DNA from: Phocaeicola intestinalis
GTDB lineage: Bacteria; Bacteroidota; Bacteroidia; Bacteroidales; Bacteroidaceae
Direction: 5' to 3'
Assembly (NCBI RefSeq): GCF_014837065.1
Contig: NZ_JACSPP010000005.1
Coordinates: forward strand, 62,001 to 126,000
DNA: 64,000 bases
This document shows positions 1 through 64,000 of this stretch, piece by piece (the stretch's first letter is position 1; every line of letters begins with the position of its first letter). The notes under the pieces were generated by a model. That model was not told the origin of the DNA, did no database searches, and worked only from the letters and a program-made list of their open reading frames with translations. Made by a program: the position numbers and the translations under genes.

Positions 1-932
1 GCAACAGGCCAACGGGATTCCTTATGGGAACGTGCCATGACCGCAATCGTATCCTCAAACAGCTTCTGAAATTCCGGATTCTTATAAACAAAAATCCGTG
101 GCATGATAATGTAGCGTTTGGATTCGTTGGGAGAAATGGATTCCGCAGAATCCAGATAATCTCCTATAGAGTCGCTTTCACTCCTATAAATGAGTTCGCT
201 ATTCCATCTCTTGGAAGGATTGTTATCAAGCTTATAAATAACTTCATGGGCATAGCCGTAATAAGAAGAATGATCAAGCACTGACAGCCTGTTTTTACCT
301 ATGTTATGTATCACAAACTCGACCGGACATCCTATCCACATCAATTTGCCTTTCTTGGAAGAGTAACCGAACACCGGATACAAACCGGTACGGGTTTGAG
401 CAATTTCGTATTCCTGAGCTATGTTCTGATGTATCAAATTCTTGACAGCCTGGATTGAAAAAGCGCATAAAGTAAGCGGCTTTTCAGGGCGGAACTTGTA
501 TTCCACGGTTTTACTTTCCGATTCAGGAAACAGCCTGTCTATAATTTCTTCTTTGTATCCCGCCAAAACAAAATCATCCAGCCTTTCTGAATATCCAAAT
601 CGGGCATAGCCGATATAAAGGTAGAAACCTTCGCAGTACGGACATTTGATTGTAAATCCCTTGTCCGAGCCTTCAATGCTTATATCTTCTTCATCAGGAC
701 AGTCGCCTGCTAACGGAAAGACGCTTTCTCCCGCTGGCTTCCCTCCCTTGGCAAGTTTCACGGACACGATAACCGGGCTTTGGGCACATCCGCCCTTAGC
801 GGAGTCCACGGACATGGTAAGTTCATACATCTGTTTATGAACCTGAATCCTTACGGTATCCCTCATGCTTCCCTTACCATAAGCCATGATAGGGAAAAGC
901 AGGCACAATATGAATGATTCTATCTTTATCAT
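1..932 (-). CDS. Secreted protein of unknown function, 3' end cut by window edge
   Basis: An open frame runs on the minus strand from an ATG at 930-932 off the left edge, so the C-terminus is missing (about 310 residues visible). The first ~20 residues (MIKIESFILCLLFPIMAYGK) look like a signal peptide, so the product is probably exported. A Cys-rich patch (KCPYCEGFYLYIGYARFGY) lies near residue 100, and later residues are rich in Lys, Ser and aromatic residues. I do not recognise the family. It is the most distal gene seen in the tRNA-Asp-linked element and is read in the same direction as the recombinase genes. A gap of about 100 bp separates it from the phosphoribosyltransferase-like gene, so it may have its own promoter. 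Confidence 0.7.
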   Translation of the reverse strand, partial: MIKIESFILCLLFPIMAYGKGSMRDTVRIQVHKQMYELTMSVDSAKGGCAQSPVIVSVKLAKGGKPAGESVFPLAGDCPDEEDISIEGSDKGFTIKCPYCEGFYLYIGYARFGYSERLDDFVLAGYKEEIIDRLFPESESKTVEYKFRPEKPLTLCAFSIQAVKNLIHQNIAQEYEIAQTRTGLYPVFGYSSKKGKLMWIGCPVEFVIHNIGKNRLSVLDHSSYYGYAHEVIYKLDNNPSKRWNSELIYRSESDSIGDYLDSAESISPNESKRYIIMPRIFVYKNPEFQKLFEDTIAVMARSHKESRWPV

Positions 933-1030
933 TGTTTTACGTTGTCAATAATGTCATACCATCAGCGGAATCCGCCATCATCCTCTCCAACTCAGAACTT
1001 TAGGTTGTCCGACTTTGTGAAATGTTCCTT

Positions 1031-1948
1031 TTATTCTTTCCCCGTTTTCACCGTCCGCCCCAAGAACAGGCCGGTAACGGAATTGGCTCCAAGCTGCATC
1101 AGCCTGCGTTTCATCTGCGTGAAGTTCTCGCCGGTGGACACGATGTCATCCACAAGAAAGACATCGCGTCCCTGAAAATAGACGGGATGGAATATGAGGT
1201 TGGAGAGCTTGTCAAGGCCGTGAGTGCCTTTCATCTGCTCACGGTCTTCCCTTATCCATGTGGCGCGGAAACCATCAACGATTTTCAGACACCGCGAAAG
1301 GAGGCTGCAAAACCGGGCGAAACGGGCGGCGTTGCGCTCACGGGTAGCCGCCGGGATGGGGATAAGCACGGCATTGGCCGCCTTTTCCTTGTAGAAAGGC
1401 ATACGGGCGATGCAAAGGGAGAAGATTTTGGCGACAAGGGCTGCCTGCTGTCCTTCCTTGAAGCGGAAAACCAAATTGCTGGTTTTGCGGTCTTCCACAG
1501 CGATGCCCTTGCAGCGCGTGGGGTAATAGTCATGGATATAGAAGCACAATGCGCCGTCGATGCGCATCTTGCCCTTGAAACGGGTGTTGTAGGGGAAGAA
1601 CTGGCGCACGAAATCGCTGTCGAAGGTGAAGCGGAGGATGTCGCGCCAAAGGGAAAGCGTGGCTTCGTCCTGCACGCGATAGACCTCGCCGTCGATGCTC
1701 TCCTTGTCGGCCAGACCGATGCCGATGCACAGGCGGTCATTGAAAGCGTCCTTCGATACGATGTACCAGTCGAAGGACTCGCATATCCGCACGATGTCGC
1801 ACTCCCGGCTGCACAGGAAATAAAACGTGTTGTCGGGCTTCTGGATTATCAGGAACTCGCCGGGCATCTCGGAGAGGATGAAGTAATTGCCCACTTGGGC
1901 TTCGGGTACTTCACTAAGAGGGACGGATATGTGGAGGTCTTCTATCAT
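1031..1948 (-). CDS. ComF-like phosphoribosyltransferase-domain protein
   Basis: This is a 305-residue protein if it starts at the ATG at 1948; a longer reading from a TTG at 1993 would overlap a hairpin, so I prefer the ATG. The C-terminal third carries the PRPP-binding signature of type I phosphoribosyltransferases (GRDVFLVDDIVSTGEN), with hydrophobic residues, two Asp and Thr-Gly in the expected order. This resembles ComF/GntX proteins, whose substrates are mostly unknown. The N-terminal ~180 residues are not recognised and show no zinc-finger cysteines typical of ComF. The gene is visibly GC-richer than the flanking chromosome, consistent with transfer on the element. It lies downstream of a terminator-like hairpin, so it is probably transcribed apart from the integrase operon. 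Confidence 0.75.
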   Translation of the reverse strand: MIEDLHISVPLSEVPEAQVGNYFILSEMPGEFLIIQKPDNTFYFLCSRECDIVRICESFDWYIVSKDAFNDRLCIGIGLADKESIDGEVYRVQDEATLSLWRDILRFTFDSDFVRQFFPYNTRFKGKMRIDGALCFYIHDYYPTRCKGIAVEDRKTSNLVFRFKEGQQAALVAKIFSLCIARMPFYKEKAANAVLIPIPAATRERNAARFARFCSLLSRCLKIVDGFRATWIREDREQMKGTHGLDKLSNLIFHPVYFQGRDVFLVDDIVSTGENFTQMKRRLMQLGANSVTGLFLGRTVKTGKE

Positions 1949-1991
1949 CTTTGGGGCTTTTTCTGCCCAAAGATAAGGGTTTGGAGGATAC

Positions 1992-2035
1992 AAAACGAGC
2001 CTTGCCCGGTTTATTTCACGGACAAGCCCCGTTTT
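1992..2035 (-). terminator. Terminator-like hairpin after the recombinase operon
   Basis: Arms of 17 nt at 1992-2008 and 2019-2035 pair with a few mismatches or wobbles. Read on the minus strand the second arm ends in TTTT. It lies just after the stop of the 106-residue gene and before the ATG of the ComF-like gene, as expected for the end of the integrase transcript. Confidence 0.5.
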
Positions 2036-2051
2036 TGTGGGATTTCAGTTT

Positions 2052-2372
2052 TCAGGCTTCGTTACTCTCCTTCAATCGGCAGCGTTCCTCCTTCGCCTTT
2101 TTCTTTGCTTCCTTCTTCGCCTCCAGTTCGTTCAGGATTTGCTTCAAAGGCTTCACTGCATCGGGACGTTCTTTCTTGAAGTGTTTGAAATAGATGTCCT
2201 CGATGAATTGGGGTAAAGGGGCTTTCCATGTTTCCTGCCGATGGTTGTCTATCTTGCCTAACTTATCGGGATTGAGACCGAGTTCACGCGCCATCTGTAC
2301 GTGGGTGTCGGACAGCCGATGTTTTTTCTGCGCCGTTATCCACTTTTCTATCTGCGATTTGTTTGTAGCCAT
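2052..2372 (-). CDS. Small conserved protein of unknown function (106 aa)
   Basis: A 106-residue protein with a helical, charged composition. The N-terminal part (MATNKSQIEKWITAQ, then RLSDTHVQMARELGLNPDKL) could form a small helix-turn-helix, and the C-terminus is a Lys/Glu-rich helix. I recall similar short proteins from Bacteroidales genomes but know no function. It starts 12 bp after the stop of the RhuM-like gene, and together with the two recombinase genes it forms a tightly packed series. This suggests co-transcription and a role linked to element maintenance or regulation, which is inference. The start is the only early ATG. Confidence 0.65.
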   Translation of the reverse strand: MATNKSQIEKWITAQKKHRLSDTHVQMARELGLNPDKLGKIDNHRQETWKAPLPQFIEDIYFKHFKKERPDAVKPLKQILNELEAKKEAKKKAKEERCRLKESNEA

Positions 2373-2384
2373 ATTTCCTGTTAC

Positions 2385-2798
2385 TTAATTGTATGAAATG
2401 AATGTCTGGTTGTCCGAAGCGTTGAACACGACAAGGACTTCGGGCTGCTTCTCCTTCAGCCGCTTGTACTCGCACAGGGAGTTCAGCACCCATTCGCGGA
2501 ACAGCTTCGTACAATAGGTGTTGATGCGGAAGCTGAGGAAAATGACGGCCTCCAGATTATAGTAGGTAACGTATCGCTTATCCTGCTTCTCCGTGATGGT
2601 TGCCTCGCTCTCGTTCAGGATGCGCGACTTGAAGATGGAGCGCATATTGGCGTCTATCGTCTGGATGAACACTCCGAACAGGCGGGCAAGCTCATGTTTG
2701 GTGAGCCATACGTTGCCGTTCTCCAGCCTGACGCTGACTGTGGGGTGGCGGTTGATGTCCTCCAGCCCGGTGATGGTGATGTTTCCTCTGTGTAGCAT
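2385..2798 (-). CDS. RhuM-like protein, short form
   Basis: This 137-residue protein contains a segment typical of the RhuM/virulence-protein family: a putative DNA-binding helix region with WLTKHELARLFGV, then ITEKQDKRYVTYYNLEAVIFLSFRI, then a Trp-containing helix (REWVLNSL). Full RhuM proteins are usually above 300 residues, so only the N-terminal domain is present. No frameshift is visible, so this looks like a naturally short version or an evolved truncation. It lies 13 bp after the degenerate recombinase gene and 12 bp before the 106-residue gene, in one likely operon. Its role is unknown; association with mobile elements is common for the family. Confidence 0.65.
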   Translation of the reverse strand: MLHRGNITITGLEDINRHPTVSVRLENGNVWLTKHELARLFGVFIQTIDANMRSIFKSRILNESEATITEKQDKRYVTYYNLEAVIFLSFRINTYCTKLFREWVLNSLCEYKRLKEKQPEVLVVFNASDNQTFISYN

Positions 2799-2811
2799 AG
2801 GGGTATCGTTT

Positions 2812-3453
2812 TTATTTGGTGGGACAATATACGGATTTATTGGTTGTCATGATGTATTGCGCCGCAATTTTTTCAAACGGGGTGCAGTTACGCGCCACTC
2901 TGTCCATTTCGCGCTTGATGATGCGGTCGGTAACATAAGCATGGCGGCCGCGCAGGTCGAACCGCCCTAACATGCGGCATACCGTACCGGTGGATATGCC
3001 GTTTTTTGTCGTTATCGTATCCTTGAACGTATGGTAAGCCAGATACATGGTCATGTTCTTTTCGATGCCGCAGAGTTCCGCAATCTCTTTCAGATAGACA
3101 TTCAGCCGTTGGTTGCTGGGGACGGGCAACAGTTCATCCGTTCCGGCAAACCGGACTTTGTACTTCTCCAATATCATTTGTGGGACAGGCAGCAGGGGAA
3201 TGTGGATGAAAGCGTCGGTCTGCTCCCTTACCATGAAAATCCACTTCTGCCCGTACTTGTTGTGGAAATTCTCTTTACGGAGGGATTTCAGGTTCTGGTA
3301 ATGCAGGCCTGTAAAGCTCGAAAAGATGAAAAGGTCACGCACCTGTTCCAAACGCGGTGTGTCAAACGTGGCTTTCATCAGTCTGCTCAATTCCTTTTCG
3401 TTCAGACTCACCGCCGTTTGTCTGGCTCTAAGCTGTCTTTCTATCGTTCTCAT
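2812..3453 (-). CDS. Short tyrosine recombinase paralogue lacking catalytic residues
   Basis: A 213-residue protein that aligns along its length with the C-terminal catalytic domain of the recombinase encoded just upstream (compare DLFIFSSFTGLHYQNL with DVFVFSCWTGLAYIDV). It lacks the N-terminal arm-binding and core-binding domains. In the second catalytic box the paralogue has HLARHTFAT, while this protein has YLAYHTFKD, so the box Arg is replaced by Tyr. LGH is changed to LGR, while the late Tyr (HAYV) is retained. It is therefore probably inactive for strand cleavage. The frame is intact and the gene starts 14 bp after the upstream stop, which suggests a retained accessory or regulatory role. 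Confidence 0.75.
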   Translation of the reverse strand: MRTIERQLRARQTAVSLNEKELSRLMKATFDTPRLEQVRDLFIFSSFTGLHYQNLKSLRKENFHNKYGQKWIFMVREQTDAFIHIPLLPVPQMILEKYKVRFAGTDELLPVPSNQRLNVYLKEIAELCGIEKNMTMYLAYHTFKDTITTKNGISTGTVCRMLGRFDLRGRHAYVTDRIIKREMDRVARNCTPFEKIAAQYIMTTNKSVYCPTK

Positions 3454-3467
3454 ATTTGTCCTCCTTT

Positions 3468-4691
3468 CTATAATGCGTTCATGGATACATGCAGCCTGTC
3501 GGAAAGGGCTTCCATCTCGCTGCCGCTTTTCTGGTTGATTACCTTCGCGTAGATTTGCGTAGTGCGAATATTAGTATGTCCCAACATTTTTGATACGGAT
3601 TCTATTGATACTCCGTTAGTTAGCGTAACGGTTGTGGCGAACGTGTGTCTTGCGAGGTGATAGGTCAGATTCTTCCTAATTCCGCAAATATCAGCGAGTT
3701 CCTTCAGATATGCGTTCATCTTCTGATTGCTCGGCATGGGCAGGGCACGGTGGTCGGGCTGTTTACCCTTGTACTTTTGCAGGATGCGCAGGGGAATGTC
3801 CAACAGGCGCACGTTGATGGGCACACCGGTCTTATGGCGCTTGGAGATAATCCAATAGTTGCCGTCCAGATACTTCTGGATATGTTCGTCTTTGAGCAGA
3901 TATACGTCTATGTACGCCAACCCCGTCCAACAGGAAAATACAAAGACGTCGCGCACCCGTTGCAGGCGTTCCACTTCAATCTCCTTGTCCATAATGCTCT
4001 GGAGTTCGTCCATTGTCAGAAAGCCTTTGTCCACCTGAACGAAGGTGATGGGCTGCGTGAATGGGTTGAACTGGATAAGACCGGCGTTCCTTGCGCGGGT
4101 AACGGCTTTCTTGAACAGTTGCATCATCTTCGAGGTGGCGTTGTGGCCGACCTTCTTGTCCACACGCAGGAAGTTGCGGAAGCCGTTGATAAATTCCTCG
4201 TTGATTTCCGTCAATGGAATGTCTTTATACTTTTCTTTCCTGAACCTGAACTGAATGTATTCTTCCATACGGCGGTATGTCAGGTCGTATTTCTTGTAGG
4301 TGTTCTGTGAGAGCGACGTGCCCACTTCCTTCCGCTTTTCCTCGTTCATCTTCTTGAACACGGTCAGCAGCGTGTTGGCTTTCGTTTCAATGCCCAGATA
4401 GATGTTCTTCAGCTTCAGCGGTGAAGGGTAGCGGTTGTTTTCGATTTCCTTTTCGTAGATGCGGGTAATGTCGGTCTTGATTTTCTCTATCTGCGTGCGC
4501 AAATACACCGCCGTCGCACTACGACCGACTACGCCACCGTCCTTCCACATCTTCTTATCCACCATTAACTGTGAGTTGAACTGTACCTGTTCGCTGTCAA
4601 TGGTGATGCGAACCATGATAGGATACTGCTTGTCCTTTCCCTGTTCCCTTTTCCTTGCGTAACAAAGTACGCTGAATGTGTTCCGTTTCAT
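3468..4691 (-). CDS. Tyrosine recombinase (integrase) of the tRNA-Asp-linked element
   Basis: A 407-residue site-specific recombinase of the Bacteroidetes mobile-element type. Residues 1-100 form the arm-type DNA-binding domain, about 105-205 the SAM-like core-binding domain (YRRMEEYIQFRFR, NGFRNFLRV), and 215-400 the catalytic domain. HLARHTFAT supplies the box II His and Arg, LGHTNIRTTQIYAKV the second His and nucleophilic Tyr. The usual box I Arg position reads TGLAYID, without Arg; loss of this residue is known in IntDOT-type integrases, so the enzyme may still be active. It is transcribed away from tRNA-Asp, whose 3' end faces it, the usual layout of an element integrated near a tRNA gene. 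It heads the operon with the degenerate paralogue. Confidence 0.9.
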   Translation of the reverse strand: MKRNTFSVLCYARKREQGKDKQYPIMVRITIDSEQVQFNSQLMVDKKMWKDGGVVGRSATAVYLRTQIEKIKTDITRIYEKEIENNRYPSPLKLKNIYLGIETKANTLLTVFKKMNEEKRKEVGTSLSQNTYKKYDLTYRRMEEYIQFRFRKEKYKDIPLTEINEEFINGFRNFLRVDKKVGHNATSKMMQLFKKAVTRARNAGLIQFNPFTQPITFVQVDKGFLTMDELQSIMDKEIEVERLQRVRDVFVFSCWTGLAYIDVYLLKDEHIQKYLDGNYWIISKRHKTGVPINVRLLDIPLRILQKYKGKQPDHRALPMPSNQKMNAYLKELADICGIRKNLTYHLARHTFATTVTLTNGVSIESVSKMLGHTNIRTTQIYAKVINQKSGSEMEALSDRLHVSMNAL

Positions 4692-4712
4692 GCGCTTTTA
4701 AGTTTTTTGTTG

Positions 4713-4745
4713 CAAAAATACTGTTTGACAATCACTTGACGCAAT
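4713..4745 (-). promoter_or_regulatory. Candidate promoter of the recombinase operon
   Basis: On the minus strand TATTTTTG (4713-4720) matches the Bacteroides -7 pattern TAnnTTTG, with ATTG 21 bp upstream (4742-4745) in the -33 position. The box lies 21 bp before the integrase ATG. Confidence 0.45.
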
Positions 4746-4922
4746 CCACAGGCGGACACTTGGCGGCTATGAAACAGACATTTGAGGGTCATTGTCGTGT
4801 ATCCTCATGAAATGAATCGTAAACGTGCCGGTTGTTTCCTTTTTCTGCTCAGGATTTTAGGTTACGGCGTGTCGATAAAATTGAACGTAAACAACGACAA
4901 ATCAACGACATATCTACGAAGT

Positions 4923-4966
4923 CGTAACCAAAATTCCCGTTTTTTTTCTTGGTTACGATTTGGTTA
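4923..4966. repeat. Inverted and direct GGTTAC repeats next to the integrase
   Basis: CGTAACCAA (4923-4931) and TTGGTTACG (4949-4957) are perfect inverted copies. A further TTGGTTAC begins at 4960. This ~400-bp gene-free stretch between the integrase and the tRNA is where arm-type integrase or excisionase sites would be expected. The assignment as integrase sites is inference. Confidence 0.35.
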
Positions 4967-5020
4967 CTCGATTTGTCCAATTTTCGACTTCCAACGGGGT
5001 ATTCATCTGTCGTGGTATAA

Positions 5021-5059
5021 CAAAAAAATATCCCCAAAGTTACTGACTTTGAGGATATT
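5021..5059 (-). terminator. Rho-independent terminator of tRNA-Asp
   Basis: On the minus strand a 14-bp stem (arms 5046-5059 and 5027-5040, one wobble, 5-nt loop) is followed by seven T residues. It lies 36 bp beyond the tRNA 3' end. Confidence 0.8.
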
Positions 5060-5095
5060 GTCTTCGACTTTCTTATTTCAGTCTTTTTTCGTAAG

Positions 5096-5169
5096 CGGTG
5101 CGTACGGGACTCGAACCCGTGACCCCATGCGTGACAGGCATGTATTCTAACCAACTGAACTAACGCACC
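5096..5169 (-). tRNA. tRNA-Asp (anticodon GTC)
   Basis: The minus strand folds as a canonical tRNA. The acceptor stem is GGTGCGT/ACGCACC with G73, and the anticodon loop CTGTCAC is closed by CATGC/GCATG with anticodon GTC. The T arm is ACGGG-TTCGAGT-CCCGT. CCA is not encoded. A consensus promoter lies upstream and a strong terminator downstream. Its 3' end points at the integrase, so it is the probable attachment locus for the element. Confidence 0.97.
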
Positions 5170-5210
5170 ATTTTGTTTTTCTTTCGTTGCTACCTCTCTC
5201 GATTGCGATG

Positions 5211-5241
5211 CAAAGGTACAATGTTTTTTGTAATTTCCAAA
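5211..5241 (-). promoter_or_regulatory. Promoter of tRNA-Asp
   Basis: On the minus strand TTTG (5238-5241), a 19-bp spacer and TACCTTTG (5211-5218) match the Bacteroides primary sigma consensus exactly. The -7 box is 41 bp upstream of the tRNA 5' end. Confidence 0.75.
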
Positions 5242-5329
5242 CTTTTAGGAGATGTTTTTTAGAAAAAAGTTAAAAAGCTTTTGAGTATCAGAATAAAAAG
5301 CTATATTAGTAGATAAAAAGAAATGTAAT

Positions 5330-5920
5330 ATGGATATGCGCATTTTTCAGGTACACTCAAATAAGGCGCTTCCACATGTAGGAAGTATTCTTATTGCTTC
5401 TCCGCTATTGTATGATTATCATTTTGCACGTTCCGTTGTTTTGATGGTGACACATAACATAGAAGGAAGTATGGGTATTGTGATGAATAAAAATTTCAGA
5501 TACCTTATTGCACTGAACCAGTTAGTGCCGAAATTGGCAGCTGTGCCTGCTATCCCGATATTTAAAGGAGGACCTGTTGATCGTGATACGATTTTCTTTT
5601 TGCATGTGCTTGGCCATTTAAAAGGTGCTTTAGACTTAGGAAACGGGCTTTATCTGAATGGTGATTTCTCGGCGGTGATACAATATATCTTGAATGGAAA
5701 TCCGGTAGAGGGGTTTATCCGTTTTTTTGCTGGTTATGCGGGTTGGGAACATGAACAGTTGGAAAAAGAAATAGATGATGATTCGTGGATGGTAGGTGAG
5801 GGAACTAAAACTCATCTGTTGGATGAAGATTATCATAATCTTTGGTTCAATAGTATGAATGAGCTTGGGAAGCCTTATAGTTTATGGGCTACTTATCCTC
5901 AATATCCGTCTTGTAACTGA
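5330..5920 (+). CDS. YqgE/AlgH family protein
   Basis: A 196-residue protein of the YqgE/AlgH (UPF0301) family. The family hallmarks are present: an N-terminal GSILIASPLLYDYHFARSVVLM strand-helix, then GSMGIVMNK, then a GGPVDRDTIFFLH turn, then the FAGYAGWEHEQLEKEI core. The family is small and cytoplasmic with no established biochemical activity, although AlgH is linked to alginate regulation in Pseudomonas. The length is normal. ATG 5330 is used; ATG 5336 is a second possible start. It is a single gene with the divergent tRNA-Asp upstream and about 420 bp of non-coding sequence downstream. Confidence 0.9.
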   Translation: MDMRIFQVHSNKALPHVGSILIASPLLYDYHFARSVVLMVTHNIEGSMGIVMNKNFRYLIALNQLVPKLAAVPAIPIFKGGPVDRDTIFFLHVLGHLKGALDLGNGLYLNGDFSAVIQYILNGNPVEGFIRFFAGYAGWEHEQLEKEIDDDSWMVGEGTKTHLLDEDYHNLWFNSMNELGKPYSLWATYPQYPSCN

Positions 5921-5970
5921 AGAAAAGGATGGACCCGATTCTGCTAAAATAATGATATAGGGTCATTCGC

Positions 5971-6014
5971 TGTAAGATTATTAATCTTCCGTTTGGAAGA
6001 TTAATAATCTTACA
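5971..6014. repeat. Perfect 20-bp hairpin in the yqgE to EF-G2 gap
   Basis: Arms 5971-5990 and 5995-6014 are exact reverse complements with a GTTT loop. There is no T-run, so it is not a simple terminator. The rest of 5921-6343 has no supportable gene. The stretch may be the upstream regulatory region or leader of the EF-G2 gene. Confidence 0.7.
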
Positions 6015-6343
6015 CCAGACGAAGTTATCTGCGTTGGGAGAAGCGGTGAACGGAATGGAGGCAGCATGCTGGAACTGTGACATCAACAAAATGCACAAAT
6101 TCATACCGCGCATAGTATAACTGGAATGGCTTATGAAGTATATCTTTGTTTTGAAGGTCTATCAAAAGGTATATCAATTGGAGGGAATACGGAGATTTCA
6201 TAAGATAAAATCTGTCTTAAAACATAGTTTAGTAACACTGGCTAAAACATTGCATTTCTCGACATTAATTCCTAATTTGCACCCCATTAAGTAAGAGATA
6301 TGAAAAGCATATCCTTTTGTTGTTTATTAAAATCTTGAATACC

Positions 6344-8503
6344 ATGAAAGTATATCAGACTAACGAAATTAAAAACATTGCGTTGCTTGGCAACGATGGA
6401 TCAGGTAAAACCACTCTCACAGAAGCGTTGCTCTATGAGAGTGGGGTTATAAAACGTCGCGGAAGAATTACTGCTAAAAATACAGTTAGTGACTATTTCC
6501 CGGTAGAACAGGAATATGGATATTCTGTTTTTTCTACTGTTTATCATGTAGAGTGGAATGGCAAGAAGTTGAATATTATTGATTGTCCGGGAAGTGACGA
6601 CTTTGTTGGTGCCGCCATTACGGCCCTAAATGTAACTGATACGGCTGTTTTGTTGTTGAATGGTCAATGTGGACCAGAGGTCGGTACGCAGAACCATTTC
6701 CGTTATACGGAAAAATTGGGTAAACCTGTCATATTTTTAGTTAATCAGTTGGATAGTGAAAAATGTGATTTTGATCGTGTGCTGGAGCAATTGAAGGAAA
6801 ATTATGGTTCCAAGGTGGTGCCAGTGCAATATCCTATCAGTACAGGTCCCGATTTTAATTCGTTGATTGATGTACTTTTAATGAAAAAATATTCTTGGAA
6901 ACCGGAAGGCGGTGAGCCGACGATTGAAGAAATTCCTGCTGAAGAAATGGAAAAGGCTCAGGCATGGCATAAAATATTGGTAGAAGCTGCAGCTGAACAT
7001 GATGAGACTTTGATGGAGAAATTTTTTGAGTCGGATTCACTTACCGAGGATGAAATGCGTGAAGGTATCCGTAAGGGGCTGATTGCACGAGGAATGTTCC
7101 CTGTATTTTGTGTTTGTGCAGGGAAAGATATGGGCGTTCGTCGTTTGATGGAGTTTTTAGGCAATGTGGTTCCTTTTGTAGATGAAATGCCGGTGGTTCA
7201 TAATACACGTGGAGTGCCTGTTCCCCCCGATGCAAATGGCGCTACTTCATTGTATTTTTTCAAGACGGCTGTAGAGCCGCATATTGGTGATGTGCAATAT
7301 TTTAAGGTAATGAGTGGCGTGGTGCATGAAGGCGATGACTTGACTAATGCTGACCGTGGCTCGAAAGAACGTATGGCACAGTTGTATGTATGTGCCGGCT
7401 CGATACGTGAAAAAGTGGAAGAACTTCGTGCCGGTGATATTGGCTGTACGGTAAAACTGAAAGATGTAAAGACCGGAAATACATTGAATGGTAAAGACTG
7501 TGACAATCGTTTCAACTTTATCAAATATCCCAATCCGAAGTATACTCGTGCCATTAAACCGGTGAATGAGGCGGATATGGAAAAGATGATGTCAATTTTA
7601 AACCGTATGCGTGAAGAAGACCCGACATGGGTTATCGAACAGTCGAAAGAATTGAGGCAGATTTTAGTTCATGGCCAAGGGGAATTTCATTTGCGTACGT
7701 TAAAATGGCGTTTGGAGAATAATGAAAAATTGCCTGTACAGTTTATTGAGGCTAAAATTCCTTATCGGGAGACTATTACGAAGGCAGCACGTGCCGATTA
7801 TCGTCACAAGAAGCAATCGGGTGGGGCAGGACAGTTCGGTGAAGTGCATCTGATTGTAGAGCCTTATTATGAAGGAATGCCTGCTCCAGACGTCTATAGG
7901 TTTAACGGCCAGGAATTTAAGGTTACAGTAAAAGGAACTGAAACCATTGATTTGGAATGGGGCGGAAAGTTGGTATTTATTAATAGTGTGGTAGGTGGTG
8001 CTATTGATGCCCGTTTTATGCCTGCTATATTAAAAGGTATTATGAGCCGTATGGAACAAGGACCGTTGACTGGGTCATACGCCCGGGATGTGCGGGTTAT
8101 TGTTTATGATGGTAAAATGCATCCGGTCGATTCAAATGAAATTTCTTTTATGCTGGCAGGGCGTCATGCTTTCAGTGAGGCGTTTAAGAATGCAGGTCCC
8201 AAAATATTGGAGCCTATTTATGATGTGGAAGTGTTCTGTCCGAGTGATAAGTTAGGTGATGTAATGAGCGATATGCAAGGTCGTCGGGGCATGATTATGG
8301 GTATGAGTAGTGAGAAAGGCTACGAAAAACTGGCTGCCAAAGTACCTTTGAAAGAAATGTCTAATTATTCTACTGCATTGAGCTCGTTGACAGGAGGACG
8401 CGCCTCATTCATTATGAAGTTTGCAAGTTATGAGTTGGTTCCAACTGATGTTCAGACGAAATTGATGAAAGAATTCGAAGAACAGGAAAAGGATGAAATG
8501 TAA
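6344..8503 (+). CDS. fusA2: EF-G paralogue (EF-G2), probable GTPase-deficient translation factor
   Basis: A 719-residue elongation factor G homologue with full domain order: G domain (1-~270), domain II (to ~390), and domains III-V ending with the typical SEM.YST.L.S.T.G motif. The start is the ATG at 6344 (MKVYQTNEIKNIALLGNDG), since the upstream in-frame extension is not EF-G-like. The P-loop is GNDGSGKT. The G3 motif is DCPGSDDF, where ordinary EF-G has DTPGHVDF, so the catalytic His is Ser. The G4 motif is NQLD rather than NKxD. Published work on Bacteroides EF-G2 describes a paralogue that translocates without GTP hydrolysis and aids gut colonisation; this protein fits that description. 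Equivalence to it is inference. Confidence 0.88.
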   Translation: MKVYQTNEIKNIALLGNDGSGKTTLTEALLYESGVIKRRGRITAKNTVSDYFPVEQEYGYSVFSTVYHVEWNGKKLNIIDCPGSDDFVGAAITALNVTDTAVLLLNGQCGPEVGTQNHFRYTEKLGKPVIFLVNQLDSEKCDFDRVLEQLKENYGSKVVPVQYPISTGPDFNSLIDVLLMKKYSWKPEGGEPTIEEIPAEEMEKAQAWHKILVEAAAEHDETLMEKFFESDSLTEDEMREGIRKGLIARGMFPVFCVCAGKDMGVRRLMEFLGNVVPFVDEMPVVHNTRGVPVPPDANGATSLYFFKTAVEPHIGDVQYFKVMSGVVHEGDDLTNADRGSKERMAQLYVCAGSIREKVEELRAGDIGCTVKLKDVKTGNTLNGKDCDNRFNFIKYPNPKYTRAIKPVNEADMEKMMSILNRMREEDPTWVIEQSKELRQILVHGQGEFHLRTLKWRLENNEKLPVQFIEAKIPYRETITKAARADYRHKKQSGGAGQFGEVHLIVEPYYEGMPAPDVYRFNGQEFKVTVKGTETIDLEWGGKLVFINSVVGGAIDARFMPAILKGIMSRMEQGPLTGSYARDVRVIVYDGKMHPVDSNEISFMLAGRHAFSEAFKNAGPKILEPIYDVEVFCPSDKLGDVMSDMQGRRGMIMGMSSEKGYEKLAAKVPLKEMSNYSTALSSLTGGRASFIMKFASYELVPTDVQTKLMKEFEEQEKDEM

Positions 8504-8526
8504 GTAGCTTATTGTTTTCATACATT

Positions 8527-8561
8527 AAAAGGTCGTATTTCTTAAAATACGGCCTTTTTTT
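8527..8561 (+). terminator. Terminator of the EF-G2 gene
   Basis: A 14-bp stem (8527-8540 with 8545-8558, one wobble) has a 4-nt loop and runs into a T-tract to 8561. It lies 25 bp after the stop codon. Confidence 0.85.
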
Positions 8562-8594
8562 GTTTAACTAAACTTAAACTATTAGGGATATTTA

Positions 8595-8626
8595 TTTGTT
8601 ATTGATTTAAAATTTTATTAATTTTG
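8595..8626 (+). promoter_or_regulatory. Promoter of rprXY
   Basis: TTTG (8595-8598), a 20-bp spacer and TAATTTTG (8619-8626) match the Bacteroides consensus exactly. This leaves a leader of about 130 nt before the rprX ATG at 8766. Confidence 0.75.
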
Positions 8627-8765
8627 CAACTGAGTAAGTGCTGATTGCTTCTGAAGTGCTTGTTTTGATATGTTAAATGGAATTTTCAGTTAATATAAGA
8701 GAATCTCGGATTAAAACATGTTAAGCAAGGTGTATTGTAACAGGTAGCGGTTTAATTTTGCCCTC

Positions 8766-10325
8766 ATGAAAAAGTCAACTATTTGGATATTAGGAATCGT
8801 TATGGGATTGTCTTTTCTCAGTTTGCTGTATTTGCAGGTAAGCTATATAGAAGAGATGGTCAAGATGCGTAAGGAGCAGTTCGAAGAAAATGTAGGACGA
8901 AGCCTTGCTCAGGCAGTTCATAATTTGGAATTGGTAGAAACGAAAAAGTATTTGGAAAAAGATGTGGCTGCAACAGAACGCGCGGCACGTATTTCCGATC
9001 AGTTTCGTCAACAGACATTGGCTAAGGATAGTGACCGGGATGTGGTAGAACATCGCCGTTATACGGTGACTTCACCTGATGGGAGCACTTTCTCCAGTTT
9101 TGAATGGAAAACGATTATTAATCGTCCCTCCAGTGTGCCTAAGGTGATTATTTCGACCGGAAAGAATATTCCGCAGACTTCTCGAAACCTGCAGGAAATA
9201 TTAAAGGAACGTTATGTTTACCAGCGTGCATTGTTGGACGAGGTGATTTACAATATTTTATATACGGCCAGTGACAAGCCGCTGAAGGAACGGATTAACT
9301 TTAAACAGCTGGATTATTATTTGAACTCAGAACTGAAAAACAATGGGGTAGATATACCTTATCATTTCACAGTAACTGATCGGGATGGGAAAGAAGTGTA
9401 CCGATGTTCAGATTATGAATATGATAATGAAAAAATCTATTCCCGTTTGCTTTTTGAAAAAGATCCACCTGCTAAGATGGGATTTGTAAATGTATTTTTC
9501 CCGACAATGGATAATTACATTTTCAGTTCGGTGCGGTTTATGATACCTTCTATCATATTTACGCTGGTATTGCTGGTGACATTTATATTTACTATATATA
9601 TTATTTTCCGTCAAAAGAAACTTACCGAAATCAAAAACGATTTTATTAATAACATGACGCATGAGTTCAAAACTCCGATTTCGACTATTTCTTTGGCTGC
9701 GCAAATGTTGAATGATCCGGCGGTAGGTAAATCTCCTGCAATGTTTAAACACATATCGGGAGTTATCAATGATGAGACAAAACGCTTGCGTTTTCAGGTG
9801 GAAAAGGTGTTGCAGATGTCTATGTTCGAGCGTCAGAAAGCAACATTAAAGAAGAAAGAAGTGGATGCCAATGAATTGATATACAATGTTACGAATACTT
9901 TCCGGTTGAAAGTGGAGAATTGTAACGGCGCGTTGGATGTTGCTTTGGATGCAGATGATCCGTTTATCTATGTAGACGAGATGCATTTTACGAATGTGAT
10001 TTTTAACTTGCTTGACAATGCGTTAAAGTATAAGAAACCGGATGTCAATATCCATCTGAAAGTCCGTACGTGGAATGAGTCTGGTAAGCTTCATATATCT
10101 ATTGAAGATAATGGCATTGGCATAAAGAAGGAAAACCTGAAAAAAATATTTGAGAAGTTCTACCGGGTTCATACCGGCAATTTGCATGATGTGAAGGGCT
10201 TTGGTTTGGGCTTGGCCTATGTGAAAAAGATCATTACAGATCACAAAGGTACGATTCGTGCCGAAAGTGAACTGAATGTGGGTACTAAATTTATTATTGT
10301 ATTACCTTTATTTAAAGATGAATAA
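8766..10325 (+). CDS. rprX: Sensor histidine kinase RprX
   Basis: A 519-residue membrane kinase with an N-terminal membrane helix (about 7-25), a periplasmic sensor region to ~255, and a second helix (~258-280, SIIFTLVLLVTFIFTIYIIF). The HisKA box is INNMTHEFKTPISTIS, with the phospho-acceptor at His299. The ATPase domain shows N (NVIFNLLDNALKY), G1 (EDNGIGI), F (FEKFYRV) and G2 (GFGLGLAYV) boxes. Gene order with the response regulator and rpsF-rpsR-rplI matches the Bacteroides fragilis rprXY locus, first described for effects on tetQ expression. The name rests on that resemblance and context. The physiological signal is not evident from sequence. A consensus promoter lies upstream. Confidence 0.88.
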   Translation: MKKSTIWILGIVMGLSFLSLLYLQVSYIEEMVKMRKEQFEENVGRSLAQAVHNLELVETKKYLEKDVAATERAARISDQFRQQTLAKDSDRDVVEHRRYTVTSPDGSTFSSFEWKTIINRPSSVPKVIISTGKNIPQTSRNLQEILKERYVYQRALLDEVIYNILYTASDKPLKERINFKQLDYYLNSELKNNGVDIPYHFTVTDRDGKEVYRCSDYEYDNEKIYSRLLFEKDPPAKMGFVNVFFPTMDNYIFSSVRFMIPSIIFTLVLLVTFIFTIYIIFRQKKLTEIKNDFINNMTHEFKTPISTISLAAQMLNDPAVGKSPAMFKHISGVINDETKRLRFQVEKVLQMSMFERQKATLKKKEVDANELIYNVTNTFRLKVENCNGALDVALDADDPFIYVDEMHFTNVIFNLLDNALKYKKPDVNIHLKVRTWNESGKLHISIEDNGIGIKKENLKKIFEKFYRVHTGNLHDVKGFGLGLAYVKKIITDHKGTIRAESELNVGTKFIIVLPLFKDE

Positions 10326-10326
10326 A

Positions 10327-11025
10327 ATGGACGAGAAATTACGTATTTTGTTGTGCGAAGATGATGAGAATCTTGGCATGTTGTTAAGAGAATATTTACA
10401 GGCTAAAGGATATTCTGCCGAATTATTTCCGGATGGTGAAGCCGGTTATAAAGCTTTCTTGAAGAATAAGTATGATTTGTGTGTATTGGATGTTATGATG
10501 CCGAAGAAGGACGGCTTTACGCTAGCTCAGGAAATCCGGCAGGCAAATGCGGAAATTCCTATTATCTTCCTTACAGCAAAGACTTTGAAAGAAGATATTC
10601 TGGAAGGTTTTAAGATTGGTGCCGATGACTATATTACAAAACCGTTCAGTATGGAGGAATTGACGTTCCGTATCGAAGCTATCTTGCGTCGTGTGCGTGG
10701 TAAACGTAACAAAGAAAGCAATATGTACAAGATAGGCCGTTTTACTTTTGATACTCAAAAACAGATACTGTCTATAGGCGATAAGCAGACCAAGCTTACT
10801 ACAAAGGAATCGGAATTGTTAGGACTGTTATGTGCACATGCCAACGAAATTCTTCAGCGTGATTTTGCCTTGAAAACCATTTGGATTGATGACAATTATT
10901 TCAATGCTCGCAGTATGGATGTGTATATCACCAAGTTGCGTAAGCATTTGAAAGAAGATGATTCGATAGAAATTATTAATATTCACGGAAAGGGATATAA
11001 GCTCATTACTCCCGAACAGGATTGA
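10327..11025 (+). CDS. rprY: Response regulator RprY (OmpR type)
   Basis: A 232-residue OmpR/PhoB-type regulator. The receiver domain (1-~118) has the acidic pair CEDDE, the phospho-acceptor Asp55 in LDVMMP, Thr in FLTAK and Lys in YITKPF. A winged-helix DNA-binding domain follows (about 130-230, LTTKESELLGLL through INIHGKGYKL). The ATG at 10327 lies 2 bp after the rprX stop (10323-10325); an alternative ATG at 10318 would overlap rprX. Either way the two genes are translationally adjacent and co-transcribed. RprY is the presumed partner of RprX. A terminator hairpin follows, separating it from the ribosomal operon. Confidence 0.92.
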   Translation: MDEKLRILLCEDDENLGMLLREYLQAKGYSAELFPDGEAGYKAFLKNKYDLCVLDVMMPKKDGFTLAQEIRQANAEIPIIFLTAKTLKEDILEGFKIGADDYITKPFSMEELTFRIEAILRRVRGKRNKESNMYKIGRFTFDTQKQILSIGDKQTKLTTKESELLGLLCAHANEILQRDFALKTIWIDDNYFNARSMDVYITKLRKHLKEDDSIEIINIHGKGYKLITPEQD

Positions 11026-11054
11026 TGTCTTTTATTGACAAGGTTCTTGGGACG

Positions 11055-11112
11055 CGGATTGGCATAGGGTGTATGTGTCTTTGGATGCAATTCTATGTCA
11101 ATCCGTATTTTA
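11055..11112 (+). terminator. Terminator of rprXY
   Basis: Arms 11055-11067 and 11093-11105 pair over 13 bp with one wobble across a 25-nt loop. A T-rich tail follows. Confidence 0.6.
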
Positions 11113-11134
11113 TACATAAAAAAGTGTACAAATG

Positions 11135-11165
11135 TTTGTGAATTAGAGAAAAAGTCGTAACTTTG
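11135..11165 (+). promoter_or_regulatory. Promoter of rpsF-rpsR-rplI
   Basis: TTTG (11135-11138), a 19-bp spacer and TAACTTTG (11158-11165) match the Bacteroides consensus exactly. The rpsF ATG follows 47 bp later. Confidence 0.8.
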
Positions 11166-11212
11166 CGCCGCAAATAAAAAAATAGTATTAATTAATTTAA
11201 TTAACGAATAGT

Positions 11213-11560
11213 ATGAATCAATACGAAACCGTTTTCATTTTGACTCCCGTTTTGTCTGATGCACAGATGAAGGAAGCGGTAGACAAGTTCAAGGCTATCC
11301 TGACTCAGGAAGGTGCTGAGATTATCAATGAGGAAAACTGGGGATTGAAGAAACTGGCTTATCCCATTCAGAAGAAATCTACGGGTTTTTACCAGCTTAT
11401 CGAGTTTAAGGCTGATCCTTCGGTCATTGCGAAATTGGAAGTTAATTATCGCCGTGATGAGCGAGTAATCCGTTTCTTGACTTTCAGAATGGATAAGTAT
11501 GCTGCAGAATATGCTGCAAAAAGAAGAAGTTTAAAATCAACTAAAAAGGAGGAAAATTAA
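11213..11560 (+). CDS. rpsF: 30S ribosomal protein S6
   Basis: A 115-residue S6 protein: [26 protein letters not shown], then [24 protein letters not shown], then [13 protein letters not shown]6 binds 16S rRNA with S18 in the platform of the small subunit. It is the first gene of the S6-S18-L9 operon, with a consensus promoter 47 bp upstream and rpsR starting 2 bp after the stop. The basic C-terminal tail ([15 protein letters not shown]) is normal for the group. In other bacteria the S6:S18 complex binds its own leader; I did not identify such a leader structure here. Confidence 0.97.
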
Positions 11561-11562
11561 TT

Positions 11563-11832
11563 ATGGCACAGCAACAATCAGAAATCAGATATTTAACTCC
11601 GCCCTCAGTAGATGTAAAGAAAAAGAAATATTGTCGTTTCAAAAAGAGTGGCATTAAGTATATTGACTATAAAGATCCTGAATTCTTGAAGAAATTCTTG
11701 AACGAACAGGGTAAAATTCTTCCGCGTCGTATTACCGGAACTTCTTTGAAATATCAGCGCCGTATCGCACAGGCTGTAAAGAGAGCCCGTCATTTGGCAT
11801 TGCTGCCTTTTGTAACTGACTTGATGAAATAA
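11563..11832 (+). CDS. rpsR: 30S ribosomal protein S18
   Basis: An 89-residue S18 protein with the family core: [39 protein letters not shown], then [24 protein letters not shown]. It binds S6 and 16S rRNA in the 30S platform. Only one of the usual zinc-type cysteines is present, which makes it a zinc-independent form. It begins 2 bp after rpsF and is followed 17 bp later by rplI, so it is the middle gene of a three-gene operon. Confidence 0.97.
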
Positions 11833-11849
11833 TATAAGGAGGAATAAGT

Positions 11850-12299
11850 ATGGAAATAATTTTGAAAGAAGACGTAGCTAACTTGGGCTACAAGAATGAT
11901 ATTGTAACCGTGAAGTCTGGTTATGGCCGTAACTATCTTATTCCGACCGGCAAAGCTGTTATCGCTTCACCGTCTGCAAAGAAAATGTTGGCTGAAGAGT
12001 TGAAACAGCGTGCTCATAAATTGGAAAAGATCAAGAAAGATGCGGAAGCTGTTGCTGAATCATTGAAAGGTGTTTCATTGACAATCCCGACTAAGGTAAG
12101 TGCAACAGGTGTTATTTACGGTTCTGTTGGTAACATTCAGATTGCTGATGAACTGGCCAAGTTAGGACATAATATTGATCGTAAGATTATTGTAGTAAAA
12201 GACCAGGTTAAAGAGGTCGGTCATTACGTAGCTATAGTGAAACTGCATAAGGAAGTTTCTGTGGAAATTCCTTTTGAGGTAGTAGCAGAAGAGGCTTAA
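11850..12299 (+). CDS. rplI: 50S ribosomal protein L9
   Basis: A 149-residue L9 protein of normal length. The N-terminal domain carries the signature GYKNDIVTVKSGYGRNYLIPTGKA, then a long connecting helix (~40-75, Lys/Glu-rich) leads to the C-terminal rRNA-binding domain (VSATGVIYGSVGNIQIADEL). L9 binds 23S rRNA near the L1 stalk and affects frame maintenance. It is the last gene of the rpsF-rpsR-rplI operon, and a strong terminator follows 25 bp after the stop. An AAGGAGG-like sequence precedes the ATG (11836-11844), unusually clear for this phylum. Confidence 0.97.
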   Translation: MEIILKEDVANLGYKNDIVTVKSGYGRNYLIPTGKAVIASPSAKKMLAEELKQRAHKLEKIKKDAEAVAESLKGVSLTIPTKVSATGVIYGSVGNIQIADELAKLGHNIDRKIIVVKDQVKEVGHYVAIVKLHKEVSVEIPFEVVAEEA

Positions 12300-12324
12300 T
12301 TGTTATATCTGTAATTACTTGATA

Positions 12325-12361
12325 AAGAGGCTGTCTTAAATAAATTTAGGACAGCCTCTTC
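12325..12361 (+). terminator. Terminator of the ribosomal operon
   Basis: A 17-bp stem with one mismatch (about 12325-12341 against 12344-12360) closes on a very short loop and runs into a pyrimidine-rich tail. The next 650 bp hold no gene, only repeats and a MITE. Confidence 0.8.
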
Positions 12362-12475
12362 TTGCTTATTTGGTTAACAGAATAGGATAGTTGTCTTGAG
12401 TCTGGTAGAGTTTGAATTTACCAAAAATGCTAGTAGATAAAAGAAGTTAGAAGGAGGCCAAAAGCCTTTTCAAGT

Positions 12476-12553
12476 GAACATAAGTGATAGGACTGACTTA
12501 CTTATGTGAAACGGTCGAGTTACTTATATTAAACGGTCAACTCACTTATGTTC
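12476..12553. repeat. 22-bp tandem repeat bounded by a 12-bp inverted repeat
   Basis: ACTTATG-type units begin at 12500, 12522 and 12544 (period 22), sharing a central AAACGGTC. The tract is flanked by perfect inverted copies of GAACATAAGTGA (12476-12487) and its complement (12542-12553). Its function is unknown. Confidence 0.7.
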
Positions 12554-12603
12554 TTCAGAATACATGCTTTGTTTTTTTCTTTGACACATTTCGCACCGTT
12601 TCT

Positions 12604-12631
12604 GTAGAGACGATGTGTGCATCGTCTCTAC
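12604..12631. repeat. Perfect 12-bp hairpin in gene-free DNA
   Basis: GTAGAGACGATG (12604-12615) and its exact complement (12620-12631) flank a TGTG loop. It resembles dispersed palindromes common between Bacteroides genes. It could also act as a transcription end, although it lacks a T-run. Confidence 0.7.
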
Positions 12632-12678
12632 TACGTGGCATATACAAAATGCACAAAGTAATACTGTGGGAAGTATAA

Positions 12679-12870
12679 GAAGCTGTTTTGAATTTCTCCA
12701 AAAAGTTTTTCTTGGCTTGATGTATCTGTTTTCGTGTGTGCTTTGGGCGATTTTTTGGTCCTTTTCGCTCCTGTTCTTCGTCAGATAGCCCGCTATCTTC
12801 CTCATCACAGAAGCGAAAATGCCTCAAAAACTCATCCCAAATCATCGCACGATAAATTCAAAACAGCTTC
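12679..12870. mobile_element. MITE copy A, 192 bp, with TAA target duplication
   Basis: The element is bounded by inverted repeats starting GAAGCTGTTTTGAATT (perfect for at least 16 bp) and flanked by TAA on both sides (12676-12678, 12871-12873). An inverted, near-identical copy of exactly the same length lies at 41267-41458. It encodes no transposase; a short open frame inside is conserved between copies but looks incidental. A TNA duplication and short ends fit mobilisation by an IS5-like transposase (inference). An internal AGATAGC/GCTATCT hairpin lies near the centre. Confidence 0.88.
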
Positions 12871-13011
12871 TAAATTATACAGATTGTTTTCTACAAAGCA
12901 CTACTACTTTGTGTTTTCCTCCAAAGGCTGCTTGGGGGTATTCCAAAAACGTATGTTCCGGGAACGGTGTTTTGCAGAAATCAGATACGTCTGCAAATGC
13001 ATTTGTAATAT

Positions 13012-13404
13012 TTATTCGTTGTTGGAAGGAGTCATTTCGCCTTCTACGTAAAGGCGTACTACTTCTTGTTTAGCATTGGTTCGCAGGGTGATTGATTTGC
13101 GGAAGTGTCCGGGGAATTTGCCTGCTCCGTTATAAGTAATGATGATTTCTCCACTTTCACCAGGTTTGATGGGTTCTTTAGGATATTGTGGGACGGTGCA
13201 TCCACACGATGCGATGGCTTGATGGATGACTAACGGACCGTTGCCTGTATTGGTGAATTTGAATTTACAGGTTACCTTCGGGCTATTTTCAGGAAAAGAA
13301 CCGAAATTGTGTGTCGTTTCATCGAATTTAATATCGGCAGTACCTGCTGCAATGGCAACTATTACCATCGCTACAAAACATAAGGTGGTAAGAATCTTTT
13401 TCAT
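13012..13404 (-). CDS. DUF1573 exported protein
   Basis: A 130-residue protein starting at ATG 13404 (MKKILTTLCFVAMVIVAIAAG), a signal peptide. The mature part is a single Ig-like DUF1573 domain: IKFDETTHNFGSFPENSPKVTCKFKFTNTG, then the family's ASCGCT motif, then EIIITYNGAGKFPGHFRKSITLRTNA. Such proteins are abundant in Bacteroidetes and are thought to be periplasmic or surface-located, with no defined activity. The conserved Cys-Gly-Cys is intact. It is a single gene on the minus strand; TAACTTTG (complement at 13431-13438) lies 27 bp upstream as a likely -7 box. Confidence 0.88.
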   Translation of the reverse strand: MKKILTTLCFVAMVIVAIAAGTADIKFDETTHNFGSFPENSPKVTCKFKFTNTGNGPLVIHQAIASCGCTVPQYPKEPIKPGESGEIIITYNGAGKFPGHFRKSITLRTNAKQEVVRLYVEGEMTPSNNE

Positions 13405-13430
13405 GGAATTTGCTTTATTTAAAAACGTTA

Positions 13431-13438
13431 CAAAGTTA
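13431..13438 (-). promoter_or_regulatory. Candidate -7 box of the DUF1573 gene
   Basis: TAACTTTG on the minus strand matches TAnnTTTG. No convincing TTTG is seen at -33. Confidence 0.4.
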
Positions 13439-13538
13439 GTTTTTTTTCTGTTATCTGGATGTGTGTTAAGCGTTATAAAAATGAAAAATGCATATCTCAC
13501 TAAATTTGTGGGATTAGCAATTGAAAATGAATGCGGGA

Positions 13539-13577
13539 CGGGAAACACAGAACCTGTTTAATGTCCTGTGTTTCCCG
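13539..13577 (-). terminator. Hairpin after the RelA/SpoT gene
   Basis: A perfect 12-bp stem (13539-13550 with 13566-13577) begins 10 bp after the stop of the minus-strand RelA/SpoT gene. The T-run is weak, so termination is likely but not certain. Confidence 0.55.
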
Positions 13578-13587
13578 TTCCATGATG

Positions 13588-15804
13588 TTATCCGCGGCTG
13601 ATTTGTTTTACCCCTTTTACCGTTTTTATTTTCTTGATGAGTGCCTCCAGTTTATTGGTGTCGTCTACCATTATTGTAAGCATTCCTGAGAACAATCCAT
13701 CGTTCGAATCGATACTGATGGAACGCAGCAGGATATTGTCTTCTTTGTTAATGATAGAAGTGATGTTGGTCACGATACCTATGTCGTCGTGCCCTACGAT
13801 GCGCAGTGTGATAGGGTATTGTTTCCCTTGACTTTTTCCTGCCCATCGTGCACGTACGATGCGGTAAGGGAACCGTGCTTTCAGTTCAGGAGCGTTCGGG
13901 CAGTCGCACCGGTGTATTTTGATACCTCCCGAGATGGTAACGAAACCGAATACCTCATCACCGTAGATTGGGTTGCAGCAGCGTGCCAGCTTGAAATCGA
14001 TGCCTTTCAAGTGCTGGTCGATGACCAGAACATCATCTTTGTACACGTTCTTTTCGTCTGTAGCTTGCTGTATGTTGAAATTTTCGGCACTTCGGTAAAT
14101 CACTTCTTCGCGTTGATCGGTTTCTTTCCGTTGCATTTCCAGATAGTGATCTATCAATGTGTTGATATCTGTCGTTTCGTTGGCTATGCTTTGATAGAAA
14201 TCGGTCACGGTTTTGAACCCAGATTTCTTGATGAGGCGCATCAGGATGGCTTCATCGTATTCTATTTTCCGGTTTTTGAATTTACGCTCCAAGGTTTCTC
14301 GTGCAAATTCGGTTTGTCGTGCCACCAGTTCCTTCAAGGCTTGGCGTATTTTGTTTCGGGCTTTCGAAGTCGTGACAAAATTCAGCCAGTCGCGTTTGGG
14401 TGTCTGTGTGGTAGAAGTCATGATTTCTACTTGGTCACCGCTGTTCAGGCTTTGTTTCAGTTGTACATTCCTGCCGTTTACTTTTGCTCCTACACAATGG
14501 CATCCCAAGTTAGAGTGAATGGCAAAAGCAAAATCCAGCACAGTGGCTCCTTGCGGGAGTTTGTACAAATCTCCTTTAGGACTAAACACGAATACTTCAT
14601 CCTTGTACAGGTCCAGTTTGAACTGGTCGATGGTTTCGGCATCGTTGTCAGCATTTTCCAGTGTTTCCCGGATGGAGTTCAACCATTCGTCCAGTCCGCT
14701 TTCACCTTTGATGCCTTTATATCGCCAATGGGCAGCAAGTCCTTTTTCGGCTATTTCATCCATACGTTCGGTGCGTATCTGTACTTCCACCCATTTGCCT
14801 TCGGGTCCCATTACTGTAATGTGGAGTGACTCATATCCATTGCTTTTGGGCACGGAAAGCCAGTCGCGCAGACGTTTGGGATTGGGAAGGTACATATCAG
14901 TTACGATTGAGTATACTTGCCAGCACTCTTGTTTTTCTTTATCCAAAGGTGAGTCGAGGATAATCCGGATGGCAAACAGGTCGTACACACCTTCGAATGG
15001 ACAGCCTTGTTTCTTCATCTTCTGATAGATGGAGTGAATGGTTTTTGTACGTCCTTTGATGTGGAATTTCAGCCCGCTCTCTTCCAGTTTTTTACGTACC
15101 GGTTCGATAAATTGCTGAATATAACGGTCGCGTGCAGCCTTGGTTGCATTCAACTTTTCCTTGATATGATAATATATGTCGTGCTGCGTGTACTTTAATG
15201 AGAGGTCTTCCAATTCTGATTTCAGTTTGTACAAGCCAAGCTTATGTGCCAATGGTGCATACAGATGGGCAGCTTCGTTGGACACGGCAAGCCGTGCCTC
15301 TTCGTTGGGACTTTCTTTGATTTGTCGCATTAAGTTTACACGGTCGGCGATCATGATGAGAATGACGCGCATGTCTTCGGCAAACGAAAGCAACAGATTC
15401 CGGAAGTTTTCCGATTCGATAGTTGGACTTTTTTCGTAAAGTTCATTTATTTTTACCAGACCGCGTATGATTCCTGCTACGTCTTCTCCGTAATTCTTTT
15501 GTACGGATTCAAGTGTGCATAAGTGGTATTTTACAGATTCATGCAGCATGATGCCTAGAATGGAGGCACGCCGCATACCGATTTCTTCTGCAACAATGAT
15601 GGCTGTCTGCATATCTTTGATAATCGGGCTCATATTGAATGCGTTGCGGGGAATGCTTCCTGCCGACATGCTTTGGATCAGTTGCTTTTTCACGTTGCGG
15701 CAGTCATCTTTCTGTAAAGTGTCGCCAGACAATCGTAAAAGTCGTCTGTAAAGTGGCACAAGTTGTTTGTGCTCTTGTGGGGTAAAGAATGCTTGCTCTT
15801 CCAT
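13588..15804 (-). CDS. RelA/SpoT-family (p)ppGpp synthetase with degenerate hydrolase domain
   Basis: A 738-residue long RSH enzyme from ATG 15804 (MEEQAFFTPQEHKQ). Order: HD-type hydrolase region (~40-190), synthetase (~220-370), TGS (~395-455), C-terminal conserved-cysteine and ACT domains (~600-735). The synthetase retains GRTKTIHSIYQKMKKQG, VYDLFAIRIIL, SNGYESLHITV and VEVQIRTERMDEIAEKGLAAHW, so (p)ppGpp synthesis is expected. In the hydrolase region the HDxxED motif reads HESVKY and the usual RxHNMRT reads RVNLMRQ. The region therefore probably lacks hydrolysis, making this the RelA-like paralogue of a species that should carry a separate SpoT. It is transcribed alone and diverges from the DUF4301 gene. 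Confidence 0.9.
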   Translation of the reverse strand: MEEQAFFTPQEHKQLVPLYRRLLRLSGDTLQKDDCRNVKKQLIQSMSAGSIPRNAFNMSPIIKDMQTAIIVAEEIGMRRASILGIMLHESVKYHLCTLESVQKNYGEDVAGIIRGLVKINELYEKSPTIESENFRNLLLSFAEDMRVILIMIADRVNLMRQIKESPNEEARLAVSNEAAHLYAPLAHKLGLYKLKSELEDLSLKYTQHDIYYHIKEKLNATKAARDRYIQQFIEPVRKKLEESGLKFHIKGRTKTIHSIYQKMKKQGCPFEGVYDLFAIRIILDSPLDKEKQECWQVYSIVTDMYLPNPKRLRDWLSVPKSNGYESLHITVMGPEGKWVEVQIRTERMDEIAEKGLAAHWRYKGIKGESGLDEWLNSIRETLENADNDAETIDQFKLDLYKDEVFVFSPKGDLYKLPQGATVLDFAFAIHSNLGCHCVGAKVNGRNVQLKQSLNSGDQVEIMTSTTQTPKRDWLNFVTTSKARNKIRQALKELVARQTEFARETLERKFKNRKIEYDEAILMRLIKKSGFKTVTDFYQSIANETTDINTLIDHYLEMQRKETDQREEVIYRSAENFNIQQATDEKNVYKDDVLVIDQHLKGIDFKLARCCNPIYGDEVFGFVTISGGIKIHRCDCPNAPELKARFPYRIVRARWAGKSQGKQYPITLRIVGHDDIGIVTNITSIINKEDNILLRSISIDSNDGLFSGMLTIMVDDTNKLEALIKKIKTVKGVKQISRG

Positions 15805-16008
15805 AATTTTATTAACATTAAGGAGGGAGAATGAAAGATGAAGTGTGTCATTGCGTAACAGTTTCTTCATTCTTTATTCTTAAATCTTCATTATTTCTTC
15901 GTAAAGTTACTTTTTTTCTTTATTATCTGTGCATAGTTGATGGTTTTTTTATATTTTTGGGGTGTGAATGCTTTATGGCAACTTATTCATTACTTAAATT
16001 TATCATAT

Positions 16009-17532
16009 ATGTTAACACACGAAGACAAAGAATTGTTGGCGAAGAAAGGCATTTCTGAGCAACAGATTGAAGAGCAGTTGGCTTGTTTCGAACATGGGTT
16101 TCCTTTTTTGCGTCTTGCAGCCGCTGCTTCAGTAGAAAATAATGGTATCATGGTAGCCGATGAGGCCATGCAGAAAAAATATCTGGCTGCATGGGATGCT
16201 TATAAGGATGGTGACCGCAAAATTGTGAAATTTGTTCCTGCATCGGGTGCGGCAAGCCGGATGTTCAAGAATATGTTTGAGTTTTTAGGAGCCGATTATG
16301 ATGTGCCTACTACTGACTTCGAAAAGAAGTTTTTCGATCATATCCATAATTTTGCTTTCTACAATGATTTGAATGCAGCGTGTCTGGATAACACGGGAAA
16401 AGATATCAACGCATTGCTGGAAGAAAAAAATTACAAGGTTATTGTTTCGAATTTGCTTGAAGCTGCCGGACTGAATTATGGTTCACTTCCAAAGGGCTTG
16501 TTGAAGTTCCATCGATATGCTGACGGGGTACGTACGCCATTGGAAGAACATCTGGTAGAAGGTGCTTTGTATGCTGCCGGAAAAACCGGTAAGGTAAATG
16601 TACACTTCACTGTTTCTACCGAACATCGTGCATTGTTTGCCAAACTGGTGGATGCCAAAATCGGTGAATATGCGAAAAAGTATGAAGTGGAATATAATAT
16701 TTCGTTCTCCGAACAGAAACCCAGTACAGATACTATCGCAGCAGACATGGACAACAAACCGTTCCGCGATGATAAAGGGAAGTTGGTATTCCGTCCGGGT
16801 GGTCATGGAGCATTGATTGAAAACCTGAATGATTTGGATGCCGATATTGTGTTTATCAAGAACATTGATAACGTGGTTCCGGACCGGTTGAAAGAAGATA
16901 CTGTGACCTACAAAAAATTGTTGGCAGGTGTGCTGGTGACGCTTCAAAAACAAGCATTCGATTATTTGGAATTGCTGGATAGTGGTCATTATAGCCATGA
17001 ACAACTTGAAAGTATTATTCGTTTCGTCCAGCAGCAGTTGCGTTGTCGCAAGGAAGACATCAAGGATATGGAAGATGCCGACCTGGTAATTTATCTGCGT
17101 AAGAAGCTTAATCGTCCGATGCGCGTGTGCGGTATGGTAAAGAATGTAGGTGAACCGGGTGGAGGACCGTTCCTGGCTTATAATCCGGATGGTACTGTTT
17201 CGTTGCAGATTCTGGAAAGTTCGCAGATTGATATGAAAGATCCGGAAAAGAAGGCGATGTTCGAAAAGGGAACACATTTCAATCCGGTGGATTTGGTATG
17301 TGCTGTGTGTGATTACAAAGGCAATAAGTTCAATTTGTTGGAACACGTCGATAAGGCTACTGGTTTTATCTCATACAAGTCGAAGAACGGTAAAGACTTG
17401 AAAGCGCTGGAGCTTCCGGGACTTTGGAACGGTTCGATGAGTGACTGGAGTACGGTATTTGTAGAAGTTCCGCTCAGTACCTTCAATCCGGTAAAGACTG
17501 TGAACGACCTGTTGCGTGAACAGCATCAGTGA
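16009..17532 (+). CDS. DUF4301 protein, nucleotidyltransferase-like
   Basis: A 507-residue cytoplasmic protein of the DUF4301 family, starting at ATG 16009 (MLTHEDKELLAKKGIS) as the upstream extension is not conserved-looking. No experimental function is known to me. KFVPASGAASRMFKNM near residue 75 resembles the N-terminal loop of sugar-nucleotide pyrophosphorylases. RPGGHGALIENLNDLDADIVFIKNIDNVVPD (~260-290) resembles the GNGD...SNVDN segment of UDP-sugar pyrophosphorylases. A GEPGGGPF loop follows near 380. I infer a nucleotidyltransferase fold with unknown substrate. It is a single gene, divergent from RelA/SpoT. TATTTTTG at 15952-15959 is a likely -7 box, and a bidirectional terminator follows. 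Confidence 0.85.
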   Translation: MLTHEDKELLAKKGISEQQIEEQLACFEHGFPFLRLAAAASVENNGIMVADEAMQKKYLAAWDAYKDGDRKIVKFVPASGAASRMFKNMFEFLGADYDVPTTDFEKKFFDHIHNFAFYNDLNAACLDNTGKDINALLEEKNYKVIVSNLLEAAGLNYGSLPKGLLKFHRYADGVRTPLEEHLVEGALYAAGKTGKVNVHFTVSTEHRALFAKLVDAKIGEYAKKYEVEYNISFSEQKPSTDTIAADMDNKPFRDDKGKLVFRPGGHGALIENLNDLDADIVFIKNIDNVVPDRLKEDTVTYKKLLAGVLVTLQKQAFDYLELLDSGHYSHEQLESIIRFVQQQLRCRKEDIKDMEDADLVIYLRKKLNRPMRVCGMVKNVGEPGGGPFLAYNPDGTVSLQILESSQIDMKDPEKKAMFEKGTHFNPVDLVCAVCDYKGNKFNLLEHVDKATGFISYKSKNGKDLKALELPGLWNGSMSDWSTVFVEVPLSTFNPVKTVNDLLREQHQ

Positions 17533-17607
17533 AATCCTGCAGTTAGGGTTTACAGGCAAGACGAAAGCGATGTTGTTGCGTGGATCTTTTCGTAATTTGT
17601 AAGAAAT

Positions 17608-17645
17608 AAGAGGCATCAGGACACGTATGTATCTTGATGCCTCTT
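17608..17645. terminator. Bidirectional terminator
   Basis: An 11-bp core stem (17608-17618 with 17635-17645), extended by imperfect pairing, lies between the convergent DUF4301 gene and the minus-strand gene at 17741. T-rich sequence follows on the plus strand. Confidence 0.7.
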
Positions 17646-17740
17646 TGACTGTTTATGGAAACTTTGTATGGGAAATGACGTCCATATCATGTCATGTGGC
17701 TTGTTTGCTGGAGTGTCTGTCATTTCCCTTGATTTTGCTG

Positions 17741-18229
17741 TTAACGGATGAGTTTTTCGGCAGGCAATGGGGCTTTTATTGGCAATTTTTCCGGACTAAT
17801 CCGATGATGAGGTTTCGGATTTGGGCGAAAACAGAAGACTTTCTCTACCTGACGCATTGTCAAGATTTCTTTGAATTTCTTGTAATAAGTCTCTTGAATC
17901 TCAAGACATTTCTTTCTGCATTCAAAACGTGATAGCATAAATTTGTCCAGTTCATCATCGTTCAATTCTTTTTCACGAGCTCCTTTGGGGGCAGGCATGT
18001 CTTGTCGGCATTCTGCCAAGGCTGTAAGGTATTCTTTGTATAAGGGAAGGAATTTGGCTGAAGTCTCATCGTCCAGTAGCAGTTGTTTATCCATTTTTTC
18101 CACCTGACGCTCAATGCGTTGTTCGGGAGTCAGTCGTTTCCCGCGTTGGGGCTTTTCCTGAGCAAATAGAGAAGAACTGAAAAGTAGGGCACTTGTCAAA
18201 AGAATGTAGCAAAAATTAGTTGTTTTCAT
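17741..18229 (-). CDS. Small periplasmic protein, Spy/CpxP-like composition
   Basis: A 162-residue protein with a clear signal peptide (MKTTNFCYILLTSALLFSSSLFA, cut before QEKPQ). The mature part is helical and charged, with LTPEQRIERQVEKMDKQLLLDDE resembling the LTxxQ-type repeats of Spy/CpxP periplasmic chaperone-like proteins. Next comes KFLPLYKEYLTALAECRQ and a Cys-containing helix (RFECRKKCLEIQETYYKKFKEIL). Such proteins in Bacteroides often accompany ECF sigma or cell-envelope stress genes, but none is seen here. The function is inferred from composition only. It lies between two terminators and probably has its own promoter. Confidence 0.7.
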   Translation of the reverse strand: MKTTNFCYILLTSALLFSSSLFAQEKPQRGKRLTPEQRIERQVEKMDKQLLLDDETSAKFLPLYKEYLTALAECRQDMPAPKGAREKELNDDELDKFMLSRFECRKKCLEIQETYYKKFKEILTMRQVEKVFCFRPNPKPHHRISPEKLPIKAPLPAEKLIR

Positions 18230-18394
18230 CTTGTCTGGGTTTTAAGTTATACATAACAACACGTATCAAGCATGAAGCCTCCCGGTACCGATTGAAAGCC
18301 GTACGCTTTTCGTGTCTTTATTTATCAGACAAGCTGTACAGGCAAAAGTTTACTGTCTGTTCAGTCATTTAAGCTTAAATTGTGTCATCGAGCT

Positions 18395-20026
18395 TTAAAA
18401 TTCAGCTTCCTTGCAGAAGGTTATCAGTTGACCGGTTGCCGGATGCTCGAATGACAGTTCACTGGCATGCAGGTATAGGCGGTCGGCTTTTTTCCCATAT
18501 AGCTCATCGCCTATGATGGGGCAATTCAGTCCGTCCGGATGAGCCGCATGGACGCGCAGTTGGTGAGTGCGTCCGGTGAGGGGATAGAATGCAATGCGGG
18601 TTTTTCCGTCTTTCCGTCCGAGCACTTTATAACGGGTAACGGCTGGTTTCCCGTATTCGGAATGCACCATTTGATAAGGACGATTGTCATAGTCGGGGCA
18701 AATAGGAAGGTTGATGATACCTTCATCTGTGGTTACGATGCCGTTCAGCCATGCTGTGTATCGTTTTTGTATCCGTCGGGAAGCGAACATTTTTTGTAGT
18801 GCATAATGGATTTCTTTGGTTTTGGCAACCAGCAACAATCCGGATGTAGCCATATCAAGGCGATGGACAATAAGTGGGCCTGTTGCGGTAGGATAAAGTG
18901 TATGCAGGCGGGTATAGACCGAATCTGTGGTCAGTTTGCCAGGTGTGGAAAGCATGCCTTCAGGCTTATTTACTACGATTAGCCATTCGTCTTCGTATAC
19001 AATTTCCAGTTCTTTTTTCTTTGTCTCTCTTCCTGCCAAGGGATTGGGTTCTACCTGTAATCCGATAAGCATGTGTTTCAGTATGGGTTCACATTTATTC
19101 TTGCACGAGGGATAGAAATGTCCTTCGTGTCGGATTTCTTCTTTGGGAGATTCGCCGATCCAAAATTCTCCCATGGCTAAAGGGTGAAAGTTATGTTGGT
19201 AGGCATATTGCAGAAGTTTGGGTAAGGCACATTCGCCCGCTCCGGCAGGGGGAGTGCCTTGCGGGGTTTCGTGAAAGATTTGGCAAAGGTCTTTTTCTTC
19301 TCCTTGGGCATTGAGCATGCGGAATTGTTCGAACAGCTTTTGCTGGAGTGCTGCCGAGCGGATTTTCCGTTCGTGTTTTAAGTTTTGTATTTGATTTTCG
19401 AAAACCGAGAGAGAGGTTTTCAGTTCCTCTTCCTGTAGCTTTAGCCTTTTTTCCAGACGTTTGTATTCGGCTTTTTGGAACTGGCTTTCTTTGATAAGTT
19501 GGGCTTCTTCTTCGGGTGAAATTCCTTTTTTCCGCTTCTCTTCGCGCAAAAGCTTAGCTCGTTTCATCTCATCTTTGGCTTTCGCCAATGCCTCTTGGCT
19601 GGTCTGCATGTTGATTTGACAGGCATGTTGCAGATGCAGGTAGGTTTCCTCTTTTTCCAATGCTTCGATGCGCCGGTTGATGTCAGATATTTCACTTTCT
19701 TCTAATTTGAAGAATCCATCGGGGCGCAAGAGGTCGTATACCGGAGGCACGAATCCATTCTGCCGGTTATTTTGGGCAAGGTTTCCCGAGAAGGCCGTCA
19801 GGTAGCCCACATTCCCTTCTTTGTCTTGTATCAGAAGCACGCCGAACATCTTTCCTTTACTCAATTCCTCTTCCCAATCGGAACGGGTACGAAGATAGAC
19901 TTGTACTTCGTGTGCTGCCATTTGCACCAAGGGGTGAGGGGTGTAATGGAAGGGATATGTGAATGCCGAAGGCAAAGGAATGCCTTCGATGGGCGATGTA
20001 AAACGATGGATGTTTGGGTCGCTCAT
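18395..20026 (-). CDS. RluA-family pseudouridine synthase with long N-terminal extension
   Basis: A 543-residue protein. The C-terminal ~210 residues are an RluA-type pseudouridine synthase: IVYEDEWLIVVNKPEGMLSTPG, the catalytic HRLDMATSGLLLVAK (Asp in RLD), ALQKMFASRRIQKRYTAWL, and LTGRTHQLRVH. It converts uridine to pseudouridine in RNA; the target is not predictable. The first ~340 residues are unlike ordinary RluA (about 220-330 aa in total). They hold a folded region (to ~115), a long Glu/Lys-rich coiled coil (~120-235) and a Cys-containing segment (FYPSCKNKCEPI). This arrangement recurs in Bacteroidetes, but its role is unknown. ispE lies 51 bp upstream on the same strand, so co-transcription is likely. 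Confidence 0.88.
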   Translation of the reverse strand: MSDPNIHRFTSPIEGIPLPSAFTYPFHYTPHPLVQMAAHEVQVYLRTRSDWEEELSKGKMFGVLLIQDKEGNVGYLTAFSGNLAQNNRQNGFVPPVYDLLRPDGFFKLEESEISDINRRIEALEKEETYLHLQHACQINMQTSQEALAKAKDEMKRAKLLREEKRKKGISPEEEAQLIKESQFQKAEYKRLEKRLKLQEEELKTSLSVFENQIQNLKHERKIRSAALQQKLFEQFRMLNAQGEEKDLCQIFHETPQGTPPAGAGECALPKLLQYAYQHNFHPLAMGEFWIGESPKEEIRHEGHFYPSCKNKCEPILKHMLIGLQVEPNPLAGRETKKKELEIVYEDEWLIVVNKPEGMLSTPGKLTTDSVYTRLHTLYPTATGPLIVHRLDMATSGLLLVAKTKEIHYALQKMFASRRIQKRYTAWLNGIVTTDEGIINLPICPDYDNRPYQMVHSEYGKPAVTRYKVLGRKDGKTRIAFYPLTGRTHQLRVHAAHPDGLNCPIIGDELYGKKADRLYLHASELSFEHPATGQLITFCKEAEF

Positions 20027-20077
20027 AGGTGGCGGATTTTTATGTGAACTCCGCGTCTCTGCGTTCTCATCATATTG

Positions 20078-20902
20078 TTAAATCATTTCTCGTTGGCGGC
20101 AAAAGTATCCGCTGAAAATGGCGTCTATGTTCTCAATCCGTTCGCGGAAGATGCCGTAAACGGCTGACCCGGAACCTGTCATCGAGGCATATACGGCTCC
20201 CAAGTCGTACATTTTGTCTTTGATGGCGGCTATTTCGGGATAGAGGGCGAACACCGATTCTTCGAAGTCATTTTTTAATTCGTCTTTCCAAGTCTCTACG
20301 GGCTGGCGGATGATTTCTTTCACCGATTTTTCCGGATAATGCGGCTTGATACGGCTATAGGCTTCGCTGGTCGAGATTGCGTTTTGCGGTTTGACCAATA
20401 CCAGCCGATAATCGGCAAGTGTGCAAGTGACAGGTTCGAAGATATTTCCGATGCCGGTGGCAAATACGGGTTGGTTACGTACAAAGAAAGCGCAATCGGC
20501 TCCGATGCGTGCGGCATATTCTTCCATTTCCTGAACGGTCAGTCCGATTTGGAATTTTTCGTTCAATAGCTTAATCATGAAAGCTCCGTCGGCAGAGCCT
20601 CCTCCTAATCCGGCTCCGGTAGGGATATGTTTGTATAAATGGATGTCGACAGGAGGCAACTGGTATTTCTCGCGAAGCAAAAGGTAGGCTTTTACTACGA
20701 GGTTGTCTTCGGGTGCACCGTCGAGCAGAGTGCCTTTGACAGAAAGGCGGAAAGGTTCGTTTCTGTTCTCCAACCGGTTTACTTCGAGTGCGTCTTGCAG
20801 GTTTATCGGATAAAAGACGGTTTCAATGTTATGGTATCCGTCGGCACGTTTTTCTACGACGTTGAGGCCTAAGTTTATTTTGGCGTTAGGGAATGTTATC
20901 AT
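20078..20902 (-). CDS. ispE: 4-diphosphocytidyl-2-C-methyl-D-erythritol kinase
   Basis: A 274-residue GHMP kinase from ATG 20902 ([30 protein letters not shown]); the upstream extension is not conserved-looking. IspE phosphorylates CDP-methylerythritol in the non-mevalonate isoprenoid pathway. The family start motif [14 protein letters not shown], the ATP-binding loop [15 protein letters not shown] and the C-terminal [13 protein letters not shown] glycine motif are all present, and length is typical. TATCTTTG on the minus strand (complement 20931-20938) lies ~30 bp upstream as a likely -7 box. It probably shares a transcript with the pseudouridine synthase gene downstream. Confidence 0.95.
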
Positions 20903-20949
20903 GATATGATGTTTTTGATTAATGTTTTGCCAAAGATACGATTTATTTA

Positions 20950-21013
20950 AACACAAAGACACGGAGACGCAGAGTTTTTTATTTTTTTCTCCGTGTCTCC
21001 GTGCCTTTGTGTT
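20950..21013. repeat. Long imperfect hairpin of CACAAAGRCACGGAGAC type
   Basis: About 25-nt arms (20950-20974 and 20989-21013) pair with few mismatches around a T-rich loop. The repeat lies between the bglX stop and the ispE promoter and can serve as the bglX terminator. Related fragments of this intergenic repeat occur near 20047 and 53732. Confidence 0.7.
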
Positions 21014-21023
21014 CGATTATAGT

Positions 21024-23372
21024 TTATCGGTTAGGGGTATCCCACACCTTGGTTTGTGTGCATTGCAGGTCAATCCACTGGTCGCCGCACTTCACTTTGA
21101 AGTCGCCTTTTTCCAGCGTCCATTGCCCGTAATAGTTGACGAAAGCCAGGTCGCTTCCTTTCAATTTGATCGTGACGGTCTTGGTTTCGCCCGGATTCAG
21201 GAAAATCTTCTCGAAGTTGCGTAGGCGGATGTTGTCGGGCGTGCTGCTTGCCACCAGGTCTTTCGAGTAAAGCAATACGCTTTCCTTGCCTGCCACGCTT
21301 CCCGTGTTGGTCACATCTACGGTGAAGGTCAGTTCGTCATCGGCGGTGAATTGGGCTTTGTCTACCTTCAGGTTGCTGTATTTATAGGTAGTATAGCTCA
21401 GGCCGAATCCGAAAGGCCATTGGATATCCATGACCGAGTCATAATTGTAGTTCCCGCTCATTTGGCCGATGTTTTCGCACGGCTTGTAGTCGTAGGTAGC
21501 AAGGGCATTGATGTGTCTCGGATAGGTATAGGGCATTTTCGCACTGAAATTGGCATCTCCGGCAAGAAGGTTTGCCAAGGCATCTCCCCCGTAATTGCCC
21601 GGAAGCATTATGTTTATTACGGCTTTAGCCAGCGGCTCGATGTCCTTGATGAGACGCGGACGTCCTTCGTTCAGAATCAGGATGACAGGTTTCCCGGTCT
21701 CGGCCAATGCCTTTACCAGATCCTGCTGGTTTGCGGAGAGGTTCAGGTCGATCAGGTTGCCCGGAGTCTCGCAATACGAGTTTTCGCCGATGCAAGCGAT
21801 GATGACATCGGCATTTTGAGCGGCGGCTACTGACTTGTCAATTTCCGGCGTGTTCTCTTCCCACCAGTTATCGTTCTTGTAGGGAGCGTAAGTTACGCCC
21901 GGTTCGTAGATGATGTTCTCTTTACCGAACTTGTTGCAAAGGGCTTCGTAGATGGTGTTGTATGCCTGGGCGCATTCGTCGGCACGGTGTCCCTGCCAGC
22001 TGTATGACCAGCCTCCGTTCAGGCACCGCATGGAGTTGGCGTTCGGGCCAGCCAGAAGAATCTTCTTGCCTTTGGCGAGCGGCAGGATGCCCCCTTCGTT
22101 CTTAAGCAGCACTTCCGACTCTTCGGCTGCCTGGAGGGCTACATCAGCAAATTCTTTTGAACCGAATTCCGGATAGTCTCCGGTGCTCCAGTAAGGCTTG
22201 TCGAAGAGTCCGAGACGGTATTTCAGGCGCAAGACGCGTGCTACGGCATCATCGATGCGGCTCATGGGCACTTCACCTTCTTCTACCAGTTCTTTCAGGT
22301 AATCGCAGAAGCTCACTTCGTAAGGCACCATCGACATGTCAATGCCGGCGTTGATGGCTATCTTGATGGCTTCCTTCTTGGTGGCGGCTATGTGGTCGCG
22401 GGTACACAGGTTGTTGATGTCCGCCCAGTCTGTAACCACCAGCCCGTCCCAATTCAAGTCTTCTTTCAGCCATTGGGTCAGGTATTCCCTGTTGGCATGG
22501 AAGGGCATGCCGTTGTCCACGCCCGAGTTGACCATCACGCTCAACGCCCCCTGGCGGACAGCTGCCAAATAAGGCGCGAAGTGCTTTTCGCGCATGTCGC
22601 TCCGCGAGATGGAAGAGGGCGTACGGTCCTTGCCCGAAACCGGAACGCCATAGCCCATATAGTGTTTCATACAGGCGGCTACGTTATATTTGCCGATGTG
22701 GTTCGGGTCTTCGCCTTGGAAGCCGATGACCGACGCTTTGCCCATTTCCGCATTCACGTAGCAGTCCTCTCCATAGTTCTCCCACATGCGCGACCAGCGC
22801 GGGTCTCTTCCCAAATCTACTACGGGAGCATACGTCCAGGGGATGCATCCCGCTTTGGTTTCGTATGCCGAGATTTCGGCTTCACGCTTTACCAGGTCCC
22901 GGTTGAATGTGGCTCCCATGTTGACACCTTGCGGGAACAGGGTTCCATCAAGCGTATAAGTGGTTCCGTGTATCTGGTCTACGCCATAGATGCAGGGGAT
23001 TCCGATTTCCTTCATCGAAAGTTCCTGAATCTGCCTGATGGCTTCCGCCCATTTCTCTTTCGGCTGGGCAATGCTCAGGGGAACGTTCAGGAGCGAGCCG
23101 ACCTTGTATTTCCCGATAACGGTATCCAGCTTGGCTTTGTCCAGGGTGAACCCGTCCTTTTGGCTCGCTTCGAAGTCGGTCACTACATCGATGGTGATTT
23201 CACACATCTGACCTATCTTTTCCTCGATGGTCATTTTCTTGAGCCAATTTTGGATGTTGGCTTCGATTTCGGGGTCAGAAGGGATGGCAGGCGGGACGGT
23301 TTGTCCTTCTGCACTTAAACAGGTTCCTGCACACAAAACAGAAGCCAGTGCAATGTTTTTTAGATGTTTCAT
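21024..23372 (-). CDS. GH3 beta-glucosidase (BglX-like), PUL member
   Basis: A 782-residue exported GH3 enzyme with signal peptide ([23 protein letters not shown]). The N-terminal TIM-barrel (~30-400) contains [15 protein letters not shown] and the nucleophile in VVTDWADI (Asp315). The alpha/beta sandwich domain (~420-630) and a C-terminal fibronectin III-like domain follow. It should release glucose from the non-reducing end of beta-glucan or xyloglucan oligosaccharides, probably in the periplasm. It has its own promoter-like sequence (23398-23429) and a four-unit direct-repeat array about 90 bp further upstream. It belongs with GH95 and GH43 on the same strand. A second, different GH3 occurs at the far end of the locus. 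Confidence 0.93.
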
Positions 23373-23397
23373 GATATATTTGTTTATTGGTGTTGTT

Positions 23398-23429
23398 CAA
23401 AGATAAATCGTTCTTTTGTTTTTTCCAAG
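23398..23429 (-). promoter_or_regulatory. Candidate promoter of the GH3 gene at 21024
   Basis: On the minus strand CTTG (23426-23429), a 20-bp spacer and TATCTTTG (23398-23405) closely match the Bacteroides consensus, 26 bp before the ATG. Confidence 0.6.
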
Positions 23430-23516
23430 TAATGTCATTGGGGGTATTATCTTTTGATAAGATAGTATTATTGTATATGAATGTCCGCATTTAGTCAATC
23501 TATCTGAGTTGAAAAC

Positions 23517-23600
23517 GCAGTAGTACTGCATCTGCCGATGAAGTATATATCCGTAAGCGAATGCAGTATATATTCAACCGCGTATGCAGTATATATTCAT
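23517..23600. repeat. Four direct repeats with 23-bp period, possible operator array
   Basis: GCAGTA-type units begin at 23517, 23540, 23563 and 23586, exactly 23 bp apart. The last two share GCAGTATATATTCA in full, the second reads GAAGTATATATCC, and the first is the palindrome GCAGTAGTACTGC. The array lies between the GH95 stop and the GH3 promoter, upstream of the latter. A regulator binding one DNA face every two turns would suit this spacing (inference). Confidence 0.7.
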
Positions 23601-23644
23601 TTTTCAGGGGTATGCATTGGCTGTTTGCAGACATTCATTTGGTT

Positions 23645-28305
<4,661 letters not shown>

Positions 28306-28307
28306 CT

Positions 28308-28342
28308 ATGGGCAGGATGTTTTTAAATGGGGTATGAAATGT
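28308..28342 (-). promoter_or_regulatory. Weaker copy of the PUL direct-repeat operator
   Basis: Read on the minus strand from 28342, ACATTTCATACCCCAT closely matches the first half of the operator near 45718, and an ACA...CCC half follows 22 bp later. It lies 41 bp upstream of the GH43 -7 box and between the divergent GH43 and GDSL genes. Confidence 0.4.
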
Positions 28343-28361
28343 TGTAGGATGCGATGGAAGT

Positions 28362-28392
28362 CTTGCGTGAAACAGGAGAATCATTACTTTTG
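28362..28392 (+). promoter_or_regulatory. Candidate promoter of the GDSL esterase gene
   Basis: CTTG (28362-28365), a 19-bp spacer and TACTTTTG (28385-28392) approximate the Bacteroides consensus, 22 bp before the ATG at 28415. Confidence 0.5.
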
Positions 28393-28414
28393 TGTGACTT
28401 TAATCTGATAGGAT

Positions 28415-29170
28415 ATGAAACGAATATGGATTTGCCTGCTTTGGCTGGCTTGCCTTTGCCCCATGTATGGGCAAGGGCTTCGGATATTGTTTATCGGCGA
28501 TTCTATTACCGACGGGAATTGGGGAAATAGCGATGGAAGTGCGATGCCTTCCGCCGGGCGGAACTTGTGGGACATGAACCACATCTACGGAAGCGGGTAT
28601 ATGTATCTGTGTGCCTCGTATTATCAGAGCAAATATCCTGGCAAGGGATACGAGTTCTTCAACCGGGGCATCAGCGGCAATGCGCTTGCCGACCTTGAGA
28701 AGCGGTGGGAAGAAGATGCCATAGCCTTGAAGCCCGATATACTTTCTGTATTGGTAGGTACGAACGATATACATTATTATATAGGAGGACCGCACGCCGA
28801 GCCTTTCGATATCTTGGGGTGGGAGAAGCGTTACCGTGCCTTGCTCGACCGTTCTTTACGTGCCAACCCCAACCTGAAGCTGGTGCTGGGTGCTCCCTTT
28901 ACGGCTTTCACGGGTTCGATGAAGGAATCGGAAGGATTTGCCTTGCGTGATAGTCTGGTGCATACCCTTGCCCGCATCGTGAAGCGGATAGCCGTTGAGT
29001 ACAAGGCGGTGTATTTGCCTTATGATGAAATGTTCGAAATCCTCTTGCGTGAAGAACCTTCCTCGCGGGACACATATTGGATATGGGACGGCATCCATCC
29101 CACACCTGCAGGACACCGGCGCATGTCGGAGTTTTGGATAAAAGAAGTAGAGCGTGCGGGAATCTTGTGA
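28415..29170 (+). CDS. GDSL/SGNH esterase, PUL member
   Basis: A 251-residue exported SGNH hydrolase with signal peptide (MKRIWICLLWLACLCPMYGQG). Block I is FIGDSITDGNWG with the catalytic Ser, block II RGISGNAL with Gly, block III LVGTNDIHYY with Asn, and block V WDGIHPTPAGHRRM with the Asp-His pair. It is a likely carbohydrate esterase, for example removing acetyl groups from xyloglucan. It differs from the esterase domain fused to GH95, so the locus encodes two independent esterases. It is divergent from GH43 and upstream of susC, but separated from it by about 290 bp with a probable operator, so it is probably its own transcript. Confidence 0.88.
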   Translation: MKRIWICLLWLACLCPMYGQGLRILFIGDSITDGNWGNSDGSAMPSAGRNLWDMNHIYGSGYMYLCASYYQSKYPGKGYEFFNRGISGNALADLEKRWEEDAIALKPDILSVLVGTNDIHYYIGGPHAEPFDILGWEKRYRALLDRSLRANPNLKLVLGAPFTAFTGSMKESEGFALRDSLVHTLARIVKRIAVEYKAVYLPYDEMFEILLREEPSSRDTYWIWDGIHPTPAGHRRMSEFWIKEVERAGIL

Positions 29171-29313
29171 CAAGATGCTGTTCCCGTGCCGGTAAGCTTG
29201 CCTATATAATCGCCGGCTTGTGCAGGTATCATCAGCGGCGCTTGCAAATACGTGCGTGGGCGGATGCTTATATTGCGTTGTAGGGATTGAAAAGTTATTA
29301 AATAGGGGAAAAA

Positions 29314-29348
29314 ACAAATCATATCCTATCGGGAAACAAATGCATCCC
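29314..29348 (+). promoter_or_regulatory. Direct-repeat operator upstream of susC (putative HTCS site)
   Basis: ACAAATCATATCC (29314-29326) and ACAAATGCATCCC (29336-29348) are direct repeats with a 22-bp period. The 35-bp block is 28/35 identical to the block at 45718-45752. TACATTTG at 29370-29377 is a likely -7 box 21 bp downstream, so a bound activator would sit next to RNA polymerase. Binding by the locus HTCS is inferred. Confidence 0.65.
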
Positions 29349-29369
29349 TCCGTTTTTCATAATATGCAA

Positions 29370-29377
29370 TACATTTG
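29370..29377 (+). promoter_or_regulatory. Candidate -7 box of the susC operon
   Basis: TACATTTG matches TAnnTTTG. It leaves a leader of about 80 nt before the susC ATG. Confidence 0.5.
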
Positions 29378-29462
29378 TGGTGCTCTCGATGCAGAAAACG
29401 CATGCGTGCGATTCTATCGGGGCATATAGAATAATGTAATTTTAACTATTAAACAAAGTACC

Positions 29463-32400
29463 ATGAGTAAACACTTATTCAGAAAGTGCACATTCGTGCA
29501 CATGTGTTTTCTTGCAATGGCGATGCTTCTATGCTTCCCTGCAAGTGGTGTGAACGCCGCTCCGGCTTCACAAGAAAATCTAACTGTTTCGGGTGTTGTT
29601 ACTTCGGCCGCTGACCAGTTGCCGCTTATCGGCGTCAGCGTTCAGGTGAAGGGAACATCCAATGGTTCTATTACCGACCTCGATGGAAATTATTCGGTCA
29701 GTGTAGCTTCCGGTCAGACGTTGGTATTCTCTTACATCGGGTTCAAGACCCAAGAAATTCAAATTACCAATCAGAAAACCTTGAATGTGGTGATGGAAGA
29801 AGATTCGGAAACTTTGGATGAAGTAGTCGTAGTAGGTTACGGCGTTCAGAAAAAGAAATTGGTGACCGGTGCCACGGTGCAGGTGAAAGGCGAGACGCTG
29901 GCGAAGATGAATACCAACAGCCCCTTGCAGGCGATGCAAGGACAGACGCCGGGTGTGAACATTTCGTCTACCTCTGGTCAGCCGGGCGAATCGATGAAAG
30001 TAAGTATCCGTGGTTTGGGTACGGTGGGAAATGCTTCTCCTCTGTATCTGATTGATGGAGTAGGCGGTGATATCTCCACGTTGAATCCGGCCGATATCGA
30101 AAGCATCGATGTGTTGAAAGATGCCGCTTCTGCCGCTATCTATGGTGCACAGGCTGCCAACGGTGTGGTATTGATTACCACCAAGAGCGGTAAGGCAGGC
30201 AAGGCGCAGATTTCGTTTGATGCTTACTATGGCTGGCAGACCCAGGCACGTAAGGCGGACATGCTGAACGCACAGGAATATATGATGATTATGGACGAAC
30301 AGGCGATTAATTCGGGCAATGCGCCCTATGACTGGAGCTCGTACGAGAGCATTTACGATGCCAACGGCAATGTGTATGACACCGACTGGGTAAACTCGAT
30401 GTTCCAGAACAATGCCCAGACACAAAGCTATACTTTGGGTATTACGGGCGGTTCGGAAACTTCTACTTACGCGATGTCGTTGGGCTATATGAGCCAGGAA
30501 GGTATCGTAGGCGGTAAGGACGTATCGAATTACGAACGTTACAACTTCCGTATCAATTCGGAACACAAGCTTTTCAAGGATTCCGACTTGTTGAAGGTAG
30601 GAGAGCAGGTCAGCTTCGTTTATAAGATGAACAACGGTATTTCAGTAGGTAACCAATATAATAATACATTGCGTGGTGCGTTCGGTACTTCCCCGTTGGC
30701 GCCTATTTATAGCGACAACAACATTTATGATTCACCTTATAACGATACGACCAACTCGGATTGGTATAATGCAGATGGCAACCCTTACGGAAGCATGATG
30801 ACCAACAGCAATAACGAGAATAAGGACGTGACTTTCTCGGGTAATGTGTATGCCGAATTGCAACCCATTAAGAACTTGAAGTTCCGTACCGTATTCGGTG
30901 CTGTATATACAACGAACGAATACCGCAGCTTCTCTCCGTTGTACCAGTTCTCTATTTATAGTTTCAACAATACACGTACCAGTGCTGCCCAAAACATGTC
31001 GCACGGCTTGACGATGACATGGACCAATACGGCAACCTACGACTGGACGGTGGGCGAACATGCGTTCAACGCTTTGTTGGGTATGGAAATGAGCCGTTAT
31101 TCAGGTACTTACCTGAGAGGAACTACCGGTATGTTGCGAGATGGGTTTGATGATTGGGATCATGCGTACCTCGACAACGGTACAGCTACCAGTGCCGATA
31201 ACGGCTTGGGAGTGGCCGGTCATCCGAATGATGAGACCCGCACTGTCTCTTATTTCGCCCGTTTCGGATGGAACTGGAAAGAAACGTATATGATTAACGC
31301 TACGGTACGTACCGACGGTTCTTCCCGCTTCGCTCGTGGAAACCGTTATGGCGTGTTCCCTTCAGTATCTGCCGGTTGGACTATCTCGAACGAAGCTTTC
31401 ATGGAAGACACACACGATTGGCTGGACTTCTTGAAGCTGCGTGTCAGCTGGGGCCAGGTAGGTAACCAGAATATTGATAACTATCAGTACACGGCTCCGA
31501 TTACTTCGAGCAATACGCATTACCTGTTTGGCAATCAGGTGGGAGCCGATGCCCAGTCCGGCTATTGGGGCGCTTATCCCAGCCGCCTTGCCAACGAAGA
31601 CGTTACATGGGAGACTTCCGAACAGACCAACATCGGTATTGATGCACGTTTCTTGCGGAGCCGGTTGAGCCTGACCGCTGATTTCTATATCAAGACCACG
31701 AAAGACTGGCTGGTAGAAGCTCCGATTCTGGCTACGGCAGGTACGGGCGCTCCGTATATCAATGGCGGTGATGTAAAGAATACCGGTATCGAGTTAGCTT
31801 TGACTTGGAACGACCAGATTGGGAAAGACTTCAGTTATAACGTAGGTGTCAATGGTGCGTATAATAAGAATAAGGTGGGTGATATTCCGACCGAAGACGG
31901 CATTATCCACGGTGATATCAATATGTTGTATGACAATACGCCGGAATTCTACCGTGCGTCGAACGGTCATCCGATAGGTTACTTCTGGGGATATCAGACG
32001 GCAGGAATCTTCCAGAACAAGCAACAGATTGAAGATTGGCGTGCGGCAGGGAACGGCATCTTGCAAGCTGATGTCCAGCCGGGTGATGTCATCTACGTAG
32101 ACCAAGACCATAACGGGGTGATTGATGATAACGATAAGGTGGACTTGGGTAACGGTACGCCCGACTTTACGTATGGTTTCAATATTGGATTCAGTTATAA
32201 GAATTTCGATTTTGCCTTGAACGCATACGGAGCCGCCGGAAACCAGATTGTACAAAGCTACCGTAATCATGCCAATAGCCATTCGAACTATACCTCGGCT
32301 ATCTTGGGACGTTGGACGGGTGAAGGTACCAGCAACCGCATTCCGCGTGTGACGGAAACCAATATCAACTGGCAATTCTCCGACCTGTACATTCAGGATG

Positions 32401-32639
32401 GCGACTATTTGCGCATCAGCAACATCACCATCGGATACGACTTTGCGAAACTCATCAACCTGAAGGCTATTAGCCAGGCCCGTTTGTACTTCCAAGTACA
32501 GAATGCCTTTACTTTTACCAAGTATGACGGCATGGATCCGGAAATCGGTTACGGTACTTCTGACTGGGTATCGGGCATCGATTTGGGATATTATCCGCGT
32601 CCGCGTACTTACCTGATTGGTGTGAACTTGAAATTTTAA
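29463..32639 (+). CDS. SusC-type TonB-dependent glycan transporter
   Basis: A 1058-residue outer-membrane importer. After a signal peptide (to VNAAPA, ~33), it carries a carboxypeptidase-regulatory-like domain (~40-115, VSGVVTSAADQLPLIGVSVQVKG). The TonB-box region LDEVVVVGYGVQKKK follows, then a plug domain (~130-245, SPLYLIDGVGG, AAIYGAQAANGVVLITTKSG) and a 22-strand barrel ending in the aromatic C-terminus GVNLKF. With SusD it should import oligosaccharides, probably xyloglucan-derived, across the outer membrane. It is the first gene of the susC-susD-SGBP-GH5 operon, preceded by a direct-repeat operator. The SusD gene begins 17 bp after its stop. Substrate assignment comes from the neighbouring enzymes. 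Confidence 0.95.
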   Translation: MSKHLFRKCTFVHMCFLAMAMLLCFPASGVNAAPASQENLTVSGVVTSAADQLPLIGVSVQVKGTSNGSITDLDGNYSVSVASGQTLVFSYIGFKTQEIQITNQKTLNVVMEEDSETLDEVVVVGYGVQKKKLVTGATVQVKGETLAKMNTNSPLQAMQGQTPGVNISSTSGQPGESMKVSIRGLGTVGNASPLYLIDGVGGDISTLNPADIESIDVLKDAASAAIYGAQAANGVVLITTKSGKAGKAQISFDAYYGWQTQARKADMLNAQEYMMIMDEQAINSGNAPYDWSSYESIYDANGNVYDTDWVNSMFQNNAQTQSYTLGITGGSETSTYAMSLGYMSQEGIVGGKDVSNYERYNFRINSEHKLFKDSDLLKVGEQVSFVYKMNNGISVGNQYNNTLRGAFGTSPLAPIYSDNNIYDSPYNDTTNSDWYNADGNPYGSMMTNSNNENKDVTFSGNVYAELQPIKNLKFRTVFGAVYTTNEYRSFSPLYQFSIYSFNNTRTSAAQNMSHGLTMTWTNTATYDWTVGEHAFNALLGMEMSRYSGTYLRGTTGMLRDGFDDWDHAYLDNGTATSADNGLGVAGHPNDETRTVSYFARFGWNWKETYMINATVRTDGSSRFARGNRYGVFPSVSAGWTISNEAFMEDTHDWLDFLKLRVSWGQVGNQNIDNYQYTAPITSSNTHYLFGNQVGADAQSGYWGAYPSRLANEDVTWETSEQTNIGIDARFLRSRLSLTADFYIKTTKDWLVEAPILATAGTGAPYINGGDVKNTGIELALTWNDQIGKDFSYNVGVNGAYNKNKVGDIPTEDGIIHGDINMLYDNTPEFYRASNGHPIGYFWGYQTAGIFQNKQQIEDWRAAGNGILQADVQPGDVIYVDQDHNGVIDDNDKVDLGNGTPDFTYGFNIGFSYKNFDFALNAYGAAGNQIVQSYRNHANSHSNYTSAILGRWTGEGTSNRIPRVTETNINWQFSDLYIQDGDYLRISNITIGYDFAKLINLKAISQARLYFQVQNAFTFTKYDGMDPEIGYGTSDWVSGIDLGYYPRPRTYLIGVNLKF

Positions 32640-32656
32640 TTGAACTATCTAAAACA

Positions 32657-34387
32657 ATGAAAGGTATGAATAACTATAAAATCTATATAATGGCATTGGG
32701 GTTGGCTGGAATGGGCTTGGCTTCGTGTACGGCTGATTTCCTGGATGTGGAGTCGAAAGTAGAATCTACTACTGGCAATTTCTATCGGACGGAAAGCGAT
32801 GCATACCGGGCTTTGATAGGATGCTATGACGGGTGGCAAAGTACGGTTTCGAACGGCACTTCGTTTTATATGGCTTCAGAGCTGATGGCTGACGAGTGTT
32901 TTGGAGGGGCTGGCGTTTCGGATGCCCGTAATTATCAGATTATTGACCGTTTCGACCAGACGCAATCTCCTTCTGATTTGAATCTTTTCGAAGGGGATTG
33001 GACGGGATATTATGCGGCGGTGTACCGTTGCAATGAACTGATTGCGCATGAAGAACAGATTTCTTGGACAAGTGAGGAGACAAGAGGTACTTACATGGGT
33101 GAATGTCGTGCTCTGCGTGCTTTGTGCTATTTCGATATGGTGCGTTTATGGGGGAATATTCCTTTGTTTACCGAACCGGTGAACGAGAACCGACCGCAGG
33201 CTGAACCGGATGAAGTGTATAATGTTATTTTCAGCGATTTGCTTTATGCGGCTGAAAACATTCCGGCTTCGGCTTACCCGAAGAGCGATGCGGCGAACAA
33301 CGACGGGCATATCACCCAGTATGCCGCCAAAGCCCTGCTGGCCCGTGTCTATTTGTTCTATACCGGTTATTATGGCAAGGAACCCAGTGTAGAAGGTGTG
33401 ACCCGTGCTTCTGTGTTGCAAGGTTTGGAAGATGTCATTTCTTCAGGCGAATATGCGTTGGTTCCGCAATTTAAGAACTTGTGGGTGCCCGCTTCCACTT
33501 GGTGGGAAGGCGATGCTGCGAGCGGTTATACCCAACATTCTACTTACGCCGGTCGGGGCAATGAAGAAACCGTATTGGCACAGAAGTTTAACTATACTTC
33601 TGATTATAACGGAAACAATGATGGAAACCGCTGGCTGGTGAATGTAGGCATTCGTAGTATCAATGTGTATTGGACACCTTACGGAAGAGGTTGGGGCATC
33701 TGTACGGTCAATCCGAAAATGTGGACGGCTTACAATACCGGAGATACACGTCGTGAAGCGTCTATGGTGAACCTTTTAAGCGAGGGCATTGCCGAAGACC
33801 CGAATTATGAAAACGGTTATAATGACCAGCGTGAATATACAGGCTATACCATTAAGAAATATACTCCGATGTCGAAATGGGAACAGAACGAATCGACCGG
33901 TGCATGGGCGTTGACCGATGAAACCACTGGATTGGGAAGCGGGGGCGACTATATGGTTTCCCAATACCAGGACTTTGTGGTAATGCGTTATGCCGATGTG
34001 TTGCTCATGGCGGCTGAGTTGGGAAGCTCCAATGCACAGGAATACTTGAACCAAGTACGCCAGCGTGCCTTTACCGAAGAAGACGAGAACGGCGATTTGG
34101 TTTTGTCTACTTACTATCGTCAGGTATCCGTTACGCAGGAAAATATCATGAACGAGCGTATGCTGGAGTTTGCTTTCGAAGGGCAGCGTTACTGGGACTT
34201 GCTCCGTCAAGGTGTGGACTATGCCGCTTCTCAAATTGCGGGAAATACATCAGTAGTTAGTGGTGGCAATCCGGATAATGTAAGCGTTACGGCTTCAAAT
34301 ATCACTAGCAAACAAGGTTTGATGCAGATTCCGAATAATCAGATTACCTTGTCGAACGGTGTATTGAAGCAAAATGCAGGTTGGTGA
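32657..34387 (+). CDS. SusD-type surface glycan-binding lipoprotein
   Basis: A 576-residue RagB/SusD protein. The lipobox is LGLASC with Cys at ~24, placing it on the outer membrane. The start may also be ATG 32666. Family features include FLDVESKVESTTGNFYRTESDAYRALIGCYDGWQ, the TPR-like segment ECRALRALCYFDMVRLWGNIPLFTEP, YAAKALLARVYLF, and the C-terminal MNERMLEFAFEGQRYWDLLRQG. It caps the partner SusC and helps capture glycan. It follows susC by 17 bp. A palindromic stretch of 112 bp separates it from the next lipoprotein gene. Confidence 0.95.
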   Translation: MKGMNNYKIYIMALGLAGMGLASCTADFLDVESKVESTTGNFYRTESDAYRALIGCYDGWQSTVSNGTSFYMASELMADECFGGAGVSDARNYQIIDRFDQTQSPSDLNLFEGDWTGYYAAVYRCNELIAHEEQISWTSEETRGTYMGECRALRALCYFDMVRLWGNIPLFTEPVNENRPQAEPDEVYNVIFSDLLYAAENIPASAYPKSDAANNDGHITQYAAKALLARVYLFYTGYYGKEPSVEGVTRASVLQGLEDVISSGEYALVPQFKNLWVPASTWWEGDAASGYTQHSTYAGRGNEETVLAQKFNYTSDYNGNNDGNRWLVNVGIRSINVYWTPYGRGWGICTVNPKMWTAYNTGDTRREASMVNLLSEGIAEDPNYENGYNDQREYTGYTIKKYTPMSKWEQNESTGAWALTDETTGLGSGGDYMVSQYQDFVVMRYADVLLMAAELGSSNAQEYLNQVRQRAFTEEDENGDLVLSTYYRQVSVTQENIMNERMLEFAFEGQRYWDLLRQGVDYAASQIAGNTSVVSGGNPDNVSVTASNITSKQGLMQIPNNQITLSNGVLKQNAGW

Positions 34388-34401
34388 ATAATAAGTTTTT
34401 G

Positions 34402-34471
34402 AGTTCTTAAGTTTTTAAGTTTTTGAGTTGACGAGGCTTACAAAACTGATAAATTCAAAAACTTAAGAACT
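34402..34471. repeat. Intercistronic inverted repeat
   Basis: AGTTCTTAAGTTTTT (34402-34416) and its exact complement (34457-34471) flank 40 nt, and the left arm is partly repeated in tandem. It lies between susD and the SGBP gene and may lower downstream expression or protect mRNA ends. Confidence 0.6.
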
Positions 34472-34499
34472 AACAAACCATTTTTTAAATCGAAACATT

Positions 34500-36305
34500 A
34501 TGAATAAACTGATACATACATTGCAAATGGCGCTGCTGGCGATGCTGATGGGTATGACAGCTGCCTGTACGCCCGATTCATACGACTTGGAAGCTCCGGA
34601 TGTAGCTTCTGAAGATTTGGTAGAAGGCATTGCCTATACCATTACTCACGATTCGGAAAATCCGAATATCGTTTATTTGAGAAGCCTGATGCCTTCCAGT
34701 TATCAGGTATGCTGGGAACATCCGCAAGGACGTGCACAAGGAGCCGAAGTGACTTTGCAGATGCCTTTCGAGGGAGAATACGAAGTGCGTTTCGGCGTAC
34801 AGACCCGCGGTGGTGTGGTTTATGGTCCTACTGCGACTTTTACCATTGACAGCTTCTATGCAGGTTTTGTGAATGATGACCTGTGGACGTATCTGACTGG
34901 AGGGGTAGATCAGGAGAAAACCTGGATTTTCGATAACGGAGAATACGGATTTGCAGCCGGTGAACTGACATACGCCGATCCTTCGGGTACGGTGACTTGG
35001 AATAACTGGACTGCCAATTGGGATCCGGGAGTAGGACATACAGGCGATGATGCCATTTGGGAGAGCACCATGACGTTCAACCTGCAAGGCGGTGCAAATG
35101 TGACGGTGTATAATTCTTCATCGGATGAAACTCAGACCGGTACATTTATGTTGAATACCGACTCGCATACCATTACCTTTACCGATTGTGACTTGCTGCA
35201 TACACCCGGTTGGACAGACCGTACGACAAACTGGCGTAGAGATTTGCAACTGTTGGAACTGGATGAGAATCATTTGCGTATCGGCGTGATGCGTGACAAC
35301 AGTGAAGGGCCTTGGTGGCTGATATGGAATTTCGTATCGAAAGAATATGCTGACAATTATGTACCCGAAGACCAACCCGATCCGGAACCTTCGTTGCCCG
35401 ACGGCTGGCAGGATATGGTTTCAGAAGTGGTTACAAGCGAAATCAAGTGGACCATGTCGGCTGACGTGCCGTTTGACTGGGCTAATCTGGACGGAAGTCT
35501 GATGAACAACTTTACCGCAGGCAATTATCCCGACTGGGCTACACCGGTAGATGGACTGGAAAACCTGAGCATGACACTGAATTCGGCGGATATGACTTAT
35601 ACGTTCGAAATGCCGGACGGAACGACTACCAGCGGTACTTATACCTTGGATGAAGACGGTATCTATACGTTCAGTGCCGGTGTGCCGACTTATCATATCG
35701 GTGGCGGTGACATCATGTTCAGTGCTACGGCAGAAAACCAATTGCGTATCTTGAGCATTGAGACGGCAGGAAACAGCGTGATGGGTATGTGGTTAGGAAA
35801 CCGCAGTACGGAGAAAGACGAATACTTGGCTTACCACTTCTTGCCGAATGCCGGTAGCGGAAGCGGTACGCCGACGGCTACGGAGATTGCCGTAGACAAT
35901 AGCAAAATTGTTTGTGGGCATCTGGAAGAAGCTACGAATAATTTCCGTATCGAATTGTATAACATGTATGGTTCCACGGCTTCCAACCAACCGTTTGACC
36001 CAGCTTCCATTGTGTTCGATTATTCAATGGAGCTGACGTTTACAATCAGTGGACTGACCGGTGCGGCTGCAACCAATGCCTATACCGCCCAACTGATGTG
36101 TACGGCTGACGGCTGGTGGCCGTCGGTAGGCGAAGGTCAAGGTACGACAACCGTACAGGGTGACGGCACTTATACGATTCGCTACAGCCCTTCGGCAGCC
36201 TACAACGGTGTGATTGTTTTCTGCATCGATATTCAGGAGATGTTCAGTGATATCGAAAATCCGGATGCCGTAACGGTTACGATTGATAATCTTTCTATTC
36301 TGTAA
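34500..36305 (+). CDS. Surface glycan-binding lipoprotein (SusE/F or SGBP-B position)
   Basis: A 601-residue lipoprotein (lipobox TAAC, Cys ~23). The N-terminal domain (~30-120) looks like the PKD/Ig-type spacer of SusE/F proteins. Two consecutive beta-rich modules (~125-290 and ~305-455) look like duplicates: both run from TWNNW/KWTMS through a THT-like strand to a WLG/WLI strand before a YADNY/YLAY turn, separated by a PDPEPSLPDG linker. A C-terminal carbohydrate-binding-like domain (~465-601) ends VTVTIDNLSIL. It presumably binds glycan at the surface next to SusD. It does not obviously resemble the B. ovatus xyloglucan SGBP-B, so ligand specificity is uncertain. Confidence 0.8.
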   Translation: MNKLIHTLQMALLAMLMGMTAACTPDSYDLEAPDVASEDLVEGIAYTITHDSENPNIVYLRSLMPSSYQVCWEHPQGRAQGAEVTLQMPFEGEYEVRFGVQTRGGVVYGPTATFTIDSFYAGFVNDDLWTYLTGGVDQEKTWIFDNGEYGFAAGELTYADPSGTVTWNNWTANWDPGVGHTGDDAIWESTMTFNLQGGANVTVYNSSSDETQTGTFMLNTDSHTITFTDCDLLHTPGWTDRTTNWRRDLQLLELDENHLRIGVMRDNSEGPWWLIWNFVSKEYADNYVPEDQPDPEPSLPDGWQDMVSEVVTSEIKWTMSADVPFDWANLDGSLMNNFTAGNYPDWATPVDGLENLSMTLNSADMTYTFEMPDGTTTSGTYTLDEDGIYTFSAGVPTYHIGGGDIMFSATAENQLRILSIETAGNSVMGMWLGNRSTEKDEYLAYHFLPNAGSGSGTPTATEIAVDNSKIVCGHLEEATNNFRIELYNMYGSTASNQPFDPASIVFDYSMELTFTISGLTGAAATNAYTAQLMCTADGWWPSVGEGQGTTTVQGDGTYTIRYSPSAAYNGVIVFCIDIQEMFSDIENPDAVTVTIDNLSIL

Positions 36306-36313
36306 TATTTGTG

Positions 36314-36353
36314 GGCGCAGGTGTATGCGGATAGAACTGCATGGGCCTGCGCC
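36314..36353 (+). terminator. Hairpin between the SGBP and GH5 genes
   Basis: GGCGCAGG (36314-36321) pairs with CCTGCGCC (36346-36353), followed by TTTC. It is probably an attenuator or partial terminator inside the operon. Confidence 0.5.
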
Positions 36354-36377
36354 TTTCTACTAATCAATGATTAACCT

Positions 36378-38165
36378 ATGAAAACTATGCGAAATTATCT
36401 GACATTATTCTTTCTGTTGCTGACGGGGATAGCCTTGTTTGCTTCTTGTTCGGATGACGAAGGCGGAGGCTATACGGGAGAAACGAAAATCTCCGCTACG
36501 GAAATGACTTTCCCTAAATCCGGTGACACACTCACGCTTTCTGTCTTGTCTTCGGTTGAACCACAAGTGACCAGTAATCAGACTTGGTGCAACGTGTCAT
36601 TCGTGAGTGTAACCGAAAGAGGAACTTATACCTACAATGTAACGGTAGATGCTAATTCGGAAACCGATGACCGCGTGGCTACGCTTTCGGTGGTGGCAGG
36701 AAGCTTTACGGCTTCGGTGCAGGTGACACAGACTGCCGGAGACGGTTTGATTGTGGCACAGACTGCATACGATATGCCGGCGGCAGGAGGTGCGCTGAGC
36801 ATTACGCTGACCACCAATGGCGATTATGCCTATACAATCAATGACTCGTGGATAGCTGAGGCAGAAGTGACCGATGCGCGGGCAATGACGGAATATACCT
36901 TGCATTTTACCGTATCTGCCAATCACGGCGCGGAACGCACCGGAACCATTACGTTTACGTTAGGCGACTTGACGGAAACCGTTACTGTAACACAGGCTGC
37001 CGGACAGGCTGCAGCCGTGTCGGGAGAAACGCCGTTGGAAATAGCCGCCAGCTTGGGACTGGGATGGAACTTAGGCAATCAGTTGGATGCACATAATAAT
37101 GGAGTGGCAGATGAAACAGCTTGGGAAAACCAACCTGCTACACAGGCCTTGTTTGATGCTTTGGCAAATGCCGGTTTCACTTCTGTCCGTATTCCGGTTA
37201 CGTGGCTGGGACATGTGGGCGAAGCTCCCGATTATACCATCGACGAGACTTACTTGAACCGGGTGGCAGAAGTGGTAGGCTATGCCGAGAGTGCCGGACT
37301 GAATGCCATTATCAACATTCACCACGATGGTGCGGACAGCCAGTATTGGCTGGATATCAAGGATGCGGCAACGGATGAGACGGTCAATAGTGCGGTAAAG
37401 GCACAGCTGGCTGCCATGTGGACCCAAATAGCCAACCGATTTGCAGACAAAGGAAACTTCCTGGTGTTCGAGGCAATGAACGAAATCCATGACGGAAGTT
37501 GGGGCTGGGGAGACAACCGTACGGATGGCGGCAGACAATATGCCGTACTGAATGAATGGAACCAAGTGTTTGTAGATGCCGTGCGTGCTACGGGTGGAAA
37601 CAACCAGACCCGTTACCTGGGCGTGCCGGGGTATGTGACAAACATCGACCTGACGGTAGAAAACTTTGTCTTGCCGCAGGATGTGGTGGATAACCGGCTG
37701 ATGGTAGCCGTTCACTTCTACGACCCGATAGACTATACCGAGAATGCCGACAATATTTATTCGCAATGGGGGCATACCGCAGACCCGTCGCTGAAAGCGG
37801 ATTGGGGTGATGAAGACAATGTGACCGGACAGTTTGCCAAGATGAAAGAAACGTTCATCGACCAAGGTATTCCTGCCTATATCGGCGAGATGGGATGCGT
37901 ACACCGTGCGGATGACTTGTCGGAATCGTTCCGTTTGTATTACTTGGAATATGTATGTAAGGCAGCGAAAGAGTATGGGATGCCTCCATTTTATTGGGAT
38001 GCAGGAGGAGACGGAACCGGAACACAATCATGGGCACTTTTCAATCACGCTACAGGCGAGATGCTGAATAATGCTCAGGAAGTGATTGACGTGATGAAAC
38101 GGGGCATCTTTACCGAGGATGCATCATACACCTTGCAGTCGGTATACGACAGTGCGCCGCAATGA
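36378..38165 (+). CDS. BACON-GH5 endo-glucanase (probable endo-xyloglucanase)
   Basis: A 595-residue lipoprotein (lipobox FASC, Cys ~25). Two BACON Ig-like domains occur in tandem (~35-118 and ~122-208, each ending VTQTAG/VTQAAG), followed by a GH5 catalytic domain (~215-580) of subfamily-4 type. The latter has GWNLGNQLDAH, SVRIPVTW, INIHHDG, the acid/base Glu369 in FEAMNEIHDG and the nucleophile Glu504 in YIGEMGCVHR. It resembles B. ovatus BoGH5A, the surface endo-xyloglucanase, which has one BACON domain. It would cut the beta-1,4-glucan backbone outside the cell to make oligosaccharides for SusC/D. It is the last gene of the susC operon, ending at a strong terminator. Confidence 0.92.
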   Translation: MKTMRNYLTLFFLLLTGIALFASCSDDEGGGYTGETKISATEMTFPKSGDTLTLSVLSSVEPQVTSNQTWCNVSFVSVTERGTYTYNVTVDANSETDDRVATLSVVAGSFTASVQVTQTAGDGLIVAQTAYDMPAAGGALSITLTTNGDYAYTINDSWIAEAEVTDARAMTEYTLHFTVSANHGAERTGTITFTLGDLTETVTVTQAAGQAAAVSGETPLEIAASLGLGWNLGNQLDAHNNGVADETAWENQPATQALFDALANAGFTSVRIPVTWLGHVGEAPDYTIDETYLNRVAEVVGYAESAGLNAIINIHHDGADSQYWLDIKDAATDETVNSAVKAQLAAMWTQIANRFADKGNFLVFEAMNEIHDGSWGWGDNRTDGGRQYAVLNEWNQVFVDAVRATGGNNQTRYLGVPGYVTNIDLTVENFVLPQDVVDNRLMVAVHFYDPIDYTENADNIYSQWGHTADPSLKADWGDEDNVTGQFAKMKETFIDQGIPAYIGEMGCVHRADDLSESFRLYYLEYVCKAAKEYGMPPFYWDAGGDGTGTQSWALFNHATGEMLNNAQEVIDVMKRGIFTEDASYTLQSVYDSAPQ

Positions 38166-38222
38166 GAAGTTTGCTGATTTTATACTTGCGTGTTTCAGCA
38201 TAGATATGCTGAGATTTATAGG

Positions 38223-38256
38223 CAGAGGCAGATTGTGAAGTCTGCCTCTGTTTTTT
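38223..38256 (+). terminator. Rho-independent terminator of the susC-GH5 operon
   Basis: CAGAGGCAGA (38223-38232) pairs perfectly with 38241-38250 and is followed by six T residues. A second small hairpin (38195-38212) precedes it. Confidence 0.9.
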
Positions 38257-38293
38257 ATGTCCGTATTCAATGGGCATGCATAGAATAAAAAAT

Positions 38294-38425
38294 TTGAATA
38301 TCCGCATTTCACCCAATTGCCTTGTAGGGGCGTATTGCATACGCCCCAAAAACATCCACGTGGATTAGTTGGCGTATTCGGGCGTATGCGATACGCCCCT
38401 ACATGGGATGTTTGCGGATATTCAA
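38294..38425. repeat. Large nested palindromic element
   Basis: Outer 13-nt arms (38294-38306, 38413-38425) are exact complements, and inner 24-nt arms (38323-38346, 38380-38403) match with one mismatch. Each inner arm is itself nearly palindromic around GGGCGTAT..ATACGCCC. It could be a REP/BIME-like or non-autonomous mobile repeat. No gene lies in 38257-38688. Confidence 0.75.
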
Positions 38426-38547
38426 CATGAATATATTGCTTTGTCGAGAGTGTATTCCTCATCCGTTTTTTATTTCTCCCCGGAACAGTCGTTTCCGTAT
38501 TTGGATTACATTATCGTTTCATCCAGCTTCTATTTATGGTTTTCATA

Positions 38548-38626
38548 TGAAAACCGTACGGTTTCCATATTGAGAACGTACGGTTTCCAATTCAAAACCA
38601 TACGGTTTTGATATCGAGAACGTAAA
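38548..38626. repeat. Cluster of GTACGGTTT palindromic repeats
   Basis: Three CGTACGGTTT or CATACGGTTT cores and a final half-site alternate with GAGAACGTA segments at about 21-23 bp spacing. Two cores form the palindromes AAACCGTACGGTTT and AAACCATACGGTTT. The function is unknown; it lies just beyond the end of the fimbrillin-like gene. Confidence 0.65.
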
Positions 38627-38688
38627 AGTATGCCTTCTGAAAAAACGATATGACTTACATGCAAAACCAAATGTTTCTTAATACCGTA

Positions 38689-39654
38689 TTATTCCAGAAT
38701 AGGGACATTGATTTCTTCGTTTGACTCGTTCCATTCGTCAACGGTGAAACTGCCCGAATCTTCTTCTTCCAGGATATTGCCGATGCTGATATCAAGTGTC
38801 AACTTATTGTTGGCTTCCAGTGGGGTATTCAGTGTTTGTTTGAATGTCTTGACCTTTCCGTTGGTCAATGTGATGAAGACTTGGAGTTCGGGTGTACCGA
38901 AAGAAGGGAATAGCATCACGGTGCCGTTGCTCATTTCTGTATTGTCATCGGAGCGGACCAGCGGGAAAGCTACTGTGCAGGATTTGCCTTCGGGTTGGGC
39001 TGAATAGAAGTTCAACTTTTCAGCAATGTGTGTTACCCGTACTTCTACGTTTTCGATAGTATTGCTCAAAGCATTGCCTTTGTTGTCTTTTAACGTTACT
39101 TTCAGTCCGCTCACTACTCGGTGCAGGTCTGCGTCCAGGTCTTCTGTTCCGACATTTACCGGGCGGCGGGCATGTACGAGGTCGAAAGTGGGATAATAGG
39201 TCGTGTCATTGGAAATGGCAAGCAGGCTGAAGTCTTGTTGGGCAAAGTCTTCACCGATGCTGTAGTTGGGTTCTCGTACATTCGGATAAGCGTAAATGGG
39301 TTCGGTATACTGAGGCGTACCCCAATAAATCATGTCGTATGTACCGGCAGGCAGGCTTACTTCCTGGTTGTTTGCATTGGGATAAACGGAACCGTCTTTG
39401 ATGAAATAATATCCATGGAAGGGTGTCAGTTTCTGGTTTACATAATTTCCATAATAAATGGATGTGCTTTCGTTGCAGGGAGCTACGCTCAGTACTCCTG
39501 TAAAAGGTTTGTTCCCGTCACGGGTAGATATGCCCATGTACATGGCAGGACTGATCAGGTCGGATGTCGGGTTTTCGGGTGCTACCGGAATGTCATCGTT
39601 GTGGCAGCTTGTCACGAATAGGGCAAGTACTGTCAAGAATGCTAATTTTTTCAT
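38689..39654 (-). CDS. Fimbrillin-like (FimB/Mfa-type) lipoprotein
   Basis: A 321-residue lipoprotein (MKKLAFLTVLALFVTSCHND, lipidated Cys ~17). The layout resembles Bacteroidales type V fimbrial subunits of the FimB/Mfa2 or fimbrillin group. An N-terminal beta domain contains LPAGTYDMIYWG, then LVHARRPVNVG, then LHRVVSGLKVTLKDNKGN, and a late strand (KQTLNTPLEANNKLTLDISIG) precedes a FTVDEWNESNEEINVPI C-terminus. A partner operon of fimbrial genes is absent, so it may be an orphan subunit or a surface lipoprotein of related fold. It lies inside the PUL, between GH5 and the HTCS, on the opposite strand, and has no evident link to glycan use. Confidence 0.6.
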   Translation of the reverse strand: MKKLAFLTVLALFVTSCHNDDIPVAPENPTSDLISPAMYMGISTRDGNKPFTGVLSVAPCNESTSIYYGNYVNQKLTPFHGYYFIKDGSVYPNANNQEVSLPAGTYDMIYWGTPQYTEPIYAYPNVREPNYSIGEDFAQQDFSLLAISNDTTYYPTFDLVHARRPVNVGTEDLDADLHRVVSGLKVTLKDNKGNALSNTIENVEVRVTHIAEKLNFYSAQPEGKSCTVAFPLVRSDDNTEMSNGTVMLFPSFGTPELQVFITLTNGKVKTFKQTLNTPLEANNKLTLDISIGNILEEEDSGSFTVDEWNESNEEINVPILE

Positions 39655-39841
39655 TACTTATTGGTTTTTAATTGGTTCTATAGATATAACACGCCGGTTG
39701 TCCCTTTTGTTCTTACAGCAGGAAGAAAATGTCCGAAAGCCTGTGTCTTTTGCTGTTGCCTTCATGTCTGTGGGCTATGATACGCTCCTGCAAAAAACGC
39801 TTTGACGATATTCACAGTCCATTTCTGGTTGGCTATAATCT

Positions 39842-39873
39842 ATTGCATTTTATAAAATATATCATTACCTTTG
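39842..39873 (+). promoter_or_regulatory. Candidate promoter of the Rpn/PDDEXK gene
   Basis: ATTG (39842-39845), a 20-bp spacer and TACCTTTG (39866-39873) approximate the Bacteroides consensus, 27 bp before the ATG. Confidence 0.6.
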
Positions 39874-39899
39874 TGGCAAACCCCTAATTAACTACGTAC

Positions 39900-40802
39900 A
39901 TGAGATATTTGGACCCTAAAGCCGACCTGACTTTCAAGAAAGTTTTCGGCGAACACCCCGACTTGGTTATCAGCCTGCTCAATGCCTTGCTGCCTTTCGA
40001 AAAGCCCGAAGAAGAGATTGCGGAAATCGAATACCTGACACCGGAACTGGTGCCGGAAACGCCACTGAAAAAGAACAGCATCGTAGACGTGCGCTGCAAA
40101 GACAAAATGGGCAGGCAGTTTCTGGTAGAGATGCAGATGCTTTGGTCTCCTGCATTCATGCAGCGCGTGTTGTTCAACGCTTCGAAGGCATACGTGCGCC
40201 AGCTTGGAGGCAGAGAGAGCAAATACGAACTGCTCCAGCCCGTGTATTCGCTTAACTTGGTGAACGACATCTTCCTGCCGGATGTGCCGGAGGCTTACCA
40301 CGACTATAAAATCGTGCAGGTGGAACATACTGACAAGGTGATTGAAGGACTGCGCTTCATCTTCGTAGAGCTTCCCAAATTCAAGCCACAAGATTTCAAA
40401 GGCAAGAAAATGGCGGTACTTTGGTTGCGGTATCTGACGGAAATAGACGAGCATACGCGGCAAGCCCCCAAAGAGTTATTAGAGAATCCGGAAATCAGTA
40501 AGGCGGTGACGCAAATCGAAGAATCCGCCTTCAGCGATGCCCAACTGTGGTGGTATGATGACTTTTGGGATGCCGTGCGGGTGGAAAACACTCTGATTAG
40601 CGATGCTTTGCGCGAAGGCAGACAGGAAGGCAGACAGGAAGGCAGACAGGAAGGTATACAGGAAGGTATACAGGAAGGTATACAGGAAGGTATCCGACAA
40701 AACAGCATCCAAAATGCCCGTGGCATGAAAGCGGAAGGCATTCCGGCGGGAATCATCGCGAAAATAACCGGACTTACGCCGGATGAAATTGAGAAACTGT
40801 AA
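39900..40802 (+). CDS. Rpn-family PD-(D/E)XK nuclease / transposase-like protein
   Basis: A 300-residue protein of the Rpn (recombination-promoting nuclease, PDDEXK_2) family. The N-terminus MRYLDPKADLTFKKVFGEHPDLVISLLNALLP is diagnostic. The nuclease core has the metal-binding Asp in NSIVDVRCKD and the ExQ variant in FLVEMQM, as in many family members. The C-terminus has a run of EGRQ/EGIQ tetrapeptides (about 238-264), encoded by exact 12-bp tandem repeats, then a helix-turn-helix-like end (GIPAGIIAKITGLTPDEIEKL). Rpn proteins promote DNA cleavage or recombination, and many vary in length through such repeats. It has its own promoter and terminator and lies within the PUL gap. Confidence 0.88.
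   Translation: MRYLDPKADLTFKKVFGEHPDLVISLLNALLPFEKPEEEIAEIEYLTPELVPETPLKKNSIVDVRCKDKMGRQFLVEMQMLWSPAFMQRVLFNASKAYVRQLGGRESKYELLQPVYSLNLVNDIFLPDVPEAYHDYKIVQVEHTDKVIEGLRFIFVELPKFKPQDFKGKKMAVLWLRYLTEIDEHTRQAPKELLENPEISKAVTQIEESAFSDAQLWWYDDFWDAVRVENTLISDALREGRQEGRQEGRQEGIQEGIQEGIQEGIRQNSIQNARGMKAEGIPAGIIAKITGLTPDEIEKL
40614..40691. repeat. 12-bp in-frame tandem repeats within the Rpn gene
   Basis: Three copies of GAAGGCAGACAG (40614-40649) are followed by three of GAAGGTATACAG (40650-40685) and a partial unit. Each unit adds four residues, so copy-number change keeps the frame. Confidence 0.95.
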
Positions 40803-40848
40803 TCAATCTAAACTTACGCGGCAATACCTGCCGCACATAAATAAAGCA

Positions 40849-40878
40849 GCTAATCCGCAAGGGCTGGCTGCTTTATTT
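40849..40878 (+). terminator. Terminator of the Rpn gene
   Basis: AAATAAAGCAGC (40849-40860) pairs perfectly with 40867-40878 over a short loop, then TTG. The A/T flanks allow use in both directions. Confidence 0.75.
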
Positions 40879-40891
40879 TGATGTAAGAAGA

Positions 40892-41620
40892 CTATTTCTT
40901 TTGATAGATATTCATCACACATGCCGCATAAAATTCTCGCCCCAGAAATGATATGCTAACTTCTCTAGTATATTGTTTACCGACGCCAAAATTTCCGGTA
41001 GCAGGTAAATCTTCTATTTCCATATTAAACTTATGTTCTGGCCAATATTCTGAAAAATCAATACGCCGTCCATCTATGACCAAAAATTGATCATAACATC
41101 TGATGAACACTATTACTCTATACAACGGTTGGTACTGATTATTGTAACACTAAAATATTATTTAGATTTTCTACTTCTACTGTTGAAGTCAAGATTTTAA
41201 AACCTTCAAAATTTCCACCTTCTGTTGCTCCTTCTATGGAAATAAGCACTACTACCATCAGCATAAGAAGCTGTTTTGAATTTATCGTGCGATGATTTGG
41301 GATGAGTTTTTGAGGCATTTTCGCTTCTGTGATGAGGAAGATAGCGGGCTATCTGACGAAGAACAGGAGCGAAAAGGACCAAAAAATCGCCCAAAGCACA
41401 CACGAAAACGAACACATCAAGCCAAGAAAAACTTTTTGGAGAAATTCAAAACAGCTTCTAAGTATCTTCTACTTCTTCAACAGGAGAATTTTTCTGCGAG
41501 GTCTGTGCTCCATAATTGGTAAATAGCAGATGTGCGTGTAGCCCAATAATAATCCGTAAATTGGCTGGTTGTAAGTGCATGTCAGCTGTATATGTTTTAA
41601 ATGAAAGAGCCGTGGCTTCT
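40892..41620 (-). pseudogene. Remnant of an unidentified gene, frameshifted and split by a MITE
   Basis: On the minus strand a coding-like stretch (NNQYQPLYRVIVFIRCYDQFLVIDGRRIDF... ending MNIYQKK) has no ATG and runs from about 41143 to 40892. Immediately upstream another frame reads on (LISIEGATEGGNFEGFKILT) but hits a stop, suggesting a frameshift near 41143. Beyond the MITE (41267-41458) a third open stretch (MHLQPANLRIIIGLHAHLLFTNYGAQ) leads into the insertion point. I take these as pieces of one decayed gene broken by the MITE; the family is unknown. Separate short genes cannot be excluded. Confidence 0.4.
41267..41458. mobile_element. MITE copy B, 192 bp, with TAA target duplication
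   Basis: This is the reverse complement of copy A (12679-12870), of equal length and nearly identical sequence. Terminal inverted repeats start GAAGCTGTTTTGAATT, and TAA flanks both ends (41264-41266, 41459-41461). It has no transposase. It sits inside the gene remnant at 40892-41620. Confidence 0.88.
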
Positions 41621-41707
41621 TATTTAGAAAAAAACGGGTGCGCTTGCTTTTTTCTCGTTTTTTTGTTTCTTTTGTAATCGAAAACAAACAAAGCCTTTCA
41701 TCTTATT

Positions 41708-44700
41708 ATGCTGAAAAAACAGATTCTTATTGCATTGTTTATTATACTGGCATGTGCCGGAAGTCGTGCACACCGCTATATGTTCAAGCATTTGGAAGTA
41801 GCCGACGGGCTTTCCAGCAATACGGTTTATTCTATTTATCAGGATCGGGACGGATTTATGTGGTTCGGTACGCGGAACGGGTTGAACCGTTATGATGGGT
41901 ATACTTTCCGCGTGTTCCGGCATTTGAATAATGACCCGTATTCGTTGCCCGATAATGTGGTAGCGAATATTTGTGAGAGTCCCGAAGGCATGTTTTGGGT
42001 AAAGACTGAGCGTGGATATGCTTTGTTTGAGAAAGATAAGGGGGTTTTTGTCAATGATTTGAGTGGTTTCATGAAACAATTGGGCAGCAACGCTAAAAAT
42101 CCAATGTCTGTCTATGTGGACAAGAAAGGATATACGTGGTTGTATGTTGCCGGAGAGGGGTGTTACCGGTATAAGCAGGGAGAAAAGCCGAAAGTCTTTG
42201 TATTGCGGGAAAACGGCTTGCCTGTATCGGGAATCACTGCGGTGGGAGAGTGCCGTGACGGCATTTTGTTGTTGTATGATACAGGGCTGCTGGTCTGCAT
42301 CGGGCGTGACGAACTGGACCTGAAATGGAAAAGAGATGATATACCGGCTCAACTTCCGAAGGGGAAATACGTTCAGTTTTCGCTTTTTACGGATGCTGAT
42401 GACTGTGTGTGGATATACAGCGTGTTGGGGCTGTGGGTATATGATGTGCCAACCGGACGCTGGCGTGATGATTTGGCCGCTCCCTGGAAACATCAGACAG
42501 ACTTTGTACATGCGATGGCGCAGGATAAGACCGGACGCATTTGGCTGGCAAAGGAATATAAAGGCATTGACGTGTTCGACAAAAAGACAGGTGAGGTCGT
42601 AAATCTGACAAATCATGAAGACGACGAACGTAGCTTGTGCCACAATACGGTGTATCAGCTTTATGTCGACCGTAACGGTTTGGTATGGGCAGGTACTTAC
42701 AAGAAAGGCATTTCGTATTACGGGGAAAGTATCTTCAAGTTTAACTTCCAGTCTTTGGGGGATATTACGTGTATCGAGCAGGAAGATGCGCAACGGCTGT
42801 GGCTGGGTACTAACGATGACGGGTTGCTTTTGTGGAATATCCAGACAAGGAAGTTTGAGGAATATGGTTCCCGTCGGATGGGTTCGAATCCGATAGTTAC
42901 ATTGCTGAAGACCCGTGACGGGAAATTATGGGCTGGCACTTTCAACGGTGGGTTGTATTGTCTGGATAAAGGAAATATTATCCGGTACACGATGGCAGAT
43001 GGCTTGTCGAGCAACAATGTTTGGGATTTGGTGGAAGACCGGGAAGGTAATCTGTGGATTGGTTACTTGGATGCAGGATTGCAATGTTTTCATCCGCAGA
43101 CAGGAGAAATGGAGACTTATACAACTGCCAATTCGGATTTGCCCGATAACCTGATTAATTCGCTTTGCCTTTTACCCGATAATACCTTGGTGATTGGTAC
43201 GGTAGGAGTCGCATTTATGAACTTGCAGGACCGGAAAATTCGCAAGATGCCATCGGCAGCTGAAGACAGAAACGATTTTGGGGTCAATCAGGTATTTGGA
43301 GACAGCAGGGGACTGGTATGGATTGCTACTCTCGAAGGATTGAAGATGTATGACCCGAAATCGCAGGTATTGAAAGAGTTTTCCGATATTACAAGGGAAG
43401 AAGGGGAGATGATTTCGGGGATTGCTGAAGACCACAGACATAATCTGTGGATTTCGTCAACCCGGAGGATGGTTCATATCAACGTGTTGCAGCAGGGCGA
43501 GGAAGGCTATTCGTTTGAACCGCATGTGTATGGTAATGCAGACGGGCTTCAGAATTGCGATTTCAACTTGCGTTCCATCAAGACTCTGAAAAACGGAACG
43601 ATTGTGGCGGGAGGACTGTATGGCTTGAATATTTTTAATCCAAGTGAAATCAGTTACAATAAGCAGTTGCCCAATGTCTTGTTCTCCGGCCTGTCCTTGT
43701 TTGACAAGGAGGTGGAGGTAGGCAAAACGTATGACGGCAATCTGATATTGCCCGAAGACTTGAACAAGGTCCGTAAGGTGGAATTGGATTACAGGCAGAA
43801 TATTTTTTCCATTGAACTGGCTACGGATAATTTCATCTTGCCGGAAAAGACCTTTTTCCGGTATAAGCTGGAAGGAATCAGTAAGGACTGGTTATCGCTT
43901 CCACCAGGTATCCACAGGCTTGTATTCACCAATCTGAATCATGGCGTTTATACACTAAAGGTGAAGGCGGTCAATAGCGATGGCTATGAAAGCAAGGAGA
44001 TGGCACAACTGAAATTGATTGTGCGTCCTCCCTTTTGGTTGTCGTGGTGGGCTTACCTGCTTTATATAATTATAGGTGTAAGTGCCTTGTTGTTTGCCCG
44101 GCGTTTGACTTTGAAGCGTGAACGTGAAAAGTTCCGCATGCAGCAGATAGAGCAAGAAGCAGCCCGGAAGGAGGAAATCAATCAGATGAAGTTCCGTTTC
44201 TTTACCAACATCAGCCACGAATTGCGTACGCCATTGACTTTGATTATTGCTCCGCTGGAAGATTTGTTGAAGAAAACGGCAGAGGATGAATCGCAGCGTA
44301 ATGTGTTGCAGCTGATGTATCGCAATGCGCAGCGTCTGCTGATGTTGGTCAACCAGTTGCTGGACTTCCGGAAAGGAGAGATGAGCGGGCATCACTTGTC
44401 GTTGTCGGAAGGAGATATTGTGGGGTATATCCATGAGGTCTGCAATTCGTTTTTGTCAATGGCAGACAAGAAGCATATCCGGTTTTCTTTCTTTTCGGGG
44501 GTGGATGCGTTTTCGATGGCTTTCGATGCCGACAAGATAGGGAAGGTGGTGATGAACCTGCTTTCCAATGCCTTTAAGTTTACTCCTGAGGGCGGACGTG
44601 TCACCGTGATGCTGGAGTATGTGGAAGGCGATTCGAACGTATTCGAGATAAAGGTTTCAGATACAGGAATCGGCATCCCCGACGGTGAAAAGGAACATAT

Positions 44701-45718
44701 CTTCGAGCGTTTTTACCAGATAGAGCATAAGGGGCAGGATGAAATGACGGGAAGCGGCATCGGCTTGAGTCTGGTGCGGGATTTTGTCAGGCTGCATGAC
44801 GGTACGGTGGAAGTCTTTGATAACATCGGTACGGGAGCAGTATTTGTGGTATGCTTGCCGGTAAGGCATGTCGACGTAAAGGCAGAATTGCCTAAACCGG
44901 TATGTGTGCCTATGGATGAAGGGCAGGAGACGGCAATGGCATCGACCGACCGGAAGGATTTTCCGCTTTTGCTTGTCGTGGATGACAACGAGGATTTCCG
45001 TTTGTTTATGCAGCACAGTCTGGAACTGCAATACCGGGTAGAGGTTGCCTCGAACGGGCAGGATGCCTTGACGAAGGTGCAGGAACTGCAGCCCGATTTG
45101 GTCATCAGTGATGTGATGATGCCCGGTATGGATGGAAACGAACTGTGCAGGCTGATAAAAGGAGACAAGCGTACGGCACACATCCCGGTTATCCTGCTGA
45201 CGGCGCGTCAGGCGGTGGAATCGAAAGTAAAAGGACTGGAGACGGGAGCAGACGACTATGTGACCAAACCTTTCAACATGACTGTATTGGTGTTGCGCAT
45301 CCGGAAACTGATAGAATTGAGCCGTTATCATCGGTCTGCACAAACATCGACCATAGACCCGGCTCCGAGCGAAATACTCATTACGTCCTTGGATGAAAAG
45401 CTGATAGAGAAAGCAGTGAAATATGTGGAAGAAAACATTTCGAGAAGCGATTTGTCGGTAGAGGAATTGAGCCATGAACTGGGGATGAGCCGTGTGCACC
45501 TTTATAAGAAGTTGTTACAGATTACCGGAAAGACTCCCATTGAGTTTATCCGGGTTATCCGGTTGAAAAGAGCAGCCCAGTTGTTGCGTGAAAGTCAGAT
45601 GCATGTATCGGAGATTGCCTATGAAGTAGGTTTTAACAACCCTAAATATTTCAGCCGTTACTTTAAGGAGGAATTTGGCGTTTTGCCCTCTGCCTATCAG
45701 GAAAAAGAGGGTAAATAA
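41708..45718 (+). CDS. Hybrid two-component system regulator (HTCS) of the PUL
   Basis: A 1336-residue one-protein signalling system. After a signal peptide (1-21) comes a periplasmic sensor of two seven-bladed propellers (~25-670, repeated W.G....GL....) and a Y_Y_Y domain (~680-780). A membrane helix (~790-810, LSWWAYLLYIIIGVSALLF) follows. The kinase has the H box ISHELRTPLT (His837) and an ATPase domain (GSGIGLSLV). The receiver follows (Asp1135 in SDVMMPG), then an AraC-type HTH (~1230-1336, SRVHLYKKLLQITGKTPIEFIR; IAYEVGFNNPKYFSRYFKEEFG). It should bind an oligosaccharide of the target glycan and activate the PUL operons. It lies directly upstream of the GH31 operon, and a direct-repeat operator starts at its stop codon. 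Confidence 0.95.
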   Translation: MLKKQILIALFIILACAGSRAHRYMFKHLEVADGLSSNTVYSIYQDRDGFMWFGTRNGLNRYDGYTFRVFRHLNNDPYSLPDNVVANICESPEGMFWVKTERGYALFEKDKGVFVNDLSGFMKQLGSNAKNPMSVYVDKKGYTWLYVAGEGCYRYKQGEKPKVFVLRENGLPVSGITAVGECRDGILLLYDTGLLVCIGRDELDLKWKRDDIPAQLPKGKYVQFSLFTDADDCVWIYSVLGLWVYDVPTGRWRDDLAAPWKHQTDFVHAMAQDKTGRIWLAKEYKGIDVFDKKTGEVVNLTNHEDDERSLCHNTVYQLYVDRNGLVWAGTYKKGISYYGESIFKFNFQSLGDITCIEQEDAQRLWLGTNDDGLLLWNIQTRKFEEYGSRRMGSNPIVTLLKTRDGKLWAGTFNGGLYCLDKGNIIRYTMADGLSSNNVWDLVEDREGNLWIGYLDAGLQCFHPQTGEMETYTTANSDLPDNLINSLCLLPDNTLVIGTVGVAFMNLQDRKIRKMPSAAEDRNDFGVNQVFGDSRGLVWIATLEGLKMYDPKSQVLKEFSDITREEGEMISGIAEDHRHNLWISSTRRMVHINVLQQGEEGYSFEPHVYGNADGLQNCDFNLRSIKTLKNGTIVAGGLYGLNIFNPSEISYNKQLPNVLFSGLSLFDKEVEVGKTYDGNLILPEDLNKVRKVELDYRQNIFSIELATDNFILPEKTFFRYKLEGISKDWLSLPPGIHRLVFTNLNHGVYTLKVKAVNSDGYESKEMAQLKLIVRPPFWLSWWAYLLYIIIGVSALLFARRLTLKREREKFRMQQIEQEAARKEEINQMKFRFFTNISHELRTPLTLIIAPLEDLLKKTAEDESQRNVLQLMYRNAQRLLMLVNQLLDFRKGEMSGHHLSLSEGDIVGYIHEVCNSFLSMADKKHIRFSFFSGVDAFSMAFDADKIGKVVMNLLSNAFKFTPEGGRVTVMLEYVEGDSNVFEIKVSDTGIGIPDGEKEHIFERFYQIEHKGQDEMTGSGIGLSLVRDFVRLHDGTVEVFDNIGTGAVFVVCLPVRHVDVKAELPKPVCVPMDEGQETAMASTDRKDFPLLLVVDDNEDFRLFMQHSLELQYRVEVASNGQDALTKVQELQPDLVISDVMMPGMDGNELCRLIKGDKRTAHIPVILLTARQAVESKVKGLETGADDYVTKPFNMTVLVLRIRKLIELSRYHRSAQTSTIDPAPSEILITSLDEKLIEKAVKYVEENISRSDLSVEELSHELGMSRVHLYKKLLQITGKTPIEFIRVIRLKRAAQLLRESQMHVSEIAYEVGFNNPKYFSRYFKEEFGVLPSAYQEKEGK

Positions 45719-45752
45719 CAAATGATACCCCATACGGAAACAAATGAAGCCC
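45718..45752 (+). promoter_or_regulatory. Direct-repeat operator upstream of GH31 (putative HTCS site)
   Basis: ACAAATGATACCC (45718-45730) and ACAAATGAAGCCC (45740-45752) repeat with a 22-bp period and match the susC-upstream block at 28 of 35 positions. The repeat starts at the last base of the HTCS stop codon, 62 bp before the -7 box. Confidence 0.65.
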
Positions 45753-45814
45753 GAATGGATGATATACGTTCCTTGTATAAAACATTTGAAATCATTTGTT
45801 GAGAGAACAATGAT

Positions 45815-45822
45815 TATCTTTG
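45815..45822 (+). promoter_or_regulatory. Candidate -7 box of the GH31-GH2-GH3 operon
   Basis: TATCTTTG matches TAnnTTTG. TTTG occurs 16 bp upstream, too close for the consensus spacing, which fits an activator-dependent promoter. Confidence 0.5.
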
Positions 45823-45862
45823 TAATCAAAGAATTTTATTGTTTAACTTTAAACATGGGTAT

Positions 45863-48748
45863 ATGGTGAAAATGAAAAACATTTCTTGTTGCCTGCTCGC
45901 CGGATTATTGTTTGGTGCATGTTCCGGAAACGTTTATGAAGAGACAGACAAGGGTGTAATCGTAAAAGTACAGCAAAAGGGCGACACAGATGTGCGTCTG
46001 GTTCGTTTTCAGGTGATGGGTGAAAAACTTATCCACGTGTCGGCAACGCCTGAAAAGAAATTTGCCGACCGGCAAAGTCTGGTTGTTGTTCCTCAAACGG
46101 AGCAGACTCCCTTTACGGTAGCGCAACAAGGCGATACCATTACGGTATCTACCGATGAGGTGCGTGCTTCGGTGCTGGCGTCTACGGGTGAAGTATGGTT
46201 TACCGATGAAGACGGTAACCTGATTCTGCAAGAAAACAAAGGAGGAGGGAAGACCTTTACCCCGATTGAAGTGGAAGGAACCAAAGGATATACCATTCGG
46301 CAGGTATTCGAGTCGCCCGATGACGAAGCGTTCTATGGTCTGGGACAGCATCAGGCAGACGAGTTCAACTACAAAGGTAAGAATGAGGAGTTGTTCCAAT
46401 ACAATACGAAGGTGTCTGTGCCTTTTATCGTATCGAACAAGAATTACGGTGTGCTGCTTGACAGTTATTCGCTCTGCCGTTTCGGTAATCCCAATGATTA
46501 TTCACAATTGGGGGAAGTGTTCAAACTTTATGACAAGGATGGAAAAGAAGGTGCCATTACCGGTACATACGTGCCTGCAGAAGGTTCAGGTGCGGAGACC
46601 TTGGTGCGCCGTGAGGATTCGCTCTATTTCGAGCATCTGGTAAGAGGCGATTTGGGACATGTGGTGAACTTGCCTAAAGATTTTCCTTTCTATGGTTCGA
46701 AGGTGACGTATGAAGGTTCTATCGAACCGTCGGAAAGCGGAGAATTCAAGTTTATTCTGTATTATGCGGGATATACAAAGATATACATCGATAACCAGCT
46801 GGTGGTACCTGAACGTTGGCGTACGGCGTGGAACCCGAACAGCTATAAGTTCTTGGTCAATCTGGAAGCCGGAAAGCGTGTGCCGCTCAAAGTGGAATGG
46901 GTTCCCGATGGCGGCGTGTCTTATTCCGGACTTCGTGTATACAGTCCGGTAGACCCGAAAGAACAGGGCAAGCAATCGTGGTGGAGCGAAATGACGCGGC
47001 AACTGGATTATTATTTTATCGCGGGTGACGATATGGACGAGGTCATCAGCGGCTACCGTACGCTGACGGGCAAGTCGCCGATTATGCCGAAATGGGCGAT
47101 GGGTTATTGGCAAAGCCGTGAGAAATACAATACGCAAGCCGAGATGCTGGGTGCTTTGAAAGGGTTCCGCGACCGCCGGATTCCTATTGACAACATCGTG
47201 CTTGACTGGAACCACTGGCCCGAAAACGCTTGGGGAAGCCATGAGTTCGACAAGGCACGTTTCCCCAATCCGAAAGCGATGGTAGATTCTATCCATGCCA
47301 TGCACGGACGGATGATGATTTCCGTATGGCCGAAATTCTATACGACAACCGAACATTTCAAGGAATTTGATGAGAAGGGCTGGATGTACCAGCAATCGGT
47401 AAAGGACAGCCTGAAGGACTGGGTAGGTCCGGGTTATACGTACGGATTCTATGATGCCTATAGTGCCGATGCACGCAAGTTGTTCTGGAACCAGATGTAC
47501 GAGCATTATTATCCGTTGGGCATTGATGCCTGGTGGATGGATGCCAGCGAGCCGAACGTGCGCGATTGTACCGACCTGCAATACCGCAAGGACTTGTGCG
47601 GTCCTACGGCATTAGGTCCCTCGGCTGAATATTTCAATGCTTACGCTTTGATGAATGCCGATGCTATCTATAACGGCCAGCGTGGAGTAGACAACAATAA
47701 ACGTGTATTCTTGCTGACCCGTTCGGGCTTTGCCGGATTGCAACGTTATTCTACCGCTACGTGGAGCGGTGACATCGCTACCCGTTGGGAAGACATGAAG
47801 GCACAGATATCAGCCGGACTGAACTTTGCCATGAGCGGCATTCCGTATTGGACGATGGACATTGGCGGATTCTGTGTAGAAAACCGTTACGTGGCAGGTC
47901 AGAAGCAATGGAACGAGACAAAGACCGAGAATGCTGATTATAAGGAATGGCGTGAGCTGAATACGCGTTGGTTCCAGTTCGGCGCGTTTTGTCCGCTGTA
48001 CCGTGCCCACGGCCAGTATCCGTTGCGCGAGCCATGGGAAATTGCTCCAGAAGGGCATCCGGCTTATAATTCCATTGTTTATTATACGAAGTTGCGCTAC
48101 AACCTGATGCCGTATATCTATTCTCTGGCAGGCATGACCTGGTTTAAGGATTATACGATTATGCGTCCGCTGGTGATGGATTTCACATCTGATACGAATG
48201 TAAATAACATCGGTGACCAGTTTATGTTCGGTCCTTCCTTTATGGTATCTCCGGTATATGAATACGGTGCCCGTTCGCGTGAGGTTTATTTCCCGAAAGC
48301 GGAAGGTTGGTATGATTTCTATACCGGCAAGTTCCAGCAGGGTGGTGTGAAGGCAGATGTGAAAGCTCCTTACGAGCGTGTACCGCTTTACGTACGTGCC
48401 GGTTCTATCGTTCCGTTCGGTGAGGATATGCAATATACCGATGAAAAACCGGCAGATCGCATTGTACTTTATGTATATCAAGGTGCCGATGGAGAGTTTA
48501 CGCTGTACGAAGACGAAGGTGTGAACTACAACTACGAGCAGGGTAAGTATGCCATGATTCCGATGGAATACGATGAGGAAGAAAAGACTTTGACCATCGG
48601 CAAGCGTGAGGGTTCATTCCCCGGTATGCTGGAGAAACGTACCTTTACCGTGGTAAAGGTGAATCCCGATAAGGCACAGCCTTTCGACTTGAATGCCAAA
48701 GGTGTAACGGTGGACTATACAGGCGAAGAAGTTTCGGTGAAATTATAA
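45863..48748 (+). CDS. GH31 alpha-xylosidase with PA14 insert
   Basis: About 960 residues; a lipoprotein (lipobox FGAC). The start may be ATG 45863 (used), 45872 or 45839. An N-terminal beta domain is interrupted by a PA14-like module (~245-385, YEGSIEPSESGEFKFILYYAGYTKIYIDNQLV). The TIM barrel carries the nucleophile in WWMDASEPN (Asp560) and the acid/base in WSGDIATRW (Asp637). The C-terminal beta domains end in TYEDEG-type strands. The architecture matches B. ovatus BoGH31A, which removes alpha-1,6-xylose from the non-reducing end of xyloglucan oligosaccharides. It is the first gene of the GH31-GH2-GH3 operon and strong evidence for xyloglucan as substrate. Confidence 0.93.
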   Translation: MVKMKNISCCLLAGLLFGACSGNVYEETDKGVIVKVQQKGDTDVRLVRFQVMGEKLIHVSATPEKKFADRQSLVVVPQTEQTPFTVAQQGDTITVSTDEVRASVLASTGEVWFTDEDGNLILQENKGGGKTFTPIEVEGTKGYTIRQVFESPDDEAFYGLGQHQADEFNYKGKNEELFQYNTKVSVPFIVSNKNYGVLLDSYSLCRFGNPNDYSQLGEVFKLYDKDGKEGAITGTYVPAEGSGAETLVRREDSLYFEHLVRGDLGHVVNLPKDFPFYGSKVTYEGSIEPSESGEFKFILYYAGYTKIYIDNQLVVPERWRTAWNPNSYKFLVNLEAGKRVPLKVEWVPDGGVSYSGLRVYSPVDPKEQGKQSWWSEMTRQLDYYFIAGDDMDEVISGYRTLTGKSPIMPKWAMGYWQSREKYNTQAEMLGALKGFRDRRIPIDNIVLDWNHWPENAWGSHEFDKARFPNPKAMVDSIHAMHGRMMISVWPKFYTTTEHFKEFDEKGWMYQQSVKDSLKDWVGPGYTYGFYDAYSADARKLFWNQMYEHYYPLGIDAWWMDASEPNVRDCTDLQYRKDLCGPTALGPSAEYFNAYALMNADAIYNGQRGVDNNKRVFLLTRSGFAGLQRYSTATWSGDIATRWEDMKAQISAGLNFAMSGIPYWTMDIGGFCVENRYVAGQKQWNETKTENADYKEWRELNTRWFQFGAFCPLYRAHGQYPLREPWEIAPEGHPAYNSIVYYTKLRYNLMPYIYSLAGMTWFKDYTIMRPLVMDFTSDTNVNNIGDQFMFGPSFMVSPVYEYGARSREVYFPKAEGWYDFYTGKFQQGGVKADVKAPYERVPLYVRAGSIVPFGEDMQYTDEKPADRIVLYVYQGADGEFTLYEDEGVNYNYEQGKYAMIPMEYDEEEKTLTIGKREGSFPGMLEKRTFTVVKVNPDKAQPFDLNAKGVTVDYTGEEVSVKL

Positions 48749-48763
48749 ATGTGATGATTGTGT

Positions 48764-48876
48764 GAAACGCAGATTAGCGCGGATTTCCTCAGATTAATTA
48801 TAGTCAATCTTTCGCAAAACAATTTTGTTCTACTATAATAATGATATCTGCGTTAATCTGCGGGAATTTGCGTTTC
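48764..48876. repeat. Imperfect inverted repeat between GH31 and GH2
   Basis: The ends GAAACGCA and TGCGTTTC continue as imperfect arms containing GCAGATTA-type segments on both sides (48764-~48800 and ~48843-48876). It resembles the dispersed CGCAGATTAACGCAGAT repeats of Bacteroides and lies in a 147-bp gap within the operon. Confidence 0.65.
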
Positions 48877-48895
48877 AATAATTAATTAAGATAAA

Positions 48896-51403
48896 ATGGT
48901 GAAGAAATTAGCTTCTCTTTTATGCGGAGTATGTTGCCTGCTTTTAGCTTCGTGTGCGGCATCTCCGGAAAAAGTCCGTGAGAAGATAGACTTCAACGAC
49001 GGCTGGCGTTTCCTGTTAGGAGACGAACCGCAAGCGGAAGAAGTCGGTTTTGCTGATACGGCGTGGCGTGCGCTCGACTTGCCTCATGATTGGGCGATAG
49101 AGGGCGACTTCAGTCAGGATAATCCGTCCGGTACAGGCGGAGGGGCTTTGCCCGGAGGCATCGGGTGGTACCGTAAGACCTTTGTCCCCGATAAAGCCGA
49201 TGCGGACAAGAAGTTCCGTATCGTGTTCGACGGGGTCTATATGAATTCGGAAGTATTTCTCAACGGCGTATCTTTGGGGCATCGTCCGTATGGATACATT
49301 ACTTTCAGTTACGACCTTACCCCGCATCTCAAGTGGGGCGAAAAGAATGTGCTTGCCGTGCGTGTGGACAATTCCGAACAGCCTAATTCACGCTGGTATT
49401 CGGGATGCGGCATTTACCGGAATGTATGGCTGGTGAAGACCGGTGCGGTGCATGTGGCTGAATGGGGAACGTATGCTACGGTGAGTGAGGTGAGTGATGC
49501 GCAGGCGGATTTGGATATTCAGACCCGTGTGGCAAATGAATCAGCTATGCCTGCTCAGGTGAAGGTGCATTCTTCTTTGCTGGATGCGGAAGGGCTTATC
49601 GTTGCAAGTGGAGAAACGGACTGTTTCGTAGAAGCCGGGAAGGAAACCGAGGTCTCGCAACAGCTAAAGGTCGGGAATCCCGAACGGTGGGATATTGATA
49701 CACCTTATTTATATACCTTATTGACCGAAGTGGTACAAGAAGGGAAACAGGTCGACCGTTATGAAACGCCTGTAGGTATCCGTTCGTTTTCTTTTGATGC
49801 CGAAAAGGGATTTATCCTTAACGGAAGACCGATGAAGATAAACGGGGTATGCATGCATCACGATTTAGGATGCTTGGGAGCGGCGGTCAATGTGCGTGCC
49901 ATGGAACGCCAGCTGGAAATCTTGAAAGAGATGGGATGCAACGGCATCCGGTGTTCGCACAATCCTCCTGCGCCCGAATTGCTCGACTTGTGCGACCGGA
50001 TGGGGTTCATCGTCATGGATGAGGCGTTCGACATGTGGCGCAAGAAGAAGACCTCGCACGACTATGCCCGCTATTTCGATGAGTGGTATGAACGGGATTT
50101 GCGCGATTTCATCTTGCGCGACCGCAACCATCCCTCCATATTTATTTGGAGCATCGGTAACGAAGTGTTGGAGCAGTGGAGCGATGCCAAAGCCGATACG
50201 TTAAGTCTGGAAGAAGCGAATCTGATTCTGAACTTTGGGCATTCGGCGGATATGTTGGCAAAAGAAGGGGAGATGAGTGTCAATTCATTGCTGGCGAAGA
50301 GGCTGGCTGAGTTTGTAAAGGCACTTGACCAGACACGTCCCATTACGACCGGATGCAATGAACCGAATCCGGCAAACCATTTGTTCAAGTCGGGAGCTAT
50401 GGACATTATCGGGTACAATTATCATAACGCGAATATTCCCGATGTACCTAAGAATTTCCCTAACAAGCCTTTTATAATCACCGAAAGCAATTCGGCTCTT
50501 GCCACACGTGGGTATTACCGGATGCCGAGCGATAAGGTTACCGTTTGTCCCGACCGTTGGGACAAGCCGTATTACGACCCGACTTTCGCTTGCTCGGCAT
50601 ACGACAATTGCCATGTGCCTTGGGGAAACACGCATGAGGAAACCATAAAGCTGATTCGTGACAATGCTTTCATCAGCGGGCAATATGTGTGGACGGGATT
50701 CGACTATATCGGCGAGCCTACTCCTTACGGATGGCCTGCACGCAGCTCGTATTTCGGCATCGTCGACCTTGCCGGATTTCCGAAGGATGCCTATTACCTC
50801 TATCAGGCGGAGTGGTCGGACAAGCCTGTGCTCCATCTTTTCCCGCACTGGAACTGGACGCCGGGACAGGATATTGATATGTGGTGCTATTACAACAATG
50901 CCGACGAGGTGGAACTTTTTGTCAACGGCAAGTCGCAAGGCGTGAAGGCGAAGACTCCTGATTGCCTGCATGCGGCATGGCGTGTCAAGTTCGAGCCGGG
51001 AAGCGTGAAGGTGGTGGCACGTAAAGAAGGCAAGGTAGTAGGCGAGAAAGAAATCCGTACAGCCGGAACTCCTGTCCAAATCCGCCTGACTCCCGACCGT
51101 TCCAACTTGTATGCCGATGGGCGTGACTTGAGTTTCGTAACGGTAGAGATTTTGGATAAGGATGGCAATCTGTGTCCGAACGCCGACAATTTGGTCCGTT
51201 TTCAGGTAGAAGGCAATGCCTTTATAGCCGGAGTGGATAACGGAAGCCCCATTTCGATGGAGCGGTTCAAGGACAATAAGCGCAAGGCTTTTTACGGCAA
51301 GTGCCTCGTGGTGTTGCAAAACACGGGAGATGCCGGAGGTGCCCGCCTGAAGGCGGTTTCCGATGGCTTGCGTGATGCAGAAGTATCGATAACAGCAGAA
51401 TAA
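48896..51403 (+). CDS. GH2 beta-galactosidase
   Basis: An 835-residue lipoprotein (lipobox LASC, Cys ~20). Domain order is standard for GH2: jelly-roll sugar-binding domain (~30-200, FNDGWRFLLGD, LPHDWAIEGDFS, GGIGWYRKTF), Ig-like domain (~210-310), and TIM barrel (~310-600). The barrel carries KINGVCMHHDLGCLGAAVN, the acid/base Glu423 in WSIGNEV and the nucleophile Glu530 in FIITESNS. C-terminal DUF4982- and Big-type domains follow (~620-835). It would remove beta-1,2-galactose from xyloglucan side chains after defucosylation, working with GH95. It lies 147 bp after GH31 and 19 bp before the second GH3 gene, within one operon. Confidence 0.92.
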   Translation: MVKKLASLLCGVCCLLLASCAASPEKVREKIDFNDGWRFLLGDEPQAEEVGFADTAWRALDLPHDWAIEGDFSQDNPSGTGGGALPGGIGWYRKTFVPDKADADKKFRIVFDGVYMNSEVFLNGVSLGHRPYGYITFSYDLTPHLKWGEKNVLAVRVDNSEQPNSRWYSGCGIYRNVWLVKTGAVHVAEWGTYATVSEVSDAQADLDIQTRVANESAMPAQVKVHSSLLDAEGLIVASGETDCFVEAGKETEVSQQLKVGNPERWDIDTPYLYTLLTEVVQEGKQVDRYETPVGIRSFSFDAEKGFILNGRPMKINGVCMHHDLGCLGAAVNVRAMERQLEILKEMGCNGIRCSHNPPAPELLDLCDRMGFIVMDEAFDMWRKKKTSHDYARYFDEWYERDLRDFILRDRNHPSIFIWSIGNEVLEQWSDAKADTLSLEEANLILNFGHSADMLAKEGEMSVNSLLAKRLAEFVKALDQTRPITTGCNEPNPANHLFKSGAMDIIGYNYHNANIPDVPKNFPNKPFIITESNSALATRGYYRMPSDKVTVCPDRWDKPYYDPTFACSAYDNCHVPWGNTHEETIKLIRDNAFISGQYVWTGFDYIGEPTPYGWPARSSYFGIVDLAGFPKDAYYLYQAEWSDKPVLHLFPHWNWTPGQDIDMWCYYNNADEVELFVNGKSQGVKAKTPDCLHAAWRVKFEPGSVKVVARKEGKVVGEKEIRTAGTPVQIRLTPDRSNLYADGRDLSFVTVEILDKDGNLCPNADNLVRFQVEGNAFIAGVDNGSPISMERFKDNKRKAFYGKCLVVLQNTGDAGGARLKAVSDGLRDAEVSITAE

Positions 51404-51422
51404 AATTATAAAACAGAAAACC

Positions 51423-53645
51423 ATGAAAAAACAATTATTGACAATATGTGCAGGTGTGGCGTTATCCCTGTCTGCACCGATGGCGCAAACGGTGGAAACG
51501 CTTCCGGTATATTTGGACGACAGCCAGCCGATAGAAGCGCGCGTGCAGGATGCCTTGAGCCGGATGACGGTAGAGGAAAAGGCACGCCTGAGTTATGCGC
51601 AGGGAAAATTCAGTTCGCCCGGATGTCCGCGCCTGGGCATTCCTGAACTGTGGTATTCCGACGGCCCTCACGGGGTACGTGCCGAAATCAATTGGAACGA
51701 CTGGGGATATGCCGGATGGACCAGCGACAGTTGTACGGCTTTTCCGGCATTGACATGCCTTGCTGCTACATGGAATCTTGAACTTTCGGGCAAATACGGA
51801 AAAGCATTGGGAGAAGAAGCCTTATATCGTGGCAAGGACGTGCAGCTGGGACCGGGCGTGAACATATACCGCACGCCTTTGAACGGACGTAATTTTGAAT
51901 ATATGGGCGAAGACCCCTATCTCGCCGCCGAGATGTGTGTGCCTTACATTCAGGAGTTGCAGAAGAACGGAGTAGCGGCTTGCGTGAAACATTACGCGCT
52001 CAACAATCAGGAATTGTGGCGCGGGCATATCGATGTGGAGGTGAGCGACCGTGCCTTGTACGAAATCTATCTGCCTGCATTCAAGGCGGCGGTAGAGCGG
52101 GGCGGGGCATGGAGCATCATGGGAGCTTATAATAAAGTACGCGGTACGCACGCCACGCATCACAAGCTTTTGAATAATGACATTCTGAAAGGCGAATGGA
52201 AGTTCGACGGGTGTGTGGTGACCGACTGGGGAGCGGCACACGATACGTACGAAGCCGCCATGTACGGGCTTGACCTCGAAATGGGCTCTTACACCAACGG
52301 ATTGACCTCGGAGTCGGAGTTCGGTTATGATGACTATTATTTGGGCAAAGCTTACTTGAAGATGATAAAAGAAGGCAAGATTCCGATGGAGGTGGTCGAT
52401 GACAAGGCAGGGCGCGTGCTCCGTCTGATTTTCCGCACGGCGATGAACCGCAAAAAGTCTTTCGGCTCGATGGCTTCGCCGGCGCATTATCAGGTGGCAT
52501 ACGAAGTGGCAACCGAGGGGACAGTGCTCCTGAAGAACGGAAACGGGAAAAAACAGGCAGGCTTGCTTCCGGTTGTCCCCGGCGCGTATAAAAACATCCT
52601 TGTGGTAGGCGACAATGCGGTGCGCAACCTGATGCAGGGAGGAGGCTCTTCGGAACTGAAGCCCAAAGATTTCATTTCTCCCTTGGACGGTCTGCGTAAA
52701 AAATACGGCAATGTGACGTATGCGCAAGGTTATAAGGCAGGGCGTCCGATGTATGGCAATGTGGAAGAGATTCCGCAGGCGGTGATGGATTCGTTGCGTG
52801 AGGATGCCGTGGCAAAGGCGAAGGAAGCCGACTTGGTCATTTATGTAGGCGGACTGAACAAAAACCATCAGCAGGATTGCGAGGCGGGCGACCGCATTAC
52901 CTACAACTTGCCTTTCGGGCAAGATGAACTGATTCGTTCGTTGCTCGGAGTGAACAAGAATATGGTAGTCGTTTTGATAAGCGGGAATGCGGTGGCGATG
53001 CCGTGGCTCGATGACGTTCCGTCTGTGGTGCAGACTTGGTATTTGGGTACGATTACCGGAAATGCGTTGGCAGATGTGCTGAGCGGCGAAGTCAATCCCA
53101 GTGGGAAACTTCCTTTCTCTTACCCTGTGAAACTGGAGGACTGCCCAGCCCACGCTTTCGATGCGCTTTGCTATCCGGGCGACAGCATCCGTGAAGTATA
53201 TAAGGAAGACATTCTTGTGGGGTACCGCTGGTATGACACCAAGAAAATCGAACCGATGTTCCCGTTCGGCTATGGGATGAGCTATACGACTTTCGAATAC
53301 GGCAAACCGGCGGTTTCGGCTAAGGCGATGAATCAAGACGGAAGCCTTACGGTTTCGGTAAAAGTAAAGAATACGGGAACGGTAGCCGGCAAGGAGATTG
53401 TCCAGCTTTACATCGGCGACGAGAAGTGCTCCGTGCTTCGTCCTGTAAAGGAGCTGAAAGGCTTCCGAAAAGTGGCTCTTCGTCCGGGTGAAGAAAAAGA
53501 AGTGACTTTCACCGTTACTCCCGATGCTTTGAAATTCTTCGATGATAAGCGTCACGAATGGGTAGCGGAGCCGGGTAAGTTCAAGGCGTATATCGGCGCA
53601 TCGTCTGCGGATATACGCGGTACGGTTTCGTTCGAACTGCTGTAA
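51423..53645 (+). CDS. GH3 beta-glucosidase/beta-xylosidase, second PUL GH3
   Basis: A 740-residue exported GH3 enzyme with signal peptide (to PMAQ, ~22). The barrel domain (~30-370) has YSDGPHGVRAE, NFEYMGEDPYL, KHYALNNQE and the nucleophile in CVVTDWGAAHDTY (Asp268). The sandwich domain (~380-600) contains QQDCEAGDR, the likely acid/base loop, and a C-terminal fibronectin III-like domain follows (~640-740). It differs clearly from the GH3 at 21024, so the two probably divide tasks, such as glucose release from differently decorated ends. It is the last gene of the GH31-GH2-GH3 operon. A 632-codon antisense frame over it is a codon-bias artefact. Confidence 0.92.
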   Translation: MKKQLLTICAGVALSLSAPMAQTVETLPVYLDDSQPIEARVQDALSRMTVEEKARLSYAQGKFSSPGCPRLGIPELWYSDGPHGVRAEINWNDWGYAGWTSDSCTAFPALTCLAATWNLELSGKYGKALGEEALYRGKDVQLGPGVNIYRTPLNGRNFEYMGEDPYLAAEMCVPYIQELQKNGVAACVKHYALNNQELWRGHIDVEVSDRALYEIYLPAFKAAVERGGAWSIMGAYNKVRGTHATHHKLLNNDILKGEWKFDGCVVTDWGAAHDTYEAAMYGLDLEMGSYTNGLTSESEFGYDDYYLGKAYLKMIKEGKIPMEVVDDKAGRVLRLIFRTAMNRKKSFGSMASPAHYQVAYEVATEGTVLLKNGNGKKQAGLLPVVPGAYKNILVVGDNAVRNLMQGGGSSELKPKDFISPLDGLRKKYGNVTYAQGYKAGRPMYGNVEEIPQAVMDSLREDAVAKAKEADLVIYVGGLNKNHQQDCEAGDRITYNLPFGQDELIRSLLGVNKNMVVVLISGNAVAMPWLDDVPSVVQTWYLGTITGNALADVLSGEVNPSGKLPFSYPVKLEDCPAHAFDALCYPGDSIREVYKEDILVGYRWYDTKKIEPMFPFGYGMSYTTFEYGKPAVSAKAMNQDGSLTVSVKVKNTGTVAGKEIVQLYIGDEKCSVLRPVKELKGFRKVALRPGEEKEVTFTVTPDALKFFDDKRHEWVAEPGKFKAYIGASSADIRGTVSFELL

Positions 53646-53767
53646 GTCTTTTGAGGATAATAGATCGGACGCAAAATATAAAGTCAAGGATGTTATGTTT
53701 TTTGGCTTTTGCAGAAGCAAAAATAAAAACTCTGTGTCTTTGTATCTTTGCGTTCGATTTATTTTTC

Positions 53768-53775
53768 TAACTTTG
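53768..53775 (+). promoter_or_regulatory. Candidate -7 box of dnaB
   Basis: TAACTTTG matches TAnnTTTG, 20 bp before the ATG at 53796. TTTG occurs 17 bp upstream, slightly closer than consensus. An ACACAAAG-type repeat fragment overlaps this region. Confidence 0.5.
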
Positions 53776-53795
53776 CATCCTCAAAAAAGAAGATA

Positions 53796-55358
53796 ATGGC
53801 AGAAGTACGAAGAACGACGCGCATCCCGAAGGCTGTAAAGACCAAGCCGGTGGATGAATATGGACATCTCCAGCCTCAGGCACCCGAGCTGGAAGAAGCG
53901 GTATTGGGGGCATTGATGATTGAAAAGGATGCTTATTCACTGGTGAGTGAAATATTGCGTCCTGAATCATTTTATGAACATCGTAATCAGCTGATTTATG
54001 CAGCTATAACTGACCTTGCTATCCAACAGAAGCCGATTGATATTCTTACGGTGACCGAGCAGCTGCGTTCAAGAGGCAATCTGGAAGAGGTGGGAGGACC
54101 TTTTTATATCACCCAGCTTAGTGGTAAAGTGGCTTCGTCTGCCCATATCGAATACCATGCACGCATTATCGCTCAGAAATTTCTGGCACGTGAATTGATA
54201 TCATTCACCAGCGCCATTCAGACCAAAGCTTTCGATGAAACACAGGATGTAGACGACTTGATGCAGGAGGCCGAAGGAAAGCTCTTTGAGATTTCCCAGC
54301 AAAATATGAAGAAGGACTACACACAGATTAATCCTGTCATTCAAGAAGCATATGAAATGTTGCAGAAAGCAGCAGCACGTACAGATGGTCTGAGCGGTTT
54401 GTCCAGTGGCTTTCACCAACTTGATAAAATGACGTCAGGATGGCAGAATTCCGACCTTATCATTATTGCAGCCCGTCCGGCAATGGGAAAGACGGCGTTT
54501 GTACTTTCGATGGCGAAAAATATGGCGGTCAATAATAAAGTTCCTGTTGCTTTGTTTTCGCTCGAAATGAGTAACGTACAGCTGGTGAACCGTTTGATAG
54601 TGAATGTATGTGAAATACCTGGTGAGAAAATCAAGAGCGGGCAATTGGCTCCTTATGAATGGGGACAGCTTGATTATAAAATAAAAGAATTGTATGATGC
54701 CCCGCTTTATGTGGATGATACACCTTCGCTTTCTGTTTTCGAATTGCGGACTAAGGCACGGAGATTGGTGCGTGAACACGATGTGAAAGTGATTATTATC
54801 GACTATCTTCAGTTAATGAATGCCAGTGGTATGTCGTATGGAAGTCGACAGGAAGAGGTGAGTACAATCTCCCGTTCGCTTAAGGGACTGGCAAAGGAAT
54901 TGAATATTCCTATTATTGCATTGAGTCAGCTGAATCGTGGTGTAGAAAACCGTGAAGGCATTGATGGTAAGCGTCCTCAGTTGAGCGATTTGCGGGAATC
55001 AGGAGCCATCGAGCAGGACGCAGATATGGTGTGTTTTATCCACCGCCCTGAATATTACAAGATTTATCAGGACGAGAAAGGTAATGATTTGCATGGAATG
55101 GCAGAGATTATCATTGCCAAGCACCGTAACGGTGCCGTCGGAGATGTGCTTCTCCGTTTCCGGGCAGAGTATGCACGTTTTCAGAATCCTGATGATGACC
55201 TGATTGTGCCTATGCCAGGAGAGGAACATACTTCGCCAGTACTTCGTTCGAAGATAAATAGTGGTGGAAGCCAAGGATATATGCCTCCTACTCCTGCTGA
55301 TATACCTCCTCAGTCGGAGAATCCCTTTGGTGCTCCTATGCCTGATGTCCCGTTTTGA
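53796..55358 (+). CDS. dnaB: Replicative DNA helicase DnaB
   Basis: A 520-residue replicative helicase from ATG 53796 (MAEVRRTTRIPKAVK). The N-terminal domain (~25-130, PQAPELEEAVLGALMIEKDAYSLVSEIL) and a linker lead to the RecA-like domain (~205-470) with Walker A AARPAMGKTAF and Walker B IIIDYLQLM. SLKGLAKELNIPIIALSQLNR and LSDLRESGAIEQDAD are also present. It unwinds DNA at the replication fork as a hexamer, probably loaded at oriC. The Pro/Gly-rich C-terminal tail (~485-520) is common in this phylum. It is transcribed alone, from a -7 box 20 bp before the ATG. Confidence 0.96.
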   Translation: MAEVRRTTRIPKAVKTKPVDEYGHLQPQAPELEEAVLGALMIEKDAYSLVSEILRPESFYEHRNQLIYAAITDLAIQQKPIDILTVTEQLRSRGNLEEVGGPFYITQLSGKVASSAHIEYHARIIAQKFLARELISFTSAIQTKAFDETQDVDDLMQEAEGKLFEISQQNMKKDYTQINPVIQEAYEMLQKAAARTDGLSGLSSGFHQLDKMTSGWQNSDLIIIAARPAMGKTAFVLSMAKNMAVNNKVPVALFSLEMSNVQLVNRLIVNVCEIPGEKIKSGQLAPYEWGQLDYKIKELYDAPLYVDDTPSLSVFELRTKARRLVREHDVKVIIIDYLQLMNASGMSYGSRQEEVSTISRSLKGLAKELNIPIIALSQLNRGVENREGIDGKRPQLSDLRESGAIEQDADMVCFIHRPEYYKIYQDEKGNDLHGMAEIIIAKHRNGAVGDVLLRFRAEYARFQNPDDDLIVPMPGEEHTSPVLRSKINSGGSQGYMPPTPADIPPQSENPFGAPMPDVPF

Positions 55359-55383
55359 AAATTGGAATGAATCCCCCAATTGT

Positions 55384-55451
55384 CCAAAGCACACACGAAA
55401 ACGGAAACATCAAGATGGGAAAAGCTTTTTGTAGAGATTCAAAACAGTTTC
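55384..55451. mobile_element. Decayed MITE fragment
   Basis: About 68 bp align with one end of the 192-bp MITE (41390-41458) with several mismatches, ending in CAAAACAGTTTC against CAAAACAGCTTC. The other end is lost. It lies in the dnaB-fhs gap, just upstream of a TAATTTTG -7 box (55463-55470). Confidence 0.65.
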
Positions 55452-55495
55452 TAGGTCTTGGATAATTTTGATGAACAAGAATATATGATATAAAT

Positions 55496-57163
55496 ATGAA
55501 GTCGGATATAGAAATAGCACGCAGCATTGAGCTGAAGAAAATCAAGCAGGTGGCTTGGAGTTACGGGTTACCCGGAGATGAGATTTTGAACTACGGGCGA
55601 TACATTGCCAAAGTGCCCGAAACATTGATAGATGAAGAGAAGGTAAAGCGGAGCAACTTGATACTGGTGACAGCCATCACGCCCACCAAGGCCGGTATCG
55701 GAAAGACTACGGTTTCTATTGGACTTGCCTTGGGGTTGAATCGCATTGGACGGAAAGCCATCTGTGCCTTACGTGAGCCATCGCTTGGTCCTTGTTTCGG
55801 AATGAAAGGCGGTGCTGCTGGAGGTGGCTACGCACAGGTGCTCCCGATGGACAAAATCAATCTTCATTTTACGGGTGATTTCCATGCCATTACCTCGGCA
55901 CATAATATGATTGCTGCCTTGTTGGATAACTATATGTATCAGAATCGCGATAACGGCTTTGCCATGAAGGAAGTGCTGTGGAATCGTGTGTTGGATGTGA
56001 ACGACCGCGGTTTGCGTTATATCGTGACGGGATTGGGAGGAAAAACCAATGGCATTACCCGGGAGTCAAGTTTTGATATCACTCCGGCATCTGAAATCAT
56101 GGCTATCCTTTGCCTGGCAACAGATGAGGCGGATTTGCGTCGTCGTATCGAGAATATTTTGCTGGGTTTCACCGTTGATAACAAACCTTTTACGGTGAAA
56201 GACTTGGGAGTGGCAGGAGCTATTACCGTATTGCTGAAGGATGCCATATCCCCCAACTTGGTGCAGACCACTGAGCACACACCGGCATTTGTTCATGGGG
56301 GACCTTTTGCCAACATTGCTCACGGTTGTAATTCCATCTTGGCCACCAAGTTGGCGATGACCTTTGGCGACTACGTGATTACGGAAGCCGGATTCGGTGC
56401 GGATTTGGGAGCAGAGAAATTTTACGATATCAAGTGCCGTAAGTCGGGCTTGCAACCCAAGCTGACCGTTATTGTAGCTACGGCGCAGGGATTGAAAATG
56501 CACGGCGGCGTGAGTCTTGACAAAATCAAGGAGCCAGATTTGGAAGGATTGGAAAAAGGCTTTGCCAATCTTGACAAGCATATTGAGAACCTGCGCTCGT
56601 TCGGTCAGACGATTGTAGTGGCATTTAACCGTTACGCCAACGATACGGAAGAGGAAATTGAAGCTATCCGTCGCCATTGTACCACGATGGGTGTGGGTTT
56701 TGCCGTTAACAATGCTTTTACCGAAGGTGGAGCCGGAGCTATGGAATTGGCAGAGCTGATAGTGGACACCATTGAGAATAAACCTTCACAGCCTCTGCGT
56801 CTTGCATACGAAGATACCGATAGCATCGAGGAAAAGATAGAGAAAGTGGCTTGCAACTTGTATGGTGCCGCTGAAGTGACTTACAGCATCACGGCGCGCA
56901 AGAAAATCAAGATAGCTGAAGCACTGGGTTATGAGAAATTCCCCATCTGTATTGCCAAGACTCAGTATTCGTTTTCCACTGACCCCAAGCTCTATGGTGT
57001 GGCGAAGGACTTTGAGTTTCATGTGCGTGACATTGTTCTTAATGCCGGTGCTGAGATGCTGGTGGTGATAGCTGGCGAGATTATGCGTATGCCGGGATTG
57101 CCCAAAGAGCCACAAGCCCTACACATTGATATTGTGAATGGGGAGATAGAAGGATTGTCGTGA
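55496..57163 (+). CDS. fhs: Formate-tetrahydrofolate ligase
   Basis: A 555-residue enzyme of normal length. It forms 10-formyl-tetrahydrofolate from formate, THF and ATP in one-carbon metabolism. The P-loop is [21 protein letters not shown] (most homologues have AGEGKTT). Conserved segments include [60 protein letters not shown] and the C-terminal [20 protein letters not shown] at 55463-55470 is a likely -7 box, located beside a MITE remnant. It is probably monocistronic. Confidence 0.96.
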
Positions 57164-57272
57164 GTGTCTTATTTATGACTATTGTTTTTTCCTTGTGAAT
57201 GTCCTATTCCGCCAATAAATATGTCTGCAAAACGAAGATATACTTCATCGGCAATTTCAAATAACTGCTACA

Positions 57273-57319
57273 GCCCACGAAGATAACTGAAAAGGCAAAG
57301 TAAGATATCTTCATTGGGC
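57273..57319 (+). terminator. Hairpin after fhs
   Basis: A 13-nt arm (57273-57285) pairs with 57306-57319 with one bulge. T-rich sequence follows loosely. It may end the fhs transcript. Confidence 0.35.
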
Positions 57320-57352
57320 GTGTCATTATTTTACCTGCAATCTGTATAAATT

Positions 57353-58603
57353 ATGAACAAACGAAATATATTCATAGCCGGAGTCGTAGCTGTTGTGCTG
57401 GCGGTTGGCGGGACTTTTTATTATATGCATCATATGGCGCAACCGTTGGACGAAGTTGCGGTAACTGATTCGGTAGAAGTCGACAATATCGTGCGGAAAT
57501 ATGGGATACCTGTTTCGCTTTACGACATTAAGTACGGACTTGTAGAACCGGGACAGAACCTCTCGATTATCTTGCGGAAGCATGGTTTGTCGGTAGGTGA
57601 AGTACACCGGCTTACCAAGAAAGCAGAAGGTGTATTCGATGTCCGTAAGGTAAAAGATGGGCAGGCATACGCCGTTTTTACGACCCGCGATAGCATTCCA
57701 CAGACGGTGTACTTTGTTTACGAGGAAAGTCCGAAGTCATATATCGTCTTTGACCTGAAAGGTGATTACGGTGTGAAGCGCGGTGAAAATCCAGTGACGT
57801 GGGAGCGTAAGACTGTAGGAGGAAGGGTAAAAACATCGTTGTGGGTGGCGATGCAGCAGTGCGGAACCTCCCCGCAGCTTGCCCTTGACCTTTCGAATAT
57901 CTTCGGCTGGAGCATTGACTTTTTCGGGTTGCAAAAAGAAGACGAGTTCCGTGTGTGGTATGAACAGGAAACCGTAGAAGGAAGGGAATTGCAGAACTTC
58001 CGTGTGCTGGCAGCCTCATTTTCGCACGAAGATAGTGTGTATTATGCTATTCCCTTTGTGCAGGATGGTGAGGAATTGTATTACAATGCTGACGGGAATA
58101 GCCTGGAGGGTGAGTTCTTGAAGGCTCCGTTGGATTATTATCGCATCTCGTCACGCTTTTCGAATAGCCGATTCCATCCGGTATTGCGCCGTTATCGTGC
58201 CCATCATGGTGTGGATTATGCTGCTCCGAAGGGTACGCCTGTGTATGCTATAGGCAAGGGAAAGGTGATAGCTAAAGCTTACCAGGCGGGTGGGGCAGGA
58301 AACTACCTGAAGATTCGTCACAATAGCCGCTATACTACCACTTATATGCATCTCTCGGGATTTGCTAAAGGAATCCAGGTGGGCTCGGAAGTAAAGCAGA
58401 AAGAAGTGATTGGCTACGTTGGGAGCACGGGGTTGTCTACTGGGCCACACCTTGATTTCCGTGTTTATGATAATGGTACCCCCGTTAATCCTCTTACTAT
58501 CAAGTCGCAACCTAAAAAGCCTGTAAGTGAGGATAATAAGGAGCAATTTGCCGTTGTGCGCGATTCGTTGCTGCAAATACTTGATGGGATAAAAGTGCAT
58601 TGA
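57353..58603 (+). CDS. M23-family peptidase (LytM domain)
   Basis: A 416-residue envelope protein with an N-terminal membrane anchor (~6-26) and a periplasmic region. Its C-terminal LytM domain (~280-385) has HHGVDYAAPKGTPVY supplying the first His and Asp, and YVGSTGLSTGPHLDFRVY at the second site. The latter usually reads HxH, but here it is HLD. The N-terminal region (~55-215) includes LysM/OapA-like segments (GLVEPGQNLSIILRKHGLSVGEVHRLTKK). Active M23 enzymes cut peptidoglycan cross-bridges, while degenerate ones often activate amidases. This protein may thus be an enzyme or a regulator. It is a single gene upstream of the polysaccharide operon. Confidence 0.88.
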   Translation: MNKRNIFIAGVVAVVLAVGGTFYYMHHMAQPLDEVAVTDSVEVDNIVRKYGIPVSLYDIKYGLVEPGQNLSIILRKHGLSVGEVHRLTKKAEGVFDVRKVKDGQAYAVFTTRDSIPQTVYFVYEESPKSYIVFDLKGDYGVKRGENPVTWERKTVGGRVKTSLWVAMQQCGTSPQLALDLSNIFGWSIDFFGLQKEDEFRVWYEQETVEGRELQNFRVLAASFSHEDSVYYAIPFVQDGEELYYNADGNSLEGEFLKAPLDYYRISSRFSNSRFHPVLRRYRAHHGVDYAAPKGTPVYAIGKGKVIAKAYQAGGAGNYLKIRHNSRYTTTYMHLSGFAKGIQVGSEVKQKEVIGYVGSTGLSTGPHLDFRVYDNGTPVNPLTIKSQPKKPVSEDNKEQFAVVRDSLLQILDGIKVH

Positions 58604-58686
58604 AAGTAACAGGCTCTAAAAGATTGATAGGATATTGGAAGCGAGAGGCGAGAGATTTGATACTTCAATTATTATTGTTTGAAAAT

Positions 58687-58717
58687 TTTGTCAATAATGA
58701 AAAAAGTTGTATCTTTG
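58687..58717 (+). promoter_or_regulatory. Promoter of the exopolysaccharide operon
   Basis: TTTG (58687-58690), a 19-bp spacer and TATCTTTG (58710-58717) match the Bacteroides consensus exactly. It leaves a ~115-nt leader before the hydrolase gene. No invertible-promoter inverted repeats were seen. Confidence 0.75.
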
Positions 58718-58838
58718 CGCACACGTGTCATATTGGTTAATATGCAGGGACAAATTAGATTAAAAAGTAATGTTTTGAATAGGTAAGGAGTCAGAACTTT
58801 TTATACCGGTTCCTTAAATTAAATAATGAGTAATTGAT

Positions 58839-59273
58839 ATGCTTATAGCTGTAGATTTTGATGGAACTATTGTAGAGCATAAATATCCCGCCATTGGTGC
58901 AGAGATACCTTTTGCTATTGAAACTCTAAAAAAACTGGCTGCGGAAAAGCATAAGCTGATTCTTTGGAGTGTGCGTGAAGGGAAGCTTTTGGATGAGGCT
59001 GTTGAATTTTGCCGCCAGCGGGGATTGGTCTTTTATGCAGTCAACCGTGACTATCCGGAGGAAGAAAAGCAACAGAACAATCATTATTCGCGCAAATTGA
59101 AAGTGGATTTGTTCATAGATGACCGTAATTTGGGAGGATTGCCTGATTGGGGCACTATTTATGAAATGGTAACCAAGCGTCTTTCGTATGAAGATTTGTT
59201 GGACCGCTACGAAACGGACGAACAGGATGACAAGAAATCACGAAAGGGCTTTTTGAAAAGATTGTTTACTTAA
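58839..59273 (+). CDS. HAD-like hydrolase (BT_0820-type)
   Basis: A 144-residue cytoplasmic protein with HAD-superfamily features. Motif I is AVDFDGTIVEH (nucleophile and acid Asp), motif II ILWSVREGK, and the acidic end motif VDLFIDDRNLGG. The length is normal for the small cap-less BT_0820-like hydrolases. The substrate is unknown. A Lys/Arg-rich C-terminus follows. It is the first gene after the promoter at 58687 and is followed 78 bp later by the Wza-like gene, so it is probably co-transcribed with the polysaccharide export genes. Confidence 0.85.
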   Translation: MLIAVDFDGTIVEHKYPAIGAEIPFAIETLKKLAAEKHKLILWSVREGKLLDEAVEFCRQRGLVFYAVNRDYPEEEKQQNNHYSRKLKVDLFIDDRNLGGLPDWGTIYEMVTKRLSYEDLLDRYETDEQDDKKSRKGFLKRLFT

Positions 59274-59350
59274 ACAATAATGTCGGGCTGATACAGTGAC
59301 TAAGTATTATTGGAAAAATAGAGGCAATTAATATTTTTAAAGAACATAAG

Positions 59351-60148
59351 ATGAAACTCAAACAAACACTTTTCGCATTTGCTATTATGGCATTGCTGGC
59401 AGGATGTACCTCTTATAAAAGTGTACCTTACTTGCAGAATCCTGAAATTGTAAATGAACTGGGAACGGAAATCCCCCTTTATGATGCGAAAATCATGCCT
59501 AAAGATTTGTTAAGTATTACAGTGAATACGACCGATCCTCAGGCGGCTGCTCCATTTAATTTGACTGTGCAGACTCCTTTGAATGCGGCGTTGACTAATA
59601 TCAACACGACTACCCAGCCAACCTTGCAACAATATCTTGTAAGCAATCAGGGAGAAATTGATTTTCCAGTCCTCGGAAGGTTGAAAGTAGGAGGGTTGAC
59701 TAAGAATGAAGCGGAGAATATGATTCGCGAACGGTTGAAACCTTATCTGAAAGAAGCTCCGATTGTAACCGTCCGTATGGCAAATTATAAGATATCAGTG
59801 TTGGGTGAAGTTGCACGCCCTGGTTCTTTTACGGTTAGTAACGAAAAGGTTAATGTGTTGGAAGCTCTTGCTATGGCAGGGGATATGACGGTTTACGGTG
59901 TACGTACGAATGTGAAGCTGATTCGTGAAGAACCCAATGGCAAACGGGAAATCGTAGAGCTTGATTTGACGAAAAGTGACATCGTCCTTTCACCTTATTT
60001 CTATCTCCGGCAAAATGATGTCATTTATGTTACTCCCAATAAGACAAAGGCGAAAAACTCAGATATCGGTAATACGACCACTACGGTTATATCGGCAACT
60101 TCAATCTTGGTATCTATCGCAAGTTTGCTAGTCAATATTCTCAATTAA
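59351..60148 (+). CDS. Polysaccharide export lipoprotein (Wza-like)
   Basis: A 265-residue outer-membrane lipoprotein (MKLKQTLFAFAIMALLAGCTSYK, Cys ~19). It has a Poly_export domain (~45-145, IMPKDLLSITVNTTDP, GEIDFPVLGRLKVGGLTKNEAENMIRERL), then an SLBB domain (~150-235, KISVLGEVARPGSFTV, NVLEALAMAGDMTVYG). A C-terminal hydrophobic helix (TTTVISATSILVSIASLLVNIL) spans the outer membrane, as in Wza. It forms the exit channel for capsule or exopolysaccharide with the Wzc-like kinase, whose gene starts 33 bp later. It is smaller than E. coli Wza (about 380 aa), as is usual for Bacteroidetes. Confidence 0.94.
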   Translation: MKLKQTLFAFAIMALLAGCTSYKSVPYLQNPEIVNELGTEIPLYDAKIMPKDLLSITVNTTDPQAAAPFNLTVQTPLNAALTNINTTTQPTLQQYLVSNQGEIDFPVLGRLKVGGLTKNEAENMIRERLKPYLKEAPIVTVRMANYKISVLGEVARPGSFTVSNEKVNVLEALAMAGDMTVYGVRTNVKLIREEPNGKREIVELDLTKSDIVLSPYFYLRQNDVIYVTPNKTKAKNSDIGNTTTTVISATSILVSIASLLVNILN

Positions 60149-60181
60149 TTCAACGGATAAAAAAGTTAGAAAAAAACATCT

Positions 60182-62623
60182 ATGGAAGAACAAAACATCA
60201 ATGAACAAAACAATGAAGAAAATGCTATCAATCTATATGCTATTTTTTTCAAATACCTTGCTTATTGGCCGTGGTTTGTCATAAGTGTAATTGTCTGTTT
60301 GATATTGGCTTTCCTTTATCTGCGCTATCAGGCGCCAGTATACAATGTTACGGCGGCTGTTTTAATTAAAGAAGAAGAACAAAAAGGTAGTACTTCTGCT
60401 ACATCGCCTTTGGCTGCTATACAAGACCTTGGAATGTTTTCCATGACTAATAATTTTGATAATGAGGTGGAAATTCTGCATTCACGTACTCTTATCAAAA
60501 AGGCAGTAAATGAATTACGGTTGTATATCAGTATAGCCGAAGACCGCATGAGCGGTTATAATATTCCTTTGTATAAGACTTCTCCTGTCAATGTTTTCAT
60601 GACGCCTGAAGAAGCTGATAAATTGGAGGCACCTGTTAAGCTGAAAATGAAATATACGCTTGATGGCAAATTGAATGTGGAGGCCGAATACACTCTTGAA
60701 GAAGAAGAGGAAGAAATCAGTAAAACATTTGATAAACTTCCGGCTGTACTTCCAACTCCTGTCGGAGTGGTGAACTTCGTTAAAAACGACTCGCTTCCAG
60801 AGCCTATGGAAGAAGATATGAGACTGGTTGCGTATATTAATGCTCCGACGTCTACCGCGAATGGATATATGGAGAACCTGACCGTGGAAGCGACTTCGAA
60901 AACCACAACAATAGCTCAAATCGGAATACAGAATACGGATAAACAACGTGCTGTGGATTTTATTAATTGCCTGGTGGCTTTCTATAACCGCGATGCAAAT
61001 GATGAAAAAAATGAAGTGGCACAGAAAACAGCTGAATTTATTGAAGAACGCATTGGAATTATCAATCGCGAATTGGGTACAGCCGAGACGGAATTGGCTG
61101 ATTTTAAACAGCGTTCGGGATTGACAGATCTTACCAGTGATGCGCAATTGGCTTTGGAAGAAAGTTCTAAGTATGGACAGCAGCGTGTAGAAAATGCTAC
61201 GCAAATCCAGCTGGTAGAATTCTTGAAGAATTACATAAATGATCCTCAAAACAATGGAGAGGTTATCCCTTCAAATGTCGGGTTGCAGGATCAGAACCTT
61301 TCATCGGTAATTGACCAGTATAATACGATGATTATCGAACGTAACCGTTTGTTACGTACTTCTTCTGAAAGTAACCCTGCTGTTATTAATATGAATGCGG
61401 GGATAGAAGCCATGCGGCATAGTGTTCAGACTACTGTTGAAAGTGTATTGAAAGGTCTGAATATTGCAAAAATAGACATAGACCGTCAGGCACGTAAATT
61501 TGAAGGACGCATCAGTAATGCTCCTTTGCAGGAGAAAGAGTTCCTGAGCATTGCCCGTCAGCAGGAAATCAAGGCGGCACTTTATACGATGCTTTTGCAA
61601 AAGCGTGAGGAAAATGCTATAACCCTTGCGGCTACAGCCAATAACGGGCGGATTATTGAAGATGCTTTGGCAGATAAGGATCCTGTTTCTCCGAAAAAGA
61701 AAATCATCGCACTTGCCGCATTGATTTTGGGATTGGGAATTCCTGTCGGAATTATTTATCTGCGTGACATGTTGAAGTACAAAATTGAAAACCGTGAAGA
61801 TGTAGAACACTTGACAGATATTCCTATTATTGCAGAACTTCCACGCTGCAAAAAACCGGAAAAAGGAGCGATTGTTGTACGGGAGAATAAAAACGATATT
61901 ATGGAAGAAACATTTCGTGGCTTGCGTACCAATTTACTCTTCATGTTGCCTAAAGATAAAAAAGTGATTCTCTTTTCTTCTACTCAGCCAGGTGAAGGTA
62001 AATCGTTTGTTGCCGGCAATACAGCTGTCAGTCTTGCTTTCTTAGGAAAGAAAACGATTATTGTAGGTATGGATATCCGTAAGCCGGGATTGAATAAGGT
62101 ATTCAATCTTTCTCGTCGTGCAGAAGGTATTACTAATTATTTGGCGGATCCGAATCATGTGAATATTTTCGATATGATTCAACATTCGGATATTAGCGAG
62201 AATTTAGATATCTTGCCAGGTGGTCCTGTTCCACCCAATCCGACAGAACTGGTGGCTCGTGATGTTCTGGACCGGGCTATCGAGCAGTTAAAGCAGCGTT
62301 ATGATTATATAATTCTGGATACTGCGCCGATTGCCATGGTTACTGATACTGCGATTATCGGACGTGTGGCAGACATGTGTGTGTATGTTTGCCGTGCAGA
62401 TGTGACCCCGAAGGCTGGGTATCGGTATATTAATGTTTTGCGTGATGGGAAGAAATTCCCTGTACTTGCCACTGTTATTAATGACATAGACATGAGCAAA
62501 CGGAAAAACAGTTATGGTTATGGATATGGTGCAAAGTACGGATATGGTGGCAAGGCATATGGCTATGGTTATGGATACGGATATGGATATTCCGAAGCCC
62601 AAAAGCAAAAAAGCAACAAATAA
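60182..62623 (+). CDS. Wzc-like tyrosine kinase / chain-length regulator
   Basis: An 813-residue inner-membrane protein fusing a Wzz/GumC domain with a bacterial tyrosine kinase. A first membrane helix (~30-50) is followed by a periplasmic coiled-coil region (~55-510) and a second helix (~515-535, IIALAALILGLGIPVGIIYL). The cytoplasmic kinase (~575-770) has Walker A TQPGEGKSF (G604 in the loop), Walker A' IVGMDIRKPG and Walker B YIILDTAPIA. The C-terminal tail (~777-806) is packed with YG repeats, the expected autophosphorylation cluster. Cycles of phosphorylation control polymer length and export with Wza. It belongs to the operon starting at 58839. Confidence 0.94.
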   Translation: MEEQNINEQNNEENAINLYAIFFKYLAYWPWFVISVIVCLILAFLYLRYQAPVYNVTAAVLIKEEEQKGSTSATSPLAAIQDLGMFSMTNNFDNEVEILHSRTLIKKAVNELRLYISIAEDRMSGYNIPLYKTSPVNVFMTPEEADKLEAPVKLKMKYTLDGKLNVEAEYTLEEEEEEISKTFDKLPAVLPTPVGVVNFVKNDSLPEPMEEDMRLVAYINAPTSTANGYMENLTVEATSKTTTIAQIGIQNTDKQRAVDFINCLVAFYNRDANDEKNEVAQKTAEFIEERIGIINRELGTAETELADFKQRSGLTDLTSDAQLALEESSKYGQQRVENATQIQLVEFLKNYINDPQNNGEVIPSNVGLQDQNLSSVIDQYNTMIIERNRLLRTSSESNPAVINMNAGIEAMRHSVQTTVESVLKGLNIAKIDIDRQARKFEGRISNAPLQEKEFLSIARQQEIKAALYTMLLQKREENAITLAATANNGRIIEDALADKDPVSPKKKIIALAALILGLGIPVGIIYLRDMLKYKIENREDVEHLTDIPIIAELPRCKKPEKGAIVVRENKNDIMEETFRGLRTNLLFMLPKDKKVILFSSTQPGEGKSFVAGNTAVSLAFLGKKTIIVGMDIRKPGLNKVFNLSRRAEGITNYLADPNHVNIFDMIQHSDISENLDILPGGPVPPNPTELVARDVLDRAIEQLKQRYDYIILDTAPIAMVTDTAIIGRVADMCVYVCRADVTPKAGYRYINVLRDGKKFPVLATVINDIDMSKRKNSYGYGYGAKYGYGGKAYGYGYGYGYGYSEAQKQKSNK
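62511..62592 (+). repeat. Low-complexity YG-coding tract
   Basis: TATGGT/TATGGA-type hexamers encode a Tyr-Gly run at the kinase C-terminus. In-frame hexamer gain or loss would change the number of phosphorylatable Tyr. Confidence 0.9.
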
Positions 62624-62655
62624 TTAAGAATTATAATCAACACTTATACGCATGT

Positions 62656-62712
62656 CGCATCAGTTTACACTTTTCTGCATGTATTCTTCGCAGAGTAATG
62701 TAAACTGGTGCG
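62656..62712 (+). promoter_or_regulatory. Hairpin between the Wzc-like gene and ugd
   Basis: A 14-bp stem (62656-62669 with 62699-62712, one wobble), large loop and a following ATTTTGTCTTT look like an attenuator or weak terminator 25 bp before the ugd ATG. Confidence 0.5.
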
Positions 62713-62737
62713 ATTTTGTCTTTAAATCGTTATTATT

Positions 62738-63985
62738 ATGAAAGATTTGAAAATAGCTGTGGCTGGGACAGGCTATGTAGGCCTTTCTATTGCCACACTG
62801 CTGAGTCAGCACCATCAGGTCACGGCGGTTGATATCGTTCCGGAAAAAGTGGAATTGATTAATCAGCGGAAATCACCCATTCAGGATGATTACATAGAAA
62901 AATACCTGTTGGAGAAAAAACTGAACCTTACTGCTACATTGGATGGGGTTAAAGCATATAGTGATGCTGATTTTGTGATTATTGCAGCTCCGACCAATTA
63001 TGACCCGATAAAGAACTATTTCGATACCAGCCATGTAGAAGAAGTCATTAAGTTGGTTATGCAGGTCAATCCGGATGCGATTATGGTCATTAAGAGTACG
63101 ATACCAGTAGGATATACCGAAAACATCCGTAAGAAGTTGGGAAATAATAACATCATATTTTCTCCCGAATTTCTGCGGGAAAGCAAAGCGCTTTATGATA
63201 ATCTTTACCCTAGCCGCATCATTGTGGGACGTCCTGAAGGAGACGCCCGTTTGGACAAAGCTGCACATACTTTTGCCGCTTTACTTCAGGAAGGTGCTCT
63301 TAAAGAGAATATTGATACATTGTTCATGGGATTGACAGAGGCGGAAGCCGTGAAACTGTTTGCCAATACTTACCTGGCTTTGAGGGTATCATACTTTAAT
63401 GAATTGGATACTTATGCTGAAATGAAAGGATTGGATACAAAGGCGATAATCAATGGGGTCTGTCTGGATCCGCGCATTGGAAGTCATTATAATAATCCAA
63501 GTTTTGGCTATGGAGGTTATTGCCTGCCTAAAGATACCAAACAGCTTCTTGCCAACTATGCGGATGTGCCTGAAAATTTGATACAGGCAATAGTGGAAAG
63601 CAATCGTACACGTAAGGATTTTGTTGCCGATAGAGTCTTGCATAAGGCAGGATATTACGATTATTATAACCGGAGTGATTATAATCCTGATGAAGAACGG
63701 CAATGTACAATAGGTGTTTTTCGTCTTACAATGAAAAGCCATAGTGATAATTTTCGGCAAAGCAGTATCCAAGGGGTCATGAAACGTGTGAAGGCTAAAG
63801 GTGCAATTGTAATAATTTATGAGCCGACATTGAAAGATGGGAGCACTTTTTTTGGAAGCCGGGTTGTAAATGATTTGGAACTTTTCAAGCGCCAGAGCCA
63901 GGCTATTATTGCTAATCGCTATGATGCATGTCTTGACGATGTCCGGTATAAAGTGTATACCCGTGATATTTTTCGGAGAGACTGA
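62738..63985 (+). CDS. ugd: UDP-glucose 6-dehydrogenase (or close nucleotide-sugar dehydrogenase)
   Basis: A 415-residue NAD-dependent enzyme that oxidises UDP-glucose to UDP-glucuronate for capsule or exopolysaccharide synthesis. The Rossmann motif is [14 protein letters not shown]. It also has [34 protein letters not shown] with substrate-binding residues, and [15 protein letters not shown], where Cys262 is the thioester-forming catalytic residue. The overall form and length are like the short Ugd/HasB type, although related UDP-ManNAc or GDP-mannose dehydrogenases cannot be fully excluded. It lies 114 bp after the Wzc-like gene with a hairpin between. The stop is 15 bp before the window edge, so the polysaccharide locus probably continues. 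Confidence 0.92.
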
Positions 63986-64000
63986 CTGATAGTAACACAT

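Follow-up and report, generated by a model that had tools for sequence, protein, structure and literature searches.

The window, i.e. the whole stretch of 64,000 nucleotides that was analysed, includes a PUL with three predicted operons: SusC, SusD, an SGBP-like protein and a GH5 with BACON domains on the plus strand (29463-38165); GH31, GH2 and GH3 on the same strand (45839-53645); and an overlapping pair of GH43 and a GH95 with a GDSL domain on the minus strand (21024-28218). The SGBP-like protein had no Pfam match and is named by its position, the real start of GH31 is probably at 45863 or 45872, and a GH3 located 272 bp beyond the third operon may be separate from it. The enzyme family profile is one which we take to be of the xyloglucan PUL type. 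The xyloglucan utilization locus of Bacteroides ovatus includes GH5 with BACON, GH31, GH2, GH3, GH43, SusC/SusD and SGBP-like genes, and the same gene families are present in the window PUL, the two being likened by gene content. The gene set fits a xyloglucan PUL, and xyloglucan would then probably be the substrate.

The gene at 41708-45718 (plus strand) encodes in a single chain a Reg_prop propeller, Y_Y_Y, HisKA, HATPase_c, Response_reg and an AraC-type HTH_18 domain, as recognised by Pfam, which makes it a hybrid two-component system (HTCS) of the AraC type. The DNA-binding HTH_18 domain occupies 45467-45703 on the plus strand (residues 1254-1332). The last 95 residues were 82-98% identical in 20 homologues, and the best-scoring solved chain for the receiver and DNA-binding part was 12aw_A, named as a hybrid two-component system protein (E 3.4e-62). 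A search of genome contigs brought up distant HTCSs, the best among the matches listed being 44% identical, and records very near to the window may be absent from it.

Paired blocks and their conservation

The sequence-only reading had proposed that the blocks at 29314-29348 before susC and 45718-45752 before GH31 are identical at 28 of 35 positions, that both contain ACAAAT units 22 bp apart and that a third, weaker copy is located on the minus strand at 28342-28308 before GH43. Direct comparison bore out all of this, the third copy sharing 18/35 and 19/35 positions with the SusC and GH31 blocks, respectively. The best 35-mer identity between the SusC and GH31 upstream regions, 28, was not reached in any of 1000 mononucleotide shuffles (mean 19.8, maximum 24), and a pattern search of the window, with 0.01 matches expected, hit these two blocks and nothing else. 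When each half-site was read as a 13-mer, 11/13 positions of the repeat at offset 22 agreed within the GH31 block, compared with 8/13 for SusC and 5/13 for GH43; the GH43 block is therefore recognised through its likeness to the other two blocks and not by its own repeat. The bare ACAAAT-N16-ACAAAT pattern was rejected as the motif because of its low specificity, with 6 exact copies in the whole genome of the organism. A degenerate 35-mer, designed to take in the GH43 copy as well, matched only the three window sites in the same 4.07-Mb genome when up to 3 mismatches were allowed.

A matrix was trained on 14 HTCS/GH31 gaps (13 from other species and one from the second PUL of the own genome), excluding both the window and its 94%-identical relative. 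It recovered all three window sites, before GH31 (39.3 bits), SusC (29.5 bits) and GH43 (16.6 bits); 30 shuffled windows gave 0.03 matches per window at or above 16.6 bits and 0.23 at or above 11 bits. At the HTCS stop codon ahead of GH31, 17 other species and the second PUL of the own genome (18 gaps) retain the motif, which was also found before SusC, GH5, GH43 and GH95-type genes. The mean information amounted to 1.30 bits at positions 0-27 vs 0.44 at positions 28-50 and 0.35 at positions 71-95, i.e. the block is kept among species while the spacer drifts.

Half-site arrays and their distance to the promoter

Judged from the sequence, the block is one unit of a predicted array with half-sites at 0, 22, 42-43 and 64-65, of which the SusC promoter has two, GH43 three and GH31 four, the last two of GH31 being weak in sequence. 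In all three window promoters the half-site proximal to the promoter begins 33-34 bp before a TAnnTTTG box, whose start, counted from the first half-site, is at +56 (SusC), +97 (GH31) and +76 (GH43). The gaps of 21, 62 and 41 bp between block and -7 box, reported previously for SusC, GH31 and GH43, were reproduced from the box positions and are accounted for by this fixed spacing together with the extra downstream half-sites at GH31 and GH43.

The predicted SusC operator (29314-29348, plus strand) consists of half-sites 29314-29326 and 29336-29348, spaced by 22 bp, and the candidate -7 box TACATTTG of the susC operon (29370-29377, plus strand) starts 34 bp after the beginning of the proximal one; the +56 register is also present in the SusC promoters of loci L040 and L041. 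The predicted GH31 operator begins with a distal dimer (45718-45752, plus strand; half-sites 45718-45730 and 45740-45752), whose first base is also the final one of the HTCS stop codon, and continues with a weaker proximal dimer (45760-45794, plus strand) whose half-sites are at +42 (45760) and +64 (45782, ACATTTG). Since the latter dimer scored only -5.7 bits, the third and fourth half-sites are argued from position; the candidate -7 box TATCTTTG of the GH31 operon (45815-45822, plus strand) follows the start of the fourth by 33 bp. On the minus strand, the distal dimer of the predicted GH43 operator (28308-28342) has half-sites beginning at 28342 and 28320, reading down, and is followed at +42 by a putative third half-site ACAGAGAATACCC (28288-28300, minus strand; 9.4 bits), the second-best half-site of its promoter (shuffle P 0.0065). 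The candidate -7 box TATCTTTG of the GH43 operon (28259-28266, minus strand) starts 34 bp after the beginning of this third half-site, and the +76 register recurs in L040 and in the GH95 promoter of L041.

The same register was observed in other species. The fourth half-site of GH31 promoters was located 33-34 bp before the -7 box in 18/18 cases with the half-site recognised, three of them with TAnnTTTA in place of TAnnTTTG. The half-site at +64/65 was present in 18 of 19 GH31 promoters, and for 14 of 17 non-redundant GH31 promoters the top-ranking offset in the range 29-109 was 42/43, albeit with low absolute scores. Among 28 sites outside GH31 promoters, 24 had an exact TAnnTTTG; in 21 of these the box was 55-56 or 97-99 bp away from the start of the dimer, the 55-56 class having been defined post hoc with the data already seen; the exceptions were four sites without an exact -7 box, one box at +88 and two at +76. 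Without two sites selected by their register the count was 19/22, and after removal of near-duplicates as well it was 15/18 (binomial 6e-17 under a uniform null). This set of 28 includes the L041 GH95 site, which fell below 11 bits by the matrix, and the L176 and L177 sites added from the whole-genome pattern search of the genus. It excludes L044:7539, whose strand had been misassigned, and also L041:835, L054:3990 and L055:14673 (the last three with 11.1-15.5 bits and no -7 box listed), the window match at 34473 (11.3 bits), the L040:1029 and L051:1378 matches, which are inside GH31 promoters, and the sites of L040, a near copy of the window. In L040 the SusC (+56) and GH43 (+76) registers agreed with those of the window, and a match at 10720 had no box.

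Distribution of the motif among HTCS loci

In 20 loci of related HTCSs, 49 matches of at least 11 bits were intergenic (41.6 kb) vs 6 genic (340 kb), training sites included, so that the sites concentrate in the intergenic DNA of PULs in which this HTCS type adjoins GH31. A survey of 61 congeneric genomes gave a site-plus-promoter match in 14 of the 18 where the HTCS was seen adjoining GH31 and in none of the 43 others (Fisher 1e-10), and the reversed-pattern control gave no matches in the same 61 genomes. The remaining 4 of the 18 were missed by both whole-genome patterns, yet the motif was present at their loci. In 58 loci of other HTCSs the motif was all but missing: 18 loci with DNA-binding domains 37-59% identical had a single intergenic match (11.2 bits) and two genic ones (15.1 and 11.2 bits), and 40 further loci (725 kb) had two intergenic matches of at least 14 bits (17.0 and 18.0) and a genic one of 16.3 bits. 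The motif search of the own genome and of the genus did not find many equally good copies before unrelated genes, and the motif appears restricted to a single HTCS type and its regulon, with the exceptions given above and below.

A susC site outside the HTCS locus was observed in genome G006, where the gene before susC was rejected as a GH5, its Pfam match being only a weak one to the GH2 TIM barrel; a single pattern match in L207 was near no recognised PUL gene. A GH43 of genome G020, located outside the main PUL stretch, has its own predicted operator with the box at +55. At two loci (L057 and L058) an HTCS homologue without a receiver match, with an 82-84% identical DNA-binding domain, was accompanied by no site of at least 11 bits, which shows that identity of this domain alone does not predict a site. 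Predicted operators were also seen in other genera (L202-L204 and L206); the stretches fetched around operators beyond the genus contained no recognised HTCS.

Proposed regulation, alternatives and significance

Very probably, the blocks are operators to which the HTCS at 41708-45718 binds through its response-regulator/AraC-type output. The proposal of the sequence-only reading that both main operons have in common an operator of the local AraC-type HTCS is supported by the conservation, the specificity and the co-occurrence with this HTCS type. In the mechanism that we infer, the periplasmic propeller would sense an oligosaccharide, probably derived from xyloglucan, upon which the HTCS would become phosphorylated; its DNA-binding domains would then dock as head-to-tail pairs on half-sites ACAWWT-N-ATACCC, every 20-22 bp and all on the same face of the helix. 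The last half-site begins 33-34 bp ahead of the -7 box, close to the expected place of the -33 element in Bacteroides promoters. The docked HTCS would help RNA polymerase to start transcription, activating rather than repressing. With one pair at SusC, two pairs at GH31 and three half-sites at GH43, one regulator might switch three operons via operators of different length.

It is rather unlikely that the chief binder of the sites is the paralogous HTCS of the same genome, found at C78, or that both HTCSs bind, with two xyloglucan-type PULs being cross-regulated. The paralogue is 68% identical overall and 91% in the DNA-binding domain, the SRVHLYKKL stretch, presumably the recognition helix, is unchanged, and the GH31 and GH5 promoters of its own PUL have the same motif in the same registers, +97 and +55 (TATTTTTA). 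However, it is the window HTCS that adjoins the sites, the other 17 genomes with an HTCS-GH31 pair had one near match each among the matches listed, and near the second helix-turn-helix the two domains differ (NNPKYF in the window HTCS vs NSPRYF). Repression through the sites by the window HTCS is quite improbable. It reads AHIP at the place of the S/CHIP-DK motif, and BT2391, an HTCS deviating from this motif, is described as repressing its PUL (PMC11253607); but HIP is kept in the window HTCS, and the sites are upstream of the -7 box and do not cover it, which suits activation. Slightly less probable still is binding of another regulator, either a Crp-like global one of the BT4338 type or a SusR-like protein. 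In the account of PMC3878776, numerous sugar genes are preceded by a predicted 22-bp motif of Crp type, and SusR-like motifs are direct repeats too, yet the Crp-type motif is described there as palindromic, and a palindromic site was rejected because the window dimer when inverted matches at only 4/28 positions; a global site would also be expected before many genes, whereas in the own genome the degenerate 35-mer occurs in this PUL only, and the sites co-occur with this HTCS. The 28/35 identity within one locus might also be a remnant of promoter duplication or of a repeat element with no role in regulation, which is scarcely credible: the 60-base flanks of the two blocks are unalike (18/60 and 13/60 identical), which argues against a recent promoter duplication and led to its rejection, and the block is kept across species while the spacer drifts and the promoter register is fixed.

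Operation of the window HTCS through these sites would resemble published cases. Direct repeats averaging 21 bp were predicted as HTCS motifs by Ravcheev et al. in 2013 (PMC3878776), where, as described, sites of AraC-type HTCSs found by phylogenetic footprinting precede susC/susD-type operons with the repeat about two helical turns apart. The window likewise has direct half-sites (at GH31 and SusC; only 5/13 at GH43), 22-bp spacing and conservation before orthologous operons, but its regulator differs from that set in belonging to an HTCS-GH31 xyloglucan-type PUL, and its promoters have two, three or four half-sites, set at a constant distance from the -7 box, instead of the two sites per motif given there (PMC3878776). 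Response-regulator fragments of BT4124 and BT4663, comprising the REC and AraC-type domains, are reported to bind in gel shift the promoter DNA of susCD with earlier-predicted sites (PMC11253607); these concern other PULs and other sites, and the half-site array with its promoter register comes from the present analysis. Direct-repeat HTCS operators are thus already known as predictions, and the array with fixed promoter register is the new aspect.

A fixed-distance direct repeat as a rule for all HTCSs was rejected. A scan of 18 HTCS loci (63 non-redundant promoters) had as its top signal a spacing of 21 starting 59 bp before the box, reached by 3/1000 anchor-jitter nulls and by 8/500 in a repeat run. 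It failed to replicate on 40 further loci (116 non-redundant promoters, where many boxes may come from promoters lacking an HTCS): 79/500 nulls reached the pre-set cell and 130/500 the overall maximum, which lay elsewhere.

Tentatively, and with somewhat more doubt than confidence, the PUL operators of this HTCS may be seen as length-coded arrays. Each would extend upstream, one unit per 20-22 bp, from a docking point whose distance to the -7 box stays at 33-34 bp. Evolution would give each operon two, three or four units and so set the relative strength or threshold of transporter, backbone and side-chain enzymes within one PUL. Among the regulators of glycan use in Bacteroides, HTCSs form a major class (PMC11253607), yet for most of their DNA targets the published work cited here offers predictions only (PMC3878776, PMC11253607). 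The present analysis provides a specific predicted operator for one HTCS type together with a promoter register readable from sequence. Because operators with two, three and four half-sites occur naturally, the influence of operator length on induction inside a single PUL can be tested directly, and such operators are potential parts for glycan-inducible expression in gut commensals.

Proposed operator blocks and gene content of the PUL in the window

Two 35-bp direct-repeat blocks, in front of the SusC (29314–29348) and GH31 (45718–45752) genes, and a minus-strand copy in front of GH43 (28342–28308) had been proposed from sequence as an operator, and all three were present with the identity and the 22-bp repeat originally described. 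The best 35-mer identity between the two upstream regions was 28, against a maximum of 24 in 1000 shuffles, and the flanks of the two blocks were dissimilar to each other. The GH31 block begins with the final base of the stop codon of the hybrid two-component regulator (HTCS; 41708–45718, plus strand), whose product has propeller, HisKA, HATPase, receiver and AraC-type HTH domains. Downstream of this block, GAAATCATTTGT at 45788–45799 repeats most of the first half-site in inverted orientation, which may be chance.

According to Pfam, the PUL glycosidases include GH43, GH95, GH3, GH5 with BACON domains, GH31, GH2 and GH3, accompanied by a GDSL esterase-like gene, SusC, SusD and, in the place of the SGBP, a gene without a Pfam match. 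This gene set resembles those of xyloglucan loci, xyloglucan being the putative substrate. The interval from the susC operon to the HTCS contains an Mfa2-type fimbrillin-anchor gene (38689–39654, minus strand), with relatives in L040 (the closest relative of the window), L041 and L202, and a PDDEXK-family transposase-like gene (39900–40802, plus strand).

A degenerate 35-mer with up to 3 mismatches matched the own genome only at the three window sites; since it had been written so as to include the third (GH43) copy, the fair claim is limited to nothing else having been found in this genome. A shorter core at up to 2 mismatches was close to background, with 15 matches against 10 for the reversed control. 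Its six best matches (0 or 1 mismatch) comprised the three window sites, two sites of a second PUL on contig C78 and one on C74 falling within a 588-aa reading frame. The second PUL (L044, C78:21800–41700) is of the xyloglucan type with the same operator type, and its HTCS is 68% identical to that of the window (91% in the DNA-binding domain).

Half-site arrays and promoter register

Across 19 GH31 promoters, window included, the distal dimer was found at offsets 0 and 22 from the start of the first half-site, with a fourth half-site at 64–65 in 18, located 33 bp (15 promoters) or 34 bp (3 promoters) upstream of the start of the -7 box; three of the loci, L046–L048, are nearly identical to one another. 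The box was TAnnTTTG in 16/19 and TAnnTTTA in L045, L055 and L056, with a second, looser box elsewhere in the promoters of L051, L052 and L055. The intermediate dimer at 42/43 was weak in sequence, yet this was the top-scoring downstream offset in 14 of the 17 non-redundant GH31 promoters.

In the window, the SusC promoter has two half-sites and its box at +56, GH43 has three, the third being ACAGAGAATACCC at +42 (9.4 bits, shuffle P 0.0065), with the box at +76, and GH31 has four with the box at +97. The gaps of 21, 41 and 62 bp measured in the sequence-only reading therefore correspond to 0, 1 and 2 added half-sites.

The exact TAnnTTTG box was present in 24 of 28 non-GH31 promoters and absent from four; its position was 55–56 (n = 11), 97–99 (n = 10), 76 (n = 2) or 88 (n = 1). 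Without L176 and L177, which had been selected by a register-bearing pattern, 19/22 boxes were at 55–56 or 97–99. When the near-duplicates L047 and L048 were also removed, 15/18 remained there (binomial 6e-17 for 5 of 93 positions), the 97–99 class being known beforehand from the GH31 promoters and the 55–56 class defined on the non-GH31 data themselves.

Association with the regulator within the genus

From an HTCS protein search across 61 congeneric genomes, 20 loci were fetched among the matches listed, one per genome and including L044. GH31 followed the HTCS in 18, and in all of these the motif was present at the stop codon of the HTCS; the other two (L057 and L058) had neither. The HTCS homologues of the latter (14263–18222 and 14246–18205, respectively) are 82–84% identical in the DNA-binding domain and have propeller, HisKA, HATPase and HTH_18 domains, the receiver being without a Pfam match; matrix scanning found no site of at least 11 bits in either stretch, and the operator-plus-box patterns were unmatched throughout both genomes at either of the two main registers.

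The 28-column matrix used for this scanning drew on 14 GH31-side sites, 13 from other species and one from L044; withheld from its training were the window, L040, L052 and the near-duplicates L047 and L048. The window sites scored 39.3, 29.5 and 16.6 bits. At a threshold of at least 11 bits, the 20 loci gave 49 intergenic matches in 41.6 kb against 6 genic in 340 kb, training sites included. Eighteen loci of other HTCSs (DNA-binding domains 37–59% identical; L176 and L177 excluded as chosen for a site) gave three such matches, one of them intergenic (11.2 bits). Forty further loci (724,571 bases) gave matches of at least 14 bits at 17.0 and 18.0 (intergenic) and 16.3 (genic). The 18.0-bit match (L225:6373, minus strand), with a -7 box at +76, is in G022, which also carries the HTCS–GH31 pair, but at a different HTCS locus, and could be either chance or a genuine outlying site. 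A fixed register for HTCS operators in general, apparent in the first 18 loci, failed replication on the 40.

Patterns joining the dimer to the box, one per main register, matched 16 sites in 12 and 7 sites in 5 of the 61 genomes, with no match of the reversed control in the same genomes. All 23 sites were in genomes where the HTCS was seen adjoining GH31: 14/18 such genomes versus 0/43 others (Fisher 1e-10), GH31 having been looked for in the 43 only in HTCS-centred stretches fetched from some. Fetched HTCS–GH31 stretches contained 21 of the sites. One of the remaining two, in G020 (L176:8427, contig C1), is a single dimer with the box at +55 upstream of a GH43 gene 58% identical to that of the window; GH43 was not found in the 20-kb main PUL stretch of this genome. 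The neighbours of the GH43 gene at L176 encode a methyltransferase and a P-loop protein of the AAA_26 family, and by eye they looked biotin-synthesis-like. The other, in G006 (L177:10126, contig C39; 32 bits), precedes a SusC-type TonB-receptor gene of another locus, where an AraC-like protein was recognised that shares 35% identity with the DNA-binding domain of the window HTCS; the preceding gene has a weak GH2 TIM-barrel match.

Other genera and relation to known operators

Of 399 family genomes, 15 matched the tandem pattern, together at 17 sites (none for the control): 11 within the genus and 6 across three other genera. Three of these six precede SusC genes 62–74% identical to that of the window, one a SusC-type gene at 33%, and one lies in the gap separating a GH95 gene from a divergent fimbrillin-like gene, facing the latter (L206:7939–9921, minus strand, 660 aa, Mfa_like_1); the sixth, in L207, had no recognised PUL gene nearby. 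Within the genus, genes of 641–670 aa are located behind operators in L043 and L045–L048. An HTCS was not recognised within the six stretches, so the evidence for the operator–HTCS link is confined to the genus.

Predictions of HTCS motifs as direct repeats, 21 bp on average, date from 2013, and gel shifts of HTCS response-regulator fragments together with an S/CHIP-DK contact were published in 2024, according to the passages covered (PMC3878776; PMC11253607). Neither half-site arrays nor a fixed -7 box distance for HTCS appeared in the covered passages of PMC5061871, PMC12125979, PMC10766802, PMC6874557, PMC7366714, PMC12596196 and PMC11501099. The kind of operator was already known; as far as these passages tell, the modular array with a fixed promoter register is a new form of it. 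Independent comparative evidence supports the sequence-only reading of the blocks as the HTCS operator; binding by the HTCS, its activating role and its ligand are inferred. The similar HTCS and operator type of the second PUL in the same genome suggest cross-regulation with the window PUL.
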